Of a stretch of 64,000 nucleotides of DNA, positions 1-64,000 are shown piece by piece. Both the position numbers and the translations under genes were made by a program. The stretch is from Mesorhizobium sp. AR02. GTDB lineage: Bacteria > Pseudomonadota > Alphaproteobacteria > Rhizobiales > Rhizobiaceae. The notes beneath the pieces were generated by a model. That model ran no database searches, was not told the origin of the DNA, and saw only the letters and a program-made list of their open reading frames with translations. Numbering within the stretch: position 1 is the stretch's first letter; the number at the start of each line of letters is the position of its first letter. The stretch is from contig NZ_CP080531.1 of NCBI RefSeq assembly GCF_024746835.1, positions 3,926,001 to 3,990,000 on the forward strand, read 5' to 3'.

Positions 1-1
1 G

Positions 2-622
2 CGCCTCAAGGTGCCGCCCTTCATCGGCACGCTCGGCATGTTCGGCGTCGCGCGCGGCGCCGCCTTCCTGCTTGCCGGCGGCACGACGGTTCCGGTGCAG
101 AATTCCTGGTTCGCGCTGCTCGGCAACGGCAAGTTCTATGGCGTGCCCTATCTGGTGATCATCACCGCGATCTTCGTCATCGTGATGCACTATCTGCTCA
201 GCCAGACCCGGTTCGGCCAGCACAATTATGCCATCGGCGCCAATGTGCAGGCGGCGCGCCGGGCCGGCATCGACATCAGGGGCCACATCCTGCGGCTCTA
301 CGTGCTGTCGGCGATGTGCGCCGGCCTTGGCGGCGCGCTCTATGCCGCGCGCTTCACCGCGGGTGCTGCACAGGCCGGCGAGCCCCTGCTGCTCGACAGC
401 GTCGCGGCGGTGGTGATCGGCGGCGCCAGCCTGTTCGGCGGCTCCGGCACCATCTTCGGCACAGTCGCCGGCGCGCTGGTGATCGCGGTCATCCAGTACG
501 GGCTGGTCTTCGTCAATGTCGAACCGTTCTGGCAGTTCATCGCCGTCGGCGTCGTCATCATCATTTCCGTCCTTATCGACCAGGCGCAGCGCCGGTTCAG
601 TGGAGCCCGTCAGGATGAATAG
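2..622 (+). CDS. Sugar ABC transporter permease, RbsC type (5' end missing)
   Basis: C-terminal about 206 residues of an inner-membrane permease of the ribose/xylose/fructose family (BPD_transp_2). The frame is open through the left edge of the window (Arg-Leu-Lys precede the first visible Val), so the gene starts outside; the GTG at 11 is internal. Several hydrophobic helices alternate with the conserved cytoplasmic loop GANVQAARRAGI, which couples to the ATPase, and a Gly-rich GGASLFGGSGTIFGT stretch typical of this family. The next gene, a sugar ABC ATPase, starts 8 bases before this stop, so the two are translationally coupled. The binding protein is presumably upstream, outside the window. 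Substrate unknown; ribose or fructose-like monosaccharides are typical. Confidence 0.9.
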   Translation, partial: RLKVPPFIGTLGMFGVARGAAFLLAGGTTVPVQNSWFALLGNGKFYGVPYLVIITAIFVIVMHYLLSQTRFGQHNYAIGANVQAARRAGIDIRGHILRLYVLSAMCAGLGGALYAARFTAGAAQAGEPLLLDSVAAVVIGGASLFGGSGTIFGTVAGALVIAVIQYGLVFVNVEPFWQFIAVGVVIIISVLIDQAQRRFSGARQDE

Positions 623-1370
623 CAGCAACCAGACCACGCCCCTGCTGGAAGTCCGCAACCTGTCCAAGCATTTTGGCGCTGTGCGCGCGCTCAACGACTT
701 CTCCATGGCCGTGCGGCCGGGCGAAGTGGTGGCGCTGGCCGGCGACAATGGGGCCGGCAAGACGACGCTGATCAAGGCGATATCGGGCGTGTTCCAGCCG
801 ACGGGCGGCGAAATCCTGCTTCGGGGTCAGCCGGTGACGTTCGCGACGCCGCAGGAGGCGCGCGAGAAGGGCATCGAGACGATCTACCAGGATCTCGCGC
901 TCGCCGACAATCTGTCGATCGGCGCCAACATCTTCCTTGGCCGCGAACCGATGCGCAAGGCATTCGGCTTCCTGCCGGTGCTCGACCGCAAGGCCATGGC
1001 CGAGGCGGCCAAGGCGACGATGGGGCGGCTGGACTTCCATGTCAGCCGGCTCGAGGCTCCGGTCAGTAATTTCTCCGGTGGCCAGCGACAGGCGGTCGCC
1101 ATCGGCCGCGCCGTCTACTGGGATGCGCAGATACTGATCATGGACGAGCCGACCGCCGCCCTTGGCGTGCCCGAACAGCGCAAGGTGATTTCACTGATCC
1201 ATCAGCTCAAGGCGCAAGGCCGAGGGGTGATCTTCATCTCGCACAATCTGCAGGACATCTTTGCAGTCTCGGACCGCATCGTCGTGCTGCGGCGCGGCGT
1301 CCAGGCCGGCGAGCGCAAGATCTCCGAGACCAACCATGACGAAGTCGTCAAGCTGATGGTCGGCGGATAA
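615..1370 (+). CDS. Sugar ABC transporter ATP-binding protein, single-domain FrcA type
   Basis: 251-residue ATPase that energises the permease ending just upstream. Walker A GDNGAGKTT (about residues 39-47), signature FSGGQRQAVAIGRA and Walker B ILIMDEPTAALG are all present. It has one nucleotide-binding domain, unlike RbsA/XylA-type proteins with two, which resembles rhizobial fructose-type (FrcA) systems. The ATG at 615 follows a GTCAGG ribosome-binding sequence inside the end of the permease gene; the frame is open further upstream to 516, but that start would lie deep in the permease. The gene ends in TAA just before a stem-loop shared with the convergent operon. Substrate not identifiable from sequence. 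Confidence 0.9.
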   Translation: MNSSNQTTPLLEVRNLSKHFGAVRALNDFSMAVRPGEVVALAGDNGAGKTTLIKAISGVFQPTGGEILLRGQPVTFATPQEAREKGIETIYQDLALADNLSIGANIFLGREPMRKAFGFLPVLDRKAMAEAAKATMGRLDFHVSRLEAPVSNFSGGQRQAVAIGRAVYWDAQILIMDEPTAALGVPEQRKVISLIHQLKAQGRGVIFISHNLQDIFAVSDRIVVLRRGVQAGERKISETNHDEVVKLMVGG

Positions 1371-1371
1371 G

Positions 1372-1428
1372 GTGAGTTGATATTCAGCCGGTCTGCAAAT
1401 GCTCCGCCTGACCTGAATCTCAACACAC
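1372..1428. terminator. Stem-loop between convergent genes
   Basis: The 16-base arms at 1372-1387 and 1413-1428 pair with 14 of 16 matches around a 25-base loop, between the stops of two convergent genes (1370 and 1446). There is no clear T-run on either side, so this is a possible bidirectional terminator rather than a textbook one. Confidence 0.45.
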
Positions 1429-1445
1429 CTTAGATCGTCAATTGC

Positions 1446-1952
1446 TTAGCCGGCATCGCGATTGGTCAATGCGATGTGGCAACAGCCGGAGCCGTGGCCT
1501 GGCGTCCAGGTGATGTTGTCGAAGCGCACGCCCGTCGCCTCGAACAGGCCACGGTCGAAGGCGCCGGCGATGCGGCAGAGCGTGGAGAGTTTTTCGTCGC
1601 CAACGCCGGCCTCGACCCAGGCATCCTTCAGCGGGCAGCGCTTCACCTTGAAGGCGATCCGGTCATCGCCCCGTTCGATATCGGTTGGATACATCAGGCC
1701 GCCATCCGGGCTGACGGCCAGGAAGGCCTCGCCGATGACGCGCGCATCGTTGGCGCCGAAGCTGGCGAAGGCCGCTGCCGCCACTTCCTTGCCGCGCTGC
1801 TCGATGGCGCGGACCATGATCGCCTCGGCTTTTTCGGCGCCCAGCTCTCCGGTCAGTTCGTCGAGGAACAGGCGGTAGAGATCGGCGCGGTTGCGGAACG
1901 CGGAATCGAGTTCGCGCGACAGCTTTTCGGCTCTGGCTTCGGGGTCGGTCAT
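1446..1952 (-). CDS. L-2-amino-thiazoline-4-carboxylic acid hydrolase-like protein
   Basis: 168-residue soluble protein that I place in the ATC hydrolase family (PF14196). The characterised member opens the thiazoline ring of L-2-amino-thiazoline-4-carboxylate to give N-carbamoyl-L-cysteine in cysteine formation; many family members have no known substrate. Family-like features are CPLKDAW near residue 107, a following LCRIAGAFDRG, and a C-terminal GSGCCHIAL, with conserved Cys residues in each block. The start overlaps the stop of the upstream ABC ATPase by 4 bases (ATGA), so it is the last gene of the peptide-transporter operon. That context suggests it acts on an imported compound, possibly a thiazoline-containing or cysteine-derived peptide. 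Family fairly sure, substrate inferred. Confidence 0.7.
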   Translation of the reverse strand: MTDPEARAEKLSRELDSAFRNRADLYRLFLDELTGELGAEKAEAIMVRAIEQRGKEVAAAAFASFGANDARVIGEAFLAVSPDGGLMYPTDIERGDDRIAFKVKRCPLKDAWVEAGVGDEKLSTLCRIAGAFDRGLFEATGVRFDNITWTPGHGSGCCHIALTNRDAG

Positions 1953-2734
1953 GATGCGTCCTGCGTGGTTCTTTTGAGCTTTGGCGCTGATGCCACCAGT
2001 GCCTTGCCGATGGCCGATTGCGGCGCGTCGATCACGGCACGGGCGTCGCCGCTCTCGGCAATCCGCCCGGCATCGAGAAGGACGACGCGGTGGGCGATGG
2101 CACGGACGACGCCGAGATCATGTGAAATGAAGAGATAGGCGATCCGTTCCTGCCTCTGTAGGTCGAGCAGAAGGTCGAGGATCTGGCCGCGCACCGAGAC
2201 GTCGAGGGCCGACACCGCCTCGTCCAGCACGATCAGCGACGGTTTGGTTGCGATGGCGCGGGCGATAGCGACGCGCTGCCGTTGGCCGCCGGAGATTTCA
2301 TGGATGGCGCGCGGCGCAAGCTCGGCCGTCAGGCCGACGCGCTCGAGCAAGGCGGCGATGCGGCGCGGGCGCTCGGCGCTGGAGGCGATGCCATGGATGC
2401 GCAAGGGATCGTCGAGCACGCGCGCCACGGTGGCGCGTGGGTTGGAGGCAGCAAGCGGATCCTGGAACACCATTTGCAGGCGGGCGCGACGTGCACGCAA
2501 GGCGGCGCCACGCAAGGCTAGGAAGTCATCCCCCTCGAATTCAATGGCGCCGGCGTCCGGCTCGATCAGGCGCAGCACCAGCCGGGCGATCGTCGACTTG
2601 CCGCTGCCGGAGGGGCCGGCCAGCGCCAGTGTTTCGCCGGGATCGATATGAAAAGAGACGTCGTCGACGGCGATGACGGTGTTACCGCCGCGACGGTAGC
2701 GCTTGGTGAGGTTGGACACTGCGAGCAGGCTCAT
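1949..2734 (-). CDS. Oligopeptide-type ABC transporter ATP-binding protein (DppF/OppF-like)
   Basis: 261 residues. Walker A GPSGSGKST at residues 40-48, signature [14 protein letters not shown], Walker B LIVLDEAVSALD and switch His in LFISHDLG. The DEAVSALD form is common in the DppF/OppF branch. It pairs with the second ATPase just upstream: the two reading frames overlap by 4 bases (ATGA at 2731-2734), as do most junctions of this operon. It lacks the long C-terminal extension of many OppF proteins. It should form a heterodimeric ATPase driving uptake of peptides or of a related compound such as an opine or glycoside, which this family also carries. Confidence 0.88.
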   Translation of the reverse strand: MSLLAVSNLTKRYRRGGNTVIAVDDVSFHIDPGETLALAGPSGSGKSTIARLVLRLIEPDAGAIEFEGDDFLALRGAALRARRARLQMVFQDPLAASNPRATVARVLDDPLRIHGIASSAERPRRIAALLERVGLTAELAPRAIHEISGGQRQRVAIARAIATKPSLIVLDEAVSALDVSVRGQILDLLLDLQRQERIAYLFISHDLGVVRAIAHRVVLLDAGRIAESGDARAVIDAPQSAIGKALVASAPKLKRTTQDAS

Positions 2735-3528
2735 GCGTGCAGCCCGACCCGGTTCAGCAATGGTTCGGCGTCGAGGCCGATATGGGCGTCGAGCAGGGTG
2801 CGGGTGTAGGTTTGCGTTGGGGCGCCGACAATCTGTGCCGTCGTGCCAAGCTCGACCAATTGACCATGGCGGAACACGGCGATGCGCTCGGCAAGCTCGG
2901 CCGCCAGCGCGATGTCGTGGCTGATGAACAGCAGCGTCATGCCATCCTCGGCCACCAGCCGCCGGATCAAGCCGACGATCTCGGCCTGCACGATGGTGTC
3001 GAGCGCACTGGTCGCCTCATCGGCGATCAGCAATTTCGGCCCGGCCGCGATTGCCGCGGCAATCGCCACGCGCTGCTTCTGGCCGCCGGAGAGCTGATGC
3101 GGGAAGGCGCGCAGGGCTGAGTCTGGGTCGGGCAGGCGGACACGTTCGAGCAGGGTTTTGGCTTTTGCATAGGCCTGCGGCCATGCGAGGCCGAGATGCG
3201 TATGCGCGACTTCGGCAATCTGTTTGCCGACGGTCATGACGGGATCGAGGCTGGCGGACGGATCCTGGAAGACGAAGCCGATGTCGCGGCCGAGGAGGGG
3301 TGTGCGGCCAAGGCTGGGCCATTCAATTCTTCCGCCAACCGCCGAAGATGCCGGCAGCAACCTCGCAATCGCCAGTGCCAGCGTGCTCTTGCCCGAGCCG
3401 CTTTCGCCGATAATGGCCAGACGCTCGCCAGCCATGATGTCGAGGCTGATGTTCCTCAACGCCGCCACCTCGCCGCCGTCGCGGCGGTAGGTCACCGTCA
3501 GGTCGCGGATCGACGCCAGCACGGTCAC
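2731..3528 (-). CDS. Oligopeptide-type ABC transporter ATP-binding protein (DppD/OppD-like)
   Basis: 265 residues, GTG start at 3528 that overlaps the stop of the upstream permease (GTGA at 3525-3528). Walker A GESGSGKST at residues 41-49, signature LSGGQKQRVAIAAA, Walker B LLIADEATSALD. The protein ends about 60 residues earlier than a typical DppD and lacks most of the C-terminal oligopeptide-transporter extension. The frame continues open far upstream, through the two permease genes, but without coding character there. Partner of the ATPase encoded directly downstream. Confidence 0.87.
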   Translation of the reverse strand: MTVLASIRDLTVTYRRDGGEVAALRNISLDIMAGERLAIIGESGSGKSTLALAIARLLPASSAVGGRIEWPSLGRTPLLGRDIGFVFQDPSASLDPVMTVGKQIAEVAHTHLGLAWPQAYAKAKTLLERVRLPDPDSALRAFPHQLSGGQKQRVAIAAAIAAGPKLLIADEATSALDTIVQAEIVGLIRRLVAEDGMTLLFISHDIALAAELAERIAVFRHGQLVELGTTAQIVGAPTQTYTRTLLDAHIGLDAEPLLNRVGLHA

Positions 3529-4355
3529 GACAGGCCTCTTCGAACCGCTGTCGTTTCGACGATGCCTTCGCCGGCCAGATAGACGCCCAGCACCGTCAGC
3601 ACCAGCGCTATGCCCGGGACGATCGACAGGAAGGGCGCGGTGCGCAGGACGGCGCGGCCTTCGGCTATCATGCCGCCCCAGGTGACCCTGTTGGGGTCGC
3701 CGAGGCCGAGGAAGGACAGCGCCGCTTCGGTGAGGATCGCGGCGGCGACGATCACCGACGACATCGCCAGCACCGGCGGCAAGGCGTTGGGCAGCACTTC
3801 GCGAAAGGCGATTTCGAGCGGATGCATGCCGATGGCACGGGCACTGGCGATATAGTCGCGTTCGCGGATGGAGAGGACTTCGGCGCGGGCAATTCGAGCC
3901 GGGCCGGTCCAGGTGCCGAGCGCTATTGCCGCAACGACGACGCCGAGCGACGGCCCGACAACGCTGACGAAGGCCAGCGCCAGCAGGAAGCTCGGCACGG
4001 TCTGGAAGGCATCGGTGATGCGCATCAGTACCTCGTCGACGAGGCCGCCGGCAAAGCCGGCCAGCGTGCCGACCACCGAGCCGATGGCCAGTGCAGCCGC
4101 CGCTGCCGCTAGCCCGACGGCAAGCGAGGTGCGGGCGCCGTGGAACAGTTCGGCCAGCACGTCGCGGCCGAGCCGGTCGGTGCCGAGCGGTAGCGACCAG
4201 TCCTGGAAGGGCGGCAGCAGCGCCGGGCCGGCGATGGCTTGTGGGTCGCCGGGAAACAGCAGCGCGGCCGACAGCGCCATCGCGATCAGCGCAGCCAGAA
4301 GGATGGCGCCGGCGACCGCCTCGGGCGTGCGCAGGAAACGGCGGAGCGGGCTCAT
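3525..4355 (-). CDS. Oligopeptide-type ABC transporter permease (DppC-like)
   Basis: 276 residues with an N-terminal segment of the OppC_N type followed by the binding-protein-dependent permease domain. About six membrane helices. The sequence LPLGTDRLGRDVLAELFHG is the conserved DppC-family TDxLGRD block, and the later EALSFLGLGDPNRVTWGGM block is also diagnostic. ATG at 4355 overlaps the stop of the DppB-like gene by 4 bases. Heterodimer partner of the next gene upstream. Confidence 0.9.
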   Translation of the reverse strand: MSPLRRFLRTPEAVAGAILLAALIAMALSAALLFPGDPQAIAGPALLPPFQDWSLPLGTDRLGRDVLAELFHGARTSLAVGLAAAAAALAIGSVVGTLAGFAGGLVDEVLMRITDAFQTVPSFLLALAFVSVVGPSLGVVVAAIALGTWTGPARIARAEVLSIRERDYIASARAIGMHPLEIAFREVLPNALPPVLAMSSVIVAAAILTEAALSFLGLGDPNRVTWGGMIAEGRAVLRTAPFLSIVPGIALVLTVLGVYLAGEGIVETTAVRRGLS

Positions 4356-5338
4356 GCGCCGGCCTCGCTGGCGCCAACGCGCGGATCGAGGAAGGCGTAG
4401 GCGATGTCGACGAGCAGGTTGATGACGATGACCAGGACGGCGCTGACGAGGATGATGCCGAGCAGCAGCGGCGTGTCGCGCGAAGCCACCGCTTCCTGCG
4501 CCAGTCGGCCGAGGCCTGGCACGGAAAAGACGCTCTCGATGACGACGCTGCCGCCCAGCATCTGCGCCGATTGCAGGCCGAGCATGGTGACCAGCGGCAG
4601 CAGCGCGTTGCGGGCGACATGGGCGAGCACGATGCGGCGGCGCGAAAGCCCCCTGGCGCGGGCGGCGAGCACAAAATCCTGCCGCCAGGCCTCGGCCATG
4701 CCGGCGCGCATCATGCGCAGATAGAGCGCCAGATAGATGAAGCCGAGCGCGGAAACCGGCAGGATGAGATGGATGGCGATGTCGGTTGCGCGGTCGAGAC
4801 CGGTCTTGTCGGATGCCAGTGTCTCGATGCCGCCGATCGGCAGCCAGCGCAGGTCGACGGCGAAGACGACGATCAGCACCAGGCCAAGCCAGAAACCCGG
4901 CACGGCATAAAGCGCCAGCGAGCCGATCGACAGAAAGCGATCGCGGAAACTGCCGGGCTTGGCGCCGGCATAGATGCCGAGCGCGGAACCCAACCCGAAG
5001 GACAGCGCGGTGGCGCTGACCATCAACAGCAGCGTGTTGGGCAGGCGCTCGAGGATCACGTCGCGGATCGGTCTGGAGAAGGTCACCGACTGGCCGAGAT
5101 CCAGATGCAGCAGCGCCCAGAGATAGTTGGCCAGCCGCGTCAGCTCCGACTGGTCGAGGCCCCAGCGATGGCGCAGCAATTCGATCATGCCGGCGTCGCC
5201 GCCGGTCGAGACGATGTAGGCGTCGACGGCGTCGCCGGGCGCGGCTTCGAGCAAAAGGAAGGTGCCGATGACGACGATCAGCAGCACGAAGACGCTGCCG
5301 ACGAGGCGGCGACGGAGGAGGATGAGGGCGCGGGTCAT
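4352..5338 (-). CDS. Oligopeptide-type ABC transporter permease (DppB-like)
   Basis: 328 residues, N-terminal helix then large periplasmic segment and the permease core. It shows the DppB-type opening ([20 protein letters not shown]), the [11 protein letters not shown] block after the first loop, and EAM-loop-like [12 protein letters not shown] facing the ATPases. It begins 270 bases downstream of the binding-protein gene; that gap is filled by a long inverted repeat. Forms the membrane channel with the DppC-like protein. Confidence 0.9.
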
Positions 5339-5385
5339 GGAGGCGACATGACGCTGTGCCGATCGAGAGAAGTGCGGTGTCTAGG

Positions 5386-5539
5386 CACCCCCCTCTGTCC
5401 TGCCGGACATCTCCCCCGCAAGGGGGGAGATTGGATGTCACCTCTGCTTTCGCTAACCTTGGAACCCGAATTTGCGCGACGGCGAAACTGCCGATCTCCC
5501 CCCTTGCGGGGGAGATGTCCGGCAGGACAGAGGGGGGTG
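5386..5539. repeat. Long inverted-repeat intergenic element, copy 1
   Basis: Two perfect 46-base arms (5386-5431 and 5494-5539) starting CACCCCCCTCTG and ending in GGGGAGAT face each other across 62 bases. A second copy of the same design lies at 40212-40368, so this is a dispersed rhizobial palindromic element. It separates the binding-protein gene (ends 5609) from the permease gene (starts 5338) inside one operon, so it would be transcribed as a very stable hairpin. Confidence 0.88.
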
Positions 5540-5608
5540 TGACGGAACTCGGCCTTAGGCCATGTCTCACCACCGATTTTTTCGCGAACTTTCATCCGCG
5601 CGAATGTG

Positions 5609-7219
5609 TCACGATTCCAGATAGGTGTCCGCCCAGTTCGACACCGCCCAGCGCGGGTTGTTGGCGATGTTGCCGACCGTGTCGCGGGCAACACTGATGA
5701 AACTCCATTCGGCGACATTGATCAGCGGCAGGTCGGCTGCCACTTCCTTCTGGAACTCCTTGTAGAGGTCGGTTCGGGCCGTGGTGTCGAGCGTTTCCGA
5801 GGCCTTGGCGATGAGCGCGTCGAGCGCGTCGTTCTTGTAGCCGCCCTGGTTGGAGAATGGCACGCCGTCGGGAATGCCGCTCTGCACCAGGATGGTGGTG
5901 GAGATCGCCGGGTCGCCGCGGAACACCGGCGGGCCGACGGCGAGATCGAAGGCGTGGTCGGTGTAGACGGCCTTGATGTGCGCGGCGGAGTCGTTGTTGA
6001 CCAGCTGCGCGTCGATGCCGATGGCTGCGAGCGCCTGGCGCAGATAGTCGCCGAACTGTTTTGTCTCGTTGAAATAGGGCGCCGGCAGAAGTTTCAGCGC
6101 AAAGCGCTTGCCGTCCGGGCCTTTCTTGTAGCCGGCCTCGTCGAGCAGCGCGTTGGCCTTGGCGACATCGAAGGCGTAGGTCGGCACGCCGGCGGTGTAG
6201 AATTGCGGATCGTTCTTCGGCACCGGGCCGGTGGCGGTGGCGGCATAGCCGAGGAACACCGTCTTGACGACGAAATCCTTATCGATGGCATGCGCGATCG
6301 CCTGCCGCACCTTCACATCGGCGAGTTCCTTGCGGCGATGGTTGATCTCGACGACGAGCTGATAGGTCAGCCCTTCATAGCCTTTGCTGATCACCTTCAG
6401 GCCGGGCACCTTGGAGATGCGATCGAGGTCGGCCAGCGGCACGGCGGAAAAAGCGGCGAGCTGGATTTCTTGCGCTTCCAGCGCGCTCGCCGCCGACGTG
6501 CGGTCCGGCAAAACCTGATAGATGATCTCATCGAGATAAGGCTCGTCCTTGCCCCAGTAATCGGTGTTCTTCGTCAGCCGGTAATACTGGCCGGCCTTGT
6601 ACTCGCCGAATTTGAACGGCCCGGTGCCGATGGGCGCGTTGTTGGCCGGGTTGTCCTCGATCTTGCCGACCTCGTAGACGTGCTTCGGCACCACGCTCGA
6701 CAGCGCCGGCAGCGCGTTGCGGATCAGCTGGAACGGCGTCGGCTTGGCGAATTTGAACACGGCGGTGAGATCATCAGGGGTGTCGACGCTGGCCAGATCC
6801 TTGAACACGGTGCGGCCGAGATTCTGCAGCGGCTTCCAGATCTGCAGTGCCGAGAAGGCGACGTCGGCCGAGGTGAACGGCTTGCCGTCATGCCATTTGA
6901 CGCCGTCACGCAGTTTGAACGTCACTGAGAGCCCATCGGCGGCACCTTCCCAGCTCAATGCCAATCGTGGCGCGAGCCCGTCCTTGCCGTCGAAAGAAGC
7001 TTCGGCCAGCGTTTCGACGATCTTGCTGGAGATGAAGAAGACGCCGTTGGAGGCGACGATCGCCGGGTTGAGGTTGCGCGGTTCGGAATCGGCGGCGAGC
7101 ACCAGCCGCCCGCCCTTCTTCGGCGTCTGCGCCCAGCCCAATGTCGGCATGGCGGTGGAGGCCAGCAGCATTGCCGAGCCGGCAAGCATTTTGCGTCTCG
7201 AAATCGTGAAATCTGACAT
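5609..7219 (-). CDS. Oligopeptide-type ABC transporter substrate-binding protein (SBP_bac_5)
   Basis: 536-residue periplasmic binding protein of the DppA/OppA family. The start at 7219 gives an N-terminus with [12 protein letters not shown], a twin-arginine-like signal with cleavage after GWA. An in-frame start 45 bases upstream would add a less likely leader. Family marks include [32 protein letters not shown] (the SBP_bac_5 signature) and a C-terminal [16 protein letters not shown]. First gene of the transporter operon and divergent from the M24 peptidase gene; the shared 366-base region carries two TGGT/ACCA palindromes. Ligand unknown. Confidence 0.92.
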
Positions 7220-7269
7220 GATCGAACTCCGTCCTCTCCGCGACCCCGATCGGCGCGACAACACCCCTC

Positions 7270-7289
7270 GAATGCCGGCATCGGCATTC
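7270..7289. other. Leader hairpin
   Basis: GAATGCCG and CGGCATTC pair perfectly around a GCAT loop, 50-70 bases upstream of the binding-protein start at 7219 on the minus strand. It is probably part of the 5' untranslated leader; role unknown. Confidence 0.5.
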
Positions 7290-7408
7290 TTGCGGTGGCG
7301 ATTATGAGCCTTGCCGAGGGTTTCGCCAGAGACGGAATTGGCGCATCCTTGCTTGGCTTTGAAATTTTCGTCCGCTGGACCAGTTTGGAAGAACGGTTCA
7401 ATTCAACC

Positions 7409-7427
7409 AATCTGGTAGGACCAGATT
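7409..7427. promoter_or_regulatory. TGGT-N3-ACCA operator, site 1
   Basis: AATCTGGT-AGG-ACCAGATT, perfect 8-base arms with a 3-base spacer. It matches the FadR-subfamily GntR consensus TGGT-N3-ACCA and shares its core with five other sites in the window. Confidence 0.65.
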
Positions 7428-7485
7428 TCGCGGATAGGCGACGAATGACGACTTGGTGACCGCCTGGCCGCACCGTTTGCGTATT

Positions 7486-7500
7486 TCTGGCTAGACCAGA
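7486..7500. promoter_or_regulatory. TCTGG-N5-CCAGA operator, site 2
   Basis: TCTGGCTAGACCAGA, a near copy of the centre of site 1 (TCTGGTAGGACCAGA), 75 bases away and about 85 bases upstream of the M24 start. Confidence 0.55.
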
Positions 7501-7585
7501 GCGGGCAAAATGGTGCAGATTTGATGCACAGCCTAGGGATTGGGAGCGGAACAAGGTCGATCCCAGGCAATTCAGGGAGAGAGAG

Positions 7586-8776
7586 ATGAACATTGCGCCG
7601 GGCAAGAGTGCCGTCAGCAATATCCCGTTTGAGCAGGCGAGAGTCGACCAGCTGATGGAGGAGGCCGGTATCGATGTGTTGCTCGCGACCTCCAAGCACA
7701 ACACGCAATATCTGCTGGGCGGCTACAAATTCATCTTCTTCGCCGCCATGGACGCGATCGGCCACAGCCGTTACCTGCCGATCGTCGTCTACGAAAAAGG
7801 CGGCCCGGATCACGCGGCCTATATCGGCAATCGCATGGAGGGCGGCGAGCACCAGAACCATCCGTTCTGGACGCCGACGCTGCACGCCGCCTGCTGGGGC
7901 ACGCTCGATGCCGCGAACTTTGCTGTCGAGCATCTGCAGAAGATCGGCAAGGCCGGCGCTCGCATCGGCATCGAGCCCGGCTTCCTGCCGTCGGATGCCT
8001 ACACGCTGATCCGCAAGGCGCTGCCGGACGCCAAGCTGATCGATGCGACGGCGATGCTGGAAAGCATGCGCGCCATCAAGACCGATGCCGAGCTGGAGAA
8101 GCTGCGCACGGCCTCCGAACTGATCACCGATTCCATGCTGGCAACCATTGCCTGGGCGCGCGAAGGCACGACCAAGGCCGAGATGATCGAGCAGATCAGG
8201 CGCGAGGAAACCAATCGCGGCGCACATTTCGAATATTGCCTGCTGACGCTGGGCTCCAGTCACAACCGCGCCGCCTCGCCACAGGCATGGAAGAAGGGCG
8301 AGGTGCTGTCGATCGATTCCGGCGGCAATTATCACGGCTATATCGGCGACCTCTGCCGGATGGGCATTCTGGGTGAACCGGATGCCGAGCTGGAAGACCT
8401 GCTGGCCGAGGTCGAGACGGTGCAGCAGGCGGCATTCTCGAAGGTGAAAGCCGGCACGCTGGGCGGAGACATGATTTCGCATGCGGAAAGCGAGCTGAAG
8501 AAATCCAAAGTCGCGCCCTATACGGATTTCTTCGCCCACGGCATGGGCCTGATCACGCACGAAGCGCCATTCCTGATGACCAACCATCCGGTGACTTATG
8601 AAGGCACCTATGCGGCAAAGCCGCTGGAAAAGAACATGGTGCTGTCGGTCGAGACGACCATGCTTCATCCGACGCGAGGGTTCATCAAACTGGAGGATAC
8701 GCTGGCGGTGACTGAGGGCGGCTATGTGATGTTCGGGGATCGGGGCAGGGGGTGGAACAGGGGTGGGACCGCCTAG
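7586..8776 (+). CDS. M24-family metallopeptidase (Xaa-Pro peptidase/creatinase-like)
   Basis: 396 residues. A creatinase-type N-terminal domain (about residues 15-150) precedes the pita-bread M24 catalytic domain. All five metal-ligand positions can be read: Asp in LSIDSGGNYHG, Asp in YIGDLCRMG, His in FFAHGMGLITHE, Glu in LSVETTM and Glu in IKLEDTLAVTEGG. The start ATG follows a GGGAGAGAGAG purine run. It is divergent from an oligopeptide-type ABC operon and shares operator palindromes with it, so it probably processes the imported substrate, for example by cleaving Xaa-Pro dipeptides or a C-N bond as in creatinase. Specific substrate not predictable. Confidence 0.88.
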   Translation: MNIAPGKSAVSNIPFEQARVDQLMEEAGIDVLLATSKHNTQYLLGGYKFIFFAAMDAIGHSRYLPIVVYEKGGPDHAAYIGNRMEGGEHQNHPFWTPTLHAACWGTLDAANFAVEHLQKIGKAGARIGIEPGFLPSDAYTLIRKALPDAKLIDATAMLESMRAIKTDAELEKLRTASELITDSMLATIAWAREGTTKAEMIEQIRREETNRGAHFEYCLLTLGSSHNRAASPQAWKKGEVLSIDSGGNYHGYIGDLCRMGILGEPDAELEDLLAEVETVQQAAFSKVKAGTLGGDMISHAESELKKSKVAPYTDFFAHGMGLITHEAPFLMTNHPVTYEGTYAAKPLEKNMVLSVETTMLHPTRGFIKLEDTLAVTEGGYVMFGDRGRGWNRGGTA

Positions 8777-8795
8777 CCGGTATTGAAGGGTGCTG

Positions 8796-8943
8796 CCCCC
8801 TCACCCGGATTGCCATCCGAATTGCGAAGGGCAATTCGGGGCAATCCGACCTCTCCCCGAGGGGAGAGGAGGACGCCGGCGTCGATGCCAGCCTCTTCTC
8901 CCCCACGGGGAGAAGGTGGACGCGAAGCGGCCGGATGAGGGGG
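8796..8943. repeat. Palindromic intergenic element (second family)
   Basis: The ends CCCCCTCACCCG and CGGATGAGGGGG are inverted copies, and inside are three smaller hairpins (CCGAATTGC/GGCAATTCGG, CTCTCCCCGAGGGGAGAG, CTTCTCCCCCACGGGGAGAAG). It fills the gap between the convergent M24 and cupin genes and probably ends transcription from both sides. Confidence 0.7.
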
Positions 8944-8973
8944 CCTCCCTGCAAATGAGGGACGGGAGGAAGA

Positions 8974-9390
8974 TTATTTCCCTGCCGGCACCAACCTGAA
9001 ATCCGGCAGCTCCCTCAACGCCAGCTCAGGCCCGGCGGGCGAGTAGACAACAAACAGCTGCATCGGCCCATCGCCGGTGTTCAGCGTTGAGTGAAACCGG
9101 CTCTCAGGCACGTAGATGGTGCAGCCGGGGCCGACCTTCTCGACCACCGGATTGCCCTTCTCGTCCTCGACCATCTGCTCGCCATGCCCCGAGATGACGA
9201 AGATGATTTCCTCCGCGCCTGGATGATTGTGGCGGGTGTGGCCCTTGCCTGACGGCAGGTCGACGACGCCGCCGGAAAAGCGCGTCGCGCCGTTCACTTC
9301 CGGAGCCACCGTCAGCGCCAGCCTGCCCCAGTCGAAACCGAAGGCGCTGACGTCCTTCGGGTAGACAAACACCTTGCTCTTGTCGGTCAT
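8974..9390 (-). CDS. Cupin-domain protein
   Basis: 138-residue single-domain cupin. The metal-binding cupin motif is visible as HTRHNHPGAEEIIFVISGHGE-like sequence (about residues 51-71, His-x2-His-x-His and Glu) and the second motif as ESRFHSTLNTG. No signal peptide, so cytosolic. The start at 9390 has an AAGAAGGG sequence 9 bases upstream; an alternative ATG at 9399 would overlap the upstream stop as ATGA. Last gene of an operon with a TIM-barrel protein and a UPF0261 protein. Likely an isomerase, sensor or small-molecule binding protein of that pathway; reaction unknown. Confidence 0.85.
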   Translation of the reverse strand: MTDKSKVFVYPKDVSAFGFDWGRLALTVAPEVNGATRFSGGVVDLPSGKGHTRHNHPGAEEIIFVISGHGEQMVEDEKGNPVVEKVGPGCTIYVPESRFHSTLNTGDGPMQLFVVYSPAGPELALRELPDFRLVPAGK

Positions 9391-9395
9391 CTCTC

Positions 9396-10262
9396 TCATC
9401 CCTTCTTTTTCTTCGTGGTCGCTTTGTCGCCGCCCAGTGTGACGGCCTTGAAATCGGCCGTCTGCCTGGCGATCGCCGCTTCCGCCGGCAATCGCTCCAT
9501 CGAGCTCGCGCCATAGAAGCCATGCAGGCCCTTGGCATGGGAGAGAATGTATCGGGCGTCGTCCGGCATCGAGATCGGACCACCATGGCAAAGCAGGATG
9601 ACGTCCTTGCGCACCGAGCGTGCGGCGTTGGCGATGGCGTCGATCGCGACAACGCAATCGTCGAGCGACCTGGCCGAGGTGGCACCGATCGAGCCGCCCG
9701 TCGTCACGCCCATATGGGCAACGACGATGTCGGCGCCGGCTTTGGTCATGGCGCGGGCTTCGTCGGGATTGAAGACATAGGGCGTGGTCAAGAGATCGAG
9801 CTTGTGCGCTTCGGCGATCATGTCGACCTCGAGCCCGAAGCCCATGCCGGTCTCTTCGAAACTCTGCCGCATGGTGCCGTCGAACAGGCCGATGGTGGGG
9901 AAATTCTGCACGCCGGAAAAGCCCATCGTTTTCAGCTCGGCCAGGAGCAGCGGCATGATGACGAAGGGGTCGGTGCCGTTGACGCCGGCCAGCACCGGCG
10001 TGTGTCTGACCACCGGCAGCACCTCATAGGCCATTTCCTTGACGATCTCGTTGGCATTGCCATACGCAAGCAGGCCGGCGGCCGAGCCGCGCCCAGCCAT
10101 GCGGTAGCGGCCGGAATTGTAGATGATGATGAGGTCGATGCCGCCGGCCTCCTCGGCCTTGGCCGACAGGCCGGTGCCGGCGCCGCCGCCGACGATCGGC
10201 ACGCCCTTGTCGATCATTCCCCGGAATTTCTTCAGTATGTCCTTGCGCGGTATTGCGGGCAT
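9396..10262 (-). CDS. TIM-barrel protein, phosphoenolpyruvate hydrolase-like family
   Basis: 288 residues; the first block [21 protein letters not shown] and the later [33 protein letters not shown] and [16 protein letters not shown] are conserved in the family annotated as phosphoenolpyruvate hydrolase-like or TIM-barrel enzyme (PF09370). The same domain forms the C-terminal half of plant Tm-1 and of related fungal proteins, whose N-terminal half is the UPF0261 domain encoded by the adjacent gene here. Start ATG at 10262, 11 bases after the UPF0261 stop; the frame is open further up but only inside that gene. Lysine-rich C-terminus. True reaction unproven. Confidence 0.82.
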
Positions 10263-10273
10263 TTTTCTTGGTC

Positions 10274-11470
10274 TCACTGTCTGGCGATGTCGAGGAAAGC
10301 TGCGGTTGCCGCCTTGGCGAATTGGGGATCGTTGATGTGCAGCGGCAAGCGGGTGACGCGGCGCTTGGCATTCGGCTTGATCGTGCGTTCGATGGCTTCG
10401 AACAGGACGGCGTCGGCTTCGGGATCGAAAAAGGCGCCGCCTTCGATGTCGAGTGCCGAGACGCCCTTTTCCGGGATGAGAAAATGTAGCGGCCCTTCGC
10501 AATGGGCGAGCCTGGTGCCGATCCATTCGCCGATCGCGCGGCATTCCTGCGCCGTCGTGCGCATCAGCGTGACGTTCGGATTGTGCTCGTAGAACAGCCG
10601 GCCGCGATAGCGGTCCGGAATGGTCGAGGGCGCCCAGAAATTCACCATGTCGAGCGCGCCGACCGAACCGACATAGGGCAGCTTGCTACGGGCAATCGCG
10701 CCGAAGCGATCCTCCGTTGCCGGCAGCACGCCGCCGAACAGCAGGTCGCAGACCTCGGTCGTGGTGATGTCGATGACACCGGACAGAAGGCCGCTGTCGG
10801 CCAGCTTCTCCATGCTGCGGCCGCCAGTGCCGGTGGCGTGGAAGACCATGCAGTCGTAGGTCGAGCGAAGCTGGTCGGCGATGGCCGTCACGCAAGGCGT
10901 GGTGACACCGAACATGGTCAGCCCGATCGACGGCTTGCCGTCGGGCGACGGCGCCGGCCTGGCCGCCATGCCCGCTATCGCCTGGGCGGCATTGTGAAGG
11001 ACAACGCGGGAGAGACGGTTCAGCCCGGCCATGTCGGTCACCGACGGCATCATGTTGATGTCGGAGACATCGACATAAGGAGCGGTGTCGCCGGAGGCGA
11101 GCGTCGAGACCATGATTTTCGGCAGCCCAAGCGGCAGCGCGCGCATGGCCGATGTGATGATCGATGTGCCACCGCCGCCGCCAATGCCGATCACGGCGGC
11201 AATGTCGTTTCGCGATTGGACGAAACGGGTGAAGGCGACGCCCATGGCGGCAACCGCGGCGCCACGGTCCTCGCCGCCGAGCACGGCTGTGCTGCCGTCC
11301 GGGTGATGGCCGGCAATTTCCTTCGCGGTGATGTCGACGGGGATGGTTGCGTCGCGCGTGCCGACGTCGACACGGGAAACGGCGGCGCCGGTAGCGGCAA
11401 TCGCATCGGCCAGGAAGGCGAGTTCCTCGCCCTTGGTGTCCGCTGTGCCCACGACATAAATGCGCTTCAT
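10274..11470 (-). CDS. Tm-1-like ATP-binding (UPF0261) protein
   Basis: 398 residues. It opens with [20 protein letters not shown], the conserved N-terminal nucleotide-binding element of UPF0261/Tm-1-like proteins, and contains the Gly-rich [15 protein letters not shown] and [15 protein letters not shown] blocks. The tomato Tm-1 resistance protein carries this domain N-terminal to a TIM-barrel domain; here the two are separate neighbouring genes. The chosen start at 11470 is the ATG directly before that motif, with upstream ATGs giving a non-conserved extension. First gene of the operon and divergent from a TetR regulator 51 bases away. Biochemical function in bacteria unknown. Confidence 0.85.
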
Positions 11471-11498
11471 GGGCGGTTCCCAGGTCATTGCAAATTTT

Positions 11499-11533
11499 TG
11501 AGACGCGCGTATCATATTGACATGGATGTCTCA
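11499..11533. promoter_or_regulatory. Divergent promoter region with TGAGAC/GTCTCA inverted repeat
   Basis: TGAGAC (11499-11504) and GTCTCA (11528-11533) face each other across 23 bases in the 51-base gap between the UPF0261 gene and tetR-like gene, running into the first codons of the latter. A possible binding site for the TetR protein; weak evidence. Confidence 0.3.
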
Positions 11534-12208
11534 CGTCAACGATCCACTGCAAGCAGCGACGCCGAGCGGGGAAGCGGCGAGGCCGCCGAGCGCGGACCCC
11601 GGGCGCGCACGAAAAGGCTGATGCTGGAGACGGCGACATGGCTGATGCAGGCGGGCGTTACGCCGTCGGTCAGCGAGGTAGCCGAGGCGGCCGAGGTTTC
11701 CCGCGCCACTGCCTATCGCTATTTCCCGAGCCAGGCGGCATTGGTGCAGGCCGTCGTTGACGAGGGGCTGGGGCCAATCCTGACCTGGCAGTCGACCTCT
11801 CTCGATGCCGAACGCCGAGTCGCTGAATTGTTCGACACGGCCATGCCGCGCATCGAGGCTTTTGAAGCGACGTTCAAGGCGGCGCTGAAGCTGTCGCTCG
11901 ATCAATGGGCACGACGCCAGGCCGGCACGCTGGGCGGCGAGCCGGCCTTCACGCGCGGTCATCGCGTCGATTTGCTGCAGGAGGCGATCGCGCCGCTCAA
12001 GGGCCACTTGCCGCCGCGCGACTTCAAGCGCCTGGCGCAGGCGCTGTCGCTGATCTTCGGCGTCGAGGTGCTGATCGTTCTCAAGGATATCTGGGGCCTG
12101 GACAGCCGCGGGACGAGGTCTGTCGCGCAATGGGCGGCGGGGGTGCTGGTGCGGGCCGCGATGGCCGACTCGGCGATCGGTGGAGAGATGCCGCCAAGTG
12201 CGGGATGA
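11522..12208 (+). CDS. TetR family transcriptional regulator
   Basis: 228 residues. A basic, disordered first 30 residues is followed by the TetR helix-turn-helix, readable as [21 protein letters not shown] (about residues 50-70) and then QAALVQAVV. The remaining C-terminal ligand domain has no recognisable subfamily. The start ATG at 11522 lies only 51 bases from the start of the divergent UPF0261 gene, so it probably represses that operon and itself. The open frame continues far upstream but there it is antisense to the UPF0261 gene. Confidence 0.85.
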
Positions 12209-12211
12209 CAT

Positions 12212-12230
12212 TATCTGGTTCGACCAGATA
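12212..12230. promoter_or_regulatory. TGGT-N3-ACCA operator, site 3
   Basis: TATCTGGT-TCG-ACCAGATA, perfect 8-base arms and 3-base spacer. Its core CTGGTTCGACCA is identical to site 5 at 29083-29094, 17 kb away. Confidence 0.65.
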
Positions 12231-12388
12231 GTTGAGCCAGATGCTGATCTTAATGGCGATACGGAGCCGGAAACAAGGCCGTTGCATATCAAGGAGTAGG
12301 AAAAACAAGATAAAACAGACAGATGCTGCGCCGAATGGCTTATCGTGCCGCCCTTGATCGCTCAAGAAAGAACTTGACGTCTATCTAG

Positions 12389-12406
12389 AATTGGTAATAC
12401 CAGATT
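12389..12406. promoter_or_regulatory. TGGT-N3-ACCA operator, site 4, over a possible -10 box
   Basis: AATTGGT-AAT-ACCAGATT. Its 15-base core ATTGGTAATACCAGA (12390-12404) matches site 6 (29262-29276) at 14 of 15 positions. The TAATAC in the centre could be the -10 of a promoter with TTGACG at 12374-12379, so binding here would block transcription of the sugar ABC operon. Confidence 0.6.
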
Positions 12407-12566
12407 AGGAGCGATAAAGCGGATCGAAAGTGAGGGCTGCGATCCATTTTCCGGCAGGGCGAGGAGGCCCTAAGCCGGAGAAATGCCATCACCGGAGGAA
12501 CTACCAGGGCCGACCACGCTGCCGGCTCGCATGACAAGGGTAGAATGCGCACCAGGGAGGAACATT

Positions 12567-13883
12567 ATGCGCAAGATAATGACCAGCGTGCTTGCTGGTA
12601 TCGGCCTGACGCTTGCCTACGGAACATCCGTCCACGCGCAGGACAAGGAACTCACCATTTTCTGGGCGGAATGGGATCCTGCGAACTATCTGCAGGAGCT
12701 CGTCAACGACTATACGGCCGAGACCGGTGTGAAGGTCACGGTGCAGACCACGCCATGGCCCGATTTCCAGACCAAGGCCTTCACCGAGTTCAACGCGCAT
12801 GGCGACGCTTACGATCTGGTCGTCGGTGACTCACAATGGCTGGGCGCCGGTTCGACGCAGGGCCACTATGTCGATCTGACCGACTTCTTCAACCAGCACA
12901 AGCTCACCGACGTGATGGCGCCCGCGACCATCAAGTATTATGCCGAATACCCTGGCGGTTCCGGCAAATACTGGGCGATCCCGCTGGAAGGGGATGCGAT
13001 CGGCTGGTCCTATCGCAAGGACTGGTTCGAGGACCCAAAGGAGAAGGAAGCCTTCAAGGCGAAGTACGGTTACGACCTCGATGTGCCGAAAACCTATGCG
13101 CAGTTGCGCGACATCGCCGAGTTCTTCCACCGTCCGGACCAGAAGCGGTACGGCGTCGCCATCTACACCGATAATTCCTATGACGCGATGGCGATGGGCG
13201 TCGAAAGCGCCATCTTCAGCTACGGCGGCGATCTCGGCGACTATGCAAGTTACAAGGTCGACGGCATCACCAATTCGAAACAGGCCGCCGCCGGCCTCGA
13301 AATGTACAAGGATCTCTACAAGTTCACGCCTCCCGGCTGGGGAAAGACCTTCTTCGTGGAGGACAACCAGGCAATCACCGGCGGTCTCGCCGCGATGAGC
13401 ATGAACTTCTTCGCCTTCTTCCCGCCGCTGGTGAACAAGGCCACCAACCCCTACGCCGACGTGACGGGTTTCTTCGCCAACCCGGCCGGCCCGGACGGAA
13501 AGCGCTTCGCCGCTCTCGGCGGCCAGGGAGTTTCGGTCGTCTCGTATTCGAAGAACAAAGACGAGGCGATGAAGTTCCTTGAGTGGTTCATCAAGGACGA
13601 GACCCAGAAGAAGTGGGCCGAGCTCGGCGGCTACACCTGTAGCCAGGCCGTGCTGAAGTCGGAAGCCTTTCAGAAGGCCACGCCTTACAACAAGGCGTTC
13701 TACGACACGATGTTCATGGTCAAGGACTTCTGGGCGACGCCTGAATACGCCGAAGTGCTCGATCAGCTGAACCAGAACATCTATCCGTTCGTGGTCGGCG
13801 GAAAGGGCACCGCCCAGGAAGCGCTCGACAAGACCGCCGCCGACTGGAAGGCGACGTTCACCAAGTACAATCGTTACAAGTAA
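12567..13883 (+). CDS. Sugar/polyol ABC transporter substrate-binding protein (SBP_bac_1)
   Basis: 438-residue extracellular binding protein of the maltose-binding-protein superfamily. Start at 12567, 6 bases after a GGAGG box (12556-12560), gives a Sec signal peptide ending VHAQ. Mature protein begins DKELTIFWAEWDPANYLQ; SBP_bac_1 features follow (GDAYDLVVGDSQWLGAG, GKYWAIPLEGDAIGWSYR). It is followed by a stem-loop and then two permeases, a small membrane protein and two ATPases. Two operator palindromes lie upstream. Ligand uncertain: sugar, polyol or glycoside; the operon design with two ATPases recalls rhizobial glycerol/polyol systems. Confidence 0.9.
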   Translation: MRKIMTSVLAGIGLTLAYGTSVHAQDKELTIFWAEWDPANYLQELVNDYTAETGVKVTVQTTPWPDFQTKAFTEFNAHGDAYDLVVGDSQWLGAGSTQGHYVDLTDFFNQHKLTDVMAPATIKYYAEYPGGSGKYWAIPLEGDAIGWSYRKDWFEDPKEKEAFKAKYGYDLDVPKTYAQLRDIAEFFHRPDQKRYGVAIYTDNSYDAMAMGVESAIFSYGGDLGDYASYKVDGITNSKQAAAGLEMYKDLYKFTPPGWGKTFFVEDNQAITGGLAAMSMNFFAFFPPLVNKATNPYADVTGFFANPAGPDGKRFAALGGQGVSVVSYSKNKDEAMKFLEWFIKDETQKKWAELGGYTCSQAVLKSEAFQKATPYNKAFYDTMFMVKDFWATPEYAEVLDQLNQNIYPFVVGGKGTAQEALDKTAADWKATFTKYNRYK

Positions 13884-13895
13884 GCATCACAGCCA

Positions 13896-13929
13896 GAATG
13901 CCGGAGGAGGATTTCCCCCTCCGGCATTC
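13896..13929 (+). terminator. Stem-loop after binding-protein gene
   Basis: GAATGCCGGAGG (13896-13907) and CCTCCGGCATTC (13918-13929) form a perfect 12-bp stem with a 10-base loop, followed by CTGTTTT. It lies between the binding protein and the first permease and is likely an attenuator or mRNA-stabilising hairpin that raises binding-protein yield. Confidence 0.75.
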
Positions 13930-13950
13930 CTGTTTTCAGGGAGACGCTCG

Positions 13951-14856
13951 TTGGCTTCGGTAGCCCTCACCCATCTCGATCCTGCCTCAAGGGCCGCCGC
14001 GCGCGGCTGGTCGGATCTGACCATCCGCAACATGTTCATCATCCCGACGCTGGCGTTCCTGATCGTCTTCAACATCTTTCCGCTGATCTATTCGCTGGGC
14101 TATTCCTTCACGAACTTTGCAGCAAACCGGAGCGAACCCTGGCAGTTCGTCGGCTTGCAGAACTACCGTGAGCTGCTCAGCGACGATCATATCTGGTCGA
14201 ATTTCGTCATCACGGCGAAATACGTCATCGTCTCCGTGGCCGGCCAGATGATCGTCGGCTTCGGCCTCGCCCTTCTGCTCAACCGCAGCTTTCCGATGAA
14301 GGGCTTGATCACCACGCTTTTGCTGCTGCCGATGATGATGTCGGCGGCCGTTGTCGGCTTGTTCTGGCAGCTGCTCTACAGTCCGTCCTGGGGCCCGATC
14401 AACTATGTCTTCGGCCTTGGCGACTTTGCGTGGCTCTCCAATCCCGACAGCGCTCTTTACGCCGTCGCGATCACCGACATCTGGATGTGGTCGCCGTTCG
14501 TCATGCTGCTCTCGCTTGCCGGCCTCTCTGCCGTGCCGCAGCATCTCTACGAGGCCGCCGCGATCGACCGCGCAGGTTGGTGGTACACCTTCACCCGCAT
14601 CACGTTGCCGCTGGTCTCGCCGATCCTTTTGATCGCGCTGATCTTCCGTACTATGGAAGCCTTCAAGACCTTTGACATCGCCTACACGATGACGACCCAG
14701 CCGACCGCCGAGCTCATTGCGATCCGGCTCTACAAGCAGGCCTTCCAGCAGTGGGACACCGGCAAGTCCTGCGCGCTGGCCTATATCGTGCTGATCATGG
14801 TGCTGGCCATCACCAACCTCTACGTCAAGTACCTCAACAAGGTGAAGGAGCGTTGA
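13951..14856 (+). CDS. Sugar ABC transporter permease (MalF-like)
   Basis: 301 residues, six membrane helices. TTG start at 13951 preceded by CAGGGAGA; the first ATG downstream would remove the N-terminal region. The family EAA loop is readable as LYEAAAIDRAGWWYTFTRITLPLVSP near residues 198-224. The stop lies 1 base before the next permease. Inner-membrane half-channel with the MalG-like protein. Confidence 0.9.
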   Translation: MASVALTHLDPASRAAARGWSDLTIRNMFIIPTLAFLIVFNIFPLIYSLGYSFTNFAANRSEPWQFVGLQNYRELLSDDHIWSNFVITAKYVIVSVAGQMIVGFGLALLLNRSFPMKGLITTLLLLPMMMSAAVVGLFWQLLYSPSWGPINYVFGLGDFAWLSNPDSALYAVAITDIWMWSPFVMLLSLAGLSAVPQHLYEAAAIDRAGWWYTFTRITLPLVSPILLIALIFRTMEAFKTFDIAYTMTTQPTAELIAIRLYKQAFQQWDTGKSCALAYIVLIMVLAITNLYVKYLNKVKER

Positions 14857-14857
14857 G

Positions 14858-15814
14858 ATGGCTGCAGTTCGTACAAGCAGCGAAATCGCGCTCAACCGCG
14901 TCGCCATCGTCTCGGTGCTGATCGCGACGCTGATCTTCCTGGCGCCGATCTACTGGATCGCCTCGACGGCGTTCAAGCCGAAGGAACTGGCGATCACCGT
15001 GCCGCCCACCGTGCTGTTCCAGCCGGAGGTCACGCCGTTCATTCGTCTGTTCACCAAGCGCGTACAGATGCAGAAGGCCGTCGACCCGCAAGTCTACGAG
15101 GCCGCGCCTTGGTGGGAGAAGCGCATCTATGATGGCGGCGAGCGGGTGCTGAAGGTCGGCAAGGACGTGCAGCTTTCGCAGTATCCCAACCGGTTTATGA
15201 ACAGCCTGATCGTGGCGATCATCAGCACGGTACTCGCCGTCGGTATGGGAACCTTCACAGCCTACGGCTTCTCGCGTTTCAAGATCGCCGGCGAGGCGGA
15301 CCTGCTGTTCTTCATCCTATCGACGCGCATGCTGCCGCCGGTGGTCGTGGCGATCCCGATGTTCCTGATGTACCGGCTGGTCGGCCTCAACGATTCGCAT
15401 ATCGGGCTGATCATTCTCTACGTCGCCTTCAACCTCTCCTTCTCGGTCTGGCTGATGAAGGGCTTCATGGACGAGATCCCGAAGGAATATGAGGAGGCGG
15501 CGCTGGTCGACGGCTACACGCGTATGCAGGCCTTCTTCAAGATCGTGCTGCCGGAGGCTGCGACCGGCATCGCCGCCACCGCCGTCTTCTGCTTCATCAC
15601 CGCCTGGAACGAGTATGCCTTCGCGCTGATCATGACCAACCGGCGTGCGCAAACCGCGCCGCCCTTCATCCCCAGCCAGATCGGTTCCGGTCTACCGGAC
15701 TGGACCACGATCGCGGCGGGCACCTTCCTGTTCCTGTTGCCGGTCGCGATCTTCACCTTCCTGCTGCGCAACCACCTGCTTCGCGGCGTGACCTTCGGAG
15801 CGATCCGCAAATGA
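14858..15814 (+). CDS. Sugar ABC transporter permease (MalG-like)
   Basis: 318 residues, six helices. Start one base after the upstream stop, with AAGGAG in the end of the previous gene. EAA loop: YEEAALVDGYTRMQAFFKIVLPEA. Compared with MalG it carries a longer segment (about residues 45-105) between helix 1 and helix 2 that should be periplasmic, including WWEKRIYDGGERVLKVGKD. Overlaps the next small gene by 4 bases (ATGA). Confidence 0.9.
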   Translation: MAAVRTSSEIALNRVAIVSVLIATLIFLAPIYWIASTAFKPKELAITVPPTVLFQPEVTPFIRLFTKRVQMQKAVDPQVYEAAPWWEKRIYDGGERVLKVGKDVQLSQYPNRFMNSLIVAIISTVLAVGMGTFTAYGFSRFKIAGEADLLFFILSTRMLPPVVVAIPMFLMYRLVGLNDSHIGLIILYVAFNLSFSVWLMKGFMDEIPKEYEEAALVDGYTRMQAFFKIVLPEAATGIAATAVFCFITAWNEYAFALIMTNRRAQTAPPFIPSQIGSGLPDWTTIAAGTFLFLLPVAIFTFLLRNHLLRGVTFGAIRK

Positions 15815-16032
15815 GCTTTCGCGCGGTCAATGAGAAGTACCTTTTGCCGGCTTCACAGATACTCATGGTGCTGGGCATCGTCGCGCTCTGCCAACCGTGG
15901 AGCCTTGGCCTGCATTCCTATGGCGTGACGATCATCCTGATCGGGCTGATCGGCTTCAACATCACCTCCAAAATTGCGCCGGAGCGCGCGGAGGAAACCG
16001 GCGCCACGACGCATGGGGGGGCCCGGCAGTGA
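15811..16032 (+). CDS. Small two-helix membrane protein of ABC operon
   Basis: 73 residues with two hydrophobic stretches (about residues 13-30 and 36-50) and a polar tail. It overlaps the upstream permease (ATGA, 15811-15814) and the downstream ATPase (GTGA, 16029-16032), so it is certainly translated with the operon. No family recognised; polyol-type ABC operons in rhizobia often carry a small membrane protein of this size next to the permeases. Possible accessory subunit or assembly factor; function unknown. Confidence 0.8.
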   Translation: MSFRAVNEKYLLPASQILMVLGIVALCQPWSLGLHSYGVTIILIGLIGFNITSKIAPERAEETGATTHGGARQ

Positions 16033-17135
16033 CGCAGATCGAACTTCGCGGCATCGAGAAATTCTTCGGCGCCGTCCAGGTCATCCACAATCTGAACCTT
16101 GCTATCGCCGACAACGAGTTCATCGTGCTGCTCGGCCAGTCCGGCTGCGGCAAGACGACGACGCTGCGCGCGATAGCGGGGCTCGAGACGATCGACCAGG
16201 GCGACATCCTGATCGATGGCAAGCCGGTGCAGCACCTCAAGGCCGCCGACCGCGACATCGCAATGGTGTTCCAGTCGTTCTCGCTCTACCCACACATGAC
16301 GGTGTTCGAGAACATCGCCTTTCCGTTGCGCGCAACGCGCATGGGCAGCGACGAGGTCGACAAGTCGGTTCGCGAGGTCGCCCGGGTCCTGCGCATCACC
16401 GACCTGCTCGGCAAGAAGCCGTCGGCGCTCTCCGGCGGCGACATGCAGCGCGTAGCGATCGGCCGCGCGCTGGTGCGGCGGCCGAAGGCGATGCTGATGG
16501 ACGAGCCGATCGGTGCGCTCGATGCCAAGCTGCGCGAGGAGATGCGGGCCGAGATCAAGCGGCTGCACATCAAGCAGGGTTCGACCACGATCTACGTCAC
16601 CCACGATCAGATCGAGGCAATGAGTCTCGCCGACCGCATCGTCATCATGCATGAGGGCTTCATCCAGCAGGTCGGCACGCCGGACGAGGTCTATTCGCAC
16701 CCCGCCAATTTGTTCGTGGCCCAATTCGTCGGCAGTCCGGTGATGAACGTCGCCGACGCGAGCGTTGCCGAAGCGGCCAGCGCCGCCACTGTCACGATCG
16801 GCGATGCGCCGGCGGGTTTCGAGTTCCCGCGTGAGCTCTTGTCCAAGCTCAACGGCCACGCCGCCAATGGCGGGCTGACGCTGGGTATCCGGCCCGAGGG
16901 CGTGCTCGTCCGGCGCGATGCCGCGCCCGGCTACATGCCGGTCGAGGCGCATATCATCGAGCCACTCGGCTCCTTCGACGTTGTCGACCTCAAGGTCGGC
17001 TCCAAGATGCTGCGCGCCCGCACCAAGGCCGGCTATGTCGCCGGTCCCGGCGAGAAGGTCCATGTCCGCATCGATCCAGAGCAGGCACATTTCTTCGATA
17101 CGGCAAGCGGCAAGTCATTGGGGGTGAGGCTGTAA
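16029..17135 (+). CDS. Sugar ABC transporter ATP-binding protein 1 (MalK-like)
   Basis: 368 residues, GTG start overlapping the previous stop. Walker A GQSGCGKTT (about residues 37-45), Q-loop VFQSFSLYPHMTV, signature LSGGDMQRVAIGRAL, Walker B AMLMDEPIGALD, switch VTHDQ. The signature has Asp in place of the usual Gln of LSGGQ. A C-terminal OB-fold (TOBE) regulatory domain fills residues 240-368. Its stop overlaps the start of a second, different ATPase by one base, so the transporter probably uses an ATPase heterodimer. Confidence 0.9.
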   Translation: MTQIELRGIEKFFGAVQVIHNLNLAIADNEFIVLLGQSGCGKTTTLRAIAGLETIDQGDILIDGKPVQHLKAADRDIAMVFQSFSLYPHMTVFENIAFPLRATRMGSDEVDKSVREVARVLRITDLLGKKPSALSGGDMQRVAIGRALVRRPKAMLMDEPIGALDAKLREEMRAEIKRLHIKQGSTTIYVTHDQIEAMSLADRIVIMHEGFIQQVGTPDEVYSHPANLFVAQFVGSPVMNVADASVAEAASAATVTIGDAPAGFEFPRELLSKLNGHAANGGLTLGIRPEGVLVRRDAAPGYMPVEAHIIEPLGSFDVVDLKVGSKMLRARTKAGYVAGPGEKVHVRIDPEQAHFFDTASGKSLGVRL

Positions 17136-18220
17136 TGGCCCATATCGAACTGAAGAACATCACCAAGAAGTTCGGTGGCCACACCGCGCTGACAAGCCTC
17201 AACCTCGACATCGCCGATGGCGAGTTCTTCGTGCTGCTCGGCGAGACGGGGGCCGGCAAGACGACGACGCTGCGGTTGATCGCCGGTCTCGAAAAACCCA
17301 GCGAAGGGCAAGTCCTGATCGACGGCGTTGACGTTGCCGACTGGGGTGCGGCCGAGCGCGATGTGGCGCTGGTGCTGCAGCAATATTCACTCTATCCGCG
17401 CTACACGGTGCGGGAGAACCTTGAGTTCCCGCTGAAGCCGAAGATCCGCCGGCTGCCCGATGCCGAGATCAAGGATCGCGTCGATCGCGCCGCTCGTACA
17501 CTACGGATCGAGCATCTGCTCGACCGCAAGACCGACCGGCTGTCGGGCGGCGAGATGCAGCGTGTCTCCATCGGCCGCGCCATCGTGCGCAAGCCGCGCG
17601 TGTTCCTGATGGACGAGCCGCTGTCGGCGCTCGACGCCAAGCTGCGCGAGGCGCTGCGCACGGAACTCAAGAACCTGCAGATACAGCTCGGCGCCACCTT
17701 CCTGTTCGTCACCCACGACCAGATCGAGGCAATGTCGATGGGCGACAAGGTCGGCGTCTTGAACCACGGCCGCATCGTTCAGACCGGCACGCCGCACGAG
17801 ATCTACAACAATCCGCGCGACACCTATGTGGCGAGCTTCGTCGGCTCACCGCCGATGAACCTCATCGACGGCAGGCTGGTGAACGGCCGCGCTGTGATGG
17901 CGCCGTTGAATTTCGAACTGCCCTTTTCAGGGGGAGCCAGGACGAGCGGGGCGACCGAGGGGCGCCCGCTCGTCTTCGGCATCCGTCCGGAGGATGTCTA
18001 CCTGGAAAGCGGTGCGCCTGTGGAGGCGCGCGTCCATGATGTCGAGAACCATGGCGTCGAAAAGATCCTGACGTTGCGGGTCGGCGAGACGACACTGCGC
18101 GCCACGGTGCCGGCCAGGACCGATGTCGCCATCGAGCAGCCGGTGCGCTTTGCCTGGAACCCGGACAAGGTGGTGCTGTTCGACAAGGGCAGCGGTGTCA
18201 GCTTGCGGCACGCAGGGTAA
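17135..18220 (+). CDS. Sugar ABC transporter ATP-binding protein 2 (MalK-like)
   Basis: 361 residues. Walker A GETGAGKTT, Q-loop VLQQYSLYPRYTV, signature LSGGEMQRVSIGRAI (Glu in place of Gln), Walker B VFLMDEPLSALD, switch VTHDQ and a C-terminal TOBE-type domain. Paralogue of the preceding gene, overlapping it by one base (TAATG). Both keep all catalytic motifs apart from the variant fifth signature residue. Last gene of the operon. Confidence 0.9.
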   Translation: MAHIELKNITKKFGGHTALTSLNLDIADGEFFVLLGETGAGKTTTLRLIAGLEKPSEGQVLIDGVDVADWGAAERDVALVLQQYSLYPRYTVRENLEFPLKPKIRRLPDAEIKDRVDRAARTLRIEHLLDRKTDRLSGGEMQRVSIGRAIVRKPRVFLMDEPLSALDAKLREALRTELKNLQIQLGATFLFVTHDQIEAMSMGDKVGVLNHGRIVQTGTPHEIYNNPRDTYVASFVGSPPMNLIDGRLVNGRAVMAPLNFELPFSGGARTSGATEGRPLVFGIRPEDVYLESGAPVEARVHDVENHGVEKILTLRVGETTLRATVPARTDVAIEQPVRFAWNPDKVVLFDKGSGVSLRHAG

Positions 18221-18358
18221 GAATGCCTCAGTTGGGTTCGGAGGGCGCCGAGGCCGGCTCTTGAAGATGCTGTAACGGACCGGGTGCTCGACAAGCCGGC
18301 GGCAATGCGCCAAGCTCTGCCTGCTTCAATGGTCAGCCAGTCCGACGAGGGATAGCGC

Positions 18359-18817
18359 ATGGTCAGTGCAGTCACGCCCCAGCAGGCGGCCGACCGCCTC
18401 GCGATCCGGAACCTGATAGACGCCTATGCCCATTGCGCCGATCGACGGGATGCCAAGGGACAAATGGCGCTCTTCACCGATGACACGGCGTTTCATGTGT
18501 TCATGGACAGTCGGTCCGCCGAGCCCAGCTATGTCCTCCACGGCCGCGACGCTCTTGCGCCTGTTTTCGCCGACCTGAACCAGTATCAGGCGACCACGCA
18601 TTTCAATGGTCAGAGCACGGTTCACCTCGACGGCGACCGGGCAAGCGGCGAGAGTTATTGCATCGCGCATCACCTGACGGTGAAGGGGGAGAAACGAACG
18701 CTGATGCTGGCCTCGATCCGCTATCTCGACCAATTCGTGAAGCTGGACGACACCTGGTTCTTTGCGGAACGCAAGTTAATGGTCGACTGGACCGAGACAC
18801 GCGCCTCGCAGCCTTAA
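18359..18817 (+). CDS. SnoaL-like (NTF2 fold) protein
   Basis: 152 residues. Pattern of the SnoaL_4 group: RLAIRNLIDAYAHCADRRDAKGQMALFTDD near the N-terminus, GRDALAPVF, then HFNGQSTVHLDGDRASGESYCIAHHL. Members are small ketosteroid-isomerase-like hydratases, isomerases or ring-hydroxylating dioxygenase beta-like proteins; many are uncharacterised. Start ATG after GAGGGAT. It stands alone 138 bases after the ABC operon and convergent with a cupin gene. Function not predictable. Confidence 0.82.
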   Translation: MVSAVTPQQAADRLAIRNLIDAYAHCADRRDAKGQMALFTDDTAFHVFMDSRSAEPSYVLHGRDALAPVFADLNQYQATTHFNGQSTVHLDGDRASGESYCIAHHLTVKGEKRTLMLASIRYLDQFVKLDDTWFFAERKLMVDWTETRASQP

Positions 18818-18850
18818 GCCGCACCAATCGACGCATTACCGGCCGGGCGA

Positions 18851-19282
18851 TTATTTCTGGAGGTAGGTCTCGTAGGGCGTGTCGTTGATCAGCAGGATCA
18901 CGCACTCCGTGTCGGACAGGCAAGCGTCGTCATGCATCTCGTTGGCCTTCTGGGTCCAGTAGGACCCCGGAGGCAACTCCACCTTGGTTGCTTCGCCGCC
19001 ATCCATCTGCCAGTGCGCCCATAGACCCTGGATCACCACGGCGCGATAGTCAGCGGTATGCGCGTGAACAGGTGCGCGCCAGTTGCCTGGAACTTTCAGC
19101 AATGTTCCCGCCGGGCCCTTGGCCCTTTCTCCCCACAGTGGTCCTAGGCGCTGCGGCTGGTCCGGTGCTTCGGCAACATAGGGAATCTTGTTGGCCGGCA
19201 GGTAGCTGTCCTCAAGGGCAAAGGCGCGCCCGGAGACAACGAGCATGGCGGCGAGCGCCAGGACCTTCAGATGACTTGGCAT
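18851..19282 (-). CDS. Exported cupin-like protein (DUF4437 type)
   Basis: 143 residues with a Sec signal peptide (MPSHLKVLALAAMLVVSGRAFA) and a cupin fold: two related blocks, GNWRAPVHAHTADYRAVVIQG and LPPGSYWTQKANEMHDD, carry the usual His and Glu residues. AAGGAG lies 8 bases before the ATG at 19282. Periplasmic small-molecule or sensor protein of unknown role. Its upstream region faces the end of the frameshifted AraC gene. Confidence 0.75.
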   Translation of the reverse strand: MPSHLKVLALAAMLVVSGRAFALEDSYLPANKIPYVAEAPDQPQRLGPLWGERAKGPAGTLLKVPGNWRAPVHAHTADYRAVVIQGLWAHWQMDGGEATKVELPPGSYWTQKANEMHDDACLSDTECVILLINDTPYETYLQK

Positions 19283-19424
19283 AGCTTTTCTCCTTGAGAC
19301 GACGTGCCGCCGGCCCCTCATTGCTTGGCACCGGCAAGCTATTGCATGCAGTCGGCCCGGCAATGACATTGTGTCCGGAAGACTTGGCAATTCATCCAGA
19401 TCCGGAAATCTACCCGGTGTGGCC

Positions 19425-20391
19425 TCAGTGTTCTTCGGAGTTGGCGGTGCGCAAATGACTGGGCGCCGTGCCGACGATCCGCTTGAATGCCCGGCTGAAC
19501 GATGCTTCGGACTCGTAGCCTAGCCTGGCGGCCACCACGGATACCCGCATCCGATCTTCGATCAGCCATTGCCCGTGCCTGGTGCATGCGCAGCCGGGCG
19601 ACATATCTCGCCGGTGTTTCGCCGACGATTGATGTGAACCGTTCGGCGAAGGCCGAACGTGAGGCACCCATTTCGCGGGCGAGTGCGTCGACGGTCCAGT
19701 TCCGGTCGGGCTGGCGATGAATGGCCACCAGCACACGGCCGACGTCCCGATCCCTGATCGCCGCGGTCCAGCCGGTGGTGCCGCTGCCACCGTTCTCTAC
19801 CCATGAACGGATGATGCTTGCGGCCAACACGTCGGCCAGCCGCGCCAGCATGCCGCCCGAGCCGGCGCGATTGCCGGTCACCTCGCTGGCCATGGCTTCC
19901 AGAAGGTGCGGAATGCCCGGCTCGCCCGTCATCAATTCCCGGGCGCGCATCATATCCGGCATCATGGCGAGCACGGGATGCGATCCACCCAGATTGAAGC
20001 GCATGCTGCCGCAAAACAGCAGGGTCTTCGCGCCATGGCCGCCGTTCGAGACGGCATAGACGTTGTCCTGCAAAGGCTCGACGCTGTAGCTTTCGAGCGG
20101 CACGGCATGGACGCCCGGTGCGCTGGCAAGGATGTGTTCGGCGCCGCGCGGCAACAGCAGCGCATCGCCGGCTGTCAACTCCAACCATTGCCTGGATGGC
20201 GAAAACAGCCAGCATCCGTGGCGGCCGATGAAGTGGAACCGCGCCGCCTCCTGGGCTGGAAAGAACACGGCCCAGGGCTCGCCAAGTTCGCAGCGGCCGT
20301 AGTCGACGCCATCAAGCCGCAATCCACGCAGCATGTCGGTCAGCGGACCGCCCGAAGCCGGCAAGGCACCCTCGGATGACGTGAAATCCAT
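19425..20391 (-). pseudogene. AraC family regulator, frameshifted near the C-terminus
   Basis: The first about 272 codons encode an AraC regulator with a Cupin_6-type N-terminal domain (FIGRHGCWLFSPSRQWLEL, GDALLLPRGAEHIL) and the first helix-turn-helix (WTVDALAREMGASRSAFAERF). At 19572-19574 (CCC on the plus strand) there is one extra base relative to the intact neighbour 20439-21425: after MHQAR the frame leaves the conserved QWL continuation. Reading on in the other frame restores QWLIEDRMRVSVVAARLGYE and SFSRAFKRIVGTAPSHLR to the stop at 19425. As it stands, translation runs on to 19339 with a nonsense tail lacking the second HTH. Either a recent pseudogene or a sequencing error; restored length would be 321 residues. 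Confidence 0.8.
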
Positions 20392-20438
20392 GTCGGTTTA
20401 CTAGCGTGGAATCACCCGTCAGTCACGGCCAAGATGCG

Positions 20439-21425
20439 TTACCCGGCCTGGCGGATATCGGCCTGTTCCTCGGCGCGCAGATGGCTGGGCGCCGAGCCGA
20501 TGACGCGCTTGAAGGCGCGGCTGAAAGCAGCGTCCGATTCATAACCGAGGCGGGCGGCAACGACGGAGATTTTCATCCGGTCGCGGACCAGCCATTGCCG
20601 CGCCTGATGCATCCTGACCTGGGTGACATATTTTGCCGGCGTTTCGCCGACGATGGTGGCGAAGCGCTCGGCAAAGCCCGAGCGTGAGGCACCCATCATT
20701 CGGGCCAGCGATTCGACCGTCCAGTCATGGTCCGGCTCGAGATGGATGGCGGCCAGCACGCGGCCGATGTCGCGGTCCCGGACCGCCGCGATCCAGCCGG
20801 AGGAGTCGCCGCAGCCACGTTCGACCCATGAGCGGATGACGGTGGCGGCAAGCACGTCGGCCAGCCGCGCCAGAATGCCGCCGGAGCCGACGCGCTCCAT
20901 CGTCACTTCGCGCGCCATGGCCTCCAGCAGATGCGGAAGGCCCGGCTCATAGGCTTCCAGCTCATGCGAGCGCATTACGTCCGGCATCATGCCAAGCAGA
21001 GGGTGCAGGCCATCAATATTGAAATACATGGCGGCGCAGAACAGCAGCGTTCCCGGCTGGCAATTCTTGTCGCACATTTCCGCGTTCGACGTGCAATAGA
21101 CGTCCTTGCAGACCTCCTCGAGTTCATAGCCATGGATCGGCCAGGCCTGCGCCCCGGGTTCGCTGGCGAGCACATGGGCCTCGCCGCGCGGCAACAACAC
21201 CGCATCGCCGGCATTGAGCTCAACCCATTCGCCGGACGGCTGCTTCAGCCAGCAGCCCTTGCGGCCGATGAAATGAAACCGCGCCCCGGGCTGAGCCGGG
21301 AACTGGATGCCCCACGGCTCCTTCATCTCGCAACGGCCGTACTCGACACCATCCAGACGCAACCCGCGCAATATGTCTGTCAGCGGGTCGCCGGTGATCG
21401 GAATTTTGGACGAATGGCTAGACAT
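20439..21425 (-). CDS. AraC family regulator with Cupin_6 domain (intact paralogue)
   Basis: 328 residues. N-terminal cupin-like sensor domain (FIGRKGCWLKQPSGEWVEL, AVLLPRGEAHVLASEP) with a Cys-containing insertion CTSNAEMCDKNCQPG, then the AraC double helix-turn-helix (WTVESLARMMGASRSGFAERF and ISVVAARLGYESDAAFSRAF). Start at 21425. It is divergent from an MFS exporter gene 184 bases away, and lies tandem with a frameshifted paralogue, so the pair arose by duplication. Likely regulator of the exporter; the related Cupin_6 AraC proteins of proteobacteria often control adjacent efflux or stress genes. Confidence 0.88.
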   Translation of the reverse strand: MSSHSSKIPITGDPLTDILRGLRLDGVEYGRCEMKEPWGIQFPAQPGARFHFIGRKGCWLKQPSGEWVELNAGDAVLLPRGEAHVLASEPGAQAWPIHGYELEEVCKDVYCTSNAEMCDKNCQPGTLLFCAAMYFNIDGLHPLLGMMPDVMRSHELEAYEPGLPHLLEAMAREVTMERVGSGGILARLADVLAATVIRSWVERGCGDSSGWIAAVRDRDIGRVLAAIHLEPDHDWTVESLARMMGASRSGFAERFATIVGETPAKYVTQVRMHQARQWLVRDRMKISVVAARLGYESDAAFSRAFKRVIGSAPSHLRAEEQADIRQAG

Positions 21426-21457
21426 AATGGCGTTTCTAGCATGGAAACTCCAAGGCG

Positions 21458-21598
21458 TCACTCCCTATGTTGCAGTGCAGCCAAATGCTGCGCCGCAACC
21501 AAACCGAGACCGACCTCATAGCCAAGCCGTGACGGCAAGGCATGGAAACGGGTGGAAGCCCCGGTCGGTCATTGCCTATGTGGCGCTGCAAACAGATC
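21458..21598. promoter_or_regulatory. Pair of direct repeats in araC-MFS divergent region
   Basis: Two direct copies of a roughly 30-base element begin at 21458 and 21569, 111 bases apart, sharing TCA-x-T-x-CCTATGT-x-GC and TGCA (21 of 30 positions). The second ends 12 bases before the MFS start and the first lies 33 bases from the AraC start. Spacing and asymmetry fit AraC binding sites. Confidence 0.5.
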
Positions 21599-21609
21599 GG
21601 AGACTGACC

Positions 21610-22824
21610 ATGGCCGAACCCGCGACAGGCGTCATCGACGCCACACTTCTGAACCCCGCAGACACCGATGAACGAACCGAACCGACATGGGGTGCCGTTG
21701 TCTCACTGGCGCTTGGGGTGTTCGGACTGGTCACCGCCGAATTCCTGCCCGCCAGCCTGCTGACGCCGATGGCGCGCGATCTCGGCGTCACGGAAGGCGT
21801 GGCGGGACAAGCGGTGACGGCAACCGCGATCGTCGCCGCGATAGCCGCACCGACCATGGCGATCATCACCAGGCGCATGGACCGCAGGCTGGTGATGTGG
21901 ATGCTGACGTCGTTCCTCATCCTGTCCAACCTTCTCGCCACCTTTGCTTCGTCGCTGCCCATGCTTCTGCTGGCCCGCGTCGTGCTCGGCGTGGCGCTGG
22001 GCGGCTTCTGGGCGATGTCGGCGGCCATGGCGCTGCGGCTGGTGCCGATGCGGCTGATGCCGCGCGCCATGTCGATTATCCTGACCGGGGTTTCGCTTGC
22101 CACGGTCACTGCTGCTCCTGTTGGCGCCTATGTCGGCGACATCTGGGGCTGGCGCACGGCCTTCATGATCGCGACAGTCGTCGCTGCGCTGGCATTGCTG
22201 ATGCAGGTAGCGGCCATTCCAAAGCTGCCGCCGGTCGGTGTCGCGAGCTTCCGCACCTTGCTCGACGTGCTGGAGCGGCCGTCGATCCGGGTGGCCCTGC
22301 TGGTCGTGCTGCTGGTCGCTTCCGGGCACTTTGCCGGCTTCACCTATGTACGCCCGTTCCTCGAAAAGGTGCCGGTGCTGCACATCGAGACGATCTCGCT
22401 GGTGTTGCTGGCCTATGGCATAGGTGGGTTCTTCGGCAATATCGCCGGCGGCATCCTGGCTGAGCGCAACCTCAAGGCCGCGGTCGCGCTGGCGCCGCTG
22501 CTGATTGCCCTGGCCGCCGCCTCGATGTTGATCTTCGGCGCTTCACCGACCATCGCCGCGGCTGCCGTCGCCGCCTGGGGCTTTGCCTTCGGCGCGGTGC
22601 CGGTCGGGCTACAGAGCTGGCTGGTGCGGGCTGCGCCCGACCAGGCTGAAAGCGCCGGCGGCTTGATGGTGGCGACCTTCCAGGTGGCGATTGCGCTGGG
22701 CGCCGTCTTCGGCGGCCTGCTGGTCGACCATGCTGGCGTGGCCAGCGCCTTCGCCTATTGCGGCGCGGCGACGCTGCTGGCGTCCTTCGTTGTGTTCCTG
22801 CGCGGCCCGAAGCAGGCCGAATAA
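21610..22824 (+). CDS. MFS transporter (drug/nucleoside efflux type)
   Basis: 404 residues, 12 hydrophobic helices. Conserved MFS features: the loop 2-3 motif region (ITRRMDRRLVMW), ARVVLGVALGGFWAMSAAMAL in helix 4 (motif like that of the AraJ/NepI/YdhP sugar, purine nucleoside and drug exporters) and VGAYVGDIWGWRTAF (motif C-like). Start ATG at 21610. Divergent from the AraC regulator. Proton-driven export of a small molecule is likely; substrate unknown. Confidence 0.88.
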   Translation: MAEPATGVIDATLLNPADTDERTEPTWGAVVSLALGVFGLVTAEFLPASLLTPMARDLGVTEGVAGQAVTATAIVAAIAAPTMAIITRRMDRRLVMWMLTSFLILSNLLATFASSLPMLLLARVVLGVALGGFWAMSAAMALRLVPMRLMPRAMSIILTGVSLATVTAAPVGAYVGDIWGWRTAFMIATVVAALALLMQVAAIPKLPPVGVASFRTLLDVLERPSIRVALLVVLLVASGHFAGFTYVRPFLEKVPVLHIETISLVLLAYGIGGFFGNIAGGILAERNLKAAVALAPLLIALAAASMLIFGASPTIAAAAVAAWGFAFGAVPVGLQSWLVRAAPDQAESAGGLMVATFQVAIALGAVFGGLLVDHAGVASAFAYCGAATLLASFVVFLRGPKQAE

Positions 22825-22936
22825 TCTCTCATCTCTGACCTATCCAGCGGCCCGAGAACCATCATGGTTTTCCGGCCGCTGCCGTGATGGCGACAACGAA
22901 CGCATGGCAGGCAGATGCGGCGGCATGCCGTTGGCT

Positions 22937-23284
22937 TCAGACCGAGCGCCCGTCGAAGTCGAAGATCGACAGAGTGGAAGGGTCGAGATCGGCGACGCAG
23001 TTGAGGTTGATATAGGCGCTGCGTTCGCCGCCTTCGCGGACATCCTCGGCGAAAGGGTGGATGCCGCAGGTGCGGCAGAAGCGGTGCGCCATGGTGTGGT
23101 TGCCGAATGTATAGGTGCCCAGGTCATCGCCCCAGGCCAGGAGGGTGAGGCTCTCATGCGGAATGGCGCATAACAGCGCGCCCTTGCGCGAGCATATCGA
23201 ACAATTGCACCTGATGGCGCCGGTCAGTTCCGCCTTGAACTGGAAGGCGACCTTGCCGCAGTGGCAGCTGCCTTTGTACAGCAT
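22937..23284 (-). CDS. GFA/CENP-V family zinc-binding protein
   Basis: 115 residues of the glutathione-dependent formaldehyde-activating enzyme family. Seven-Cys zinc pattern is clear: GSCHCGKVAF at residues 6-15, CNCSICSRKG around 27-36 and FCRTCGIHPF around 71-80. The family includes the GFA protein, once thought to join formaldehyde to glutathione, but most members have no proven reaction. Stand-alone gene convergent with the MFS gene; the 112 bases between them hold no obvious repeat or gene. Confidence 0.88.
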   Translation of the reverse strand: MLYKGSCHCGKVAFQFKAELTGAIRCNCSICSRKGALLCAIPHESLTLLAWGDDLGTYTFGNHTMAHRFCRTCGIHPFAEDVREGGERSAYINLNCVADLDPSTLSIFDFDGRSV

Positions 23285-23400
23285 CAGTATCTTCCTATCG
23301 CTGGCAGGTGCAAAGGCACGCTGGCCGGGTTATCCCTTCCGCAAGCCCAATCGGCCGCTTGCCTTAAAGACGTTGCATCCTGGCGGAGTCCGACATCGAC

Positions 23401-24696
23401 ATGCAATCCATCAGCGACCGTCTCGAAATCATCCTGTCACGTCTTGCCAATCGTGCAGCCGACGAAAAGGTCTTCACCAAGCTCTATGTCGAGGCCGCGC
23501 GGGCTGCAGCCGACGCCAGCGACGCCCGCGGCCGAGCCGGCGTGACGCTCGGACCACTCGACGGCACCATTGTCTCGATCAAGGATCTGTTCGATGTCGC
23601 CGGCGAGGCGACCACGGCCGGCTCGCTGATGCGAAAGACCGCCACGCCCGCTGTGCGCGATGCCACCATCGTCAGCCGGCTGCGGCAGGCCGGTGCGGTC
23701 ATTATCGGCAAGACCAACATGACCGAATTCGCCTTCACGGCGATCGGCGACAACATGCACTACGGCACGCCAGGCAATTCGATCGATGCCAGCCGCATTC
23801 CGGGTGGTTCGTCCTCAGGCGCCGGCGTTTCCGTCGGCGAGGGGACGAGCGACATCTCGATCGGTTCCGACACCGGCGGGTCGATCCGCATTCCGGCGGC
23901 GCTCAATGGTGTCGTTGGCTTCAAGCCGACGGCGCGGCGCGTGCCGCTTTCTGGCGCCTTTCCGCTGTCGGGCACGCTGGACTCGATCGGGCCGCTAGCC
24001 CGAACCGTCGCGCAATGTGCCGCCGCTGACGCGGTGATGGCCGGCGAGATGCCGAGCGAACTGGCGGCCATTCCGCTCGCCGGGCTTCGGATCGGTATCC
24101 CGCGCGGCGTTCTTTTCGAGGACACGGAAAGCAAGGTTGCCGCGGCGTTCGAGCATTGCCTTCGCAAGATCGAACAGGCCGGCGCGCGCATTGCGGATTT
24201 GTCGATCGACGACATGATCGCGGAGCTGCGCGCGGCCACCAAGCGGGGCTCGATCGCTGCGATGGAAGGAGCCGAGATCCATGCTGACTGGCTGGCGACG
24301 GGTGCGGCGGTGCCAGTCGACCCGCATGTCAGCGGGCCTTTGTCGCGGGCGGCCATGCTGCCGACGCCGGTCTATATCAGGGTCCTGCGCCGCCGCAGCG
24401 CGCTGGCCGCCGCCATGGATGAGCGGCTGACATCGGTCGATGTGCTGGCCCTGCCGACCACGCCGGTGACGGCGCCGACCATCGCTTCCCTGGCCGAGGA
24501 TGGCGAACTGCGCGACCACGTCGAAGGCTTGCTGTTGCGCAACACCCAGGTCGCCAACCAGTTCGACCTCTGTGCGATCTCGCTGCCCATGCCCGGCATG
24601 GCGCTGCCGGCCGGACTGATGCTGGTCGCTCGCAACGGCCATGACCGGCACTTGCTGCGGATAGCTGCTGAAGTGGAGAGGCTGCTGGCCGGCTGA
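23401..24696 (+). CDS. Amidase (amidase signature family)
   Basis: 431 residues. The Ser-cisSer-Lys triad is readable: Lys61 in VSIKDLFDVAG, the cis-Ser in GGSSSGAG (about 138) and the nucleophile Ser161 in SDTGGSIRIPAA. The rest (GFKPTARRVPLSG, LDSIGPLARTV) is standard for the family. It hydrolyses a C-N amide bond, with substrates ranging from indoleacetamide to aryl or aliphatic amides; it lacks the partner GatB/GatC genes, so it is not the tRNA amidotransferase subunit. Start ATG after a GGCGGAG. Stands alone. Confidence 0.9.
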   Translation: MQSISDRLEIILSRLANRAADEKVFTKLYVEAARAAADASDARGRAGVTLGPLDGTIVSIKDLFDVAGEATTAGSLMRKTATPAVRDATIVSRLRQAGAVIIGKTNMTEFAFTAIGDNMHYGTPGNSIDASRIPGGSSSGAGVSVGEGTSDISIGSDTGGSIRIPAALNGVVGFKPTARRVPLSGAFPLSGTLDSIGPLARTVAQCAAADAVMAGEMPSELAAIPLAGLRIGIPRGVLFEDTESKVAAAFEHCLRKIEQAGARIADLSIDDMIAELRAATKRGSIAAMEGAEIHADWLATGAAVPVDPHVSGPLSRAAMLPTPVYIRVLRRRSALAAAMDERLTSVDVLALPTTPVTAPTIASLAEDGELRDHVEGLLLRNTQVANQFDLCAISLPMPGMALPAGLMLVARNGHDRHLLRIAAEVERLLAG

Positions 24697-24711
24697 TTGG
24701 CAATTGGCCGA

Positions 24712-25101
24712 TCAGTGCGCCGAACAGTGCTTGCGTTCGCTGTCCTTGGCGGTGCGCACGATGCGGGTCGCGACCAGCCAGGGCAGGCTGTAATCCTTGC
24801 CGGTGATGGTCTGGGCGCGTTGCTCGATCGAGCCTCTGACGACGATCTTGCCGCTGTAAAGCACGTCGGACTGATCCACTATCGCCTTGTCGGCCTGCGG
24901 CAAGCCGCTGGTGTCGATCGACACACCTTTGATGATCATGCCGGTGGCAAGGTCGAGCGCGCTGTTCGATGGGCAGGGCGCCTTGAAGCAGCGCAGCCCA
25001 TTGTCGCAGTAGACATAGCTGCTCTCGGCTGCGGCGAATGCCGGCATGGTGCAGATGGATGAGGCTGCGGCAACCAGCAATTCAAGGCGAAGAGCGGACA
25101 T
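24712..25101 (-). CDS. Putative exported protein, unknown family
   Basis: 129 residues with an N-terminal hydrophobic stretch ending PAFAAAES, a likely Sec signal peptide. The mature part has a Cys-rich segment YCDNGLRCFKAPCPSN, then no recognisable domain, and two further basic regions with a final CSAH. Convergent with the amidase gene and upstream of (same strand as) nothing obvious. No function can be assigned; the Cys residues may form disulfides in the periplasm. Confidence 0.65.
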   Translation of the reverse strand: MSALRLELLVAAASSICTMPAFAAAESSYVYCDNGLRCFKAPCPSNSALDLATGMIIKGVSIDTSGLPQADKAIVDQSDVLYSGKIVVRGSIEQRAQTITGKDYSLPWLVATRIVRTAKDSERKHCSAH

Positions 25102-25141
25102 GGCAGCACCGTCGCGGAGAATTGGGGCGAAACCGCGATTG

Positions 25142-26134
25142 CTATATGTCGAGCGGAAACCGCTGCCGGTAATGATCGACCACTTCCGGATTGCGCAGAT
25201 TGACCGGCAGCTTGCCTGCCAGCACCAGCAGAGCTTCGCCCGCCGCGCCGACGCCCATGCGCATCATCGATTCCTCGGTAATGCCGGCCATATGCGGGGT
25301 GATGATGACGTTGTCGAAGCCGAAATAGGGATGATTGGACGGCAGCGGCTGCGTCGAAAACACGTCGAGTGCTGCACCGCCGATGCGGCCTTCCCGCAAG
25401 GCCTCGATCAGGGCGTCGTCATCGACCACCGGCCCGCGCGACACGTTGATCAAAAGCGCATTGGGTTTCATGCGGGCGATGCGCTCGCGGCTGATCAGGC
25501 CGCGCGTCTCCGGCGTCAGCGGGCAGCAGAGCACGATAATATCGCTCTGCTCGACCAGCGCGTCGATCGACAGGAAGCCAACCTTCTCCGGCGCCGGCTG
25601 CATGCTGCGCGTCGTTGCCACCACTTTCAGGTCGAAGCCGTGCGCGGCGATATGGCCGACGGCCTGTCCGACGGCGCCGAGGCCGACGATGCCGATGGTC
25701 TTGCCGGCAAGCTCGATGTTGGAATTGGCATGCTCGCGGCCGGCGAGCCAGCCCTTGGCGCGCAGGTCGCGGTCGACCCTGCGGAATTGCCGCAGCAGCG
25801 CAAGTGCCGTGAACATGACATGTTCTGCCACCGAGCGTGCATTGACCGCCGGCACATTGGCCACCAGCACGCCGGCCGCGGCCGCCGCTTCCATCGGGAT
25901 CATGTCGAGCCCGGCGCCATGGCGGATGGCAGCGCGCAGCTTCCATGCACCCTCGAACAGCGCCGGCGGCAGTGGTGCGCGCACGATGACGATGTCGGCG
26001 TCCTTGGCCTCCCTGGCCAAGGTGGCGGGATCGAGCGCCGATGCGATCACAAGCTGGCCTGCACCGGCAAGCCTGGACGAGGCACGCGGGTGCAACGGAT
26101 GGGTCGACAGGATCTTTGGCACGGTCTGGGCCAC
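25142..26134 (-). CDS. D-2-hydroxyacid dehydrogenase (NAD-dependent)
   Basis: 330 residues of the D-isomer-specific 2-hydroxyacid dehydrogenase family. Rossmann motif GLGAVGQAVGHIAAHGF, catalytic Arg in NVSRGPVVDDDAL, the Asp/Glu in the following helix and catalytic His in ITPHMAGITEES are all present. GTG start at 26134, two bases after the stop of the GntR gene, so it ends the minus-strand catabolic operon. Probable role: reduction or oxidation of a 2-keto/2-hydroxy acid made from a sugar acid, such as glyoxylate, hydroxypyruvate or a gluconate derivative. Confidence 0.88.
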   Translation of the reverse strand: MAQTVPKILSTHPLHPRASSRLAGAGQLVIASALDPATLAREAKDADIVIVRAPLPPALFEGAWKLRAAIRHGAGLDMIPMEAAAAAGVLVANVPAVNARSVAEHVMFTALALLRQFRRVDRDLRAKGWLAGREHANSNIELAGKTIGIVGLGAVGQAVGHIAAHGFDLKVVATTRSMQPAPEKVGFLSIDALVEQSDIIVLCCPLTPETRGLISRERIARMKPNALLINVSRGPVVDDDALIEALREGRIGGAALDVFSTQPLPSNHPYFGFDNVIITPHMAGITEESMMRMGVGAAGEALLVLAGKLPVNLRNPEVVDHYRQRFPLDI

Positions 26135-26136
26135 GA

Positions 26137-26856
26137 TCAGGCCTTTTCGAGTGCAGCGCTCGTGGGCGCAACCGCCTTGCCGCCCTCGATCAGGCCCTTC
26201 CAGTAGCTCTCCGCGCCTTGCAGATGGGCGCTCATCAGCGCCTGGGCGAGATTGCCGTCGCGGCGCAACAGCGCCTCGTAGATCTGCACGTGCTCGGCAT
26301 GCGAGCGCACGCTGCGTTCGGGATCGTTGAAGTAGATCGGCAGGCGCTGTTCGCCCATCAGATAATAGACGCTGCAGATGTTGTGGAAGACGCTGTTCTT
26401 GGTGGCGCGCACGATCTCGAGGTGGAACTCGCGGTCCTCCTTGGCCAGACCTTCGCCGGCGGCGATGCGTTCCTCGGAAGCCTTGAGGATTTCGCGCAGC
26501 CGCTCGAAATTCTCCTCGGTGGCGCGCGAGCAGGCAAGCTCGGCGGCCTTGATCTCGTGGATCTTGCGCAACTCGACCGTCTCGTAAATCTGCAAGGGAT
26601 CAAGCGGCAGGCCGGCGCGCGCGAACAGCGCCAGCGCCTCGACGCTCGCCTGCTTGGTGTCGATGTAGATGCCGGACTTGGCGCGGCGTTCGACGATGCG
26701 CATGGCTTCCAGGATGGCCAGCGCCTCGCGGATCTGGCCGCGGCTGACGCCGAAATGCTCCGCCAGCTCACGCTCCGACGGCGTGCGGCCGGTCTCGCTG
26801 TCCGAGTGGGAGAACAGATAGGCGGCGAGTTCCGCGAGAAGGTTCTTTTCTTTCAT
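26137..26856 (-). CDS. GntR family regulator, FadR subfamily (FCD domain)
   Basis: 239 residues. Winged helix at residues 5-66 (RTPSERELAEHFGVSRGQIREAL, then IVERRAKSGIYID) and an FCD ligand domain at about 85-215 with the usual metal-site His/Asp pattern (EDREFHLEIVRATKN, HAEHVQIYEALLRRD). Start at 26856, two bases from the stop of the dehydratase gene. Its position inside the catabolic operon and its subfamily make it the best candidate for the TGGT-N3-ACCA sites in this window, two of which lie upstream of this very operon. FadR-type regulators usually repress until a pathway intermediate binds. Confidence 0.9.
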   Translation of the reverse strand: MKEKNLLAELAAYLFSHSDSETGRTPSERELAEHFGVSRGQIREALAILEAMRIVERRAKSGIYIDTKQASVEALALFARAGLPLDPLQIYETVELRKIHEIKAAELACSRATEENFERLREILKASEERIAAGEGLAKEDREFHLEIVRATKNSVFHNICSVYYLMGEQRLPIYFNDPERSVRSHAEHVQIYEALLRRDGNLAQALMSAHLQGAESYWKGLIEGGKAVAPTSAALEKA

Positions 26857-26858
26857 CG

Positions 26859-28028
26859 TCAACTGCGTTGCGCGTGCGCCTCCAGGAATCGCTCCGAAAT
26901 GGTGAATCCCAATCCGGGCTTTTCCGGGATCGCTATCATACCGTCCTTGGCTTCGACAGTCTCTTCGATCAGATCGTGGATCATCGGGTTGGCGCCGAGC
27001 GAATATTCGACGGTGAAACTCGACGGCGAGGCGGCGCAGACATGCAGCCCGGCGAAGAAGCAGGGCGCACCGGCCCACAGATGCGGCGCAAAGCGCAGAT
27101 TGAAAGCGCTGGCGATGGTGCCGATCTTCATCGCTTCGCTGATGCCGCCGCAGAAAGCAGGATCGGGCTGGAAGATATCGGCCGCTTTCAGCACCGCGAG
27201 GTCGCGGAAGGCATAGCGCGTCGCCTCGCTTTCGCCGGTGGCAATCGGAACAGCACCCGATGCGCGCACTTCCGCCATGCCGGGCTTGTCGTCGGCGATC
27301 ACAGGCTCCTCGAACCAGGCGAGATCGAGGTCGTTGACGAGATGGATGAAGCGCTTGGCTTCCGCCACCGTATAGGTGCCGTGGGCGTCGACCATCAGCT
27401 CGACATCGGGGCCGAGCGCCTGGCGCGCGGCGCGCACACGGGCGGCGGAAATGTGCGCGGCACCATCCATGGCGCCAACCCGCATCTTCAGCGCCTTGAA
27501 GCCGCCCCGGGCGATGTAGGATTTCAATTGCTCGCCGATTGCATCGGCGGATGCCCAGCCGCCGGAGGCATAGGCCTGCATGCGGTCGAGCTTGCGGCCG
27601 CCGAGCAGCCGCCAGACCGGAACCCCTAGTGATTTGCCGAGAATATCCCAGAGCGCGATGTCGACGGCGCTGATGGCGGCGACGCTCATGCCGCGCCGCG
27701 CCAGTTGCGGCATGGCGTGGCCGGCGCGCGCGGCACTGTCGTGGCGCACGCCGTTGTAGAGCATCTCCCAGATGATGCCGATATCGGCCGGATCGCGGCC
27801 GATCAGCTGCGGGCCGACCTCATGGTTCAGCATGTGGACCAGCGCGCCGTAGCTGCCGGCGCTGCCGGCGGCGTTCTTGCCTTCGCCCCAGCCGACCAGC
27901 CCGTCATTGGTTTCGATGCGCAGGATGGCGGCGTCGAAGGTCGTCACCTGGCCGAAGTCGCTGCGATGCTGCTTCGCGGCTTCGATCGGGATGCGGACCC
28001 ACCAGGCTTGGATGGTCTTGATGCGCAT
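26859..28028 (-). CDS. Mandelate racemase/muconate lactonizing (enolase superfamily) dehydratase
   Basis: 389 residues. N-terminal capping domain, then a TIM barrel. The second-strand base is in KALKMRVG (Lys-x-Arg); metal ligands Asp in VDAHGTY, Glu in FEEPV and Glu in ATGESE; the His-Asp dyad is seen as ADIFQPD and FAPHLWAG. The His-Asp dyad puts it with the mandelate racemase-like acid-sugar dehydratases. Likely substrate is a sugar acid such as galactonate, fuconate or tartrate, giving a 2-keto-3-deoxy acid. Second gene of the operon, after a TIM-barrel isomerase. Confidence 0.88.
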   Translation of the reverse strand: MRIKTIQAWWVRIPIEAAKQHRSDFGQVTTFDAAILRIETNDGLVGWGEGKNAAGSAGSYGALVHMLNHEVGPQLIGRDPADIGIIWEMLYNGVRHDSAARAGHAMPQLARRGMSVAAISAVDIALWDILGKSLGVPVWRLLGGRKLDRMQAYASGGWASADAIGEQLKSYIARGGFKALKMRVGAMDGAAHISAARVRAARQALGPDVELMVDAHGTYTVAEAKRFIHLVNDLDLAWFEEPVIADDKPGMAEVRASGAVPIATGESEATRYAFRDLAVLKAADIFQPDPAFCGGISEAMKIGTIASAFNLRFAPHLWAGAPCFFAGLHVCAASPSSFTVEYSLGANPMIHDLIEETVEAKDGMIAIPEKPGLGFTISERFLEAHAQRS

Positions 28029-28088
28029 GTCTTTCCCCAGCCCTGCCGCCGGTCAGGGCGGAAGGGCAAATTTCCCAGAAGCAGTCGA

Positions 28089-28976
28089 CTACTTGATCAG
28101 CGGCAGCAGCGTTTCGGCGGTGATGCGCATCTGGTCGGTGTAGAATTTTTCGGTCAGCACGCTGGAGCCGTGGTCCTGGATGAACTTCAACTGCTCGGGC
28201 GAGATATCGACCGGGTGGCGCTCGACCATTTCGGGGTAGGGTGCCGCCGGCGTGCGGTCGACCGGGGCGACGAACTCGTTGGTCAGTGCGCCGTCGTAGC
28301 CGACTTCCTTCAAGGTGGCGACGATCCTGGGCCAGTCGATCTGGCCAAGGCCGGCGGCGAAGCGGTTGTTGTCGGCGACATGGAAGTCGAACAGGCGCTT
28401 GCCGACCTGACGGATGGCGTCATGGACGTTAAATTCCTCCATGTGGATGTGGTAGGCGTCGAGGCAGACACCGCATTCGGGGCTGACCGCGTCTGCCAGC
28501 GCCAGCGCCTGGGCGCCGCGATTGAACAGGTAGGTCTCGAACCGGTTCAGCGGCTCGACGGCGATCTTGACGCCGACCTTCTTGGCATGGGTGAAGCATT
28601 CGCGGGTCGCGTCGACCACCCACTTCCATTCTTCTTCCTCGGTACCGTCGGGCACCACCTTGCCGACGGTCGCCGGAACCAGGGTGATGATTTCGCCATC
28701 GAGCTCGCTGACCATGGTCAGCACGTCCTTGACATACTGCACCGAGCGCTCGCGCTGTCCCTGGTTCTTGGCGGCAAGGTTGCGCTCGCCCAGCATCAAG
28801 GTCACCGCACCCCAGCAGCGGATGCCATGCTCCTTCAGCAGCGCCCGCGTCTCCTTGGTCTTGTACTGCTCGGGCTCGCCGGAAATCTCGATCGACTCAT
28901 AGCCGAATTTCTTGATGCGCTTGAGCGTCGTCTCCAAAGGCTCCGCGCGCATCCAGTTGTGCGTCGAAAGATGCAT
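28089..28976 (-). CDS. Xylose-isomerase-like TIM-barrel sugar isomerase/epimerase 1
   Basis: 295 residues of the AP_endonuc_2 sugar phosphate isomerase/epimerase family. Metal-site features: Glu in IAVEPLNRFET, Asp/His in CLDAYHIHMEEF, His in FDFHVADNNR and Glu in TNEFVAPVDR. Start ATG at 28976 after GGAAGGA; upstream in-frame extension is not conserved in character. First gene of the minus-strand operon, about 106 bases downstream of operator site 5. Probably interconverts keto-sugars or keto-acids in a sugar-acid pathway. Confidence 0.85.
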   Translation of the reverse strand: MHLSTHNWMRAEPLETTLKRIKKFGYESIEISGEPEQYKTKETRALLKEHGIRCWGAVTLMLGERNLAAKNQGQRERSVQYVKDVLTMVSELDGEIITLVPATVGKVVPDGTEEEEWKWVVDATRECFTHAKKVGVKIAVEPLNRFETYLFNRGAQALALADAVSPECGVCLDAYHIHMEEFNVHDAIRQVGKRLFDFHVADNNRFAAGLGQIDWPRIVATLKEVGYDGALTNEFVAPVDRTPAAPYPEMVERHPVDISPEQLKFIQDHGSSVLTEKFYTDQMRITAETLLPLIK

Positions 28977-29081
28977 GGTTTGTCCTTCCCAAATTCGTCC
29001 GTATGGTTTGCCTGCGACATGCATCGCCGAAAGGCGACGCAAGGGTTCCTCCCCAAGGCATCCCCAGCCTTTTTCCTGCAA

Positions 29082-29096
29082 ACTGGTTCGACCAAT
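29082..29096. promoter_or_regulatory. TGGT-N3-ACCA operator, site 5
   Basis: ACTGGTTCGACCAAT; inner TGGT-TCG-ACCA is perfect. Core CTGGTTCGACCA is shared exactly with site 3. It lies upstream of the minus-strand operon that contains the FadR-type gntR gene. Confidence 0.62.
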
Positions 29097-29261
29097 TGGG
29101 CCTGAAGTGAGGTCTACAGCAAATTCTAGGGAACGGCAAGAAGCGGGGCAGCGCAACTTTTTGTGCGAATTACTCCGTTGATTGTATTGTGATATATGTC
29201 GATACTTCTGGTGTGCCGAGGGCTTTGCCGGTGCATTGTCCGGCTTGACCAAATTTCGCTA

Positions 29262-29276
29262 TTTGGTAATACCAGA
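29262..29276. promoter_or_regulatory. TGGT-N3-ACCA operator, site 6, over a possible -10 box
   Basis: TTTGGTAATACCAGA, 14 of 15 bases identical to site 4 (12390-12404). TAATAC in its centre could serve as -10 for the plus-strand operon starting at 29379. Confidence 0.62.
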
Positions 29277-29378
29277 ATGGCAGTGCCTGCAAAGCGCCCG
29301 ATGCGAAAAGACCAAAATGGCTGGCCCTGCTTCCAATCGGCGCTATGCTTGGTCGCGACACAATGAGGGAGGATGCCG

Positions 29379-30434
29379 ATGCCGACGACAATGAAGGGCC
29401 CTGGACTGTTTCTGGCGCAGTTCGCGGGTGACGCAGCGCCATTCAATTCGCTGGCTTCGATCACCAAATGGGCCGCCGGTCTCGGCTATAAGGGCGTGCA
29501 GATCCCGACCTGGGATGCGCGCCTGTTCGACCTCAAGAAGGCGGCGTCTTCTAAGGCCTATTGCGACGAGGTGAAGGGCATCTGTGCCGATGCCGGCGTC
29601 GAAATCACGGAATTGTCGACGCATCTGCAGGGGCAGTTGGTGGCAGTGCACCCTGCCTATGACGCCCAGATGGATGGCTTCGCGCCGGCCTCGGTCCACA
29701 ACAATCCGAAGGCGCGGCAGAAATGGGCGGTCGAGCAGATGAAGTTCGGCGCCAAGGCATCGCGCAATCTCGGGCTCAATGCATCGGTGACCTTCTCCGG
29801 TGCGCTGGCCTTCCCCTACCTCTACCCCTGGCCGCAGCGGCCGGCCGGTCTGATCGAGGAGGCCTTCGCCGAGCTCGGCAAGCGCTGGAAGCCGATCCTC
29901 GATGTCTATGAGGACAATGGCGTCGATGTCGGCTACGAGATCCATCCCGGCGAGGACGTGTTCGACGGCGCCACCTTCGAAATGTTCCTCGACGCGGTCG
30001 GCGGCCACAAGCGCTGCAACATCAACTACGATCCGTCGCACTTCCTGCTGCAGCAGCTCGACTATCTCGAATTCATCGACATCTATCACGAGCGTATCAA
30101 GGCCTTCCACGTCAAGGACGCCGAGTTCAACCCGACCGGCCGGCAGGGCGTCTATTCCGGCTATCAGAGCTGGACCAACCGCGCCGGCCGTTTCCGCTCG
30201 CTTGGCGACGGGCAGGTGGATTTCGGCAGCATCTTCTCCAAGCTGACGCAGTACAATTACGATTCCTGGGCGGTGCTGGAATGGGAGTGCTGCCTGAAGC
30301 ATCCCGAAGACGGTGCTGCCGAAGGCGCCCCCTTCATCCAGCACCACATCATCCGGGTGACGGAAAAGGCATTCGACGACTTTGCCGGCGGCGCCACCGA
30401 CAAGAAGGTGCTGCGCGCGATGATGGGTATCTAG
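29379..30434 (+). CDS. Xylose-isomerase-like TIM-barrel sugar isomerase/epimerase 2
   Basis: 351 residues, larger than the other two barrels in this cluster. Metal ligands: Glu in VGYEIHPGED, Asp in NYDPSHFL, His in KAFHVKDAEF, Glu in AVLEWECC. I chose the ATG at 29379, 6 bases after GGGAGG; the ATG at 29373 abuts that box directly. First gene of the plus-strand operon, followed by a palindromic element and a Gfo/Idh/MocA oxidoreductase. Such pairs carry out oxidise-isomerise-reduce chemistry on sugars, but the substrate is unknown. Confidence 0.88.
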   Translation: MPTTMKGPGLFLAQFAGDAAPFNSLASITKWAAGLGYKGVQIPTWDARLFDLKKAASSKAYCDEVKGICADAGVEITELSTHLQGQLVAVHPAYDAQMDGFAPASVHNNPKARQKWAVEQMKFGAKASRNLGLNASVTFSGALAFPYLYPWPQRPAGLIEEAFAELGKRWKPILDVYEDNGVDVGYEIHPGEDVFDGATFEMFLDAVGGHKRCNINYDPSHFLLQQLDYLEFIDIYHERIKAFHVKDAEFNPTGRQGVYSGYQSWTNRAGRFRSLGDGQVDFGSIFSKLTQYNYDSWAVLEWECCLKHPEDGAAEGAPFIQHHIIRVTEKAFDDFAGGATDKKVLRAMMGI

Positions 30435-30443
30435 CGCTACTTT

Positions 30444-30570
30444 CCCTCCCCCACGAGGGGAGGGTGGCCCGAAGGGCCGGGTGGGGTCGGTTCAGGCCGA
30501 GCTCCGCCTCTACGACCCCACCCGATCCGCTGCGCGGATCGATCTCCCCTCAAGGGGAGGTAAGCAACAG
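30444..30570. repeat. Palindromic intergenic element (third family)
   Basis: Nested inverted repeats: CCCTCCCCCACGAGGGGAGGG-like hairpin, GGGTGGGGTCG (30479-30489) against CGACCCCACCC (30513-30523), GATCCGCTGCGCGGATC, and CTCCCCTCAAGGGGAG. It sits inside an operon between the isomerase and oxidoreductase genes. Typical rhizobial dispersed palindrome. Confidence 0.7.
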
Positions 30571-30584
30571 CCAGGAGAAAAAAC

Positions 30585-31772
30585 ATGGTCGGCGCATCGA
30601 AGTCGGAAACGGGAGGCGGCCCGATCCGCTATGGCATGGTCGGTGGCGGGCAAGGCGCCTTCATCGGCGCAGTGCATCGCATCGCGGCGCGCATGGACAA
30701 TGAGTTCGTGCTGGTGGCCGGTGCGCTGTCGGCGAATCCCGAGCGTGCCAAGGCGTCGGCCGCCGAACTCGGGCTTGATCCCGATCGCAGCTACGCGTCC
30801 TACGCCGAGATGGCCAAGGCCGAGGCCAAGCGCCCCGACGGTATCGAGGCGGTGGCGATCGTCACGCCCAACAATGTGCATGTGCCGGCGGCCAAGGCTT
30901 TTCTCGAGGCCGGTATCCATGTGATCTGCGATAAGCCGCTGGCAACGACGCTGGCCGAGGCGAAAAAACTCGCGGCGATCGTCGAGAAGACCGGCAAGGT
31001 GTTCGTGCTCACCCACAACTATACCGCCTATCCGATGGTGCGTCAGGCGCGCGAGATGGTGGCCAAGGGCGTGCTCGGCGATATCCGCATCGTGCAGTCG
31101 GAATACCCGCAGGACTGGCTGACCGAGGATCTCGCCGCCACCGGCCAGAAGCAGGCATCGTGGCGCGGCGATCCGAAACAGGCGGGCGCCGGCGGTGCGC
31201 TGGGCGACATCGGCACCCATGCCTACAATCTCGCTCGCTTCGTCTCGGGGCTGGAGCTCGACTCGCTGTCGGCCGATCTCGATGCCTTCGTGCCGGGCCG
31301 GCTGCTCGACGACAATGTCAACGTCATGCTGCGCTTCAAGCCAGCCGGCAAGACGCACCCGGCCAAAGGCATGATCTGGGCAAGCCAGGTGGCGCCCGGG
31401 CACGAGAACGGGCTGAAGCTGCGCATCTATGGCTCGAAGGGTGGGCTGGAATGGGTGCAGGCCGACCCGAACTATCTCTGGTACACGCCATTCGGCCAGC
31501 CCAAGCAATTGATCACCCGCAACGGCGCCGGCGCGCTGCCGGTGGCGGGCCGCGTCAGCCGCGTGCCGCCGGGCCACCCGGAGGGCTATCTCGAAGGTTT
31601 CGCCAACATCTACCAGGAAGCGGCGCGGGCGATCCGCGCGGCGGGCAAGAAGGGTGGCAAGCCGGCAAAGGATGTGGTCTTCCCGACCATCCAGGATGGC
31701 GTCGAAGGCATGGCCTTCATCGAGGCCTGCGTGAAATCGTCGAAGAAGAATGGAGCCTGGACGAAGCTTTAG
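30585..31772 (+). CDS. Gfo/Idh/MocA family oxidoreductase
   Basis: 395 residues. N-terminal dinucleotide fold with GMVGGGQGAFIG (about residues 16-27), the family CDKPLATT (EKP-motif position) and then the C-terminal alpha/beta sheet with GALGDIGTHAYNLARF carrying the catalytic His. Start after an AGGAGA. Clustered with three xylose-isomerase-like barrels; likely oxidises a hydroxyl of a sugar or inositol-type ring with NAD(P). Substrate not determinable. Confidence 0.9.
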   Translation: MVGASKSETGGGPIRYGMVGGGQGAFIGAVHRIAARMDNEFVLVAGALSANPERAKASAAELGLDPDRSYASYAEMAKAEAKRPDGIEAVAIVTPNNVHVPAAKAFLEAGIHVICDKPLATTLAEAKKLAAIVEKTGKVFVLTHNYTAYPMVRQAREMVAKGVLGDIRIVQSEYPQDWLTEDLAATGQKQASWRGDPKQAGAGGALGDIGTHAYNLARFVSGLELDSLSADLDAFVPGRLLDDNVNVMLRFKPAGKTHPAKGMIWASQVAPGHENGLKLRIYGSKGGLEWVQADPNYLWYTPFGQPKQLITRNGAGALPVAGRVSRVPPGHPEGYLEGFANIYQEAARAIRAAGKKGGKPAKDVVFPTIQDGVEGMAFIEACVKSSKKNGAWTKL

Positions 31773-31809
31773 AATAACGATCCGGGGGGATCCAAGGGGA
31801 GGGATGTCG

Positions 31810-32661
31810 ATGAAAATCGGCATGTGCATGTTCTTGTGGACAACCAGCGTCTCGAAGAAGCACGAGCCGCTGCTGCGCGACATCAAGGCGACGGGCTTCG
31901 ATGGCGTCGAGATACCGGTCTTTGCCGGCACGCCGGACGACTATAAAAAGCTAGGCGACCTGCTCGATCGCATCGGGCTGGAGCGTACCGCGGTCTCGGC
32001 GATGGGTGATCCCTCAATGAACCTGATCTCGCCGGATGCCACGACCCGGAAGGCTGGTGTCGATTACATGAAATGGGCGATCGATTGCAGCTCAGCCCTC
32101 GGCGCGAGCACGCTGAGCGGCCCGCTGCATTCGACGCTTGGCGCCTTTTCCGGCAGCGGGCCGACACCCGCCGAGAAGAACCGTTCGGTCGCCTCGCAGC
32201 GCGCCATCGGCGACCATGCCGGCAAGCGGAACGTCACCATCGGGCTGGAGGCGCTCAACCGTTTCGAATGTTATCTGCTGAACACGATGGCCGACCTGTC
32301 GGAGCACATCGACACCATCGACCGGCCGCACATCAAGGCGATGTACGACACCTTTCATGCCAATATCGAGGAGGCCGACCCGATCGGCGCCTACACAAAG
32401 CATCGCAGGAATGTCGTGCACATCCACATATCGGAGAATGATCGCGGCGTGCCGGGGCGCGGCAACATCCCGTGGGCGGAGACGTTCGCGGCGATCCGCA
32501 AGAGCGGCTATGATGACTGGCTGACGATCGAGGCGTTCGGGCGTTCGCTGAAGGATCTGGCGGCGGCGACCAAGGTGTGGCGCGATTTTTCCGAAACGCC
32601 GGAAGCGGTTTATCGGGACGGGTACAAGCATATCAGGAACGGGTGGAAGAAGGCGGCTTAG
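31810..32661 (+). CDS. Xylose-isomerase-like TIM-barrel sugar isomerase/epimerase 3
   Basis: 283 residues, AP_endonuc_2 family. Metal-site residues: Glu in IGLEALNRFECYL, Asp/His in MYDTFHANIEE, His in VVHIHISENDRG, Glu in LTIEAFGRS. This pattern resembles D-tagatose/D-psicose 3-epimerases. The ATG at 31810 has GGGGAGGG 6 bases before it; the ATG at 31804 abuts the box. Last gene of the plus-strand operon. Confidence 0.87.
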   Translation: MKIGMCMFLWTTSVSKKHEPLLRDIKATGFDGVEIPVFAGTPDDYKKLGDLLDRIGLERTAVSAMGDPSMNLISPDATTRKAGVDYMKWAIDCSSALGASTLSGPLHSTLGAFSGSGPTPAEKNRSVASQRAIGDHAGKRNVTIGLEALNRFECYLLNTMADLSEHIDTIDRPHIKAMYDTFHANIEEADPIGAYTKHRRNVVHIHISENDRGVPGRGNIPWAETFAAIRKSGYDDWLTIEAFGRSLKDLAAATKVWRDFSETPEAVYRDGYKHIRNGWKKAA

Positions 32662-33023
32662 GCGCCTGATCGGTCGATAGTGACGCAAAGGAGACCTGCG
32701 TCGGCGACCCTTGGCGCGAGGCGAGACGATGATTGCGCCTTGTCCATTTTCTATTTGCGTTCGTGGCGATTGCCAAGTGGTTCCCCCACTCCGTCTCGGC
32801 TTCGCCGAGCTTCCTCTCCCCCCTCCGGAGGGAGAGGAAAGGGAGCCCAGTGGCTCGGGAGTGGAAGAAAGCCTCGACCTAGGAGGACGGGCGTCGGCTC
32901 GGACAGCCTGGCGCCTTTCCTCTACCCCGTCGATCGGGGGAGAGGTGTCGAGCGCAGCTCGACGGAGTGGGGGTCGACCCTTGGCGCGGCACTATACGAT
33001 GCCCGCGCTTATGCGTCACAAGG
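32662..33023. other. Convergent intergenic region, repeat-filled
   Basis: 362 bases between convergent operons. Most is the palindromic element at 32781-32975; CGACCCTTGGCGCG occurs at both ends of the region (near 32703 and 32974), suggesting a duplicated or mosaic repeat. No gene seen. Confidence 0.7.
32781..32975. repeat. Mosaic palindromic element (fourth family), long copy
   Basis: CCCCCACTCCGTC (32783-32795) is inverted at the right end as GACGGAGTGGGGG (from 32961). Inner hairpins include CTCTCCCCCCTCCGGAGGGAGAG and CTACCCCGTCGATCGGGGGAG. The right half recurs at 45839-45904. Confidence 0.72.
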
Positions 33024-34391
33024 TTAACCCTGCTCGGCCTGGATCCTGTTGTAGTCGTGGATGGTGCGGCTGAGCCTCCGGCGCAGGAAGTTGGAGATGT
33101 TGTCGAAGATGAAGACGACCAGCAGGATCAACAGCACCATGTAGAAGACGTTGGCCCAGTTGGAGTTGGTGCGCATCGCTTCCCACAATTTCAGGCCGAT
33201 GCCGCCGGCGCCGACGGCGCCGATGATGGTGGCGCCACGGGTGTTGGATTCCCATTGGTAGAGCGTCTGGCTGATGAAGACCGGAATGACTTCGGGCATC
33301 ACACCGTAGCGCTGCACCAGGAGGCCGTTGGCGCCGGTCGACAGCACCCCTTCGCGCGGCTTGTCGTCGATGTTCTCCAGCGCCTCGGAATAGGTTTTGC
33401 CGAGCGTGCCGATCTCGGTGAAGAAGATCGCCGCGCTGCCGGCCAGCGGGCCGGGGCCGAAGGCGCGGGTGAAGAACAGCGCCCAGATCAGCATGTCGAC
33501 CGAGCGCATGAAGTCGAAGAAGCGCTTCAGGACCTGGCTGAGCACGCCGCTCGGCGTGATGTTGCGGGCGGCGAAGAAGGCAAGCGGGAAGGCGACGATG
33601 CCGCCGAGCAGCGTGCCGAGGAACGCCATGACGATGGTCTGCAAAAGCTTTGTCCAGACGTCGCCGTGCTGCCATTGCGCATTGTTCCAGATATTGTCGC
33701 CGGCCAGAGCGAGGTTCGAGGTGCCAGGCTTCAGTTCGGGACCGGACACGATCAGCGAGACCACTTCTCCCGCTGATTTGCCGAAGAAGGGCGAGCGCGT
33801 GTCGAAGACAAAATTCGCCCAGCCGAGGAAGCGCTTGCGCACCTTGACGCGGTCGACGGTGACGCGCACCTCGCCGACGAAGCCCATCTTGGCGACCACC
33901 TCGTCGTCATGCGCGGTGATCCAGTCCGGCACCGGACCTGCGATTACCGGCTTGCCGCTGGTCAGCGCAACCGGCACCGTCTCACCGTTGGCCACGATCG
34001 TCGCCTGCGCCTTGTCGAAGGTGACGGATTTTGCAGGCCCGTCGATCAGTACGGTGAAGGTGCCGTCCGGGTTCTTGATCACCCAGTCGGGGTTCGGGTT
34101 GTCGCCAAGCGCGGAGAAGCGCGGGTATTTGGGCGTGATCTCAGGCTGGTCGAGGCGGAATTCCGGCTGCAGATCGTAGCTGATCCATTGCGTCAGGAAC
34201 AGCGGCAGACGCTCCCAGTGCGATTCCCGCAGCACTTGCGGCAAGCTGAAGAACCATAGGACATAGATGAGATACGTCAGGATGCCGACGAACAGGAAGA
34301 GCGGCGCGAAGCGCTTGTACAGCGGCCGCCGGAACACTTGCGGATAGCGCTCCTCGATCGACAGCATCTCCTCGGTGGTCATGGTCGCCAT
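33024..34391 (-). CDS. phnE2: Phosphonate ABC transporter permease PhnE2
   Basis: 455 residues, nearly twice a usual PhnE. One N-terminal helix (about residues 30-50) is followed by a soluble, probably periplasmic, segment of about 190 residues (including DPQ-rich and VTVDRVKVRKRFLGW stretches) and then the C-terminal permease domain with GTLLGGIVAFPLAFFAARN, ATIIGAVGAGGIGLKLW and a final membrane helix. This large form is typical of the second PhnE of rhizobial phnCDE1E2 operons. Starts 3 bases after the phnE1 stop. Last gene of the phosphonate uptake operon. Confidence 0.9.
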   Translation of the reverse strand: MATMTTEEMLSIEERYPQVFRRPLYKRFAPLFLFVGILTYLIYVLWFFSLPQVLRESHWERLPLFLTQWISYDLQPEFRLDQPEITPKYPRFSALGDNPNPDWVIKNPDGTFTVLIDGPAKSVTFDKAQATIVANGETVPVALTSGKPVIAGPVPDWITAHDDEVVAKMGFVGEVRVTVDRVKVRKRFLGWANFVFDTRSPFFGKSAGEVVSLIVSGPELKPGTSNLALAGDNIWNNAQWQHGDVWTKLLQTIVMAFLGTLLGGIVAFPLAFFAARNITPSGVLSQVLKRFFDFMRSVDMLIWALFFTRAFGPGPLAGSAAIFFTEIGTLGKTYSEALENIDDKPREGVLSTGANGLLVQRYGVMPEVIPVFISQTLYQWESNTRGATIIGAVGAGGIGLKLWEAMRTNSNWANVFYMVLLILLVVFIFDNISNFLRRRLSRTIHDYNRIQAEQG

Positions 34392-34394
34392 GGT

Positions 34395-35366
34395 TCACGC
34401 TCCCATCATAAAGGCTTGTTCGCCGACCAGCTTGCGGCGCAGCCAGGCGGAAAACTGGTCGATGATGAAGATGGTGGTGAACAAGAGCAGCACCAGCGCC
34501 AGCGTCTTGGCGCCGAAGCCGCGCGAGATGGAGAGCTTCAATTCCTCGCCGATGCCGCCACCGCCGACGGCGCCGATGATGGTCGAGATGCGGACATTGA
34601 TCTCGACGCGCAGCAGTGTGTAGGACATGAAATTGGGCAGCACCTGCGGCAGGCCGGCAAAGCGCACCCGCTCGAACCAGTTGGCGCCGACCGCGCGCAG
34701 GCCCTCCTCGGCGCGCATGTCGATGTTCTCGTTGATCTCGTAGAACAGCTTGCCAAGAGCGCCGATCGAATGCAGGCCGATGGCGATGATGGCAGCGATC
34801 GGGCCGATCGAGACAATAGCCGCGAACAGGCCGGCAATGACGATCTCCGGAAAGGCGCGCAGCAGCTCCATGAAGCGCTTGACGATCAGCCGCAGCAGCG
34901 GATGGGGCGTCAGGTTGCGCGCCGCGATGAACGAGAACGGCACCGCGAAGATGAAGCCGATGAAGGTCGAGACCAAGGCGACATTGACCGTGGTGATCAT
35001 CAGCTCGAAATATTCGGGGATGTAGAACCCGCCCCAGACATAGATGCGGCCGAGCGGGAAGTTGAATTCCTGCGTGCCGGTGTCATGCGGCGAGGCGATG
35101 TCGAACAGCGCCCGCCAGACATCGTTCCAGTCCTTGGGGACGAGCCAGCTCAGGAAATCCAGAATATGCGGCAACCGGTCGAAGAAGTGGCCGGCATTGG
35201 CCTCGTCGGCGAACCACATGCTGGCGAACATCGCGACGAGCAGCAGGCCGACGCCCAGCACTGTATAGAACCGGCGCAGCGACGTCTGGCGTCGCCAGGC
35301 ATCGGCCATCTGGTGGGTGGCGCCAGAAGAGGCTGTCAAAGAAGGGGCTGTCACGGAAAGGGTCAT
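34395..35366 (-). CDS. phnE1: Phosphonate ABC transporter permease PhnE1
   Basis: 323 residues. N-terminal helix, periplasmic loop of about 75 residues, then the permease core with FIGFIFAVPFSFIAARNLTP, MELLRAFPEIVIAGLFAA and STIIGAVGGGGIGEEL, the last being the ATPase-coupling region conserved in PhnE. Start at 35366; the frame extends 36 bases upstream through a terminator-like hairpin, so that extension is unlikely. Partner of PhnE2. Confidence 0.92.
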   Translation of the reverse strand: MTLSVTAPSLTASSGATHQMADAWRRQTSLRRFYTVLGVGLLLVAMFASMWFADEANAGHFFDRLPHILDFLSWLVPKDWNDVWRALFDIASPHDTGTQEFNFPLGRIYVWGGFYIPEYFELMITTVNVALVSTFIGFIFAVPFSFIAARNLTPHPLLRLIVKRFMELLRAFPEIVIAGLFAAIVSIGPIAAIIAIGLHSIGALGKLFYEINENIDMRAEEGLRAVGANWFERVRFAGLPQVLPNFMSYTLLRVEINVRISTIIGAVGGGGIGEELKLSISRGFGAKTLALVLLLFTTIFIIDQFSAWLRRKLVGEQAFMMGA

Positions 35367-35380
35367 GATCGGAGATGCAA

Positions 35381-35410
35381 AAAGGGCGGTGTTTTTGAAC
35401 ACCGCCCTTT
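35381..35410 (-). terminator. Intrinsic terminator/attenuator between phnD and phnE1
   Basis: Perfect 13-bp stem (35381-35393 against 35398-35410) with a 4-base loop; on the minus strand it is followed by a run of five T. It stands inside the phnCDE operon right after phnD, so it should cut transcription of the permeases relative to the binding protein. Confidence 0.85.
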
Positions 35411-35422
35411 CCGATTTCGCCG

Positions 35423-36331
35423 TTAGCCGCCGATGGCTGCTTTACGGGCTTCGACGATGACGCTGTAGAAGTCCGGTTTCACTGGAACGTAGCCAGTGAA
35501 ATCGCCGCCTTCGACACCTTCGAAGCAGGCCTTGTCCTTCTTCGGCAGCTGCGTGAAGAAGTTGGCAAGCTTGGCGGTCATGTCGTCGCCGAGCGCGGTG
35601 CGCACGACCAGCGGGCCGTTCGGGATCAGGCCCGAACGCCAGACTTCGACGAAGTCGTTGGGGTCGACGGCGCCCTTGGCGACTTCCTTGTGGAAGGTGC
35701 CGGAGGTGTAGCCGTTCTTGAAGTCGCCGATGCCGGAGGAATCGTCCACCGCGACATCGACCTTGCCGTCGCGCACGGCCAGGATGTTGTTCTCGTGGCC
35801 GCCATTGAACTGCGTCGAGGCGAAGAAGGCCTCATTCGACGCGCCGGTGGTCTTCGGAATCTGCGTCAGCGGGATCAGGTAGCCCGAGGTCGAATCCGGA
35901 TCGGCATAGCCGAGCTTCTTGCCCTTGGCCGACTTGATGTCGGTGATGCCGGAGGATTTCAGCGCCAGGCCGATCGAATAATAGCCGGTCGCGCCGTCGG
36001 TCTGCTGGGTGGTGAGGATCGGGGTGACCGCCTTCGGGTCCTTGATGTAGACGCTGGCATAGCCGGAGGCGCCGAGTTCGGCGAAGTCGAGCGTGCCGCC
36101 GAGCAGGCCCTGGATGACGCCGTCATAGTCGGCGGCGGGGAACAGCGAGACCTTTTCGAAGCCGAATTCGGCCTTCAAATGGTCGGCCAGGCACTGGTAG
36201 TTGCGCAGCCGGTCGGTTTCGTTTTCGCCGCCGAGGATGCCGACGCGGAATTCCTTCAGATCGGCGGCGTGGGCCATGCTGGTCGCCATGGCGAGCACCG
36301 AAACGGCGCTGAAAACCATCTTCCTGAACAT
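35423..36331 (-). CDS. phnD: Phosphonate ABC transporter substrate-binding protein PhnD
   Basis: 302 residues with signal peptide ending SMAHAADL. Family features: FRVGILGGENETDR, DFAELGASGYASVY, YYSIGLALKSSGI, KLGYADPDSTSGYLIP (PhnD-type ligand loop) and VEVWRSGLIPNGPLVVR. Start at 36331. Binds phosphonates (2-aminoethylphosphonate, methylphosphonate and others) in the periplasm for PhnE1/PhnE2/PhnC. Followed by a strong terminator-like hairpin. Confidence 0.95.
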   Translation of the reverse strand: MFRKMVFSAVSVLAMATSMAHAADLKEFRVGILGGENETDRLRNYQCLADHLKAEFGFEKVSLFPAADYDGVIQGLLGGTLDFAELGASGYASVYIKDPKAVTPILTTQQTDGATGYYSIGLALKSSGITDIKSAKGKKLGYADPDSTSGYLIPLTQIPKTTGASNEAFFASTQFNGGHENNILAVRDGKVDVAVDDSSGIGDFKNGYTSGTFHKEVAKGAVDPNDFVEVWRSGLIPNGPLVVRTALGDDMTAKLANFFTQLPKKDKACFEGVEGGDFTGYVPVKPDFYSVIVEARKAAIGG

Positions 36332-36423
36332 TTGATGTCTCTCCTGTAAGTTCCGGCCCCGCGCCGGCAGCGTTCTTGATCTTGACAAGTGCCCTTGACG
36401 CGGGCTGGCGATCCCAACCGCTC

Positions 36424-37281
36424 TCAGTAACCGGGGAATGCGGGCTCGAGCGGTCCGGCGGATGCGGCGATCTTTTGCTTGAAGGCAACGCTGGTCGAGG
36501 TAATGGCCTCGGAGATTTCGCTGCCGTTGGCGTCGGCGCCATAGACGAGACGCACGGCCTCACGGTTGAGCTCTTCAGGCGGACCATCGAAGACGACCTT
36601 GCCGGCGGCCATGCCGATGATGCGGTTGCAATAGGTGCGCGCGGTATCGAGCGTGTGCAGATTGGTGACGACGGTGATGCCTTCGCGCAGATTGATGTCC
36701 TGCAGCGAATCCATCACAACCTTGGCGTTGAGCGGGTCGAGCGAGGCGATCGGCTCGTCGGCGAGGATCACCTTGGGCTGCTGCATCAGGGCGCGGGCGA
36801 TGGCGACGCGCTGCTGCTGCCCACCAGACAAGGTACCGGCGGGCTGAAGCGCGGTGCGGGCGATGTCGAGCCGCTCAAGGGCGGTGACTGCCTCGGCGCA
36901 TTCGGCGCGCGAGAACATGCCGAGAAGGTTGGACAGGGTCGAACGGTGGTTCAACTTGCCAAGCAGCACGTTGGTCAGCACGTCGAGGCGCGGCACCAGG
37001 TTGAACTGCTGGAAGATCATGGCGCAGTCGCGCTGCCAGCGCCGCAGCGGCGAGCCGCGCAGCTGGGAGACCTCGGCGCCGTCAAAAAAAATCGACCCCT
37101 GGCTGGGGTCGACAAGACGGTTGATCATACGAAGAAGGGTCGATTTGCCGGCGCCCGAACGGCCAATGACGCCGACCATCTGACCCTGCGGGATCGAGAT
37201 GCTGACGTCGCTGACGGCGGTGTCCTTGCCAAATCGTCGGCTGACGCCGCGGATTTCGAGTGTGGCAGAGCTTGCTGACAT
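36424..37281 (-). CDS. phnC: Phosphonate ABC transporter ATP-binding protein PhnC
   Basis: 285 residues. Walker [11 protein letters not shown]-loop [14 protein letters not shown] (a PhnC hallmark), signature [15 protein letters not shown], Walker [14 protein letters not shown], switch NLHTLDTAR, where PhnC proteins have His-Xaa after Asn-Leu. The long C-terminus (EEL...LVYGAD) also fits PhnC. First gene of the uptake operon; a candidate Pho box lies 70-87 bases upstream. Confidence 0.94.
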
Positions 37282-37350
37282 GGGGCTGGGCTCCAGTCCG
37301 GGCCTTATTGATCGTCAGGCTCTCGCCTAACGCAGCCACATGAACCTGCC

Positions 37351-37368
37351 GTGTCGCCAGCATGTCAG
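37351..37368 (-). promoter_or_regulatory. Candidate Pho box upstream of phnC
   Basis: On the minus strand CTGACAT-GCTG-GCGACAC, two 7-base half-sites at the 11-base period of PhoB boxes (consensus CTGTCAT-N4-CTGTCAT). The first half matches 6 of 7, the second only about 4 of 7. Position fits control of phnCDE by phosphate limitation. Confidence 0.4.
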
Positions 37369-37395
37369 TTTTGTTACGCTCCACAGGCGCGACAG

Positions 37396-37439
37396 CTGAA
37401 GCGCGTCGCGCTGAAACGAATTCATGCGACGCGCTTCAG
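37396..37439. repeat. Rhizobial palindromic element A
   Basis: Arms CTGAAGCGCGTCGC (37396-37409) and GCGACGCGCTTCAG (37426-37439) pair perfectly around 16 bases. This sequence type is scattered through rhizobial intergenic regions. It follows the 2H phosphoesterase gene on the minus strand. Confidence 0.8.
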
Positions 37440-37451
37440 GTCTTTGTCTTT

Positions 37452-37499
37452 ATGCATGTCGTTCTTCCAAAACCGAGGTCAGTTTCGGGCGACATGCAT
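37452..37499. repeat. Rhizobial palindromic element B
   Basis: Arms ATGCATGTCG (37452-37461) and CGACATGCAT (37490-37499) around 28 bases that include TTCCAAAACCGAGGTCAGTT. A second known-looking rhizobial palindrome, directly beside element A; together they form a double hairpin downstream of the gene ending at 37517. Confidence 0.75.
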
Positions 37500-37516
37500 T
37501 GGCGCCTGGCGGGCAA

Positions 37517-38227
37517 TCAGCCGAGCACCAGCAATTCCTCGAAATGCTTCATGTCGCGGAAGGCGCAGAAGGTGGGGGCCCTGATCTCGATCACCGGCGC
37601 CTGCCGTGCGAAAAGTGCCAGGCCATCATCGAACAGCGCCTGCCATGCTGCCGCCCGCTCGTCCGCCAGACGCTGGATCTGGTAAGCGAAGGTGATGTGG
37701 AAGACATAAGCGTCGTGATCGGGGTGCCGATAGCCGAACGGCACCGCCAGCGCATCGCGCCATTGGCGCATGATGCGCACATCCTCATCGGTCGCACCGG
37801 CAACGGTGAGGCCGGTCGGCACGATTTCGACCACCTTGATGTTGAAGGGGCCGAAGCCCTCGAACCCTTTTAAGCGTTCCAGATAGAGCCGGGTCATCGC
37901 ATCGATACTGGTGTCGAGCGGCACGTCCTGCGGCCAGTAGGGCAAGCGGCGGCGGTACTCGATGATGCCCTGGAACAGCGTCATGTGCAGGCTGGAGACC
38001 GGCGTGAAGGCCAGCCGGTCGGCATCGGGCATCGCCAGCATCTTGTCGCGCACCGTAAGCACCACGGCCTCTGAAGGCGAACCGCTGACGAGATGGCTGA
38101 CGACGGTGTTGCCGGGCTCGGTCAGGAAATTGCCCGAGCTGTCGTAGCGTGTGCCGAGATGCGCTGGTGGTGTGGGATTGGAGCCGGCGAAGAATCCGGC
38201 GAGCGAGGGTCTGACGATGTCGAGCAT
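37517..38227 (-). CDS. DUF1868 protein, 2H phosphoesterase-like
   Basis: 236 residues. LGTRYDSSGNFLTEPGNTVVSHL near the N-terminus is the DUF1868 opening; the two His-x-Thr motifs of the 2H phosphoesterase superfamily are HMTLFQ (about residue 81) and HITFAY (about residue 178). Members with known activity open 2',3'-cyclic or 1'',2''-cyclic phosphates. CCAAGGAG precedes the ATG on the minus strand. It lies inside the phosphonate region between the phnL block and phnC. C-P lyase makes a 1,2-cyclic ribose phosphate, so a cyclic phosphodiesterase here could be relevant, but PhnP, the known enzyme, belongs to another fold. Function inferred. Confidence 0.78.
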   Translation of the reverse strand: MLDIVRPSLAGFFAGSNPTPPAHLGTRYDSSGNFLTEPGNTVVSHLVSGSPSEAVVLTVRDKMLAMPDADRLAFTPVSSLHMTLFQGIIEYRRRLPYWPQDVPLDTSIDAMTRLYLERLKGFEGFGPFNIKVVEIVPTGLTVAGATDEDVRIMRQWRDALAVPFGYRHPDHDAYVFHITFAYQIQRLADERAAAWQALFDDGLALFARQAPVIEIRAPTFCAFRDMKHFEELLVLG

Positions 38228-38306
38228 AGCGATCTCCTTGGGGGAGATGGCGTCCTGTCCGAGTCATGTGTCAGGGATATGAAACAGGACCGGACGCGAA
38301 GGGTCT

Positions 38307-38747
38307 TCAAAGGCAAGGATTTGCTACAGGCTCACGATCAACTTCAAGGAGCTTATCCATATCGGCAATGATTTGCCGACGGTCGACCGACTTGATTGCA
38401 TTGTACATTTGCATACTCTCGCTGTCCGGCTGGCATGAGACACTGCTGCGATGCGCCTCGCTCGCCCGGACTTGGCGTTGCTGCTCTTCGAGCGCTGCCT
38501 GCGTGGTATCTGAATTCCGCACGATAAACGCTTTAATGCGATCGATCTGAGATTGAAGGAAGACGAGAAAGTCGCGATCCTGTTGCGGAGAGCAGGCCTC
38601 GCCGACCGCTTCAATTTCGGTATAAATCATCCAAGCGCACAAGACAGCGCCGCGAGGATCAGTCTTTGGCACCTCGGCCGTGATGGCATGCTGAGGCAGG
38701 AGCGCCGCTAACCCAAATAGGCAAGGCCCAATCCACCGTTTGAGCAT
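38307..38747 (-). CDS. Putative exported protein, unknown
   Basis: 146 residues. Signal peptide MLKRWIGPCLFGLAALLPQHAITA, then a mainly helical, Gln/Glu-rich protein with four Cys in the mature part (LCAWMIY, EACSPQQ, SVSCQPD, NPCL). GGAGGT before the start supports translation. No family recognised. Its codon use is less GC-rich than the neighbours, so it may have been acquired separately. It interrupts the phosphonate gene region and probably has no role in it. Confidence 0.68.
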   Translation of the reverse strand: MLKRWIGPCLFGLAALLPQHAITAEVPKTDPRGAVLCAWMIYTEIEAVGEACSPQQDRDFLVFLQSQIDRIKAFIVRNSDTTQAALEEQQRQVRASEAHRSSVSCQPDSESMQMYNAIKSVDRRQIIADMDKLLEVDREPVANPCL

Positions 38748-38852
38748 ACCCGACCTCCACGACTCTCAAGCTCGGTAAAAGTACACCCAATAAAGGGCTA
38801 AATACGGCCTCAAGGCTGATCGCTATTCGCCGCCGCGGGCGAACGCAAATTG

Positions 38853-39470
38853 TCAGCCGCCATGCTTCTCGAGGAAAGCCTCAGCCGACAGCTCGCGAAA
38901 GTCGTCAAGCGACGCGCGCAGCCTGGCGTGGTCCCAGTCCCACCAGGCAAGCGCCTGGTAGCGCTCGGCGGTGCGGCGGTCGAAGCGTTCGCGGATCGGC
39001 TTTGCCGGCACGCCGGCGACGATGGTGTAGGGCGCGACATCCTTCGAGACGACGGCTCCGGCCCCAACCGCTGCGCCGTCGCCGACGGTGACGCCGGGCA
39101 GGACGGTCGAGCCGTGGCCGAGCCAGGTGTCGTGGCCGATGTTGACGCGCTTGGCGCGGCGCTGGGCGAAGAATTCGCTCTCGTGCTCGGCATCGTCCCA
39201 ATAGTCCGAGGCGCGGTAGGTGAAGTGGTGCAGCGTCGGGCGCCAGGTCGGGTGGTTGGTGGCGTTGAGGCGCACGCTTGCCGCGATGTTGGCAAACTTG
39301 CCGATCGTCGCGCACCAGACGGCGCAATCCTGCATCATGTAGGAATAGTCGCCGAGCTCGCTTTCCGAAACCCGGCTGCGGTCGGCGATCTCGGTCCAGC
39401 GGCCAAGCGTCGAGTTCTGGACCTCTGCCGTCGGGTGAACCAGCGGTGTCTCCGACAATTTCCTGGTCAT
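38853..39470 (-). CDS. Hexapeptide-repeat acyltransferase of the phosphonate operon
   Basis: 205 residues with left-handed beta-helix repeats (TLGRWTEIADRSRVSESELGDYSY, then VNIGHDTWLGHGSTVLPGVTVGDGAAVGAGAVVSKDV) and a final VAGVPAKPIRERF block. This is the chloramphenicol-acetyltransferase-like family often found in phn operons (phosphonate metabolism transferase, TIGR03308 type). ATG overlaps the phnL stop by 4 bases. Proposed to acylate an aminoalkylphosphonate or a pathway intermediate; unproven. Different fold from E. coli PhnO, which is a GNAT enzyme. Confidence 0.85.
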   Translation of the reverse strand: MTRKLSETPLVHPTAEVQNSTLGRWTEIADRSRVSESELGDYSYMMQDCAVWCATIGKFANIAASVRLNATNHPTWRPTLHHFTYRASDYWDDAEHESEFFAQRRAKRVNIGHDTWLGHGSTVLPGVTVGDGAAVGAGAVVSKDVAPYTIVAGVPAKPIRERFDRRTAERYQALAWWDWDHARLRASLDDFRELSAEAFLEKHGG

Positions 39471-40174
39471 GCGGCGAGTTTTCCCGGAGCGAAAGCGGTG
39501 ACGTCAATGATGCGGTCGGCAACCGCCTCGCGCACGTCGTGGTCGTGGAAGATGCCGAGCAGGGCGACTCCGGCCGCCTTCTTGGCGGCGATGAGTTCGA
39601 TCACCACGTCACGATTTTTGGCGTCGAGTGAGGCGGTCGGCTCGTCGAGCAGCAGGATCGGATGCTCGGTGATGAAGCCGCGCGCGATGTTGACGCGCTG
39701 CTGCTCACCGCCGGAGAAGGTCGCCGGGGGCAGGGTCCAGAGTTTTTCCGGCAAATTGAGCTGCGCCAGCAGGGCGCGCGCCTTGCCGCGAGCAACCTCG
39801 CGCTCTTCGCCGCGCTCGACCAGCGGCTCGGCGACGACATCGAGCGCCGAGACGCGCGGCACTGTGCGCAGGAACTGGCTGACATAGCCGATCGTTTGCC
39901 GGCGTATGGCAAGCACGGTGCGGGGGCTGGCATGGGCGAGATCGATCAGTCCGTCCTCATGCTTGACGATGATCTGGCCCTCGTCGACGGCATAGTTGCC
40001 GTAGAGCATTTTCAGGATCGAGCTCTTGCCGGCACCGGACGGGCCGCCGAGCACGGTGCACTCGCCGGCCTTGATCGAGAACGAGACACCGGCGACGACA
40101 GGCAATTTGATGCCATCGCGCAGATGCATGGTGAAGCTCTTGGCGACGTCGGAAACAACGAGAGGCGTCGGCAT
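39467..40174 (-). CDS. phnL: C-P lyase subunit/ABC-type protein PhnL
   Basis: 235 residues. ABC ATPase with Walker A GGPSGAGKSS, signature FSGGEQQRVNIARGF and Walker B ILLLDEPTASLD; it starts MPTPLVVSDVAKSFTMHLRDGIKLPV, typical of PhnL. The ATG at 40174 lies 9 bases after GGAGG; the ATG at 40189 overlaps that box. PhnL is needed with PhnG-H-I-J-K for the PhnI-catalysed step linking phosphonate to ATP-derived ribose. A long inverted repeat separates it from phnK. Confidence 0.94.
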   Translation of the reverse strand: MPTPLVVSDVAKSFTMHLRDGIKLPVVAGVSFSIKAGECTVLGGPSGAGKSSILKMLYGNYAVDEGQIIVKHEDGLIDLAHASPRTVLAIRRQTIGYVSQFLRTVPRVSALDVVAEPLVERGEEREVARGKARALLAQLNLPEKLWTLPPATFSGGEQQRVNIARGFITEHPILLLDEPTASLDAKNRDVVIELIAAKKAAGVALLGIFHDHDVREAVADRIIDVTAFAPGKLAA

Positions 40175-40211
40175 CAGAAGGTCCTCCAATCGTCATTCGT
40201 CTGCGGGCCAG

Positions 40212-40368
40212 CACCCCCCTCTGCCTTGCCAGGCATCTCCCCCGCAAGGGGGGAGATCGGCAGCTTTTTCGTTGCGACTGTTCTGCAACGTTGGAGAGTG
40301 GCGAAACCGGTAATGACAGCCAATCTCCCCCCTTGCGGGGGAGATGGCCGGCAGGCCAGAGGGGGGTG
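40212..40368. repeat. Long inverted-repeat intergenic element, copy 2
   Basis: 46-base arms at 40212-40257 and 40323-40368 enclosing 65 bases, same family as 5386-5539 (arms differ at few positions). It lies within the phn operon between phnK and phnL, so the transcript must contain a very stable hairpin there. Confidence 0.88.
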
Positions 40369-40382
40369 TACAAGTGCCATCG

Positions 40383-41159
40383 TCAAACCTGCAGAATCGA
40401 GGAAACGAGAAGCTGCGTGTAAGGCGCGCGCGGATCGTCGAGCACGCGGTCGGTGAGGCCGCTTTCGACGACGCGGCCGTCCTTCATCACCATCATGCGC
40501 TGCGACAGCAGGCGCGCCACCGCGAGGTCGTGGGTGACGACGATGGCGGCAAGGCCGAGATCGGTGACCAGTCCGCGCAACAGGTCGAGCAGGCGCGCCT
40601 GCACCGAGACGTCGAGGCCGCCGGTCGGCTCGTCCATGAACACCAGCCGCGGGCCGGTGACGAGGTTGCGGGCGATCTGCAGGCGCTGGCGCATGCCGCC
40701 GGAAAAGGCGCGCGGCTCGTCGTCGATGCGGTCTTCCTCGATCTCGACGCGCGACAGCCAGTCGACCGCCGTGGCGCGGATCTTGCCATAGTGCCGGTCG
40801 CCGACCGCCATCAGCCGTTCACCGACATTGGCGCCTGCCGACACCGTCATGCGCAGGCCATCGGCCGGGTTCTGATGGACAAAGCCCCAGTCGGTGCGCA
40901 TCAGGAAGCGGCGCTCGGCCTCGCTCATGCGGTAGAGTTCACGGAACTGGCCGTCGCGCATGCGGTAGCTGGCGGTGCCGGAGGAGGGTAAGAGCCGCGT
41001 CGACAGGCAGTTGAGCAGCGTCGTCTTGCCGGAACCGGATTCGCCGACGACAGCCAGGACCTCGCCCGGCCACAGGTCGAACGAGACGTTGTCGCAGCCG
41101 ACGCGCGAGCCATAGAATTTGGAGAGCGCCGAGACGCGCAGCAGCGGTTCGTCGGTCAT
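40383..41159 (-). CDS. phnK: C-P lyase complex ATPase PhnK
   Basis: 258 residues. Walker A GESGSGKTT, signature FSGGMRQRLQIARNL, Walker B LVFMDEPTGGLDVSVQARLLDLLRGL, switch VVTHDLAVARLL. The sequence WGFVHQNPADGLRM in the Q-loop is characteristic of PhnK. Start at 41159 overlaps the phnJ stop (ATGA). In E. coli PhnK binds the PhnGHIJ core as a dimer. Confidence 0.95.
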   Translation of the reverse strand: MTDEPLLRVSALSKFYGSRVGCDNVSFDLWPGEVLAVVGESGSGKTTLLNCLSTRLLPSSGTASYRMRDGQFRELYRMSEAERRFLMRTDWGFVHQNPADGLRMTVSAGANVGERLMAVGDRHYGKIRATAVDWLSRVEIEEDRIDDEPRAFSGGMRQRLQIARNLVTGPRLVFMDEPTGGLDVSVQARLLDLLRGLVTDLGLAAIVVTHDLAVARLLSQRMMVMKDGRVVESGLTDRVLDDPRAPYTQLLVSSILQV

Positions 41160-42049
41160 TGTGCCGGCTCCATGTTTCCTGGGGCAGCTTCGGGAGCAAG
41201 GTGGCCGCGATGGCCGTCGGCGCGCCGCTTCTCGCAGTGGTCGGTGTCGGAGCAGACGAACATGTGGCCGCCATGGTCGTCGAGGATGACCTCGTCGAGA
41301 TAGACGTTCTCGGCGGCGCACAGCGCGCATGGTTGGTCGAAGGTCTGCACTTCGAACGGATGGTCCTCGAAGTCGAGGCTGACGACCTCGGTGAAGGGCG
41401 GCACCGCATAGATGCGCTTTTCGCGACCGGCGCCGAACAACTGCAGGGCCGGCGAGCGGTGCATCTTGGGATTGTCGAATTTCGGCGTCGGCGAGGGGTC
41501 CATCACATAGCGGCCCTCGACCTTGACCGGGTAGGCATAGGTGGTGGCGATGCGGCCGTGCTTGGCGATGTCCTCATAGAGCTTCACATGCATGAGGCCG
41601 TATTCCTCCAGCGCGTGCATTTTCCGCGTTTCGGTCTCGCGTGGCTCGAGGAAGCGCAGCGGCTCGGGGATCGGCACCTGATAGACCAGAACCTGGCCCG
41701 CGGTCAGCGGATGTTCCGGGATGCGGTGGCGGGTCTGGATGATGGTGGCGCTGGCGGTATCGGTGGTGACAGCGACATTGGCGACCTTCTTGAAGAAGGC
41801 ACGGATCGACACCGCATTGGTGGTGTCGTCGGCGCCCTGGTCGATGACCTTCAGCACGTCATCGGGACCGATGATCGAGGCGGTGACCTGGACGCCGCCG
41901 GTGCCCCAGCCGTAGGGCATCGGCATTTCGCGCGAGGCGAACGGCACCTGATAACCGGGGATGGCGATACCCTTGAGGATCGCCCGGCGGATCATCCTTT
42001 TGGTCTGCTCGTCGAGATAGGCGAAGTTGTAGGTGGCGATGTCGGTCAT
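41156..42049 (-). CDS. phnJ: Carbon-phosphorus lyase core subunit PhnJ
   Basis: 297 residues. PhnJ is the radical-SAM subunit that cleaves the C-P bond of 5-phosphoribosyl 1-phosphonate to the alkane and the cyclic phosphate. The four-Cys cluster motif of PhnJ is intact: CALC, then 21 residues, then Cys-x5-Cys (CSDTDHC), exactly the C-x2-C-x21-C-x5-C spacing of the family. Other blocks: GYQVPFASREMPMPYGWGTGG. ATG at 42049 chosen over an upstream GTG at 42058. Next gene is phnK with a 4-base overlap. Confidence 0.96.
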   Translation of the reverse strand: MTDIATYNFAYLDEQTKRMIRRAILKGIAIPGYQVPFASREMPMPYGWGTGGVQVTASIIGPDDVLKVIDQGADDTTNAVSIRAFFKKVANVAVTTDTASATIIQTRHRIPEHPLTAGQVLVYQVPIPEPLRFLEPRETETRKMHALEEYGLMHVKLYEDIAKHGRIATTYAYPVKVEGRYVMDPSPTPKFDNPKMHRSPALQLFGAGREKRIYAVPPFTEVVSLDFEDHPFEVQTFDQPCALCAAENVYLDEVILDDHGGHMFVCSDTDHCEKRRADGHRGHLAPEAAPGNMEPAQ

Positions 42050-42114
42050 GGCGATCACATCCGCTCTATGCTATGAAATTGGCGTCGAAAACGCGGGAAC
42101 CGGGCCACATTCAG

Positions 42115-42305
42115 ATGACCGAAACCGGATGGATGCATCTCGGAATTCTGCTGCTGGTGTTCGTGGGCGCGGTGGTCTTTTCCTTCGGCGCATGATCCTT
42201 CCCGCGCCAAGAGAAGGTTCGCGAGGCGAGTCCAGTCTTGATGGCGGGTATGAAGGCCATGGCGGACACGATGGTGGTGGTGGCCATGGGGGCGGCGGAC
42301 ACTAA
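42115..42305 (+). pseudogene. Possible broken small Gly/His-rich membrane protein gene
   Basis: On the plus strand, opposite the phn operon, ATG 42115 opens a 26-codon frame encoding a single hydrophobic helix (GILLLVFVGAVVFSFGA) that stops at 42193. One base back, another frame continues from there with SSLDGGYEGHGGHDGGGGHG and ends in GGGGH at 42305. A helix followed by a Gly/His tail is a recurrent design of small alphaproteobacterial membrane proteins. Reading them together needs a -1 shift or a lost base around 42190-42200. No strong ribosome-binding site. Could be a relic, an error, or chance. Confidence 0.35.
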
Positions 42306-42307
42306 TT

Positions 42308-42727
42308 TCATTCCGCAGCCTCCAATCCCCTCGCATAGCGCGCCAGCCGCTCATTGAGCGTGCTGGTGTGCAATTCGAACATGTGGTTGTCGTCGTCGTA
42401 GAAATAGATCGAGCGGCCTTCGCCCTCGACGCGCGGACGCGGCGGGCGCATGTCTAGGCCTAGTCTGCCGATGCGCTCGGCGTAGCGGTCGAAATCGGCG
42501 TCATCGATCTTGAAGGCAATGTGGTTGTAGCTGCGCTCGGGCAGCTTCTCGCCTTGCATGATGGCGACCCAGATGTCGCCAATCAGGAAGAATTTTTCGC
42601 GCGACAGCGAGAACTGCTCGGCATCGCTGGCATAGACCTCGCGGGCGTCGAACACGCCCTCGAGTATCCTTGTCATCCGGTCGAGATCGAGGACGATGAA
42701 GGTCATGTGGGACAGGCCTTCGATCAT
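42308..42727 (-). CDS. fosX: FosX fosfomycin hydrolase
   Basis: 139-residue vicinal-oxygen-chelate enzyme. FosX opens the epoxide of fosfomycin (1,2-epoxypropylphosphonate) with water, using Mn2+. The metal ligands sit at the expected places: His7 (GLSHMTF), His69 (YNHIAF), Glu118 (MFELHT), and the FosX-specific catalytic Glu44 (LSREKFF), which distinguishes it from glutathione-dependent FosA. Mesorhizobium FosX is a characterised family member from a phn operon. The gene overlaps the phnI stop by 4 bases and is followed by phnJ 258 bases on, so it is embedded in the C-P lyase operon. It may give fosfomycin resistance or feed the diol phosphonate to C-P lyase. Confidence 0.92.
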   Translation of the reverse strand: MIEGLSHMTFIVLDLDRMTRILEGVFDAREVYASDAEQFSLSREKFFLIGDIWVAIMQGEKLPERSYNHIAFKIDDADFDRYAERIGRLGLDMRPPRPRVEGEGRSIYFYDDDNHMFELHTSTLNERLARYARGLEAAE

Positions 42728-43836
42728 TCCGCGGCCTCCCGCTTCTCTTCGACCTTCGCGGGGTTTTCGCGGGCTTCGTACTCGGCACGCATACGGCGCA
42801 CGAGGTCGAGTTCGGCCTGGAAGTCGACATAGTGCGGCAGCTTCAGATGCTCGACGAAGCCGGTCGCCTGGACGTTGTCGGAATGCGAGATGACGAACTC
42901 CTCGTCCTGCGCCGCGGCGACAATGTCCTCGCCGAGCTCAGAGGCGCGCAGAGCCCGGTCGCACAGTGCCATGGCCATCGCCTTGCGCTCGCTCTGGCCG
43001 AAGACGAGGCCGTAGCCGCGGGTGAATTGCGGCGGCGCCTTGGCCGAGCCCTTGAATTGGTTGACCATCTGGCATTCGGTGACCCGCACAGTACCCAGGG
43101 GTGCTGCGAAGGGCAGTTCGGGAACGTCGAGTTCCAGCTCGACCTCGCCGATGCGGATTTCGCCGACGAAGGGATGGTTGCGGGCATAGCCGCGCTGGGT
43201 CGAATAGCCGAGCGCCAGGAGAAAACCCTCGTCGCCTCGCGATAGCGCCTGCAGGCGGATGTCGCGCGCCATCGGGAATTCCAGCGGCTCGCGGGTGATG
43301 TCGCCGGGGACATGGTCCTGCGGCATCTCGCCATCCGGCTCGATCAGGCCTTCGCGGGCAAGGATCGCCGAGACGCGCGGCATGGCTTGCGCTTCCGTCT
43401 CGCGCTGCAAGGGCTCGGCGACATCGGCGCCGGCGGCAAGTTCGGGGTCGAGCAGCCGGTGGGTGTAGTCGAAGGTCGGACCAAGCAACTGGCCGCCGGG
43501 CAGGTCCTTGTAGGTTGCCGACACGCGCCGCTCGACCCGCATCGCGCTGGTGTCGATGGCCTTGCTGTAGCCGAAGCGCGGCAGCGTGGTGCGATAAGCG
43601 CGCACCAGGAAGATCGCCTCGATCATATCGCCGCGCGCCTGGACGATGGCGAGCGCGGCGAGTTCACGGTCGTAGAGCGAGCCTTCGCTCATCACCCGGT
43701 CGACGCCGAGCGCCAGCTGCTCGACGATCTGGTCGAGGCGCAGCGCCGGCACCGAACGGTCGCCGCGCCGGCGGTCGGCGAGCAGGCTGTGGGCATTGGC
43801 GATTGCGGCTTCGCCGCCTTTTACCGCGACATACAT
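42724..43836 (-). CDS. phnI: C-P lyase core subunit PhnI
   Basis: 370 residues. PhnI, with PhnG, PhnH and PhnL, replaces adenine of MgATP by the phosphonate to give ribose 1-phosphonate 5-triphosphate. It opens MYVAVKGGEAAIANAHSLLAD and contains the family blocks GYSKAIDTSAMRVERR, LGYSTQRGYARNHPFVGEIR and ISHSDNVQATGFVEHLKLPHYVDFQAEL with the HYVDFQAELDLVR C-terminus. The start at 43836 is two bases from the phnH stop. Confidence 0.96.
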   Translation of the reverse strand: MYVAVKGGEAAIANAHSLLADRRRGDRSVPALRLDQIVEQLALGVDRVMSEGSLYDRELAALAIVQARGDMIEAIFLVRAYRTTLPRFGYSKAIDTSAMRVERRVSATYKDLPGGQLLGPTFDYTHRLLDPELAAGADVAEPLQRETEAQAMPRVSAILAREGLIEPDGEMPQDHVPGDITREPLEFPMARDIRLQALSRGDEGFLLALGYSTQRGYARNHPFVGEIRIGEVELELDVPELPFAAPLGTVRVTECQMVNQFKGSAKAPPQFTRGYGLVFGQSERKAMAMALCDRALRASELGEDIVAAAQDEEFVISHSDNVQATGFVEHLKLPHYVDFQAELDLVRRMRAEYEARENPAKVEEKREAAE

Positions 43837-43838
43837 CT

Positions 43839-44450
43839 TCAAGCCTCCATCGTCTTGATGCGCGTCGTGCGCGGCAGGCAGGCTATGCCCTCGGCGGTGG
43901 CGAGGATGATGTCGACGCCGCGTGGAAAGCGCTTGGTGTTCTGCTTCCACTGCTCGATGAAATGACGCGGCATCTGCGCCGGCGCGATGGTGGCGCTGGT
44001 TTCGATGCCGGGACCTTCGAGCAACAGTGGAGCGCCCGAGGTGAGGTCGCTGACCTGGAGGATCAGGGTGGTCGACCGGTCGGGATAATCCTGCGTGCCC
44101 TGCGAAAAGCCGTCGAGCGCCATCATCTCGGCCGGCGTGGCGACAAAGGCGAAATGCGCATCGGCGGGGGTGTTGGCGAGCGGCGCGCCGGTGTGGAAAC
44201 CAAGCCAGGAGCCGATCGCGGCGGAGGCGTGCAGGGCCGGGTCGAGCCAGAGCGGCGTGTCGTTGTCGCACAGCGCCAGCGCCACGGCGCCTGCGGTTGC
44301 CGAGAGCGGCGCCGGTGGACGGGCCAGGGCCGGCAAGGGCTGCACGCTGCCAGGCCGCGCCATCGCGTCCATGACCGCGCGGAACACGGTCTGGGCGTTG
44401 AACACCGGATCGGCGAAGCCGCCCTCGATCGATTGCGCTGCGATATCCAT
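43839..44450 (-). CDS. phnH: C-P lyase core subunit PhnH
   Basis: 203 residues. Starts GGFADPVFNAQTVFRAVMDAMARPG, the conserved PhnH opening (residues about 10-34), with LALCDNDTPLWLD, LGFHTGA and LLEGPGIE blocks later. Start ATG overlaps the phnG stop by one base. It is the homodimeric structural subunit linking PhnG and PhnI in the core complex. Confidence 0.95.
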   Translation of the reverse strand: MDIAAQSIEGGFADPVFNAQTVFRAVMDAMARPGSVQPLPALARPPAPLSATAGAVALALCDNDTPLWLDPALHASAAIGSWLGFHTGAPLANTPADAHFAFVATPAEMMALDGFSQGTQDYPDRSTTLILQVSDLTSGAPLLLEGPGIETSATIAPAQMPRHFIEQWKQNTKRFPRGVDIILATAEGIACLPRTTRIKTMEA

Positions 44451-44911
44451 CAGTCTTCTCCGCGAACCATGGTGAAGAAATCCACCTTCGTTGCTGCCGT
44501 CTCGGCGCGGCGTTTTTCATGGGCGGTCGTCAAGGCCGACCTCAAAGGCGCGATCAGCCTGGTCTCGACCTCGGCGCGGCGGGCAGGGTCCTGCCACAGC
44601 GCGTCGGCGATTGCCGCCAGCTTTGCCTTCTGCTTGTCGCGGCCAAGCGCGTAGCAGTGGCCGACCTGTCCGGACGGCAGCCGGACAGTGGCGCGGGTGA
44701 CGGTCGCCTCGCCGACATTGAACGGCGCGCCGCCGCCGCCGATGCGACCGCGCAGCGTCACCAGGCCGGTCTCGGGACCGCGCAGCAGCTCGGCTTGTGA
44801 AGGCAGGCCGGCCTCGTTCCAGAGCCGGACGATGTCGTCGCCGCTCGATTGCGCCAGCGTCGCCATGGCGGCCTTGCGTTCGGCCTGGTCGCGGGCTTCC
44901 TGTCCTCGCAT
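44450..44911 (-). CDS. phnG: C-P lyase core subunit PhnG
   Basis: 153 residues from the ATG at 44911 (an ATG at 44920 abuts the AAAGAGGA box). Family blocks: RKAAMATLAQSSGDDIVRLW, GPETGLVTLRGRIGGGGAPFNVGEATVTRA and GHCYALGRDKQKAKLAAIADAL, the last being a strong PhnG hallmark. First gene of the C-P lyase operon, divergent from phnF across a short region with a 20-base palindrome. Confidence 0.94.
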   Translation of the reverse strand: MRGQEARDQAERKAAMATLAQSSGDDIVRLWNEAGLPSQAELLRGPETGLVTLRGRIGGGGAPFNVGEATVTRATVRLPSGQVGHCYALGRDKQKAKLAAIADALWQDPARRAEVETRLIAPLRSALTTAHEKRRAETAATKVDFFTMVRGED

Positions 44912-44935
44912 CGGCTGCATTCCTCTTTGCTAAAT

Positions 44936-44955
44936 TTGTCTATTGATATAGACAA
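44936..44955. promoter_or_regulatory. PhnF-type operator between phnF and phnG
   Basis: TTGTCTAT-TGAT-ATAGACAA, perfect 8-base arms, followed by further AT-rich half-site-like sequence (TATACAAATTATAC). HutC/PhnF-type GntR proteins bind short palindromes with GTxTAxAC-like cores; this one lies 25-44 bases upstream of phnG and in the divergent gap to phnF. Confidence 0.7.
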
Positions 44956-45031
44956 CTATACAAATTATACATATTACCTAACGCGAGTCCATGACGGGTG
45001 GATGACATCTGATGGAAGGCGGGGGCAATCC

Positions 45032-45781
45032 ATGATCAGGCGACAGGAAGCCGACAGCATCGAGCGGCGCAGCGGCGTGTCGCTGTGGCGGCAGATCGCC
45101 GACAGGATCCTGCAGGCGATCGCAGCCGGCGATTTCGCCGAGAATGCCGCGCTGCCGCCGGAGGTGGCGCTGGCCGAGCGCTACGGCGTCAACCGCCACA
45201 CCGTGCGCAGCGCCATATCGGCGCTTGTGCAGGAAGGGGTGCTGCGGGCCGAGCAGGGACGCGGCACCTTCGTGCTGTCACGCAAGCGGCTGTCCTATCC
45301 GATCGGTGCGCGCACACGGTTTTCGACCGGCCTGCAAGGGCAGACGTCGGAACGGCATATCGTCTTGCTCTCTTCCTCAGTCGAGCCGGCCAGCCAGCGC
45401 GTCGCTGAGGGGCTTGGGCTGGCCAGGGGCGCTGAGGTGATCAGGTTAGAGACACGCGGCGAAGCCGACGGACGGCCTGTGTCGCGCGCTGCCGGCTGGT
45501 TCGAGGCCAGGCGCTTTGCCGGCATCGACAAGGCGATGGCGCAGACCGGGTCGATCACCGCGTCGCTGGCCCGTTTCGGCATCGACGATTATCTCCGGCA
45601 ATCGACCGTGCTGTCGGCGCGCCACGCCGATGCGGCCGACCTTGCCGATCTCGATCTGCAGCCAGGCGCCATCGTGCTGGTCACGGTGGCTGTCAACGTC
45701 ACGCCGGACGGCCAACCGATCCAGTTTTCGGAGTCGCGCTTTCCGGCCGAACGGGTGGAGCTGAAGCTGTCGGCGCTGTAG
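45032..45781 (+). CDS. phnF: Phosphonate operon GntR regulator PhnF
   Basis: 249 residues of the HutC-type GntR subfamily. Winged helix in residues 12-75 (VSLWRQIADRILQAIAAGDF, LPPEVALAERYGVNRHTVRSAI, GTFVLSRKRLSYPIG) followed by a UTRA ligand domain. PhnF in other bacteria represses phosphonate genes. The ATG at 45032 follows AAGGCGGGGG. It is divergent from phnGHIJ and next to a perfect palindrome, so it likely represses the C-P lyase operon. Confidence 0.92.
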   Translation: MIRRQEADSIERRSGVSLWRQIADRILQAIAAGDFAENAALPPEVALAERYGVNRHTVRSAISALVQEGVLRAEQGRGTFVLSRKRLSYPIGARTRFSTGLQGQTSERHIVLLSSSVEPASQRVAEGLGLARGAEVIRLETRGEADGRPVSRAAGWFEARRFAGIDKAMAQTGSITASLARFGIDDYLRQSTVLSARHADAADLADLDLQPGAIVLVTVAVNVTPDGQPIQFSESRFPAERVELKLSAL

Positions 45782-45838
45782 GGCGACGGGAGAAGCAGGG
45801 AGTCTGGTTGAGGGCGTTGGCTGCAACAGGCTCGCACC

Positions 45839-45904
45839 CTTCCTCTACCCCGTCGATCGGGGGAGAGTTGGCTCGGCGAAGCCGAGACGGAGTGGGGGTC
45901 GACC
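45839..45904. repeat. Mosaic palindromic element (fourth family), short copy
   Basis: Contains CTACCCCGTCGATCGGGGGAG, CTCGGCGAAGCCGAG and the end sequence GACGGAGTGGGGGTCGACC, all shared with the element at 32781-32975. It lies between convergent phnF and the alcohol dehydrogenase gene. Confidence 0.7.
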
Positions 45905-45952
45905 TGAGCGGGGCGTCGTCAATTCGGGCCGGGTTCACCGCCTGCCATGTTA

Positions 45953-46969
45953 TCACCCCACCTCGATCACAGCCTTGATCAGGCCGGACTTCTCATGCGC
46001 CCAGCGGGCGAGGTCGCGCGGCGTATCGGCAAGCGTCGTGCGGTGGGTAACGAGCTTGGCCAATGGCACGGCGCCGTTGCGGATCGAGGCGGCGACATGA
46101 TCGAAGTCGGCATGCAGCGCATTGCGGCTGCCGATCAATGTCATTTCGCGCTTGTGGAATTCCGGGTCGGAAAAGGCGATGTCGTCCTTGACGACGCTGA
46201 CCAGCACCAATGTCCCGCCATGGGCGACATGAGCGAAGGCCGACTGCACCGACTGGGTGTTGCCGGTGGCGTCGAAGACGACATCGAAGCCTTCGCCTGA
46301 TGTCGCCTGCCTGACCAGATCCGGCACCGCGCCGCGTGAGCCGTCGAGGGTCCGGAAGCCGAGTTCGTTTGCGGCGAAAGCGAGCCTTTCACTGCTCATG
46401 TCGAGCAGCGTCACGTCGAGCCCGGCGATGCGGGCGAAGATGGCAGTGCCGAGGCCGATCGGGCCGGCGCCGACGACCAGCGTGCGGGCACCGGACTCGC
46501 CCCGCGCGCGCCGCACGGCATGCGCGCCGATGGCCAGGAATTCGACGGCGGCGGCATCGGCCAACGACAGGCCGTTTGCCGGATAAAGATTCTGCGCCGG
46601 CACCAGGATGCGTTCGCACATGGCGCCGTCGCGATGGACGCCGAGCACCTCGATCCTGACGCAGCAATTCGGCTTGCCGTGCCGGCAGGCGATGCATTTG
46701 CCGCAGCAGAGATACGGGTTGATGACGACCGGCTCGCCAATGGCAAGGTCGACACCGTCACCGGTCTCGACAATCGTTCCCGACACTTCGTGGCCCATGA
46801 TGCGGGGATAGGCGAGGAACGGGTGCTTGCCCTCGAAAATGTGGTAGTCGGTGCCGCAGATGCCGACATGGCTGACCGCCACCAGCGCCCAGCCGGCAGG
46901 TGGTGCGCCCGGTGCGGTGCGGTCTTCCAGGACAAGGTCGTCGGGTGAGCGGCAGACGACGGCTTTCAT
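45953..46969 (-). CDS. Zinc-dependent alcohol dehydrogenase (sugar-acid/polyol type)
   Basis: 338 residues, MDR family. Catalytic zinc ligands in GICGTDYH and MGHEVSG; structural zinc Cys-rich loop CCGKCIACRHGKPNCC; Rossmann motif VGAGPIGLGTAIFARIAG. It resembles L-galactonate 5-dehydrogenase/L-idonate or threonine dehydrogenase-type enzymes. It is the last gene of the operon with an RbsABC-type transporter, separated from the permease by an intrinsic terminator. With the UxaA-family dehydratase and aldose dehydrogenase upstream, it likely oxidises a sugar acid such as L-galactonate or a keto-deoxy intermediate. Exact substrate inferred only. Confidence 0.85.
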   Translation of the reverse strand: MKAVVCRSPDDLVLEDRTAPGAPPAGWALVAVSHVGICGTDYHIFEGKHPFLAYPRIMGHEVSGTIVETGDGVDLAIGEPVVINPYLCCGKCIACRHGKPNCCVRIEVLGVHRDGAMCERILVPAQNLYPANGLSLADAAAVEFLAIGAHAVRRARGESGARTLVVGAGPIGLGTAIFARIAGLDVTLLDMSSERLAFAANELGFRTLDGSRGAVPDLVRQATSGEGFDVVFDATGNTQSVQSAFAHVAHGGTLVLVSVVKDDIAFSDPEFHKREMTLIGSRNALHADFDHVAASIRNGAVPLAKLVTHRTTLADTPRDLARWAHEKSGLIKAVIEVG

Positions 46970-46992
46970 GCTTCAATCCAGTCAGGGTTTAT

Positions 46993-47025
46993 AAAAACGC
47001 CGGCCCGTTTCATGGCGGGCCGGCG
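46993..47025 (-). terminator. Intrinsic terminator
   Basis: On the minus strand CGCCGGCCCG and CGGGCCGGCG (plus-strand 47016-47025 and 46998-47007) pair around an 8-base loop and are followed by TTTTTAT. It lies after the permease gene and before the dehydrogenase gene on the same strand, so it should reduce read-through into the latter. Confidence 0.85.
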
Positions 47026-47042
47026 ATCGGTCTTGGTGGTGA

Positions 47043-48011
47043 TCACTTGCCGCCGCGGCGGCGCAGGCCGTCGAAATAGACGATGACGATGATCAGCACG
47101 CCGGTGATGATGCGCTGCCAGAAGGCGTTGACGTTGAGCAGGTTGGCGCCGTTGTTGATGGTGGCGAGAATGAAGGCGCCTAGCAGCGGGCCGTGCACCG
47201 AGCCGACCGCGCCGAACAGCGAGGTGCCGCCGATCACCGAGGACGCGATCGCCTGCAGTTCCCAGCCCTCGGCCTGGGTCGGGTTGCCGATGCCGATGCG
47301 CGAGGCCAAGAGCACGCCGACAAAGGCCGCGCACAGGCCAGACAGCGTGTAGGCCATGTAGATGGTGCGCTGGACATTGACGCCGGACAGGCGCGAGGCT
47401 TCGGCGTTGGAGCCGACCGAGAACAGGTAGCGGCCCCAACGGCTGTGATGCAGGAAGATATAGGCCGGAATGCCGACCAGGATCACCATCCAGAACAAAT
47501 TGGGCACGCCGAGGAAGGAGTTGCGCGAGAACTCCTGGAAGGCATCGTTGTTGATCGAGATCGAGTTGCCGTTGGTCATCAGAAGGCCGATGCCGCGCAG
47601 CGACGTCAGCGTCGCCAGCGTGATGATGAAGGGCGGCAGCCCCATCTTGACGATGCCAAAACCATGGAACAGGCCGATGGCGACGCCGACCAGCAAGGTG
47701 AGGAGGATGGCGAGGAAGACGGGCACGCCGGCATTGATCAGCATCGCGGCAATGACGGTGGCAAAGCCGACCACGGCGCCGACGGACAGATCGATCCCGC
47801 CGGTGATGATGACGAAGGTCTGGCCGACCGCCAGGATGGCGATCATCGAACCCTGACGCAAAAGGTTCGAGATGTTGTTGGCCGAGGCGAAGCTCGATGT
47901 CGACAGCGACAGGATGACCCACAGCAGCACCAGCAGAGCCAGCAGCGTCAGCCCGAACAGGGCGTTGTAGTTGCGCTTGGGTTTTTCGGCAGGAATCGCC
48001 TCGGTGCTCAT
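47043..48011 (-). CDS. Sugar ABC transporter permease (RbsC-like)
   Basis: 322 residues, BPD_transp_2 family, 8-10 hydrophobic helices. Loops GSNAEASRLSGVNVQRTIYM (ATPase contact) and ASSVIGGTSLFGAVGSVHGPLLGA are family hallmarks. ATG at 48011 overlaps the ATPase stop by 4 bases. Works with the ATPase and binding protein directly upstream in the operon. Confidence 0.92.
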   Translation of the reverse strand: MSTEAIPAEKPKRNYNALFGLTLLALLVLLWVILSLSTSSFASANNISNLLRQGSMIAILAVGQTFVIITGGIDLSVGAVVGFATVIAAMLINAGVPVFLAILLTLLVGVAIGLFHGFGIVKMGLPPFIITLATLTSLRGIGLLMTNGNSISINNDAFQEFSRNSFLGVPNLFWMVILVGIPAYIFLHHSRWGRYLFSVGSNAEASRLSGVNVQRTIYMAYTLSGLCAAFVGVLLASRIGIGNPTQAEGWELQAIASSVIGGTSLFGAVGSVHGPLLGAFILATINNGANLLNVNAFWQRIITGVLIIVIVYFDGLRRRGGK

Positions 48012-49561
48012 GTCTTTCCTCCCAGCTTTTCTTGTCTCTCGGCGAGCGCCTGTGTGAGAATTTCCTCGTGATCGGCGGTGCGGAACCCGTGTGTCGCCAC
48101 CAGCTTGCCGCGGCGGAACACATGCAGCGTGTCGGCCAGCTCATAGACTTCCGGCAGATAGGACGAGATCAGGATGATGCCGGCGCCCTTCGACAACAGC
48201 GCGCCGAACAGGCGGTAGATCTCGGCCTTGGTGCCGACATCGACGCCGACCGTCGGCTCGTCGAAGATGAACAGCTTGGCGCCGTGCGCCAGCCATTTGC
48301 CGATGACGATCTTCTGCTGGTTGCCGCCCGACAGGCTCGAGGCCAGCGCATTGCGTGTCGGCGTCTTGATGCGGAGATCGGCGATCTGGCGATCAGCCTG
48401 GGTCTTTTCCTGCGCGCCGGAGATCAACAGATTGTTGGAGATGCGCTTGTAGATCGGCAGGTTGAGATTGAGCCCGACCGGCAAATTGAGGCAGAGGCCT
48501 TGGTCGCGGCGGCTTTCCGGCGCCAGCGCCATGCCGAGCTTGATCGCGTCATGTTCGGAATTGATCTGAACCGGCTTACCCTCCCACAGGATCTGGCCAG
48601 CCGACTTCTTGTGACGCCCATAGAGTGTGGTGACGAACTCGCTGCGTCCGGCGCCGATCAGCCCGTAAAGCCCGACGATCTCGCCGGCGCGGACTGTCAT
48701 CGAGACATTTTCGAAGCCCTTGCCCGACAGGTTCCTGGTCTCGACGATGGCAGCGCCAGGGGTGAAATGTTCCTTGTGGTAGACCTGCTCGATCGAGCGG
48801 TTGATCATCAGCTTGACCAGTTCGGCGTCGTTGGTCTCACTGATGTTCCTGGTGCCGACCAGCGTGCCGTCGCGCAGCACGGAGACGCGATCGGCCAGCT
48901 CGAAGACTTCCTCCATGCGATGGCTGATGTAGATGATGGTCACGCCTTCGGACTTCAGCCGGCGGATCAGGGTGAAGAGCTGGTCGGCCTCCTTGCGGGT
49001 AAGGTAGGCGGTCGGCTCATCGAAGATCAGGAATTTGGTGCCGCGCACAGTGGCGCGGGCGGCGGCGATCAGTTGCTGTTGGCCGATGGTGAGGTCGCCG
49101 AGCACAACATGTGCCGGCAGGTCGAAGCCGAGATCGTCGATGATCTTCTGCGCTCCCTTGACCATGGCGCGCTGCTGCAGGATGCCGAAACGCGAATTCT
49201 CCTCGCCAAGGAACATGTTGGCGGCGACGGTCAAATGACGGCAGAGCACGACTTCCTGATGCACGGCGTTGATGCCGAGCGCCATCGCCTCATGCGGGGT
49301 CGCCAGCGGCGCAGGTTTGCCTTCCCAGACGACCTGGCCGGAGGTGCGCGGCATGACGCCGGTCAGAAGTTTGATCAGGGTGGATTTGCCCGCACCGTTC
49401 TCGCCGACAATGGCGTGGATTTCGCCGGCCTTAAAAGCCAGCGTCACCGGCTTCAGCGCATGGGTGCCGGGATATTTCTTCTCGAGGCCGCGCAGTTCGA
49501 GGATCGTTCTGCCTGGCTCCAGCACGGGGGCAGGGTGCAGGTCTTGCGCCGTCGATGTCAT
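48008..49561 (-). CDS. Sugar ABC transporter ATP-binding protein (RbsA-like, two domains)
   Basis: 517 residues with two nucleotide-binding domains. N-terminal: Walker A GENGAGKST, signature LTIGQQQLIAAARA (a diverged form), Walker B FLIFDEPTAYLT. C-terminal: a diverged Walker A region (GLIGAGRSEFVTTLYGR), signature LSGGNQQKIVIGKWL, Walker B LFIFDEPTVGVDVG. This asymmetry is usual for RbsA/MglA/AraG proteins. Start at 49561 after GGAGGA; an upstream in-frame ATG at 49609 adds a non-conserved leader. Confidence 0.93.
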   Translation of the reverse strand: MTSTAQDLHPAPVLEPGRTILELRGLEKKYPGTHALKPVTLAFKAGEIHAIVGENGAGKSTLIKLLTGVMPRTSGQVVWEGKPAPLATPHEAMALGINAVHQEVVLCRHLTVAANMFLGEENSRFGILQQRAMVKGAQKIIDDLGFDLPAHVVLGDLTIGQQQLIAAARATVRGTKFLIFDEPTAYLTRKEADQLFTLIRRLKSEGVTIIYISHRMEEVFELADRVSVLRDGTLVGTRNISETNDAELVKLMINRSIEQVYHKEHFTPGAAIVETRNLSGKGFENVSMTVRAGEIVGLYGLIGAGRSEFVTTLYGRHKKSAGQILWEGKPVQINSEHDAIKLGMALAPESRRDQGLCLNLPVGLNLNLPIYKRISNNLLISGAQEKTQADRQIADLRIKTPTRNALASSLSGGNQQKIVIGKWLAHGAKLFIFDEPTVGVDVGTKAEIYRLFGALLSKGAGIILISSYLPEVYELADTLHVFRRGKLVATHGFRTADHEEILTQALAERQEKLGGKT

Positions 49562-49680
49562 GACAATCCTCCCAGATTGGCCTCCCAGATTGGTCTCACG
49601 ATCTGGCACGCGGCGAGGCTTTGAAATGCCCGCAAGAGCAACCTAGCCCAGGCTGGCGGATTTCCAAGCGATATGGCTGT

Positions 49681-49709
49681 CGTTTCCGGGGCACGGGGCC
49701 CCGGAAACG
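49681..49709. other. Stem-loop after binding-protein gene
   Basis: CGTTTCCGGGGC (49681-49692) and GCCCCGGAAACG (49698-49709) form a perfect 12-bp stem with a 5-base loop, between the binding-protein stop (49729) and the ATPase start (49561). No T-run, so more likely an mRNA-stabilising or processing hairpin than a full terminator. Confidence 0.7.
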
Positions 49710-49728
49710 AGTGCGGCTATGCCGGGGC

Positions 49729-50724
49729 TCAGTTGAGCTTCGGGTTGAGCAGCGCGTCGATCTTGGGTTCCTTCATATTGGCTTTGGTGACGAGGTTGGC
49801 ACCGGTGTCGACATTGGCCTCGACCTTCTCGCCCTTCGAAGCGGCGAGCGCGGTCTTGATGCCGTCATAGCCCATCCGATAGGGATCCTGGACGACGAGG
49901 CCTGAGATGACGCCGTCATTCAGGAACTTGATCAGCTTCTCGTCGCTGTCGAAGCCGATCAGCCCGACTTTGCCGGCAAGCTTGTTCTCGGCGATCGCCT
50001 GACCGACGCCCTGCGCCATGATCAGGTTGGAGGCGAAGATGCCCTTCAGGTCCGGATTGGCGGTGATCAGGTCGGTCGCTATGTTGAGGCCGGTGGTGGC
50101 CTGGCCGTCGGCATATTTGTCGGCGACCAGTTCGAGGCCAGGATATTTGGCCTTGAGCTGTTCCTTGAAGCCCTGGGCGCGCTGCTCGAGCGAGCCGGCG
50201 CCGGGCAGTGCGGTGATCAGGGCAACCTTGCCTTCGACCTTGCCGCCATTGGCCGCACCGATGGCCGCTGCAAGACCATCCGCGGCGACGCGGCCGCCCT
50301 GGACGTTGTCGGTGGTCAGGAACGAGGTGAAGGCCTTGGAGTCGGCGCTGGAGTCGATGCCGATCACCTTGACCTTGCTTGCTGCCTCGTCGATCGGCTT
50401 GCCGAGCGCCTTGGCTTCGGTCGGCGCGATGACGACGGCGGCCGGGTTGCCAGCGACGGCGTTCTCGAGGATGGAGATCTGGCCGTTGACGTCGGTTTCA
50501 GCCTGGGCGCCGAGCTCCGGTACGTTGACGCCGAGATCCTTGCCGGCCTTGCGGGCACCGGCGAGCACGATCTGCCAGTAGAAGGACGTGGTGTCCTTGA
50601 CGATGATCGGAATGGTCACGTCCGCCGCCGAAACCGGCGCCGAATGCATGACGCCGGCGAGCATCGAAGCTGCTGCCAGCGCCATCACGGCGCGGCGGTT
50701 GAGAATGCTGGTCACAAATTTCAT
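49729..50724 (-). CDS. Sugar ABC transporter substrate-binding protein (RbsB-like)
   Basis: 331 residues, Peripla_BP_4 family, signal peptide ending PVSAADV. Typical blocks: KDTTSFYWQIVLAGARKAGKDLGV, NAVAGNPAAVVIAPTEAKAL, VKVIGIDSSADSKAFTSFLTTDN, IFASNLIMAQGVGQAI and GLVVQDPYRMGYDGI. Ribosome-binding sequence GGGAGGAATCC-like before ATG 50724. First gene of the transporter part; upstream lies a 28-base palindrome. Binds a monosaccharide or sugar-like compound; the neighbouring enzymes suggest an aldose such as L-galactose, L-fucose or L-arabinose type. Confidence 0.92.
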   Translation of the reverse strand: MKFVTSILNRRAVMALAAASMLAGVMHSAPVSAADVTIPIIVKDTTSFYWQIVLAGARKAGKDLGVNVPELGAQAETDVNGQISILENAVAGNPAAVVIAPTEAKALGKPIDEAASKVKVIGIDSSADSKAFTSFLTTDNVQGGRVAADGLAAAIGAANGGKVEGKVALITALPGAGSLEQRAQGFKEQLKAKYPGLELVADKYADGQATTGLNIATDLITANPDLKGIFASNLIMAQGVGQAIAENKLAGKVGLIGFDSDEKLIKFLNDGVISGLVVQDPYRMGYDGIKTALAASKGEKVEANVDTGANLVTKANMKEPKIDALLNPKLN

Positions 50725-51061
50725 TAGGATTCCTCCCTAAGTCGCCCGGTGAACGTTACGGAAGCTCGGTTCGGATAGGCGCGGCCCAAACAGAACTTTA
50801 TCAATAAAAAACATTTACGCTGTTTTGATAGTGCATCGATCTGGACGATGCAAGCGGTGTTTCGCGCCTGACCTGCCCTCGCAGGCGGAGACACATTCAC
50901 GCGCCGCTCCTCCCTGGACGCAGCCAAACGCTCCCGTTCCGTTCAGTGAACACATGGAATATTAATTCCATGTGTTAGTCAATATGGAACATCCGTTCTT
51001 TCTGTGGGGTCGCGGGTTTGTGAAGTCGGGACCTCCACAAACCATGTCGGCATGGCCGGCT
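50725..51061. other. Upstream region of RbsABC-type operon
   Basis: 337 bases between the aldo/keto reductase stop and the binding-protein start, relatively AT-rich around 50790-50840 and 50945-50990. It contains a 28-base palindrome (50949-50976) and no visible gene. Confidence 0.7.
50949..50976. promoter_or_regulatory. 28-base palindromic operator candidate
   Basis: AACACATGGAAT-ATTA-ATTCCATGTGTT: perfect 12-base arms with a 4-base centre, about 225-250 bases upstream of the binding-protein start, with an extra ATGGAA half-site at 50984-50989. Symmetry and AT-rich centre suggest a regulator site rather than a terminator. The regulator may be the GntR protein at 53885-54787. Confidence 0.6.
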
Positions 51062-52060
51062 TCACACCAGCTTCTGCACCACCGTGTAGGGACGATATTT
51101 CTGGTATTCCGCCTCCGGCACGTCGATGTCGAGCAGTTCGAGGTTGCGTGTCAGGTTCGCCAGTTTGGCGGTGCCGGTCAGCACGGTGGCGACCGCTGGC
51201 TCGTGCAGGGGAAACTGGAAGGCAGCGGCGGCAAGCGGGTAACCGCCTTCGCCGGCGATCCTCTCCATGGCGTCGACACGGTCGAGCATATCGCGGCTGG
51301 CGGGCTCGTAGTCGAAATGCGCGCCTTGCACTGGTCCGGTCGCCAATATGCCGGAGTTGAACACACCGCCGATGACCAGCGACGTCTGCTGCGCCCGGCA
51401 CAGCGGCAGCAGTTCGGCTTCCGCGCTGCGGTCGAGCAAGGAATAGCGGCTGGCGAGCAGGATGCAGTCGAGCGGCGCCCGGCGCATCACGTCGAGGCAG
51501 ATCTGGACTTCGTTGACGCCGAGCCCATAGGCGGAAATCGTGCCGGAGCGCTTCAGCTCCTCGAGTGCCTTGAGCCCGCCGTCCATCAGCTGGCGAAAGT
51601 GCAGCTTGGTCTTCTCGACGCCATGCGTGTGGACGCCGATGTCGTGCACATACAGGATATCGATCTTGTTCAGGCCAAGCCGCGCATAGCTGAAGTCGAC
51701 CGACCGCATGATGCCGTCATAGGAATAGTCGTAGTCGAGCGCGAAAGGCAGCGGATCGACATAGGAGTGATCGGGCACCTGGTCTTCAGGCACCGGACGG
51801 AAAAGACGTCCGACCTTGGTGGACAGCACGTAGGAATCGCGCGGCTTGTAGCGCAGGAAATCACCGAAGCGCCGCTCCGACAGGCCGAAACCATAGAAGG
51901 GCGCGGTGTCGAAATAGCGCAAGCCCGCCTCCCAGGCGCCTTGCAGCGTTTCCATCGCCGCCTCGCGCGAACAGGCGCGGTAGAGGCCGCCGATCGCAGC
52001 ACCACCGAAACTGATCTCGGTAATCTCCAGCGCCGTCTTGCCGATGCGGCGTTTTTCCAT
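51062..52060 (-). CDS. Aldo/keto reductase, D-threo-aldose (L-fucose/L-galactose) 1-dehydrogenase type
   Basis: 332 residues. AKR tetrad: Asp and Tyr in FDTAPFYGFGLSERRFG, Lys in LSTKVGRLF, His in ILYVHDIGVHTHG. The sequence GGAAIGGLYRACSREAAMETL and the overall pattern match the D-threo-aldose 1-dehydrogenase group, which oxidises L-fucose, L-galactose and D-arabinose at C1 to the lactone. GAGG precedes ATG 52060. It lies between a UxaA-type dehydratase and an RbsABC-type transporter, as expected for a non-phosphorylating aldose pathway. Specificity inferred. Confidence 0.83.
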   Translation of the reverse strand: MEKRRIGKTALEITEISFGGAAIGGLYRACSREAAMETLQGAWEAGLRYFDTAPFYGFGLSERRFGDFLRYKPRDSYVLSTKVGRLFRPVPEDQVPDHSYVDPLPFALDYDYSYDGIMRSVDFSYARLGLNKIDILYVHDIGVHTHGVEKTKLHFRQLMDGGLKALEELKRSGTISAYGLGVNEVQICLDVMRRAPLDCILLASRYSLLDRSAEAELLPLCRAQQTSLVIGGVFNSGILATGPVQGAHFDYEPASRDMLDRVDAMERIAGEGGYPLAAAAFQFPLHEPAVATVLTGTAKLANLTRNLELLDIDVPEAEYQKYRPYTVVQKLV

Positions 52061-52122
52061 GCAAAGCCTCCCCGCTGCCGGCCGTTGTCCGGCCCGGCAG
52101 TTCTACCACATATCCGTTGAAT

Positions 52123-53628
52123 TTAGAGCGTCGCGCCGAGATGCCAGGGCACGAACTCGTTGTCGCCGTAGCCAAAATCCTCGCTCTTGGTCTTGCGGCC
52201 AGAAGCCGTCTCGACGATCAGTTCGAAGATCTCGCGGCCCATGCCGGCGATGGTCTTTTCACCCGAGGCGATGACGCCGCAATTGACGTCCATGTCCTCT
52301 TCCATCTGATGATACATGGTCGAGTTGGTGGCGACCTTGATCGACGGTGTCGGCCGGCAGCCGAAGCAGGAACCGCGGCCGGTGGTGAAGACGATGACGT
52401 TGGCGCCGCCCGCGACCTGGCCGGTGGCCGAGACCGGGTCGTAACCGGGCGTGTCCATGAACACCAGTCCGTTGCCGGTGACCTTCTCGGCATAGCCGAA
52501 GACGCCGTTAAGCGGCGTCTGGCCGCCCTTGGCAACCGCGCCCAGCGACTTTTCCAGGATGGTGGTGAGACCGCCGCGCTTGTTGCCGGGCGAGGGGTTG
52601 TTGTCGATCGAAGCGCCATGCTTGGCGACATGATCTTCCCACCACTTCACATAGCCATCGAGCTTCTTGGCGATTTCGGGCGTCGCCGCGCGATAGGCGA
52701 GCAGATGTTCGGCGCCGTAGATTTCCGTGGTCTCGGAAAGGATGCCGATGCCGCCGACACCGGCCAGTATGTCGACAGCCGCACCCAGCGCCGGGTTGGC
52801 GGTGATACCCGACATGCCGTCGGAGCCGCCGCATTGCAGGCCGACGACGATCTCGCTGACCGGGATCGGCTCGCGCTTCAACTGGCCGACTTCCTCGGCG
52901 ATTTCGGCCAGCACGTCCATTGCCTTTTCCACCGATTTGCGCGACCCGCCGGCGTCCTGGATGTTGAAATGGCGTTTGCCGGCGGCGACGCCTTTCTGGC
53001 CGTAGAGGGTGAGCTGGTTGACCTCGCAGCCAAGGCCGACCATCAGCACGCCGCCGAAATTCGGGTGGCGGGCATAGCCGGCCAGCGTGCGGTGCAGCAC
53101 CATCATGCCGTCGCCAGTGCCGCTCATGCCGCAGCCCTGGCCGTGGACGATGGGTACGAAGCCGTCGATGCCGGGATACTTCGGCAGCAAGGTCCGGTTG
53201 GCGGTGTCGGCGATGGAATGGCAGACGGTGGCAGAGCAATTGACGCTGGCGATGATGCCGATGAAATTGCGCGTGCCGGCGCGGCCGTCGGCGCGGCGAT
53301 AGCCCATGAAGGTGCGGGCGCGGTCGGCCTCCGTCGCATGCTCGGCCTCGCTCGGCGGCACCACCGGCAGGCGGCCGGCCTCGAACACCAGATTGTGCGA
53401 ATGGACATGCTCGCCCGCCGCAATGTCCTGCGTGGCGCGGCCGATCGCCTGGGCGTATTTGACCACGGCTTCACCGGCGGCAATCGGCTTGATCGCCACC
53501 TTGTGACCGGGCTCGATGACGGCGGTGGCAAGCGCGCCGCCGGGCAGGGCGGTGCCGATCTCGATGCGGCCATTGGCAACGGCGACGTTGTCGGCGGGGG
53601 ACAGAAGAATGGTGTTGGAGACGTTCAC
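52123..53628 (-). CDS. UxaA-family (altronate/galactarate type) dehydratase
   Basis: 501 residues, GTG start at 53628. Full-length UxaA architecture: an N-terminal SAF-like domain (residues about 1-85, KPIAAGEAVVKYAQAIGRATQDI, GEHVHSHNL) followed by the large UxaA_C domain with FMGYRRADGRAGTRNFIGI, VHGQGCGMSGTG, GLQCGGSDGMSGITANPALG, RGSCFGCRPTPSIKVATNS. Fe2+-dependent elimination of water from a sugar acid to give a 2-keto-3-deoxy acid. Clustered with an aldose dehydrogenase and a zinc dehydrogenase, so the substrate may be L-fuconate, L-galactonate-derived altronate or similar. Divergent from a GntR regulator. Confidence 0.9.
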   Translation of the reverse strand: MNVSNTILLSPADNVAVANGRIEIGTALPGGALATAVIEPGHKVAIKPIAAGEAVVKYAQAIGRATQDIAAGEHVHSHNLVFEAGRLPVVPPSEAEHATEADRARTFMGYRRADGRAGTRNFIGIIASVNCSATVCHSIADTANRTLLPKYPGIDGFVPIVHGQGCGMSGTGDGMMVLHRTLAGYARHPNFGGVLMVGLGCEVNQLTLYGQKGVAAGKRHFNIQDAGGSRKSVEKAMDVLAEIAEEVGQLKREPIPVSEIVVGLQCGGSDGMSGITANPALGAAVDILAGVGGIGILSETTEIYGAEHLLAYRAATPEIAKKLDGYVKWWEDHVAKHGASIDNNPSPGNKRGGLTTILEKSLGAVAKGGQTPLNGVFGYAEKVTGNGLVFMDTPGYDPVSATGQVAGGANVIVFTTGRGSCFGCRPTPSIKVATNSTMYHQMEEDMDVNCGVIASGEKTIAGMGREIFELIVETASGRKTKSEDFGYGDNEFVPWHLGATL

Positions 53629-53702
53629 GGGCGGCTTCCTGGGTGATCCTGGGATGCGCGCGGATTGACACGCGCTTGATAAGAGTTAATGTCTTTTATC
53701 GT

Positions 53703-53733
53703 GAAAAAACAGTTTTGCGTCAATTGTTTTTTC
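53703..53733. promoter_or_regulatory. Inverted repeat upstream of UxaA-family gene
   Basis: GAAAAAACA (53703-53711) and TGTTTTTTC (53725-53733) are perfect inverted arms around 13 bases, in the 256-base divergent gap between the dehydratase and the GntR gene. GATAAGA/TCTTTTATC-like sequence just before it (53677-53700) adds a second imperfect palindrome. Possible operator for the divergent GntR protein. Confidence 0.45.
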
Positions 53734-53884
53734 GCAGGCGTTCCGCGTGCCCCTGGGTAAGTGGTGGCGCTGCAAACAACGGACCGGACCCCGGCGAAAG
53801 CGATTCCTGCTTTTCAGGGTCATGGGAACGTCATATTGCGCTTCAAGCCGGCCGCCGCAAGCGCTGGCGTGAATGGGGCAGGGG

Positions 53885-54787
53885 ATGTCGAAGAGCAACA
53901 ACGTCTACAAGGACGCCTACAACAGGTGCCTCAGGCTGCTCGACGAAACGCGCAGCCTGCCGTCGGAACCGGAACTGGGCACGCTGCTCGGCGTCAGCCG
54001 CACCACCGTGCGCAGCATCCTGGCGCGCATGGAAGAAACCGGCCTGATCGCCTGGAACAAGCGCGCCAAGACGGTGCTGCGCGACCCGCGTCCCGAAGAT
54101 TTCTTCCCCGAGGAAGAGACCGACACGCTGGCCGAGATCATCGAGCGGTCGTTCATGCGCAGGCTGCTCGCCGGCGGCGCCGAGGCCGGCATGCAGATCA
54201 ACGAGCTCGAACTGGCGCGCGAGATCGGCGTCGGCACCACCAGCGTGCGCGAGTTCCTCATCCGCTTCTCGCGCTTCGGCCTGATCGAGAAGCGCCGCAA
54301 CAGCCATTGGGTGCTGAAGGGCTTTACAAGGGCCTTCGCGCTCGAACTGACCGAAATCCGCGAGATGTTCGAGTTGCGCTCGGCTGCTGCCTTCGCCGCC
54401 TTGCCGCAGGACAGCCCGGTCTGGGCCGATCTCGACCGCCTGGAGAGCGAACATCGCCTGTTGGCCAGCGAGATCGCCACGCGCTTCAACGAGTTTTCGG
54501 AGCTGGACGAGCGCTTCCACCGGCTCATCCACCGTGCGTCGCGCAACCGTTTCATCGTCGATTTCTACGACGTCATAGCCATGATCTTCCATTATCACTA
54601 CCAGTGGAACAAGGCGCAGGAGCGCGAGCGCAACGAAGTCGCGGTCGGCGAGCATCTCGCCTATATCGAGGCGCTCAAATCGCGCGACCTCGGCAAGGTC
54701 GATGCCGCTTGCCGAAAGCACCTGAAGTCGGCGCGCCAGACATTGCTGACCTCGATCCCGGAAAGCCGACCTTCACAAAAGTTCTGA
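53885..54787 (+). CDS. GntR family regulator with two winged-helix domains and FCD domain
   Basis: 300 residues. Two successive GntR-type winged helices are seen: residues about 8-66 (LPSEPELGTLLGVSRTTVRS, ARMEETGLIAWNKR) and about 82-147 (MQINELELAREIGVGTTSVR, RFGLIEKRRNSHWVLKG). An FCD ligand domain follows (residues 150-290, DERFHRLIHRASRNRFIVDFY, HLAYIEALKSRD). Most FadR-type regulators have one winged helix and about 240 residues. Start at 53885 after GGGGCAGGGG; an in-frame ATG at 53873 is possible. Divergent from the UxaA-family gene, so likely the regulator of that sugar operon. Confidence 0.88.
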   Translation: MSKSNNVYKDAYNRCLRLLDETRSLPSEPELGTLLGVSRTTVRSILARMEETGLIAWNKRAKTVLRDPRPEDFFPEEETDTLAEIIERSFMRRLLAGGAEAGMQINELELAREIGVGTTSVREFLIRFSRFGLIEKRRNSHWVLKGFTRAFALELTEIREMFELRSAAAFAALPQDSPVWADLDRLESEHRLLASEIATRFNEFSELDERFHRLIHRASRNRFIVDFYDVIAMIFHYHYQWNKAQERERNEVAVGEHLAYIEALKSRDLGKVDAACRKHLKSARQTLLTSIPESRPSQKF

Positions 54788-54926
54788 TCGCGCCGCGTTG
54801 CCGCAGCATCGAATTGGCGATTTTCCAGTCGCCGGTCGCGTGATAGGTATCCTTCCAGGAATTGCTCGAAGAGGCAGATGGTTTGAACAGGCAAGTCATT
54901 TGAGCAAGAAGGGGAGACGCTGGAGC

Positions 54927-55283
54927 ATGCCGGTCGCGTTTGTCGCGGCCTATCTGCTGCTGCTCCAGTCGACGCTCGGGGCGTTCGCCTTCGGCACCGG
55001 CCCGAATGCTGCGCAGATCGACGCTTTCGGCAACGTCATCTGTACCCGCGATGGCGCCACCCAGCTTCCCGGCGGTGACCAGCACCCGTCGCATCTGCCG
55101 GCCTGCTGTACGCTTGGCTGCGGCATGTTTTCGTCGGCCTTTGCGCCGCCGCCCGATGCTGGGCTGGCCCTGGCCAGCCTTTCCTTTGAAACGGCCGCCT
55201 TCGTCTTTCCGGCGAGCACTCATCTCGACTTCGCGCGCGAACGCTCGCCGTCGAACCCGCGCGCACCGCCGCTGGTGGCCTGA
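54927..55283 (+). CDS. DUF2946-like small exported protein of copper module
   Basis: 118 residues from the ATG at 54927; an in-frame TTG at 54900 would add SKKGRRW, a good basic n-region for the following hydrophobic signal (MPVAFVAAYLLLLQSTLGAFA), and may be the real start. The mature part contains HPSHLPACCTLGCGMF, a His/Cys cluster suited to metal binding and typical for DUF2946. It precedes PCuAC, YcnI and CopC-CopD genes on the same strand, so a role in periplasmic copper handling is likely. No proven function. Confidence 0.72.
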   Translation: MPVAFVAAYLLLLQSTLGAFAFGTGPNAAQIDAFGNVICTRDGATQLPGGDQHPSHLPACCTLGCGMFSSAFAPPPDAGLALASLSFETAAFVFPASTHLDFARERSPSNPRAPPLVA

Positions 55284-55381
55284 GCCAGTTTGCCTGGCGG
55301 AACCTTTCGCAGGCACACCCATCCAACGACCGAAATAGCTCGCGACCGGCAACGGCGCGATCATCACTTCATGGAGCAACC

Positions 55382-55921
55382 ATGTCCCATTTTTCCCCTA
55401 TAGCGGCGGGCACTCTGTTCAGCCGTATTCTGTCCCGCTTCCAGGAGCATCTCGGCCCTGTCGCGCTGGCTCTGGCGATCATGTTCGTCGGCGCCCAGTC
55501 CGTTCTGGCACATGAGTTTAAGGTCGGCGATCTCGAAATCGGACATCCCTGGTCGCGCGCCACGCCGGCCGGCGCCAAAGTGGCCGGCGGCTACTTCACC
55601 ATCACCAACAATGGCAGTACGCCGGACCGGCTCGTTTCGATTTCCTCCGACATCTCGGACAAGGCCGAATTGCATGAGATGGGCGTCAAGGACGGCGTCA
55701 TGACCATGCGACCCGTTGTCGGCGGCCTGGAAATTCCGGCCGGTGGCAAGGTCGTTTTGGGTCCCGGCGGCTATCACGTGATGTTCATGGATTTGAAGCA
55801 GCCACCCAAGCAAGGCGAGATGTTCGCCGCCACGCTGACCTTCGAAAAGGCCGGGACGGTGACGGTCGAATTCGCCGTGCAAGCCATGGGCAGCGCGGCG
55901 CCTCAAGAAGACAACGATTGA
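55382..55921 (+). CDS. Periplasmic copper chaperone PCuAC
   Basis: 179 residues. Signal peptide/anchor up to about residue 43 (AIMFVGAQSVLAHEF), then the PCuAC (DUF461) domain: HPWSRATPAGAKVAGGYFTI, LHEMGVKDGVMTMRPV and GGYHVMFMDLKQP. The Met/His residues of the Cu(I) site (HEM, MTM, HVMFM) are intact. PCuAC delivers Cu(I) to the CuA or CuB centre of cytochrome c oxidase. GGAG precedes the start. Followed by ycnI-like and CopC-CopD genes, a common copper uptake/delivery set. Confidence 0.9.
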   Translation: MSHFSPIAAGTLFSRILSRFQEHLGPVALALAIMFVGAQSVLAHEFKVGDLEIGHPWSRATPAGAKVAGGYFTITNNGSTPDRLVSISSDISDKAELHEMGVKDGVMTMRPVVGGLEIPAGGKVVLGPGGYHVMFMDLKQPPKQGEMFAATLTFEKAGTVTVEFAVQAMGSAAPQEDND

Positions 55922-55960
55922 ACCGGCCATCGTATCAATCAGGATTCTAGAGGGACCATC

Positions 55961-56479
55961 ATGAACAAGTATCTTTTGGCAGCCGGCGCGATCCTCGCGC
56001 TGGGGACAAGCGCCGCCTTCGCGCACATCACGCTCGAGACCCAGGAAGCGGCGGTCGGCTCGACCTACAAGGCAGTGCTGCGCGTGCCACATGGCTGCGA
56101 CGGCAAGGCGACGACGGCCGTGCGCGCGCAGATTCCGGAAGGGGTGATCGCGGTGAAGCCGATACCGAAGCCGGGCTGGACGCTGCAGACCAAGAAGGGC
56201 AAATATGAAAAATCCTATCAGCTCTATGGTCAGGCGGTGACCGACGGCGTCAAGGAAGTCGACTGGAGCGGCGGCAATTTGCCGGATGAATTCTACGACG
56301 AGTTCGTCTTCCGCGCGACGCTGACGGCGGATCTGCCCGCCGGCCAGAAGCTCTATTTCCCGGTGGTGCAGGAATGCGACGGCGCTGCCGACCGCTGGAT
56401 CGAGATCCCGGCGGCAGGGCAGGATGAAGACGCGCTGGAGAATCCGGCGCCCGGCATCAAGCTCTTGCCGAAGAAATAG
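55961..56479 (+). CDS. YcnI family (DUF1775) copper-binding protein
   Basis: 172 residues. Signal peptide ends TSAAFA so that the mature protein begins with His (HITLETQEA), the first residue of the mono-histidine copper brace described in YcnI. Further blocks: VPHGCDGKATTAVRAQIPEGV and VQECDGAADRWIEIPA. Starts 39 bases after PCuAC. Exported copper chaperone working with CopC/CopD-type proteins. It lacks the C-terminal membrane anchor seen in Gram-positive YcnI. Confidence 0.9.
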   Translation: MNKYLLAAGAILALGTSAAFAHITLETQEAAVGSTYKAVLRVPHGCDGKATTAVRAQIPEGVIAVKPIPKPGWTLQTKKGKYEKSYQLYGQAVTDGVKEVDWSGGNLPDEFYDEFVFRATLTADLPAGQKLYFPVVQECDGAADRWIEIPAAGQDEDALENPAPGIKLLPKK

Positions 56480-56490
56480 TTTTTCTCCCT

Positions 56491-56517
56491 GGCGCGCTCT
56501 GCTTGCCAGAGCGCGCC
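56491..56517. other. Hairpin after ycnI-like gene
   Basis: GGCGCGCTCTG (56491-56501) and CAGAGCGCGCC (56507-56517) form a perfect 11-bp stem with a 5-base loop between the YcnI and CopC-CopD genes. No T-run after it on the coding strand, so probably not a strong terminator. Confidence 0.6.
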
Positions 56518-56533
56518 GCATCCCGTGGCATGC

Positions 56534-58168
56534 ATGACCGCAATACCTTCCCGAATGGTCGATACCACCAGCAAGCTCGCCGGCCGCATTGCCGGCGGGC
56601 TGCTGGCCCTGCTCATGGCGCTTGTCGTCATGGCATCGACAGATCAGGCCTTTGCCCATGCCGCGCTGATCAAGACCGACCCGTCCGACGGTGCCGTGCT
56701 GGCGCAGGCTCCGGCGCAGTTCTCGCTGACCTTCAGCGAGCCGGTCTCGCCGCTGGTGCTGACACTGGTGAAGCCCGATGGCACGCCTGTTGCGCTGACA
56801 TCCTTCCGCCTCATCGACCAGACGGTCGAGATCGACAATCCGCAGGCGCTCAAATCCGGCACGCATGTGCTGAGCTGGCGCGTCATTTCCGCCGACGGCC
56901 ATCCGGTCGGCGGCTCGCTGCTGTTTTCCATCGGCGCGCCAAGCGAACCGCCCGCCGTGTCCGAAGCCGTCGACTGGCCGCTGCGGTCGGCGATCTGGAT
57001 CGGCAAGGTCTTTCTCTACATCGGCCTCTTCTTCGGGGTCGGTGGCGCCTTTGCGCTTGCCTGGCTGGGCGGCGACGGACGAGCAAGTCAACGCTTTGTC
57101 ACGGCGGTGATGCTGTGCGGGCTGCTGGCGGCACCCTTGTCGCTCGGCTTTCAGGGTCTCGACGCGCTTGGGGCGCCGCTCTCCCATCTCGCGCAGCCGG
57201 TGATCTGGCGGACCGGGCTCGGCACCAGCTTCGGCTGGACGGTGCTGGTCGCCCTGATCGCGCTGGGGCTCGGTCTGCTGTCGCTGGCCGGACCGCGTGT
57301 ACTCGCCAGGCCGTTTGCGCTTGCCGGCCTTGCCGGCGTCGGCGTTGCGCTTGCCGCCAGCGGCCACGCCAGTGCGGCCGAACCGCAATGGCTGACGCGG
57401 CCGATGGTGTTCGTGCATGGCATAGGCATCGCCTTCTGGGCCGGCGCACTGGTGCCGCTCGGTCTCGCGCTGAAGCGCCAAACAACTGATGCCGTCGCTT
57501 TCCTGCGCCGCTTCTCCTCGGCGATCCTGCCTGTCGTGGCGGTGCTTGCCGCGGCCGGCATCGTGCTGGCCGTCATCCAGGTGCAGACGCCCCCGGCGCT
57601 GGTCGGCACCGCCTATGGCCGGCTGCTGCTGGTCAAGCTCGCGCTGCTGGTCTTCCTGTTCACGCTGGCCGCCGTCAATCGCTGGAAACTCACCGCCGCG
57701 GCCGAGGCGGGAGCGACGGAGGTGCAGCGCAGGCTCACCCGCTCGATCGGCGTCGAAATGCTGATCGTGCTGGCGATCTTCGGCGTTGCCGCGGGCTGGC
57801 GCTTCACGCCGCCGCCGCGGGCGCTGGCGATCGCGGCGGCGCAGCCGGTTTCGGTCCATATCCACGCGCTGCAGGCGATGGCCGATCTCAGCATCACCCC
57901 CGGCCATGCCGGGCCGGTCGCCGCCTCGATGATCATCATGACAGGTGACTTCGGCCCGCTCGACGCCAAGGAAGTGACGCTGGTGCTGTCGAAGCCCGAT
58001 TCCGGCATCGAGCCGCTGAAGCGTGCGGCGACCAAACCCGGCGACGGCAGCTGGCGTGTCGACAACCTCGTCATTCCGGTTCCCGGCCGCTGGACGGTGC
58101 GCATCGACATCCTCGTCTCGGATTTCGAGATGGTGAAGATCGAGGCGCCTGTCGACATCAGGCCGTAA
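56534..58168 (+). CDS. CopC-CopD fusion copper transport protein
   Basis: 544 residues from ATG 56534 (GTG 56525 and ATG 56555 are alternatives). After a signal ending DQAFA comes the CopC domain starting with His (HAALIKTDPSDGAV), whose Cu(II) site continues in ISADGHPVGG. A CopD membrane domain of about eight helices follows (residues about 145-440) with His residues in PMVFVHGIGIAFWAG, and then a soluble C-terminal region (about 450-544) similar to domains at the end of YcnJ-like proteins. Imports copper across the inner membrane. Last gene of the copper module. Confidence 0.9.
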   Translation: MTAIPSRMVDTTSKLAGRIAGGLLALLMALVVMASTDQAFAHAALIKTDPSDGAVLAQAPAQFSLTFSEPVSPLVLTLVKPDGTPVALTSFRLIDQTVEIDNPQALKSGTHVLSWRVISADGHPVGGSLLFSIGAPSEPPAVSEAVDWPLRSAIWIGKVFLYIGLFFGVGGAFALAWLGGDGRASQRFVTAVMLCGLLAAPLSLGFQGLDALGAPLSHLAQPVIWRTGLGTSFGWTVLVALIALGLGLLSLAGPRVLARPFALAGLAGVGVALAASGHASAAEPQWLTRPMVFVHGIGIAFWAGALVPLGLALKRQTTDAVAFLRRFSSAILPVVAVLAAAGIVLAVIQVQTPPALVGTAYGRLLLVKLALLVFLFTLAAVNRWKLTAAAEAGATEVQRRLTRSIGVEMLIVLAIFGVAAGWRFTPPPRALAIAAAQPVSVHIHALQAMADLSITPGHAGPVAASMIIMTGDFGPLDAKEVTLVLSKPDSGIEPLKRAATKPGDGSWRVDNLVIPVPGRWTVRIDILVSDFEMVKIEAPVDIRP

Positions 58169-58336
58169 CCGACAAATGTGGTATCGTTGTCGAACGGTCT
58201 GCATCGTGCAACTGCAGCACAATTCGGCGAGGCGGTTGACGCGGCTCGAAAGGCTCGTCAATCATCTCGGGAAGAATGGGCATCCCCGCCAAATCGCGGG
58301 CTCCAACCAACAAGATCCGAAAGCAGGGAAGAAACG

Positions 58337-59764
58337 ATGGAAAAAGCCGAAATCGGCCTGATCGGCCTTGGCACAATGGGCTCCAACCTGGCGCTCAACA
58401 TCGCCGAACACGGGCACCGCATTGCCGTCTTCAACCGCACCCGGGCACGCACCGACGCCTTTGTCGAGAATGCCGGCGCGCTGAAGGATATGGTTGTTCC
58501 CTGCTACAGCCTGGAAGAACTTGCAGCCGCGATCCGGCCGCCGCGTCCGATCATCATCATGGTGCTGGCCGGCAAGCCGGTCGACGAACAGATCGAAGCC
58601 TTGCGCGGCGTGCTGTCGGCCAACGACATCGTCATCGATGCCGGCAATGCCAATTTCCGCGATACGATGCGGCGCTTCTCCGAACTGTCCGGCTCGGGCC
58701 TGACCTTTATCGGCATGGGCGTGTCCGGCGGCGAGGAGGGCGCACGCCACGGCCCGTCGATCATGGTCGGCGGCACGGAAGATAGCTGGAAGCGGGTCGA
58801 AAAGGTTCTGACCGCCATCTCCGCCAAGTTCAAGGACGAGCCCTGTGCCGCCTGGCTCGGCACCGATGGCGCTGGCCACTTCGTCAAGACCATCCACAAC
58901 GGCATCGAATATGCCGATATGCAGATGATCGCCGAAATCTACGGTATCCTGCGCGATGGGTTGGGCATGGGGCCGAAAGAGATCGGCACGGTCTTTGAAA
59001 ACTGGAACAAGGGCCGGCTCAATTCCTACCTGATCGAGATCACCGCCAAGGTGCTTGCCGCCGACGATCCGAAGACCGGCAAGCCGGTGGTCGACATCAT
59101 CCTCGACCGCGCTGGCCAGAAGGGCACCGGCAAGTGGTCTGTCATCGAGGCGCAGCAGCTCGGCATTCCGGCGACCGCGATCGAGGCTGCGGTGGCGGCG
59201 CGCGTGCTGTCGTCTATCAAGGACGAGCGGCAGGCGGCGGAAAAGGCCTATGGCAATATCGGCGTGACGAAGATTTCCGGCGACAAGGATGCGCTGCTGA
59301 AAGACCTCGAACTGGCGCTGTTAGCCGGCAAGATCGCTGCTTACGCGCAGGGCTTCGCGGTGATGAGCGGCGCCTCGAAGGAGTTCAACTGGAACCTGCC
59401 GATGCCGACCATCGCCAGGATCTGGCGGGCGGGCTGCATCATCCGCTCGCAGATGCTGGATACGATGGCCGAGGCCTTCAGCAGTGGCGGCGCTTCGACC
59501 AACCTTTTGATGGCACCGGCTTTCATCAGCTTGATGCAGGAGGCGCATCCGTCGCTGCGGCGTATCGTGGCCAAGGCTTCCGAGGCCGGTGCGCCGGTGC
59601 CGGCGCTGTCTTCCGCGCTTGCCTATTTCGACAGCTACCGCCAGGGCCGCGGCACGTCGAACCTGATCCAGGCGCAGCGCGACTTCTTCGGTGCGCATGG
59701 CTTCGAACGCATCGGCGAGCAGGGCGCATTCCACGGCCCGTGGGGCAGCGGCGCTGCCGGCTAG
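58337..59764 (+). CDS. gnd: 6-phosphogluconate dehydrogenase, decarboxylating
   Basis: 475 residues, the usual length of the long GndA-type enzyme. NADP-binding GLGTMGSNLALNIAEHG at the N-terminus, substrate block GVSGGEEGARHGPSIMVGG, catalytic Lys and Asn in FVKTIHNGIEY and the C-terminal QRDFFGAHGFER with FHGPWG. Converts 6-phosphogluconate to ribulose 5-phosphate with NADP+ and CO2 release. GGGAAGA precedes ATG 58337. It overlaps the end of the convergent lacI-type gene by 4 bases, so the two share termination. Confidence 0.96.
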   Translation: MEKAEIGLIGLGTMGSNLALNIAEHGHRIAVFNRTRARTDAFVENAGALKDMVVPCYSLEELAAAIRPPRPIIIMVLAGKPVDEQIEALRGVLSANDIVIDAGNANFRDTMRRFSELSGSGLTFIGMGVSGGEEGARHGPSIMVGGTEDSWKRVEKVLTAISAKFKDEPCAAWLGTDGAGHFVKTIHNGIEYADMQMIAEIYGILRDGLGMGPKEIGTVFENWNKGRLNSYLIEITAKVLAADDPKTGKPVVDIILDRAGQKGTGKWSVIEAQQLGIPATAIEAAVAARVLSSIKDERQAAEKAYGNIGVTKISGDKDALLKDLELALLAGKIAAYAQGFAVMSGASKEFNWNLPMPTIARIWRAGCIIRSQMLDTMAEAFSSGGASTNLLMAPAFISLMQEAHPSLRRIVAKASEAGAPVPALSSALAYFDSYRQGRGTSNLIQAQRDFFGAHGFERIGEQGAFHGPWGSGAAG

Positions 59765-60813
59765 TCCGTGGAGCGCTCGTAAGCCAGAACCTCGCTTGGC
59801 ACGCTGAGACTTTGCAGCGAGCCGGGTGCTGCGCCGCCGATCCAGCCGAGCACGGAGCGGGCGAGCTCCGAGCCCGCCAGCCGGAAGTTCTCGTTGACGA
59901 TCAGCAGTTCGGGCCGAAACAGATGCAAAAGGTCCGATGATTGCTTGGAGACGATATCGACGTCACGGCCAAGCTTGAGGCCCGCATCCTCAATGCCGGC
60001 GACGAGCGCGAGCGTCGCGGCCGCGCCGCTGCTGACAAAACCGTCCGGCCTGATGTCGCGGCGCATCAGCTGAGCGGTCCTTGTCCTGATCTGCTCGATC
60101 GAATGGTCGATCGATACGGTGCTGAACGGGATCTCGCTGGCGCCAACTTCGCTCAGCGCATCGGCAAAGCCGTTGACCGTATGGCTGTGGTAGGTCAGTC
60201 CGACCGGCGGCGACAATAGAGCCAGCCTGCGGCGGCCGGCACCGGCGAGGCGCCGCACCGCCTCCACAGCGAAGGCGTAGTTGTCGAAATCATGATAGGG
60301 GTGGACCAGCCCCATGTCGGTGCGGCCATGCGTGGCAAAAGGAATGCCGTGCTCCAGCATATAGCGGGCCCTGGCATCATTTGGCTGCGTGCGTGAAATG
60401 ATGACGCCATCGGCGGAGCCGGTCTCGACCAGATAGCGTATGGGGTCGAGCGGATCCTGTGAGCGCGAATAGGGCGTGACGATCAGGTGATAGGGCGTGT
60501 CGGCGAGCACTTCCGAAACGCCGTAGATGATGTCCGAGACGAAGCTCATGATTTCGCGATCGGTGTTGAGTACCAAGCTAATGACATTGGTCCTGCCGGT
60601 GCGCAGGCGCACGCCGGCGCGGTTGGGCCGGTAACCGATCTGCTTGGCGACCAGCTGGACGCGGCGCCTGGTCTCGGCGCCGATCTCCGGAGCGTCCTTC
60701 AGGGCGCGCGATACGGTGGTGACGCCGAGCCCGGTCATGAAGGCAAGCGTCTTCAGCGTGGGCCGCTCCTTGGCCGACGTCTCGTCGTTCTTTTTCGTAC
60801 GCCGTTTGTCCAT
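59761..60813 (-). CDS. LacI family transcriptional regulator
   Basis: 350 residues. A 17-residue basic/polar lead (MDKRRTKKNDETSAKERP) precedes the LacI helix-turn-helix (TLKTLAFMTGLGVTTVSRALKDAPEIG) and hinge (IGYRPNRAGVRLRTGRTNVI); the periplasmic-binding-protein-like effector domain occupies the rest. Divergent from a sugar ABC operon. Two identical 14-base operators (60914-60927 and 61188-61201) in the gap fit a LacI-type protein, so it likely represses the transporter until a sugar binds. Confidence 0.92.
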   Translation of the reverse strand: MDKRRTKKNDETSAKERPTLKTLAFMTGLGVTTVSRALKDAPEIGAETRRRVQLVAKQIGYRPNRAGVRLRTGRTNVISLVLNTDREIMSFVSDIIYGVSEVLADTPYHLIVTPYSRSQDPLDPIRYLVETGSADGVIISRTQPNDARARYMLEHGIPFATHGRTDMGLVHPYHDFDNYAFAVEAVRRLAGAGRRRLALLSPPVGLTYHSHTVNGFADALSEVGASEIPFSTVSIDHSIEQIRTRTAQLMRRDIRPDGFVSSGAAATLALVAGIEDAGLKLGRDVDIVSKQSSDLLHLFRPELLIVNENFRLAGSELARSVLGWIGGAAPGSLQSLSVPSEVLAYERSTD

Positions 60814-60913
60814 TCGTCCCGCCCGTCAGGCGCATAGCAGTCGCAGGGCGGGTCGGCAATCGCCGCGATTTGCGGCGTCGCACAATTTCAAACCCGGCGA
60901 AGGCGGCAATATA

Positions 60914-60927
60914 CTGAAACGTTACAG
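60914..60927. promoter_or_regulatory. LacI-type operator, copy 1
   Basis: CTGAAACGTTACAG, near-palindrome with central ACGT, followed by ATT. The same 17 bases occur inverted at 61185-61201. It lies about 100 bases upstream of the lacI-type gene start, allowing autoregulation or looping. Confidence 0.75.
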
Positions 60928-61187
60928 ATTGCCAATCTCGATTGCCAGTTGGCGAATAGGCAGGCGAACACGTGGTCGTGATTTCTCTTGGGAATACAAG
61001 GCGAAGCGTCCTTCCAGCGCTCATTTTGCCGGCTTCCGTGGCTGAACTGTTTGTTTTGCGCTGCGATTGCTCATATTGCGGCGCACAACGAGATGACCGA
61101 TGACGTATTTTATTCGCGACTCGAAAAAATATCGGACGGGCCACCTGCCCAGGGTTGCGTCGTCCCTTCAATTGCCTTATCCAAAAT

Positions 61188-61201
61188 CTGTAACGTTTCA
61201 G
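61188..61201. promoter_or_regulatory. LacI-type operator, copy 2
   Basis: CTGTAACGTTTCAG, exact reverse complement of copy 1, placed between the promoter and the GGGAGG ribosome-binding site of the binding-protein gene, an ideal repression position. Confidence 0.78.
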
Positions 61202-61219
61202 ATTCTGGGAGGAACCGAA

Positions 61220-62476
61220 ATGCGATACAGGATTTTGACCGCTGCGCTGGCAGCATCGGCCGCGCTGCAGTTTGCCGGCCCGGCCAGGGCCGCGGACCTG
61301 GAAGTCATCCACTGGTGGACATCGAAGGGCGAGTCGGCGGCGGTCTCGCAGTTCGCTAAGGCCTTCGACAATGACGGCCATGGCGACAAGTGGGTGGACA
61401 GCGCGATTGCTCTGGGCGAAACCGCTCGCTCGACCGTCATGCAGCGCGTGCTCGGCGGCGACCCGCCCGGTGCTGCCCAGTTCAATCCCGGTCGGCAGTA
61501 CGAGGAACTGATCTCGGGCGGCAAGCTGCTCGACCTCACCGACGTCGCGACCGCCGGCAAGTGGGATCAGGTCATTCGCCCGAAGGCGATCGGCAGTGCC
61601 TGTCTCGTCGACGGTCACTGGTGGTGCGTTCCGGTCAACATTCACTCGAACTACTGGGCCTGGTACTCCAAGCCGGTGTTCGAGAAAGCCGGCGTGCCGG
61701 AGCCGAAGAACCTGGCCGATTTCATCGCCGCCGCGCCGAAGATCAAGGCGGCAGGCCTCATTCCCTTCGCCATCGGTGGCGACGGAAATGGCTGGCAGAT
61801 CCAGTTGCTCTTCCAGGACATGGTCACCGAGGCTCTCGGTGTCGCCAAGCGTGACGAGATGTACACCAAGAAGAGCGCCGAAATTGCCGGCGGCCCGGAG
61901 ATGAAAGGCGTCTTCACCCAGTTGAGGGCGCTGAAGCAGTTCACCGACAATGGCTACGCCAACCGCAACTGGAACGACACCACCAATCTGGTGATCACCG
62001 GCAAGGCCGGACTTCAGGTGATGGGCGACTGGGCGCGCGGCGAATTCGCGGCCGCCGGCATGACCGGCGTCAAGGATTTCGGCTGCATGATCGGCCTGAA
62101 CGAGGCCAAGCCGGTGGTCAGCACCGACGGCGACATCATCGTTTTCTTCAAGCAGAACAATCCGGATGTCGAGGCAGCGCAGAAGCGTCTTGCCGCACTG
62201 CTCATCAGCCCGGAGGTTCAGGTCGCCTTCAACAACGCCAAGGGGTCCATGCCCGTGCGTGGTGATGTCGACATGTCGGCGGCCGACCCGTGCATGCAGA
62301 AGTCGCTGAAAGCGGTAGAAGACCCGGCCAACATCGTCACCGCGACCAACCGATTCATCACCGAGAACACCAACCAGCAGCTCAATGAACTCGTCGCGCA
62401 ATTCTTTGCCGATGATACCATGACAGCTGACGACGCCACCGCGAAGTTTGCCACCATCATCGGAAATTCCGACTAG
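61220..62476 (+). CDS. Sugar ABC transporter substrate-binding protein (SBP_bac_1)
   Basis: 418 residues. ATG 61220 after GGGAGGAACC; signal peptide ends GPARAADL. Mature protein begins LEVIHWWTSKGESAAVSQF, the opening of the glucose/mannose-type SBP_bac_1 group, with WWCVPVNIHSNYWAWYSKPVFEKAG and QVMGDWARGEF also characteristic. Rhizobial homologues bind glucose or other aldoses. First gene of an operon with two permeases; the ATPase is beyond the window. Controlled by the adjacent LacI-type protein. Confidence 0.92.
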   Translation: MRYRILTAALAASAALQFAGPARAADLEVIHWWTSKGESAAVSQFAKAFDNDGHGDKWVDSAIALGETARSTVMQRVLGGDPPGAAQFNPGRQYEELISGGKLLDLTDVATAGKWDQVIRPKAIGSACLVDGHWWCVPVNIHSNYWAWYSKPVFEKAGVPEPKNLADFIAAAPKIKAAGLIPFAIGGDGNGWQIQLLFQDMVTEALGVAKRDEMYTKKSAEIAGGPEMKGVFTQLRALKQFTDNGYANRNWNDTTNLVITGKAGLQVMGDWARGEFAAAGMTGVKDFGCMIGLNEAKPVVSTDGDIIVFFKQNNPDVEAAQKRLAALLISPEVQVAFNNAKGSMPVRGDVDMSAADPCMQKSLKAVEDPANIVTATNRFITENTNQQLNELVAQFFADDTMTADDATAKFATIIGNSD

Positions 62477-62490
62477 GAGCCGGTCAGCAC

Positions 62491-62521
62491 CCGAGGCGCC
62501 GCTAGTGCTGCGGCGTCTCGG
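62491..62521 (+). other. Stem-loop after binding-protein gene
   Basis: CCGAGGCGCCGC (62491-62502) and GCGGCGTCTCGG (62510-62521) pair at 11 of 12 positions around a 7-base loop, in the 185-base gap between the binding-protein and permease genes. No T-run; likely stabilises the upstream message. Confidence 0.65.
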
Positions 62522-62661
62522 TCCCATCTCGGTTCGCCAAGCAAAAAGCCTTTGTCGGCGGGCTGACAATCGCAGGATCGGAAGCCGCGGCGGTCCGGAA
62601 GGGCGACTTTCGCGTCGGCAGACAATCCCGGCGTGTCGGTAGAAGTGGAGAAAGACGGACG

Positions 62662-63558
62662 ATGCAGAGGAGCTGGAGACACAGATTTCACCTGCCCGCC
62701 GTCATCGGGACGATACCGATGATTCTCGTTGCCGTCGGCGTGTTCGTGATCGGCATCGGCTTCTCGGTGCTCTGGTCTTTCACCAGTTCCAAGCTCTTCC
62801 CCGCCTATGATTTCGTCGGCCTGGCGCAGTACAGGCGCCTTTGGGCCGATAGCCGCTGGCTCGTCTCGGTCAACAACATCTGGTTCTTCGGCCTGATGTC
62901 CATCACCTGCAACATGGTGTTCGGCTATCTGCTTGCCGTTTTCATGGACCAGCGCATTCGCCAGGAAGACCTGTTCCGCTCGATCTTCCTCTATCCTTTC
63001 GCCATGTCGCTTATCGTCACCGGCCTCGTCTGGCAGTGGGTGCTCGATCCCAATCTCGGCCTGCAGGAGGCAATGCGCAATCTGGGCTGGTCGAGCTTCA
63101 GCTTCGCCCCCCTGGTTGACGCCAACACCGCGATCTACGCGCTCGTCGTGGCGGGCATCTGGCAGGGCTCGGGCGTGACGATGGCGATCCTGCTTGCCGG
63201 GCTGCGCGGCGTTGACGAGGAGATCTGGAAAGCGGCGAGGGTCGACGGCATCCCGACGTGGCGCACGCATGTTTCCATCGTGGCGCCGATGATGAAGGGT
63301 GCCTTCGCTACCGCCTTCGTCCTGCAATGTGTCGGCGTGGTGCGGGTCTACGACCTGGTCATTGCCATGACCGGCGGTGGTCCCGGCATCGCCACGTCGA
63401 TGCCGGCGGTCTACGTCATCCAGCTCATCACAGTGCGCCAGAACGTCGGCCAGGGCATGGCGGCGGCAACGATGATGCTGCTGCCGGTGCTGGTCGTGCT
63501 GGCTTTCGGCGGACTTGTCTTGTGGCGGCGAAATCGCCAACGGGAAGCAGCCGTATGA
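62662..63558 (+). CDS. Sugar ABC transporter permease (MalF-like)
   Basis: 298 residues, six membrane helices. Conserved blocks: FSVLWSFTSSKLFP at helix 1, YPFAMSLIVTGLVWQWVLDPNLG, and the ATPase-contact loop EIWKAARVDGIPTWRTHVSIVAPMM. Typical of glucose/mannose-type ABC permeases. Start ATG after GGAGAAAG. Its stop overlaps the next permease start by 4 bases. Confidence 0.92.
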   Translation: MQRSWRHRFHLPAVIGTIPMILVAVGVFVIGIGFSVLWSFTSSKLFPAYDFVGLAQYRRLWADSRWLVSVNNIWFFGLMSITCNMVFGYLLAVFMDQRIRQEDLFRSIFLYPFAMSLIVTGLVWQWVLDPNLGLQEAMRNLGWSSFSFAPLVDANTAIYALVVAGIWQGSGVTMAILLAGLRGVDEEIWKAARVDGIPTWRTHVSIVAPMMKGAFATAFVLQCVGVVRVYDLVIAMTGGGPGIATSMPAVYVIQLITVRQNVGQGMAAATMMLLPVLVVLAFGGLVLWRRNRQREAAV

Positions 63559-64000
63559 CCGCGGGCGTGATCACCACTCAAGAGCAGACGGATCAGGCGG
63601 GCTTCGCGCCCTTCGGGCCGAAACCACGGCGGACATCGGCCGGTCGCATCGGCCTTTATGCCTTCCTGGTCGTTGCGGCGCTCTTCTTCCTCATTCCCGT
63701 CTACATCATGATCGTCACGTCGCTGAAGGGGATGCCGGAGATCAGGCTTGGACATCTTTTCAGCCTTCCGCTCGAGCCGACCTTTCAGCCCTGGGCCGAC
63801 GCCTGGCTGCATGCCTGCACCGGCCGCGACTGCAACGGGCTCAGCCCCGGCTTCTACAATTCGGTGAAGATCACCGTGCCGAGCGTGATCATCTCGATCA
63901 TCTGCGCGTCGATCAACGGCTATGCGCTGACCTTCTGGCCGTACAAGGGCGCCAATCTGCTCTTCGGCTTGCTCGTCTTCGGTGCCTTCGTGCCTTATCA
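63555..64000 (+). CDS. Sugar ABC transporter permease (MalG-like), 3' end missing
   Basis: First about 148 residues of the second permease of the operon; it runs off the right edge. ATG overlaps the previous stop (ATGA). A soluble N-terminal tail of about 30 residues leads to helix 1 (GLYAFLVVAALFFLIPVYIMIVTSLKG), then a periplasmic loop containing CTGRDC, where two Cys could form a disulfide, and helices 2-3 (FYNSVKITVPSVIISIICASINGYAL). It completes the channel with the MalF-like protein. Confidence 0.92.
   Translation, partial: MTAGVITTQEQTDQAGFAPFGPKPRRTSAGRIGLYAFLVVAALFFLIPVYIMIVTSLKGMPEIRLGHLFSLPLEPTFQPWADAWLHACTGRDCNGLSPGFYNSVKITVPSVIISIICASINGYALTFWPYKGANLLFGLLVFGAFVPY

Follow-up and report, generated by a model that had tools for sequence, protein, structure and literature searches.

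Six similar palindromes lie within about 22 kb of the genome of Mesorhizobium sp. AR02, and the question raised by this locus is whether they answer to a single regulator and what their arrangement may mean. The window, that is, the whole 64 kb stretch that was analysed, contains all six exactly where the preliminary description had placed them, and the observation is confirmed. In five of them the core TGGTN3ACCA is exact, starting at 7413, 12216, 12392, 29084 and 29264; the other, S2, whose core starts at 7488, reads TGGCTAGACCA, with a single mismatch. As had also been noted, the string CTGGTTCGACCA is common to S3 and S5, and TTGGTAATACCAGA to S4 and S6. No strand is assigned to any of the six.

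The sites fall into three pairs. S1 (7409–7427) and S2 (7486–7500), operator-like and 75 bp apart, lie between the minus-strand genes of a peptide-type ABC transporter (1949–7219; two ATPases, a permease and a family 5 solute-binding protein) and the plus-strand gene of an M24/creatinase-like metallopeptidase (7586–8776). S3 (12212–12230) begins immediately after the stop codon of a TetR gene (about 11612–12208) and is separated by 176 bp from S4 (12389–12406); both precede the plus-strand genes of a sugar ABC transporter, namely a solute-binding protein gene (12561–13883, with a possible ORF start at 12483) and two permease and two ATPase genes (13951–18220). S5 (29082–29096) and S6 (29262–29276), 180 bp apart, separate two divergent groups of genes. 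On the minus strand these encode a sugar-epimerase-like TIM barrel (28089–28982, start codon chosen by us), a member of the mandelate racemase/muconate lactonizing enzyme family (26859–28028), a GntR/FCD regulator (26137–26856), which is the proposed binder, and a member of the 2-hydroxyacid dehydrogenase family (25142–26134); on the plus strand they encode an AP_endonuc_2 TIM barrel (29373–30434), a Gfo/Idh/MocA oxidoreductase (30585–31772) and a second sugar-epimerase-like TIM barrel (31750–32661). S1 and S5 are intergenic given the start codons chosen for their neighbours, and longer, spurious ORFs overlap both.

Could these be chance palindromes or repeats with no regulatory role? The exact core occurs 75 times in the 8,909,615 bases of the 8.9-Mb genome, and at that rate 0.18 would be expected in these 21.9 kb, against the five observed; the 64 kb window holds no further exact core and, besides the six sites, 11 matches with one mismatch. 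Across the genome the motif is rarer than a reversed control pattern, since the latter occurs 183 times. The extended pattern YTGGTN3ACCAR has 24 sites in the genome (43 for its control), five of them in this stretch, and when the 24 are sorted with a plain criterion of longest ORF and GC3 in place of a gene caller, 11 fall within high-GC3 ORFs, three are ambiguous, three have no such ORF and seven are intergenic, the latter being the five described here and two ahead of a DJ-1/PfpI gene. Elsewhere in the genome, then, the motif also lies inside genes, though not at a comparable density. What speaks for chance is the existence of 75 exact cores genome-wide, together with the location of 11 or more of the 24 extended sites in ORFs. 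Against it stand the local density and conservation, for all 44 Mesorhizobium relatives examined retain S3 to S6, and S5–S6 is found beside orthologues of the regulator gene in 28 other genera. The expectation of conservation in relatives is thus borne out within and beyond the genus, and chance, now exceedingly improbable, is ruled out.

Within the genus, two of the pairs have a nearly constant spacing. Among the 44 relatives, S5–S6 measures 180 bp in 43 and 178 bp in one, and S3–S4 measures 176 bp in 42 and 188 and 175 bp in the others, at mean interior identities to the window of 66% and 58%, respectively, whereas five adjoining segments, at 76–84% identity, show 6–14 length classes each. 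In the first pair, S1 keeps its exact core in 42 of the 44, the two sites (in the TGGC or TGGT form) are 74–76 bp apart in 37, and one member is missing in seven. In all six relatives examined in which the orthologue of the sugar solute-binding protein is absent, S3–S4 stands at 176 bp before another ABC cassette. The operator module may thus outlive its genes: an entire sugar transporter has apparently been exchanged behind an unchanged pair of sites.

The product of 26137–26856 has an N-terminal GntR winged helix (PF00392, 43.9 bits, cut-off 27) and a C-terminal, all-helical FCD domain (PF07729, 87.2 bits, cut-off 24.3), which places it in the FadR subfamily of GntR regulators. For this subfamily the published operator consensus is TKGT-3 nt-ACMA (Suvorova et al., 2015; PMC4494728), and so the earlier statement that FadR-type proteins recognise TGGT-N3-ACCA-like sites agrees with a published consensus that equals the motif. 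Operators of this form, S5–S6, precede the regulator operon in the window, and the same holds for all 38 sufficiently long loci of other genera. The protein shares its domain architecture with NanR, LldR, UxuR, GlcC, ExuR, PdhR and FadR, several of which have the operator core in common (PMC4494728), but it scores far under the curated NCBIfam cut-off of every one of them (the best being NanR, 97 against 260 bits) and is therefore the orthologue of none.

Beyond the genus, the 38 loci from 28 other genera all have an exact S6 core, with an exact S5 in 33 and a one-mismatch S5 in five. Of the 33 loci scored, 16, from 13 genera, again have S5 and S6 180 bp apart, with interiors only 0.30–0.47 identical to that of the window; in the other 17 the distance ranges from 139 to 179 bp, and in S. 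meliloti 165 bp separate one exact from one degenerate site. On a tree of 75 loci the S5–S6 distance undergoes 11 changes and the two flanking distances 49 and 43; counted inside the genus, the figures are 1, 24 and 18. The correlation between inter-site distance and intergenic length is −0.11 over the 24 loci with a spacing above 165 bp, window included, and 0.25 over all 31 loci. In the independence of its distance from intergenic length, S5–S6 matches a double-site divergon of the constant-distance (cooperative) kind. S3–S4 behaves less uniformly outside the genus, with 160–179 bp in 15 loci, 65 bp in one and a single exact core in six.

Neither the fixed spacing of the pairs nor their placement on predicted promoter elements formed part of the preliminary description. 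The predicted sugar-ABC promoter has a −35 element TTGACG in a conserved block (12374–12379, plus strand) and a −10 element TAATAC (12395–12400) overlapped by S4, the predicted proximal operator, with S3 as the predicted distal one. The catabolic operon would have a conserved −35 element TTGACC (29245–29250, plus strand) and a −10 element TAATAC (29267–29272), likewise overlapped by S6. S5, also a predicted operator, lies immediately downstream of a putative minus-strand promoter of the regulator operon (29111–29139; −35 TTGCCG, 17 bp, −10 TAGACC, in conserved blocks).

A further element would lie between S5 and S6. The consensus of IHF has nine scored positions, and of all positions in the aligned interiors it fits best at offset 87 from the S5 core, with a mean of 7.95/9 in the 44 Mesorhizobium and 6.38/9 in the 16 other 180-bp loci, single sequences spanning 3 to 8 of 9. 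In the window the predicted site (29171–29183, minus strand) matches eight of the nine positions and falls at the S5–S6 midpoint. None of 2000 circular-shift nulls reached the score, and nine of 2000 shuffled consensi reached it anywhere in the stack. Since the genome encodes both IHF alpha and beta, and the match has an AT-rich flank and a fixed place, S5–S6 has the features of a candidate IHF-assisted loop. In S3–S4 no IHF site was found at the midpoint within the genus (the best matches are at offsets 148, 7.0/9, and 71, 6.63/9, against a midpoint of 93.5), where the centre is AT-rich, and none consistently placed in other genera.

The sites, their pairing, conservation and constant spacing, the central IHF-like match and the IHF genes are established by calculation, and together they can be accommodated in a mechanism that we consider probable: the 26137–26856 protein would act as a repressor on paired operators, with a DNA loop assisted by IHF. 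The protein would occupy the six putative operators until a pathway metabolite released it. At the promoter of the sugar-ABC genes and at that of the plus-strand catabolic operon the −10 element would be covered, by S4 and S6 respectively, and S5 would lie just beyond the point where the minus-strand operon with the regulator's own gene starts. The sites would act pairwise (75, 176 and 180 bp), two joined dimers per pair closing the loop, and in S5–S6 an IHF bend at the midpoint would bring both sites together. We propose that the need to keep both arms of the loop in register fixes the spacing to the base pair even as most of the interior sequence drifts; constancy despite the changed DNA between the sites points to a loop of fixed size, tied by the regulator. 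What speaks against this mechanism is that spacings other than 180 bp occur in other genera, that S3–S4 varies in length outside Mesorhizobium and shows no consistently placed IHF match there, that some shuffled consensi also attain the IHF score, and that S1–S2 is incomplete in a few relatives.

The same spacing might be explained if each site allowed the same regulator to repress its own promoter independently, the space between S5 and S6 being packed with position-bound elements such as an IHF site that activates one promoter or both. The positions of S5 at the putative minus-strand promoter and of S6 at its plus-strand counterpart, together with the IHF-like match between them, would suit this explanation, as would a helical-phase test across lineages that depends strongly on the assumed period and gives the loop no clear support: over distinct spacings the Rayleigh p is 0.051 at 10.5 bp, 0.008 at 10.25 and 0.46 at 10.75, with 0.006 at an unphysical period of 11.5 and 0.21 at 10.5 for coarse spacing classes. 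Yet about 45 bp, from the central block to the −35 element before S6, are little conserved in other genera while the length remains constant in the 180-bp loci, and S3–S4 stays at 176 bp in the genus despite its divergent interior. Moreover, a constant double-site distance has been read as cooperative control in FadR-subfamily divergons (PMC4494728). Independent action is on balance unlikely.

The proposed looped repressor has precedents that differ from it in part. The GalR repressosome of E. coli also combines two operators, an architectural protein between them and a fixed spacing, but its repressor is of the LacI family, its loop is shorter and it uses HU rather than a sequence-specific, IHF-like site. 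Closer is Atu1419 of Agrobacterium fabrum (FCD family, VanR subfamily), a tetramer seen by electron microscopy to loop palindromes 190 bp apart (PMC7797058). Like the protein proposed here, it is an FCD repressor with two palindromes in a divergent intergenic region, although its recognition palindrome measures 10 bp and its target genes are different, and the accessible part of its account mentions neither an IHF site nor evolutionary constancy of spacing. The FadR-subfamily divergons of PMC4494728 share the TKGT-3 nt-ACMA operators, the double sites, the regulator gene in one operon and a distance that does not track intergenic length. There, however, the distance is relatively constant, whereas Mesorhizobium and 13 further genera keep it to the exact base pair, and a central IHF-like site and the co-directional pair S3–S4 set the present case apart. 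In the main text of the openly accessible papers searched, neither this regulon nor a GntR loop with IHF at its centre is described.

More tentatively, it is possible that in Rhizobiaceae the autoregulated divergent region of an FCD repressor forms an IHF-centred loop of locked size, with selection acting on spacing and operators outliving their genes. If so, selection on the inter-operator distance would have lasted long enough for most of the enclosed DNA to become unrecognisable. Repression by DNA looping is usually demonstrated in a single organism; a length that stays constant in many genera while the sequence drifts would put looping to an evolutionary test, and the natural variants of 139–180 bp would be material for measuring the joint effect of loop size and IHF.

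Does one protein serve all three loci? The preliminary description had proposed a single regulator, and its domains, the consensus, conservation and co-occurrence support a FadR-subfamily protein, probably that encoded at 26137–26856, as the link. The conservation extends from the sites to the genes around them, throughout the genus and, at the sugar-ABC and catabolic loci, into other genera. The regulator and the M24 gene are both present in 130 of 146 genus genomes and both absent from 14, the two discordant cases being fragmented assemblies; among family genomes, the TIM-barrel gene adjoining the regulator is present in 69 of 69 regulator-positive ones and stands without it in a single one, of 770 contigs. 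Such co-occurrence is weak evidence, because linkage alone makes genes come and go together. Of the three links, that of S1–S2 to the regulator is the weakest, its basis being the similarity of the motifs together with conservation inside the genus. It is conceivable, if rather improbable, that two or more FCD regulators share the motif, 26137–26856 acting on S3 to S6 and another FCD protein on S1–S2 and the DJ-1 pair: the genome has 46 FCD matches, two of them nearby (C2:3920034 and C2:3980344), the central NNN of S1–S2 and the DJ-1 pair is unlike that of S3 to S6, and the S1–S2 comparison covers Mesorhizobium. Against this, the DJ-1 (77% identical) and M24 (74%) genes lie in one cluster on R. 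johnstonii pRL12, whose second GntR gene, next to DJ-1, lacks a close counterpart in the genome studied here (27–33% identity at best), and M24 accompanies the regulator in the genus genomes counted above. The TetR protein was also considered as a possible binder: in several 20-kb loci with S5–S6 and the GntR gene no TetR match appears, though it may lie outside them.

As to the substrate, the suggested glycosylated peptide or sugar-acid conjugate found no support, and neither solved structures nor NCBIfam models yielded an assignment; a sugar or sugar-acid route is no more than the general reading that the enzyme families would allow. A leader peptide ahead of the peptide-type operon was discarded, its start context appearing in only 7 of 43 sequences, and Rfam gave no matches in 7000–30000. 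The regulon would provide a testable system for an uncharacterised catabolic route, which is present in 30 of the 109 genera sampled from the family, including on plasmids of Rhizobium and Sinorhizobium.

The six operator-like sites, S1 to S6, lie at 7409-7427, 7486-7500, 12212-12230, 12389-12406, 29082-29096 and 29262-29276 as first proposed; five of them carry the exact core TGGTN3ACCA, S2 has one mismatch, and no other exact core occurs in the 64-kb window. On either side of S1-S2 lie a minus-strand ABC operon of the peptide type (SBP family 5) and a plus-strand M24/creatinase-like gene, and S3-S4 precedes an operon for a MalK-type sugar ABC transporter that includes two ATPases; the interval from the M24 gene to S3 holds cupin, PEP-hydrolase-like, UPF0261 and TetR genes. 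Two divergent operons flank S5-S6. The minus-strand operon encodes a TIM barrel, a mandelate-racemase-type enzyme, a GntR/FCD regulator (26137-26856, minus strand; the proposed binder) and a 2-hydroxyacid dehydrogenase, and the plus-strand operon a TIM barrel, a Gfo/Idh/MocA oxidoreductase and a second TIM barrel.

The exact core is present 75 times in the 8,909,615 bases of the genome, which gives an expectation of 0.18 per 22 kb, against five observed. Its reversed control pattern occurs 183 times; the lower count of the core may reflect avoidance of operator-like sequences. The extended form YTGGTN3ACCAR is found at 24 positions (control 43), five of them in the window. By a simple ORF rule based on high GC3, seven of the 24 are intergenic, namely the five in the window and two before a DJ-1/PfpI gene, while 11 fall inside high-GC3 ORFs, three are ambiguous and three have no such ORF. 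Elsewhere in the genome the motif is thus also found within genes, though less densely than here.

The DJ-1/PfpI gene (C2:4035176-4035978 in genome coordinates, 45 kb to the right of the window end) is preceded by two exact cores 74 bp apart. Of 47 orthologues, 30 DJ-1 loci (own included) were compared: every one has the proximal site, and 23 have a second core, which stands 74 or 75 bp from the proximal one in 19. The cluster of Rhizobium johnstonii pRL12 contains both DJ-1 (77% identical) and M24 (74%), and that of Sinorhizobium meliloti pSymA contains M24 (74%). Next to DJ-1, pRL12 carries a second GntR gene that lacks a close counterpart in the AR02 genome.

Of the 146 genus genomes, counting that of AR02 itself, 131 have an orthologue of the regulator; a threshold of 1e-30 gave 132 matches, of which one is only 36% identical. 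The M24 gene is likewise present in 131; both occur in 130 genomes, neither in 14, and one alone in two fragmented assemblies. In the control regions of 44 Mesorhizobium relatives, the exact cores of S3, S4, S5 and S6 are conserved in 44/44 and that of S1 in 42/44. The core-to-core spacing of S5-S6 is 180 bp in 43 relatives and 178 in one, that of S3-S4 is 176 bp in 42 (188 and 175 in the remaining two), and that of S1-S2 is 74-76 bp in 37, the other seven being without one member. The preliminary inference that three loci belong to one FadR-type regulon is well supported, if short of proven.

The spacing is held while the sequence drifts. The DNA between the paired sites has a mean identity to the window of 66% for S5-S6 and 58% for S3-S4, and its length almost never changes; five adjoining segments, at 76-84% identity, show 6-14 length classes each. 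Not counted in that range are the 7 bases from the TetR stop to S3, with 4 classes, and the interior of S1-S2, at 54% identity and also with 4 classes. A rough tree of 75 loci (the 44 relatives, the window and 30 from other genera) was derived from 360 bp of a single gene, and only loci in which both cores are exact and both neighbouring genes present were counted. On it the S5-S6 spacing changes 11 times, the S5-to-gene distance 49 and the S6-to-gene distance 43; in its Mesorhizobium part the figures are 1 versus 24 and 18.

Beyond the genus, the regulator is present in 69 of 297 family genomes and in 30 of 109 genera, own genus included. From 64 loci outside the genus 40 were taken (29 genera), and 38 of these, representing 28 genera, had sufficient length. 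The S6 core is exact in 38/38 and the S5 core in 33/38; the five others have S5 with one mismatch at 155-177 bp from S6. In the 33 loci the spacing is 180 bp in 16 (13 genera), 170-179 in 10 and 139-156 in seven. Between the sites, the 180-bp loci are 0.30-0.47 identical to the window, with conservation limited to a central block and the promoter blocks. A cluster comprising S3-S4, the sugar ABC genes, the operon of the regulator and S5-S6 can be recognised in many of the loci from other genera; in the remaining ones the 20-kb stretch ends before the ABC genes or contains none. S3-S4 varies more here (160-179 bp in 15 loci, 65 in one, a single exact core in six). On pRL12 it spans 180 bp, with the one-mismatch S5 177 bp from S6; on pSymA S3-S4 spans 167 bp and S5-S6 165 bp, one partner being degenerate.

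The central block resembles an IHF site. When stacked S5-S6 stretches were scored on both strands with the IHF consensus, the best match of all positions lay at offset 87, counted from the S5 core, and is centred on 93, against a loop midpoint of 95.5. It adjoins an AT-rich flank and scores 7.95 of 9 in the 44 Mesorhizobium sequences and 6.38 of 9 in the 16 other-genus loci (single loci 3-8). The maximum of 2000 circular-shift nulls was 4.44, and of 2000 shuffled consensi nine reached the score anywhere and four within the central stretch of 40 positions. Both IHF alpha and IHF beta are encoded in the genome. The most economical reading of these sequences is that a FadR-subfamily repressor would bind the operator pairs and close a DNA loop, and that IHF would bend the S5-S6 DNA at its middle. 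The main rival, less likely though plausible, is that the sites act independently, with an activating IHF site in addition. Counted against the loop reading are the spacings other than 180 bp in 17 of the 33 other-genus loci, the S3-S4 pair, in which no central IHF match was found, and a Rayleigh test of helical phase whose outcome depended strongly on the assumed period (p 0.051 at 10.5 bp, 0.21 for coarse classes). The 175-179 bp loci have the match within 2 bp of the midpoint in several cases and lack it there in others, and the 139-156 group is mixed. The proposed loop has a precedent in Atu1419, a tetrameric FCD repressor that loops palindromes 190 bp apart (PMC7797058). The paired-site reading has one in the FadR-subfamily divergons, whose constant double-site distance is interpreted as cooperative (PMC4494728). 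Two further FCD genes, at C2:3920034 in the genome close to the window and around 54344 within it, encode possible alternative binders.

In the footprint alignment, CTTGAC is conserved 13-14 bp upstream of the S4 and S6 cores, which makes the TAATAC within these operators the likely -10. A conserved minus-strand block directly upstream of S5, TTGCCG-17-TAGACC, is a predicted promoter; like it, all promoter assignments are inferred. Three loci have a one-mismatch operator, TGGCTTGACCA, in the -35 region 23 bp before S6, so that this -35 may itself double as a weak operator there.

Eleven genus genomes have the regulator and lack a close orthologue of the sugar SBP. In the six of these that were examined, a different ABC cassette (ATPase, SBP, two permeases, ATPase) stands behind S4, its SBP being 27-28% identical, together with what is left of the native second ATPase, truncated at its 5' end and 90-98% identical; S3-S4 is still 176 bp in 6/6. 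This is read as a non-orthologous replacement of the sugar transporter behind unchanged operators. Such a swap, together with the base-pair-exact spacing and its central IHF-like site, goes beyond a routine regulon prediction.

The substrate guessed earlier, a glycosylated peptide or sugar-acid conjugate, found no support, and the cargo of a peptide-type ABC transporter need not be a peptide. An NCBIfam scan of ten proteins gave nothing at cut-off among the matches listed, and comparison with solved structures returned distant relatives or chains with family names only; the best structure for the Gfo/Idh/MocA oxidoreductase, 3v5n, is close but titled just "oxidoreductase". The UPF0261 (Tm-1-like) and PEP-hydrolase-like (PF09370) genes at 9396-11515 are conserved next to the cluster across many other genera; a literature search found no function for the pair. 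The interval from S1 to the SBP gene of the peptide-type operon includes a block of about 85 bp (7300-7385, minus strand), which had no match in Rfam and contains a 14-codon ORF that is not generally conserved among 43 sequences; most columns of the block are highly conserved across these 43.
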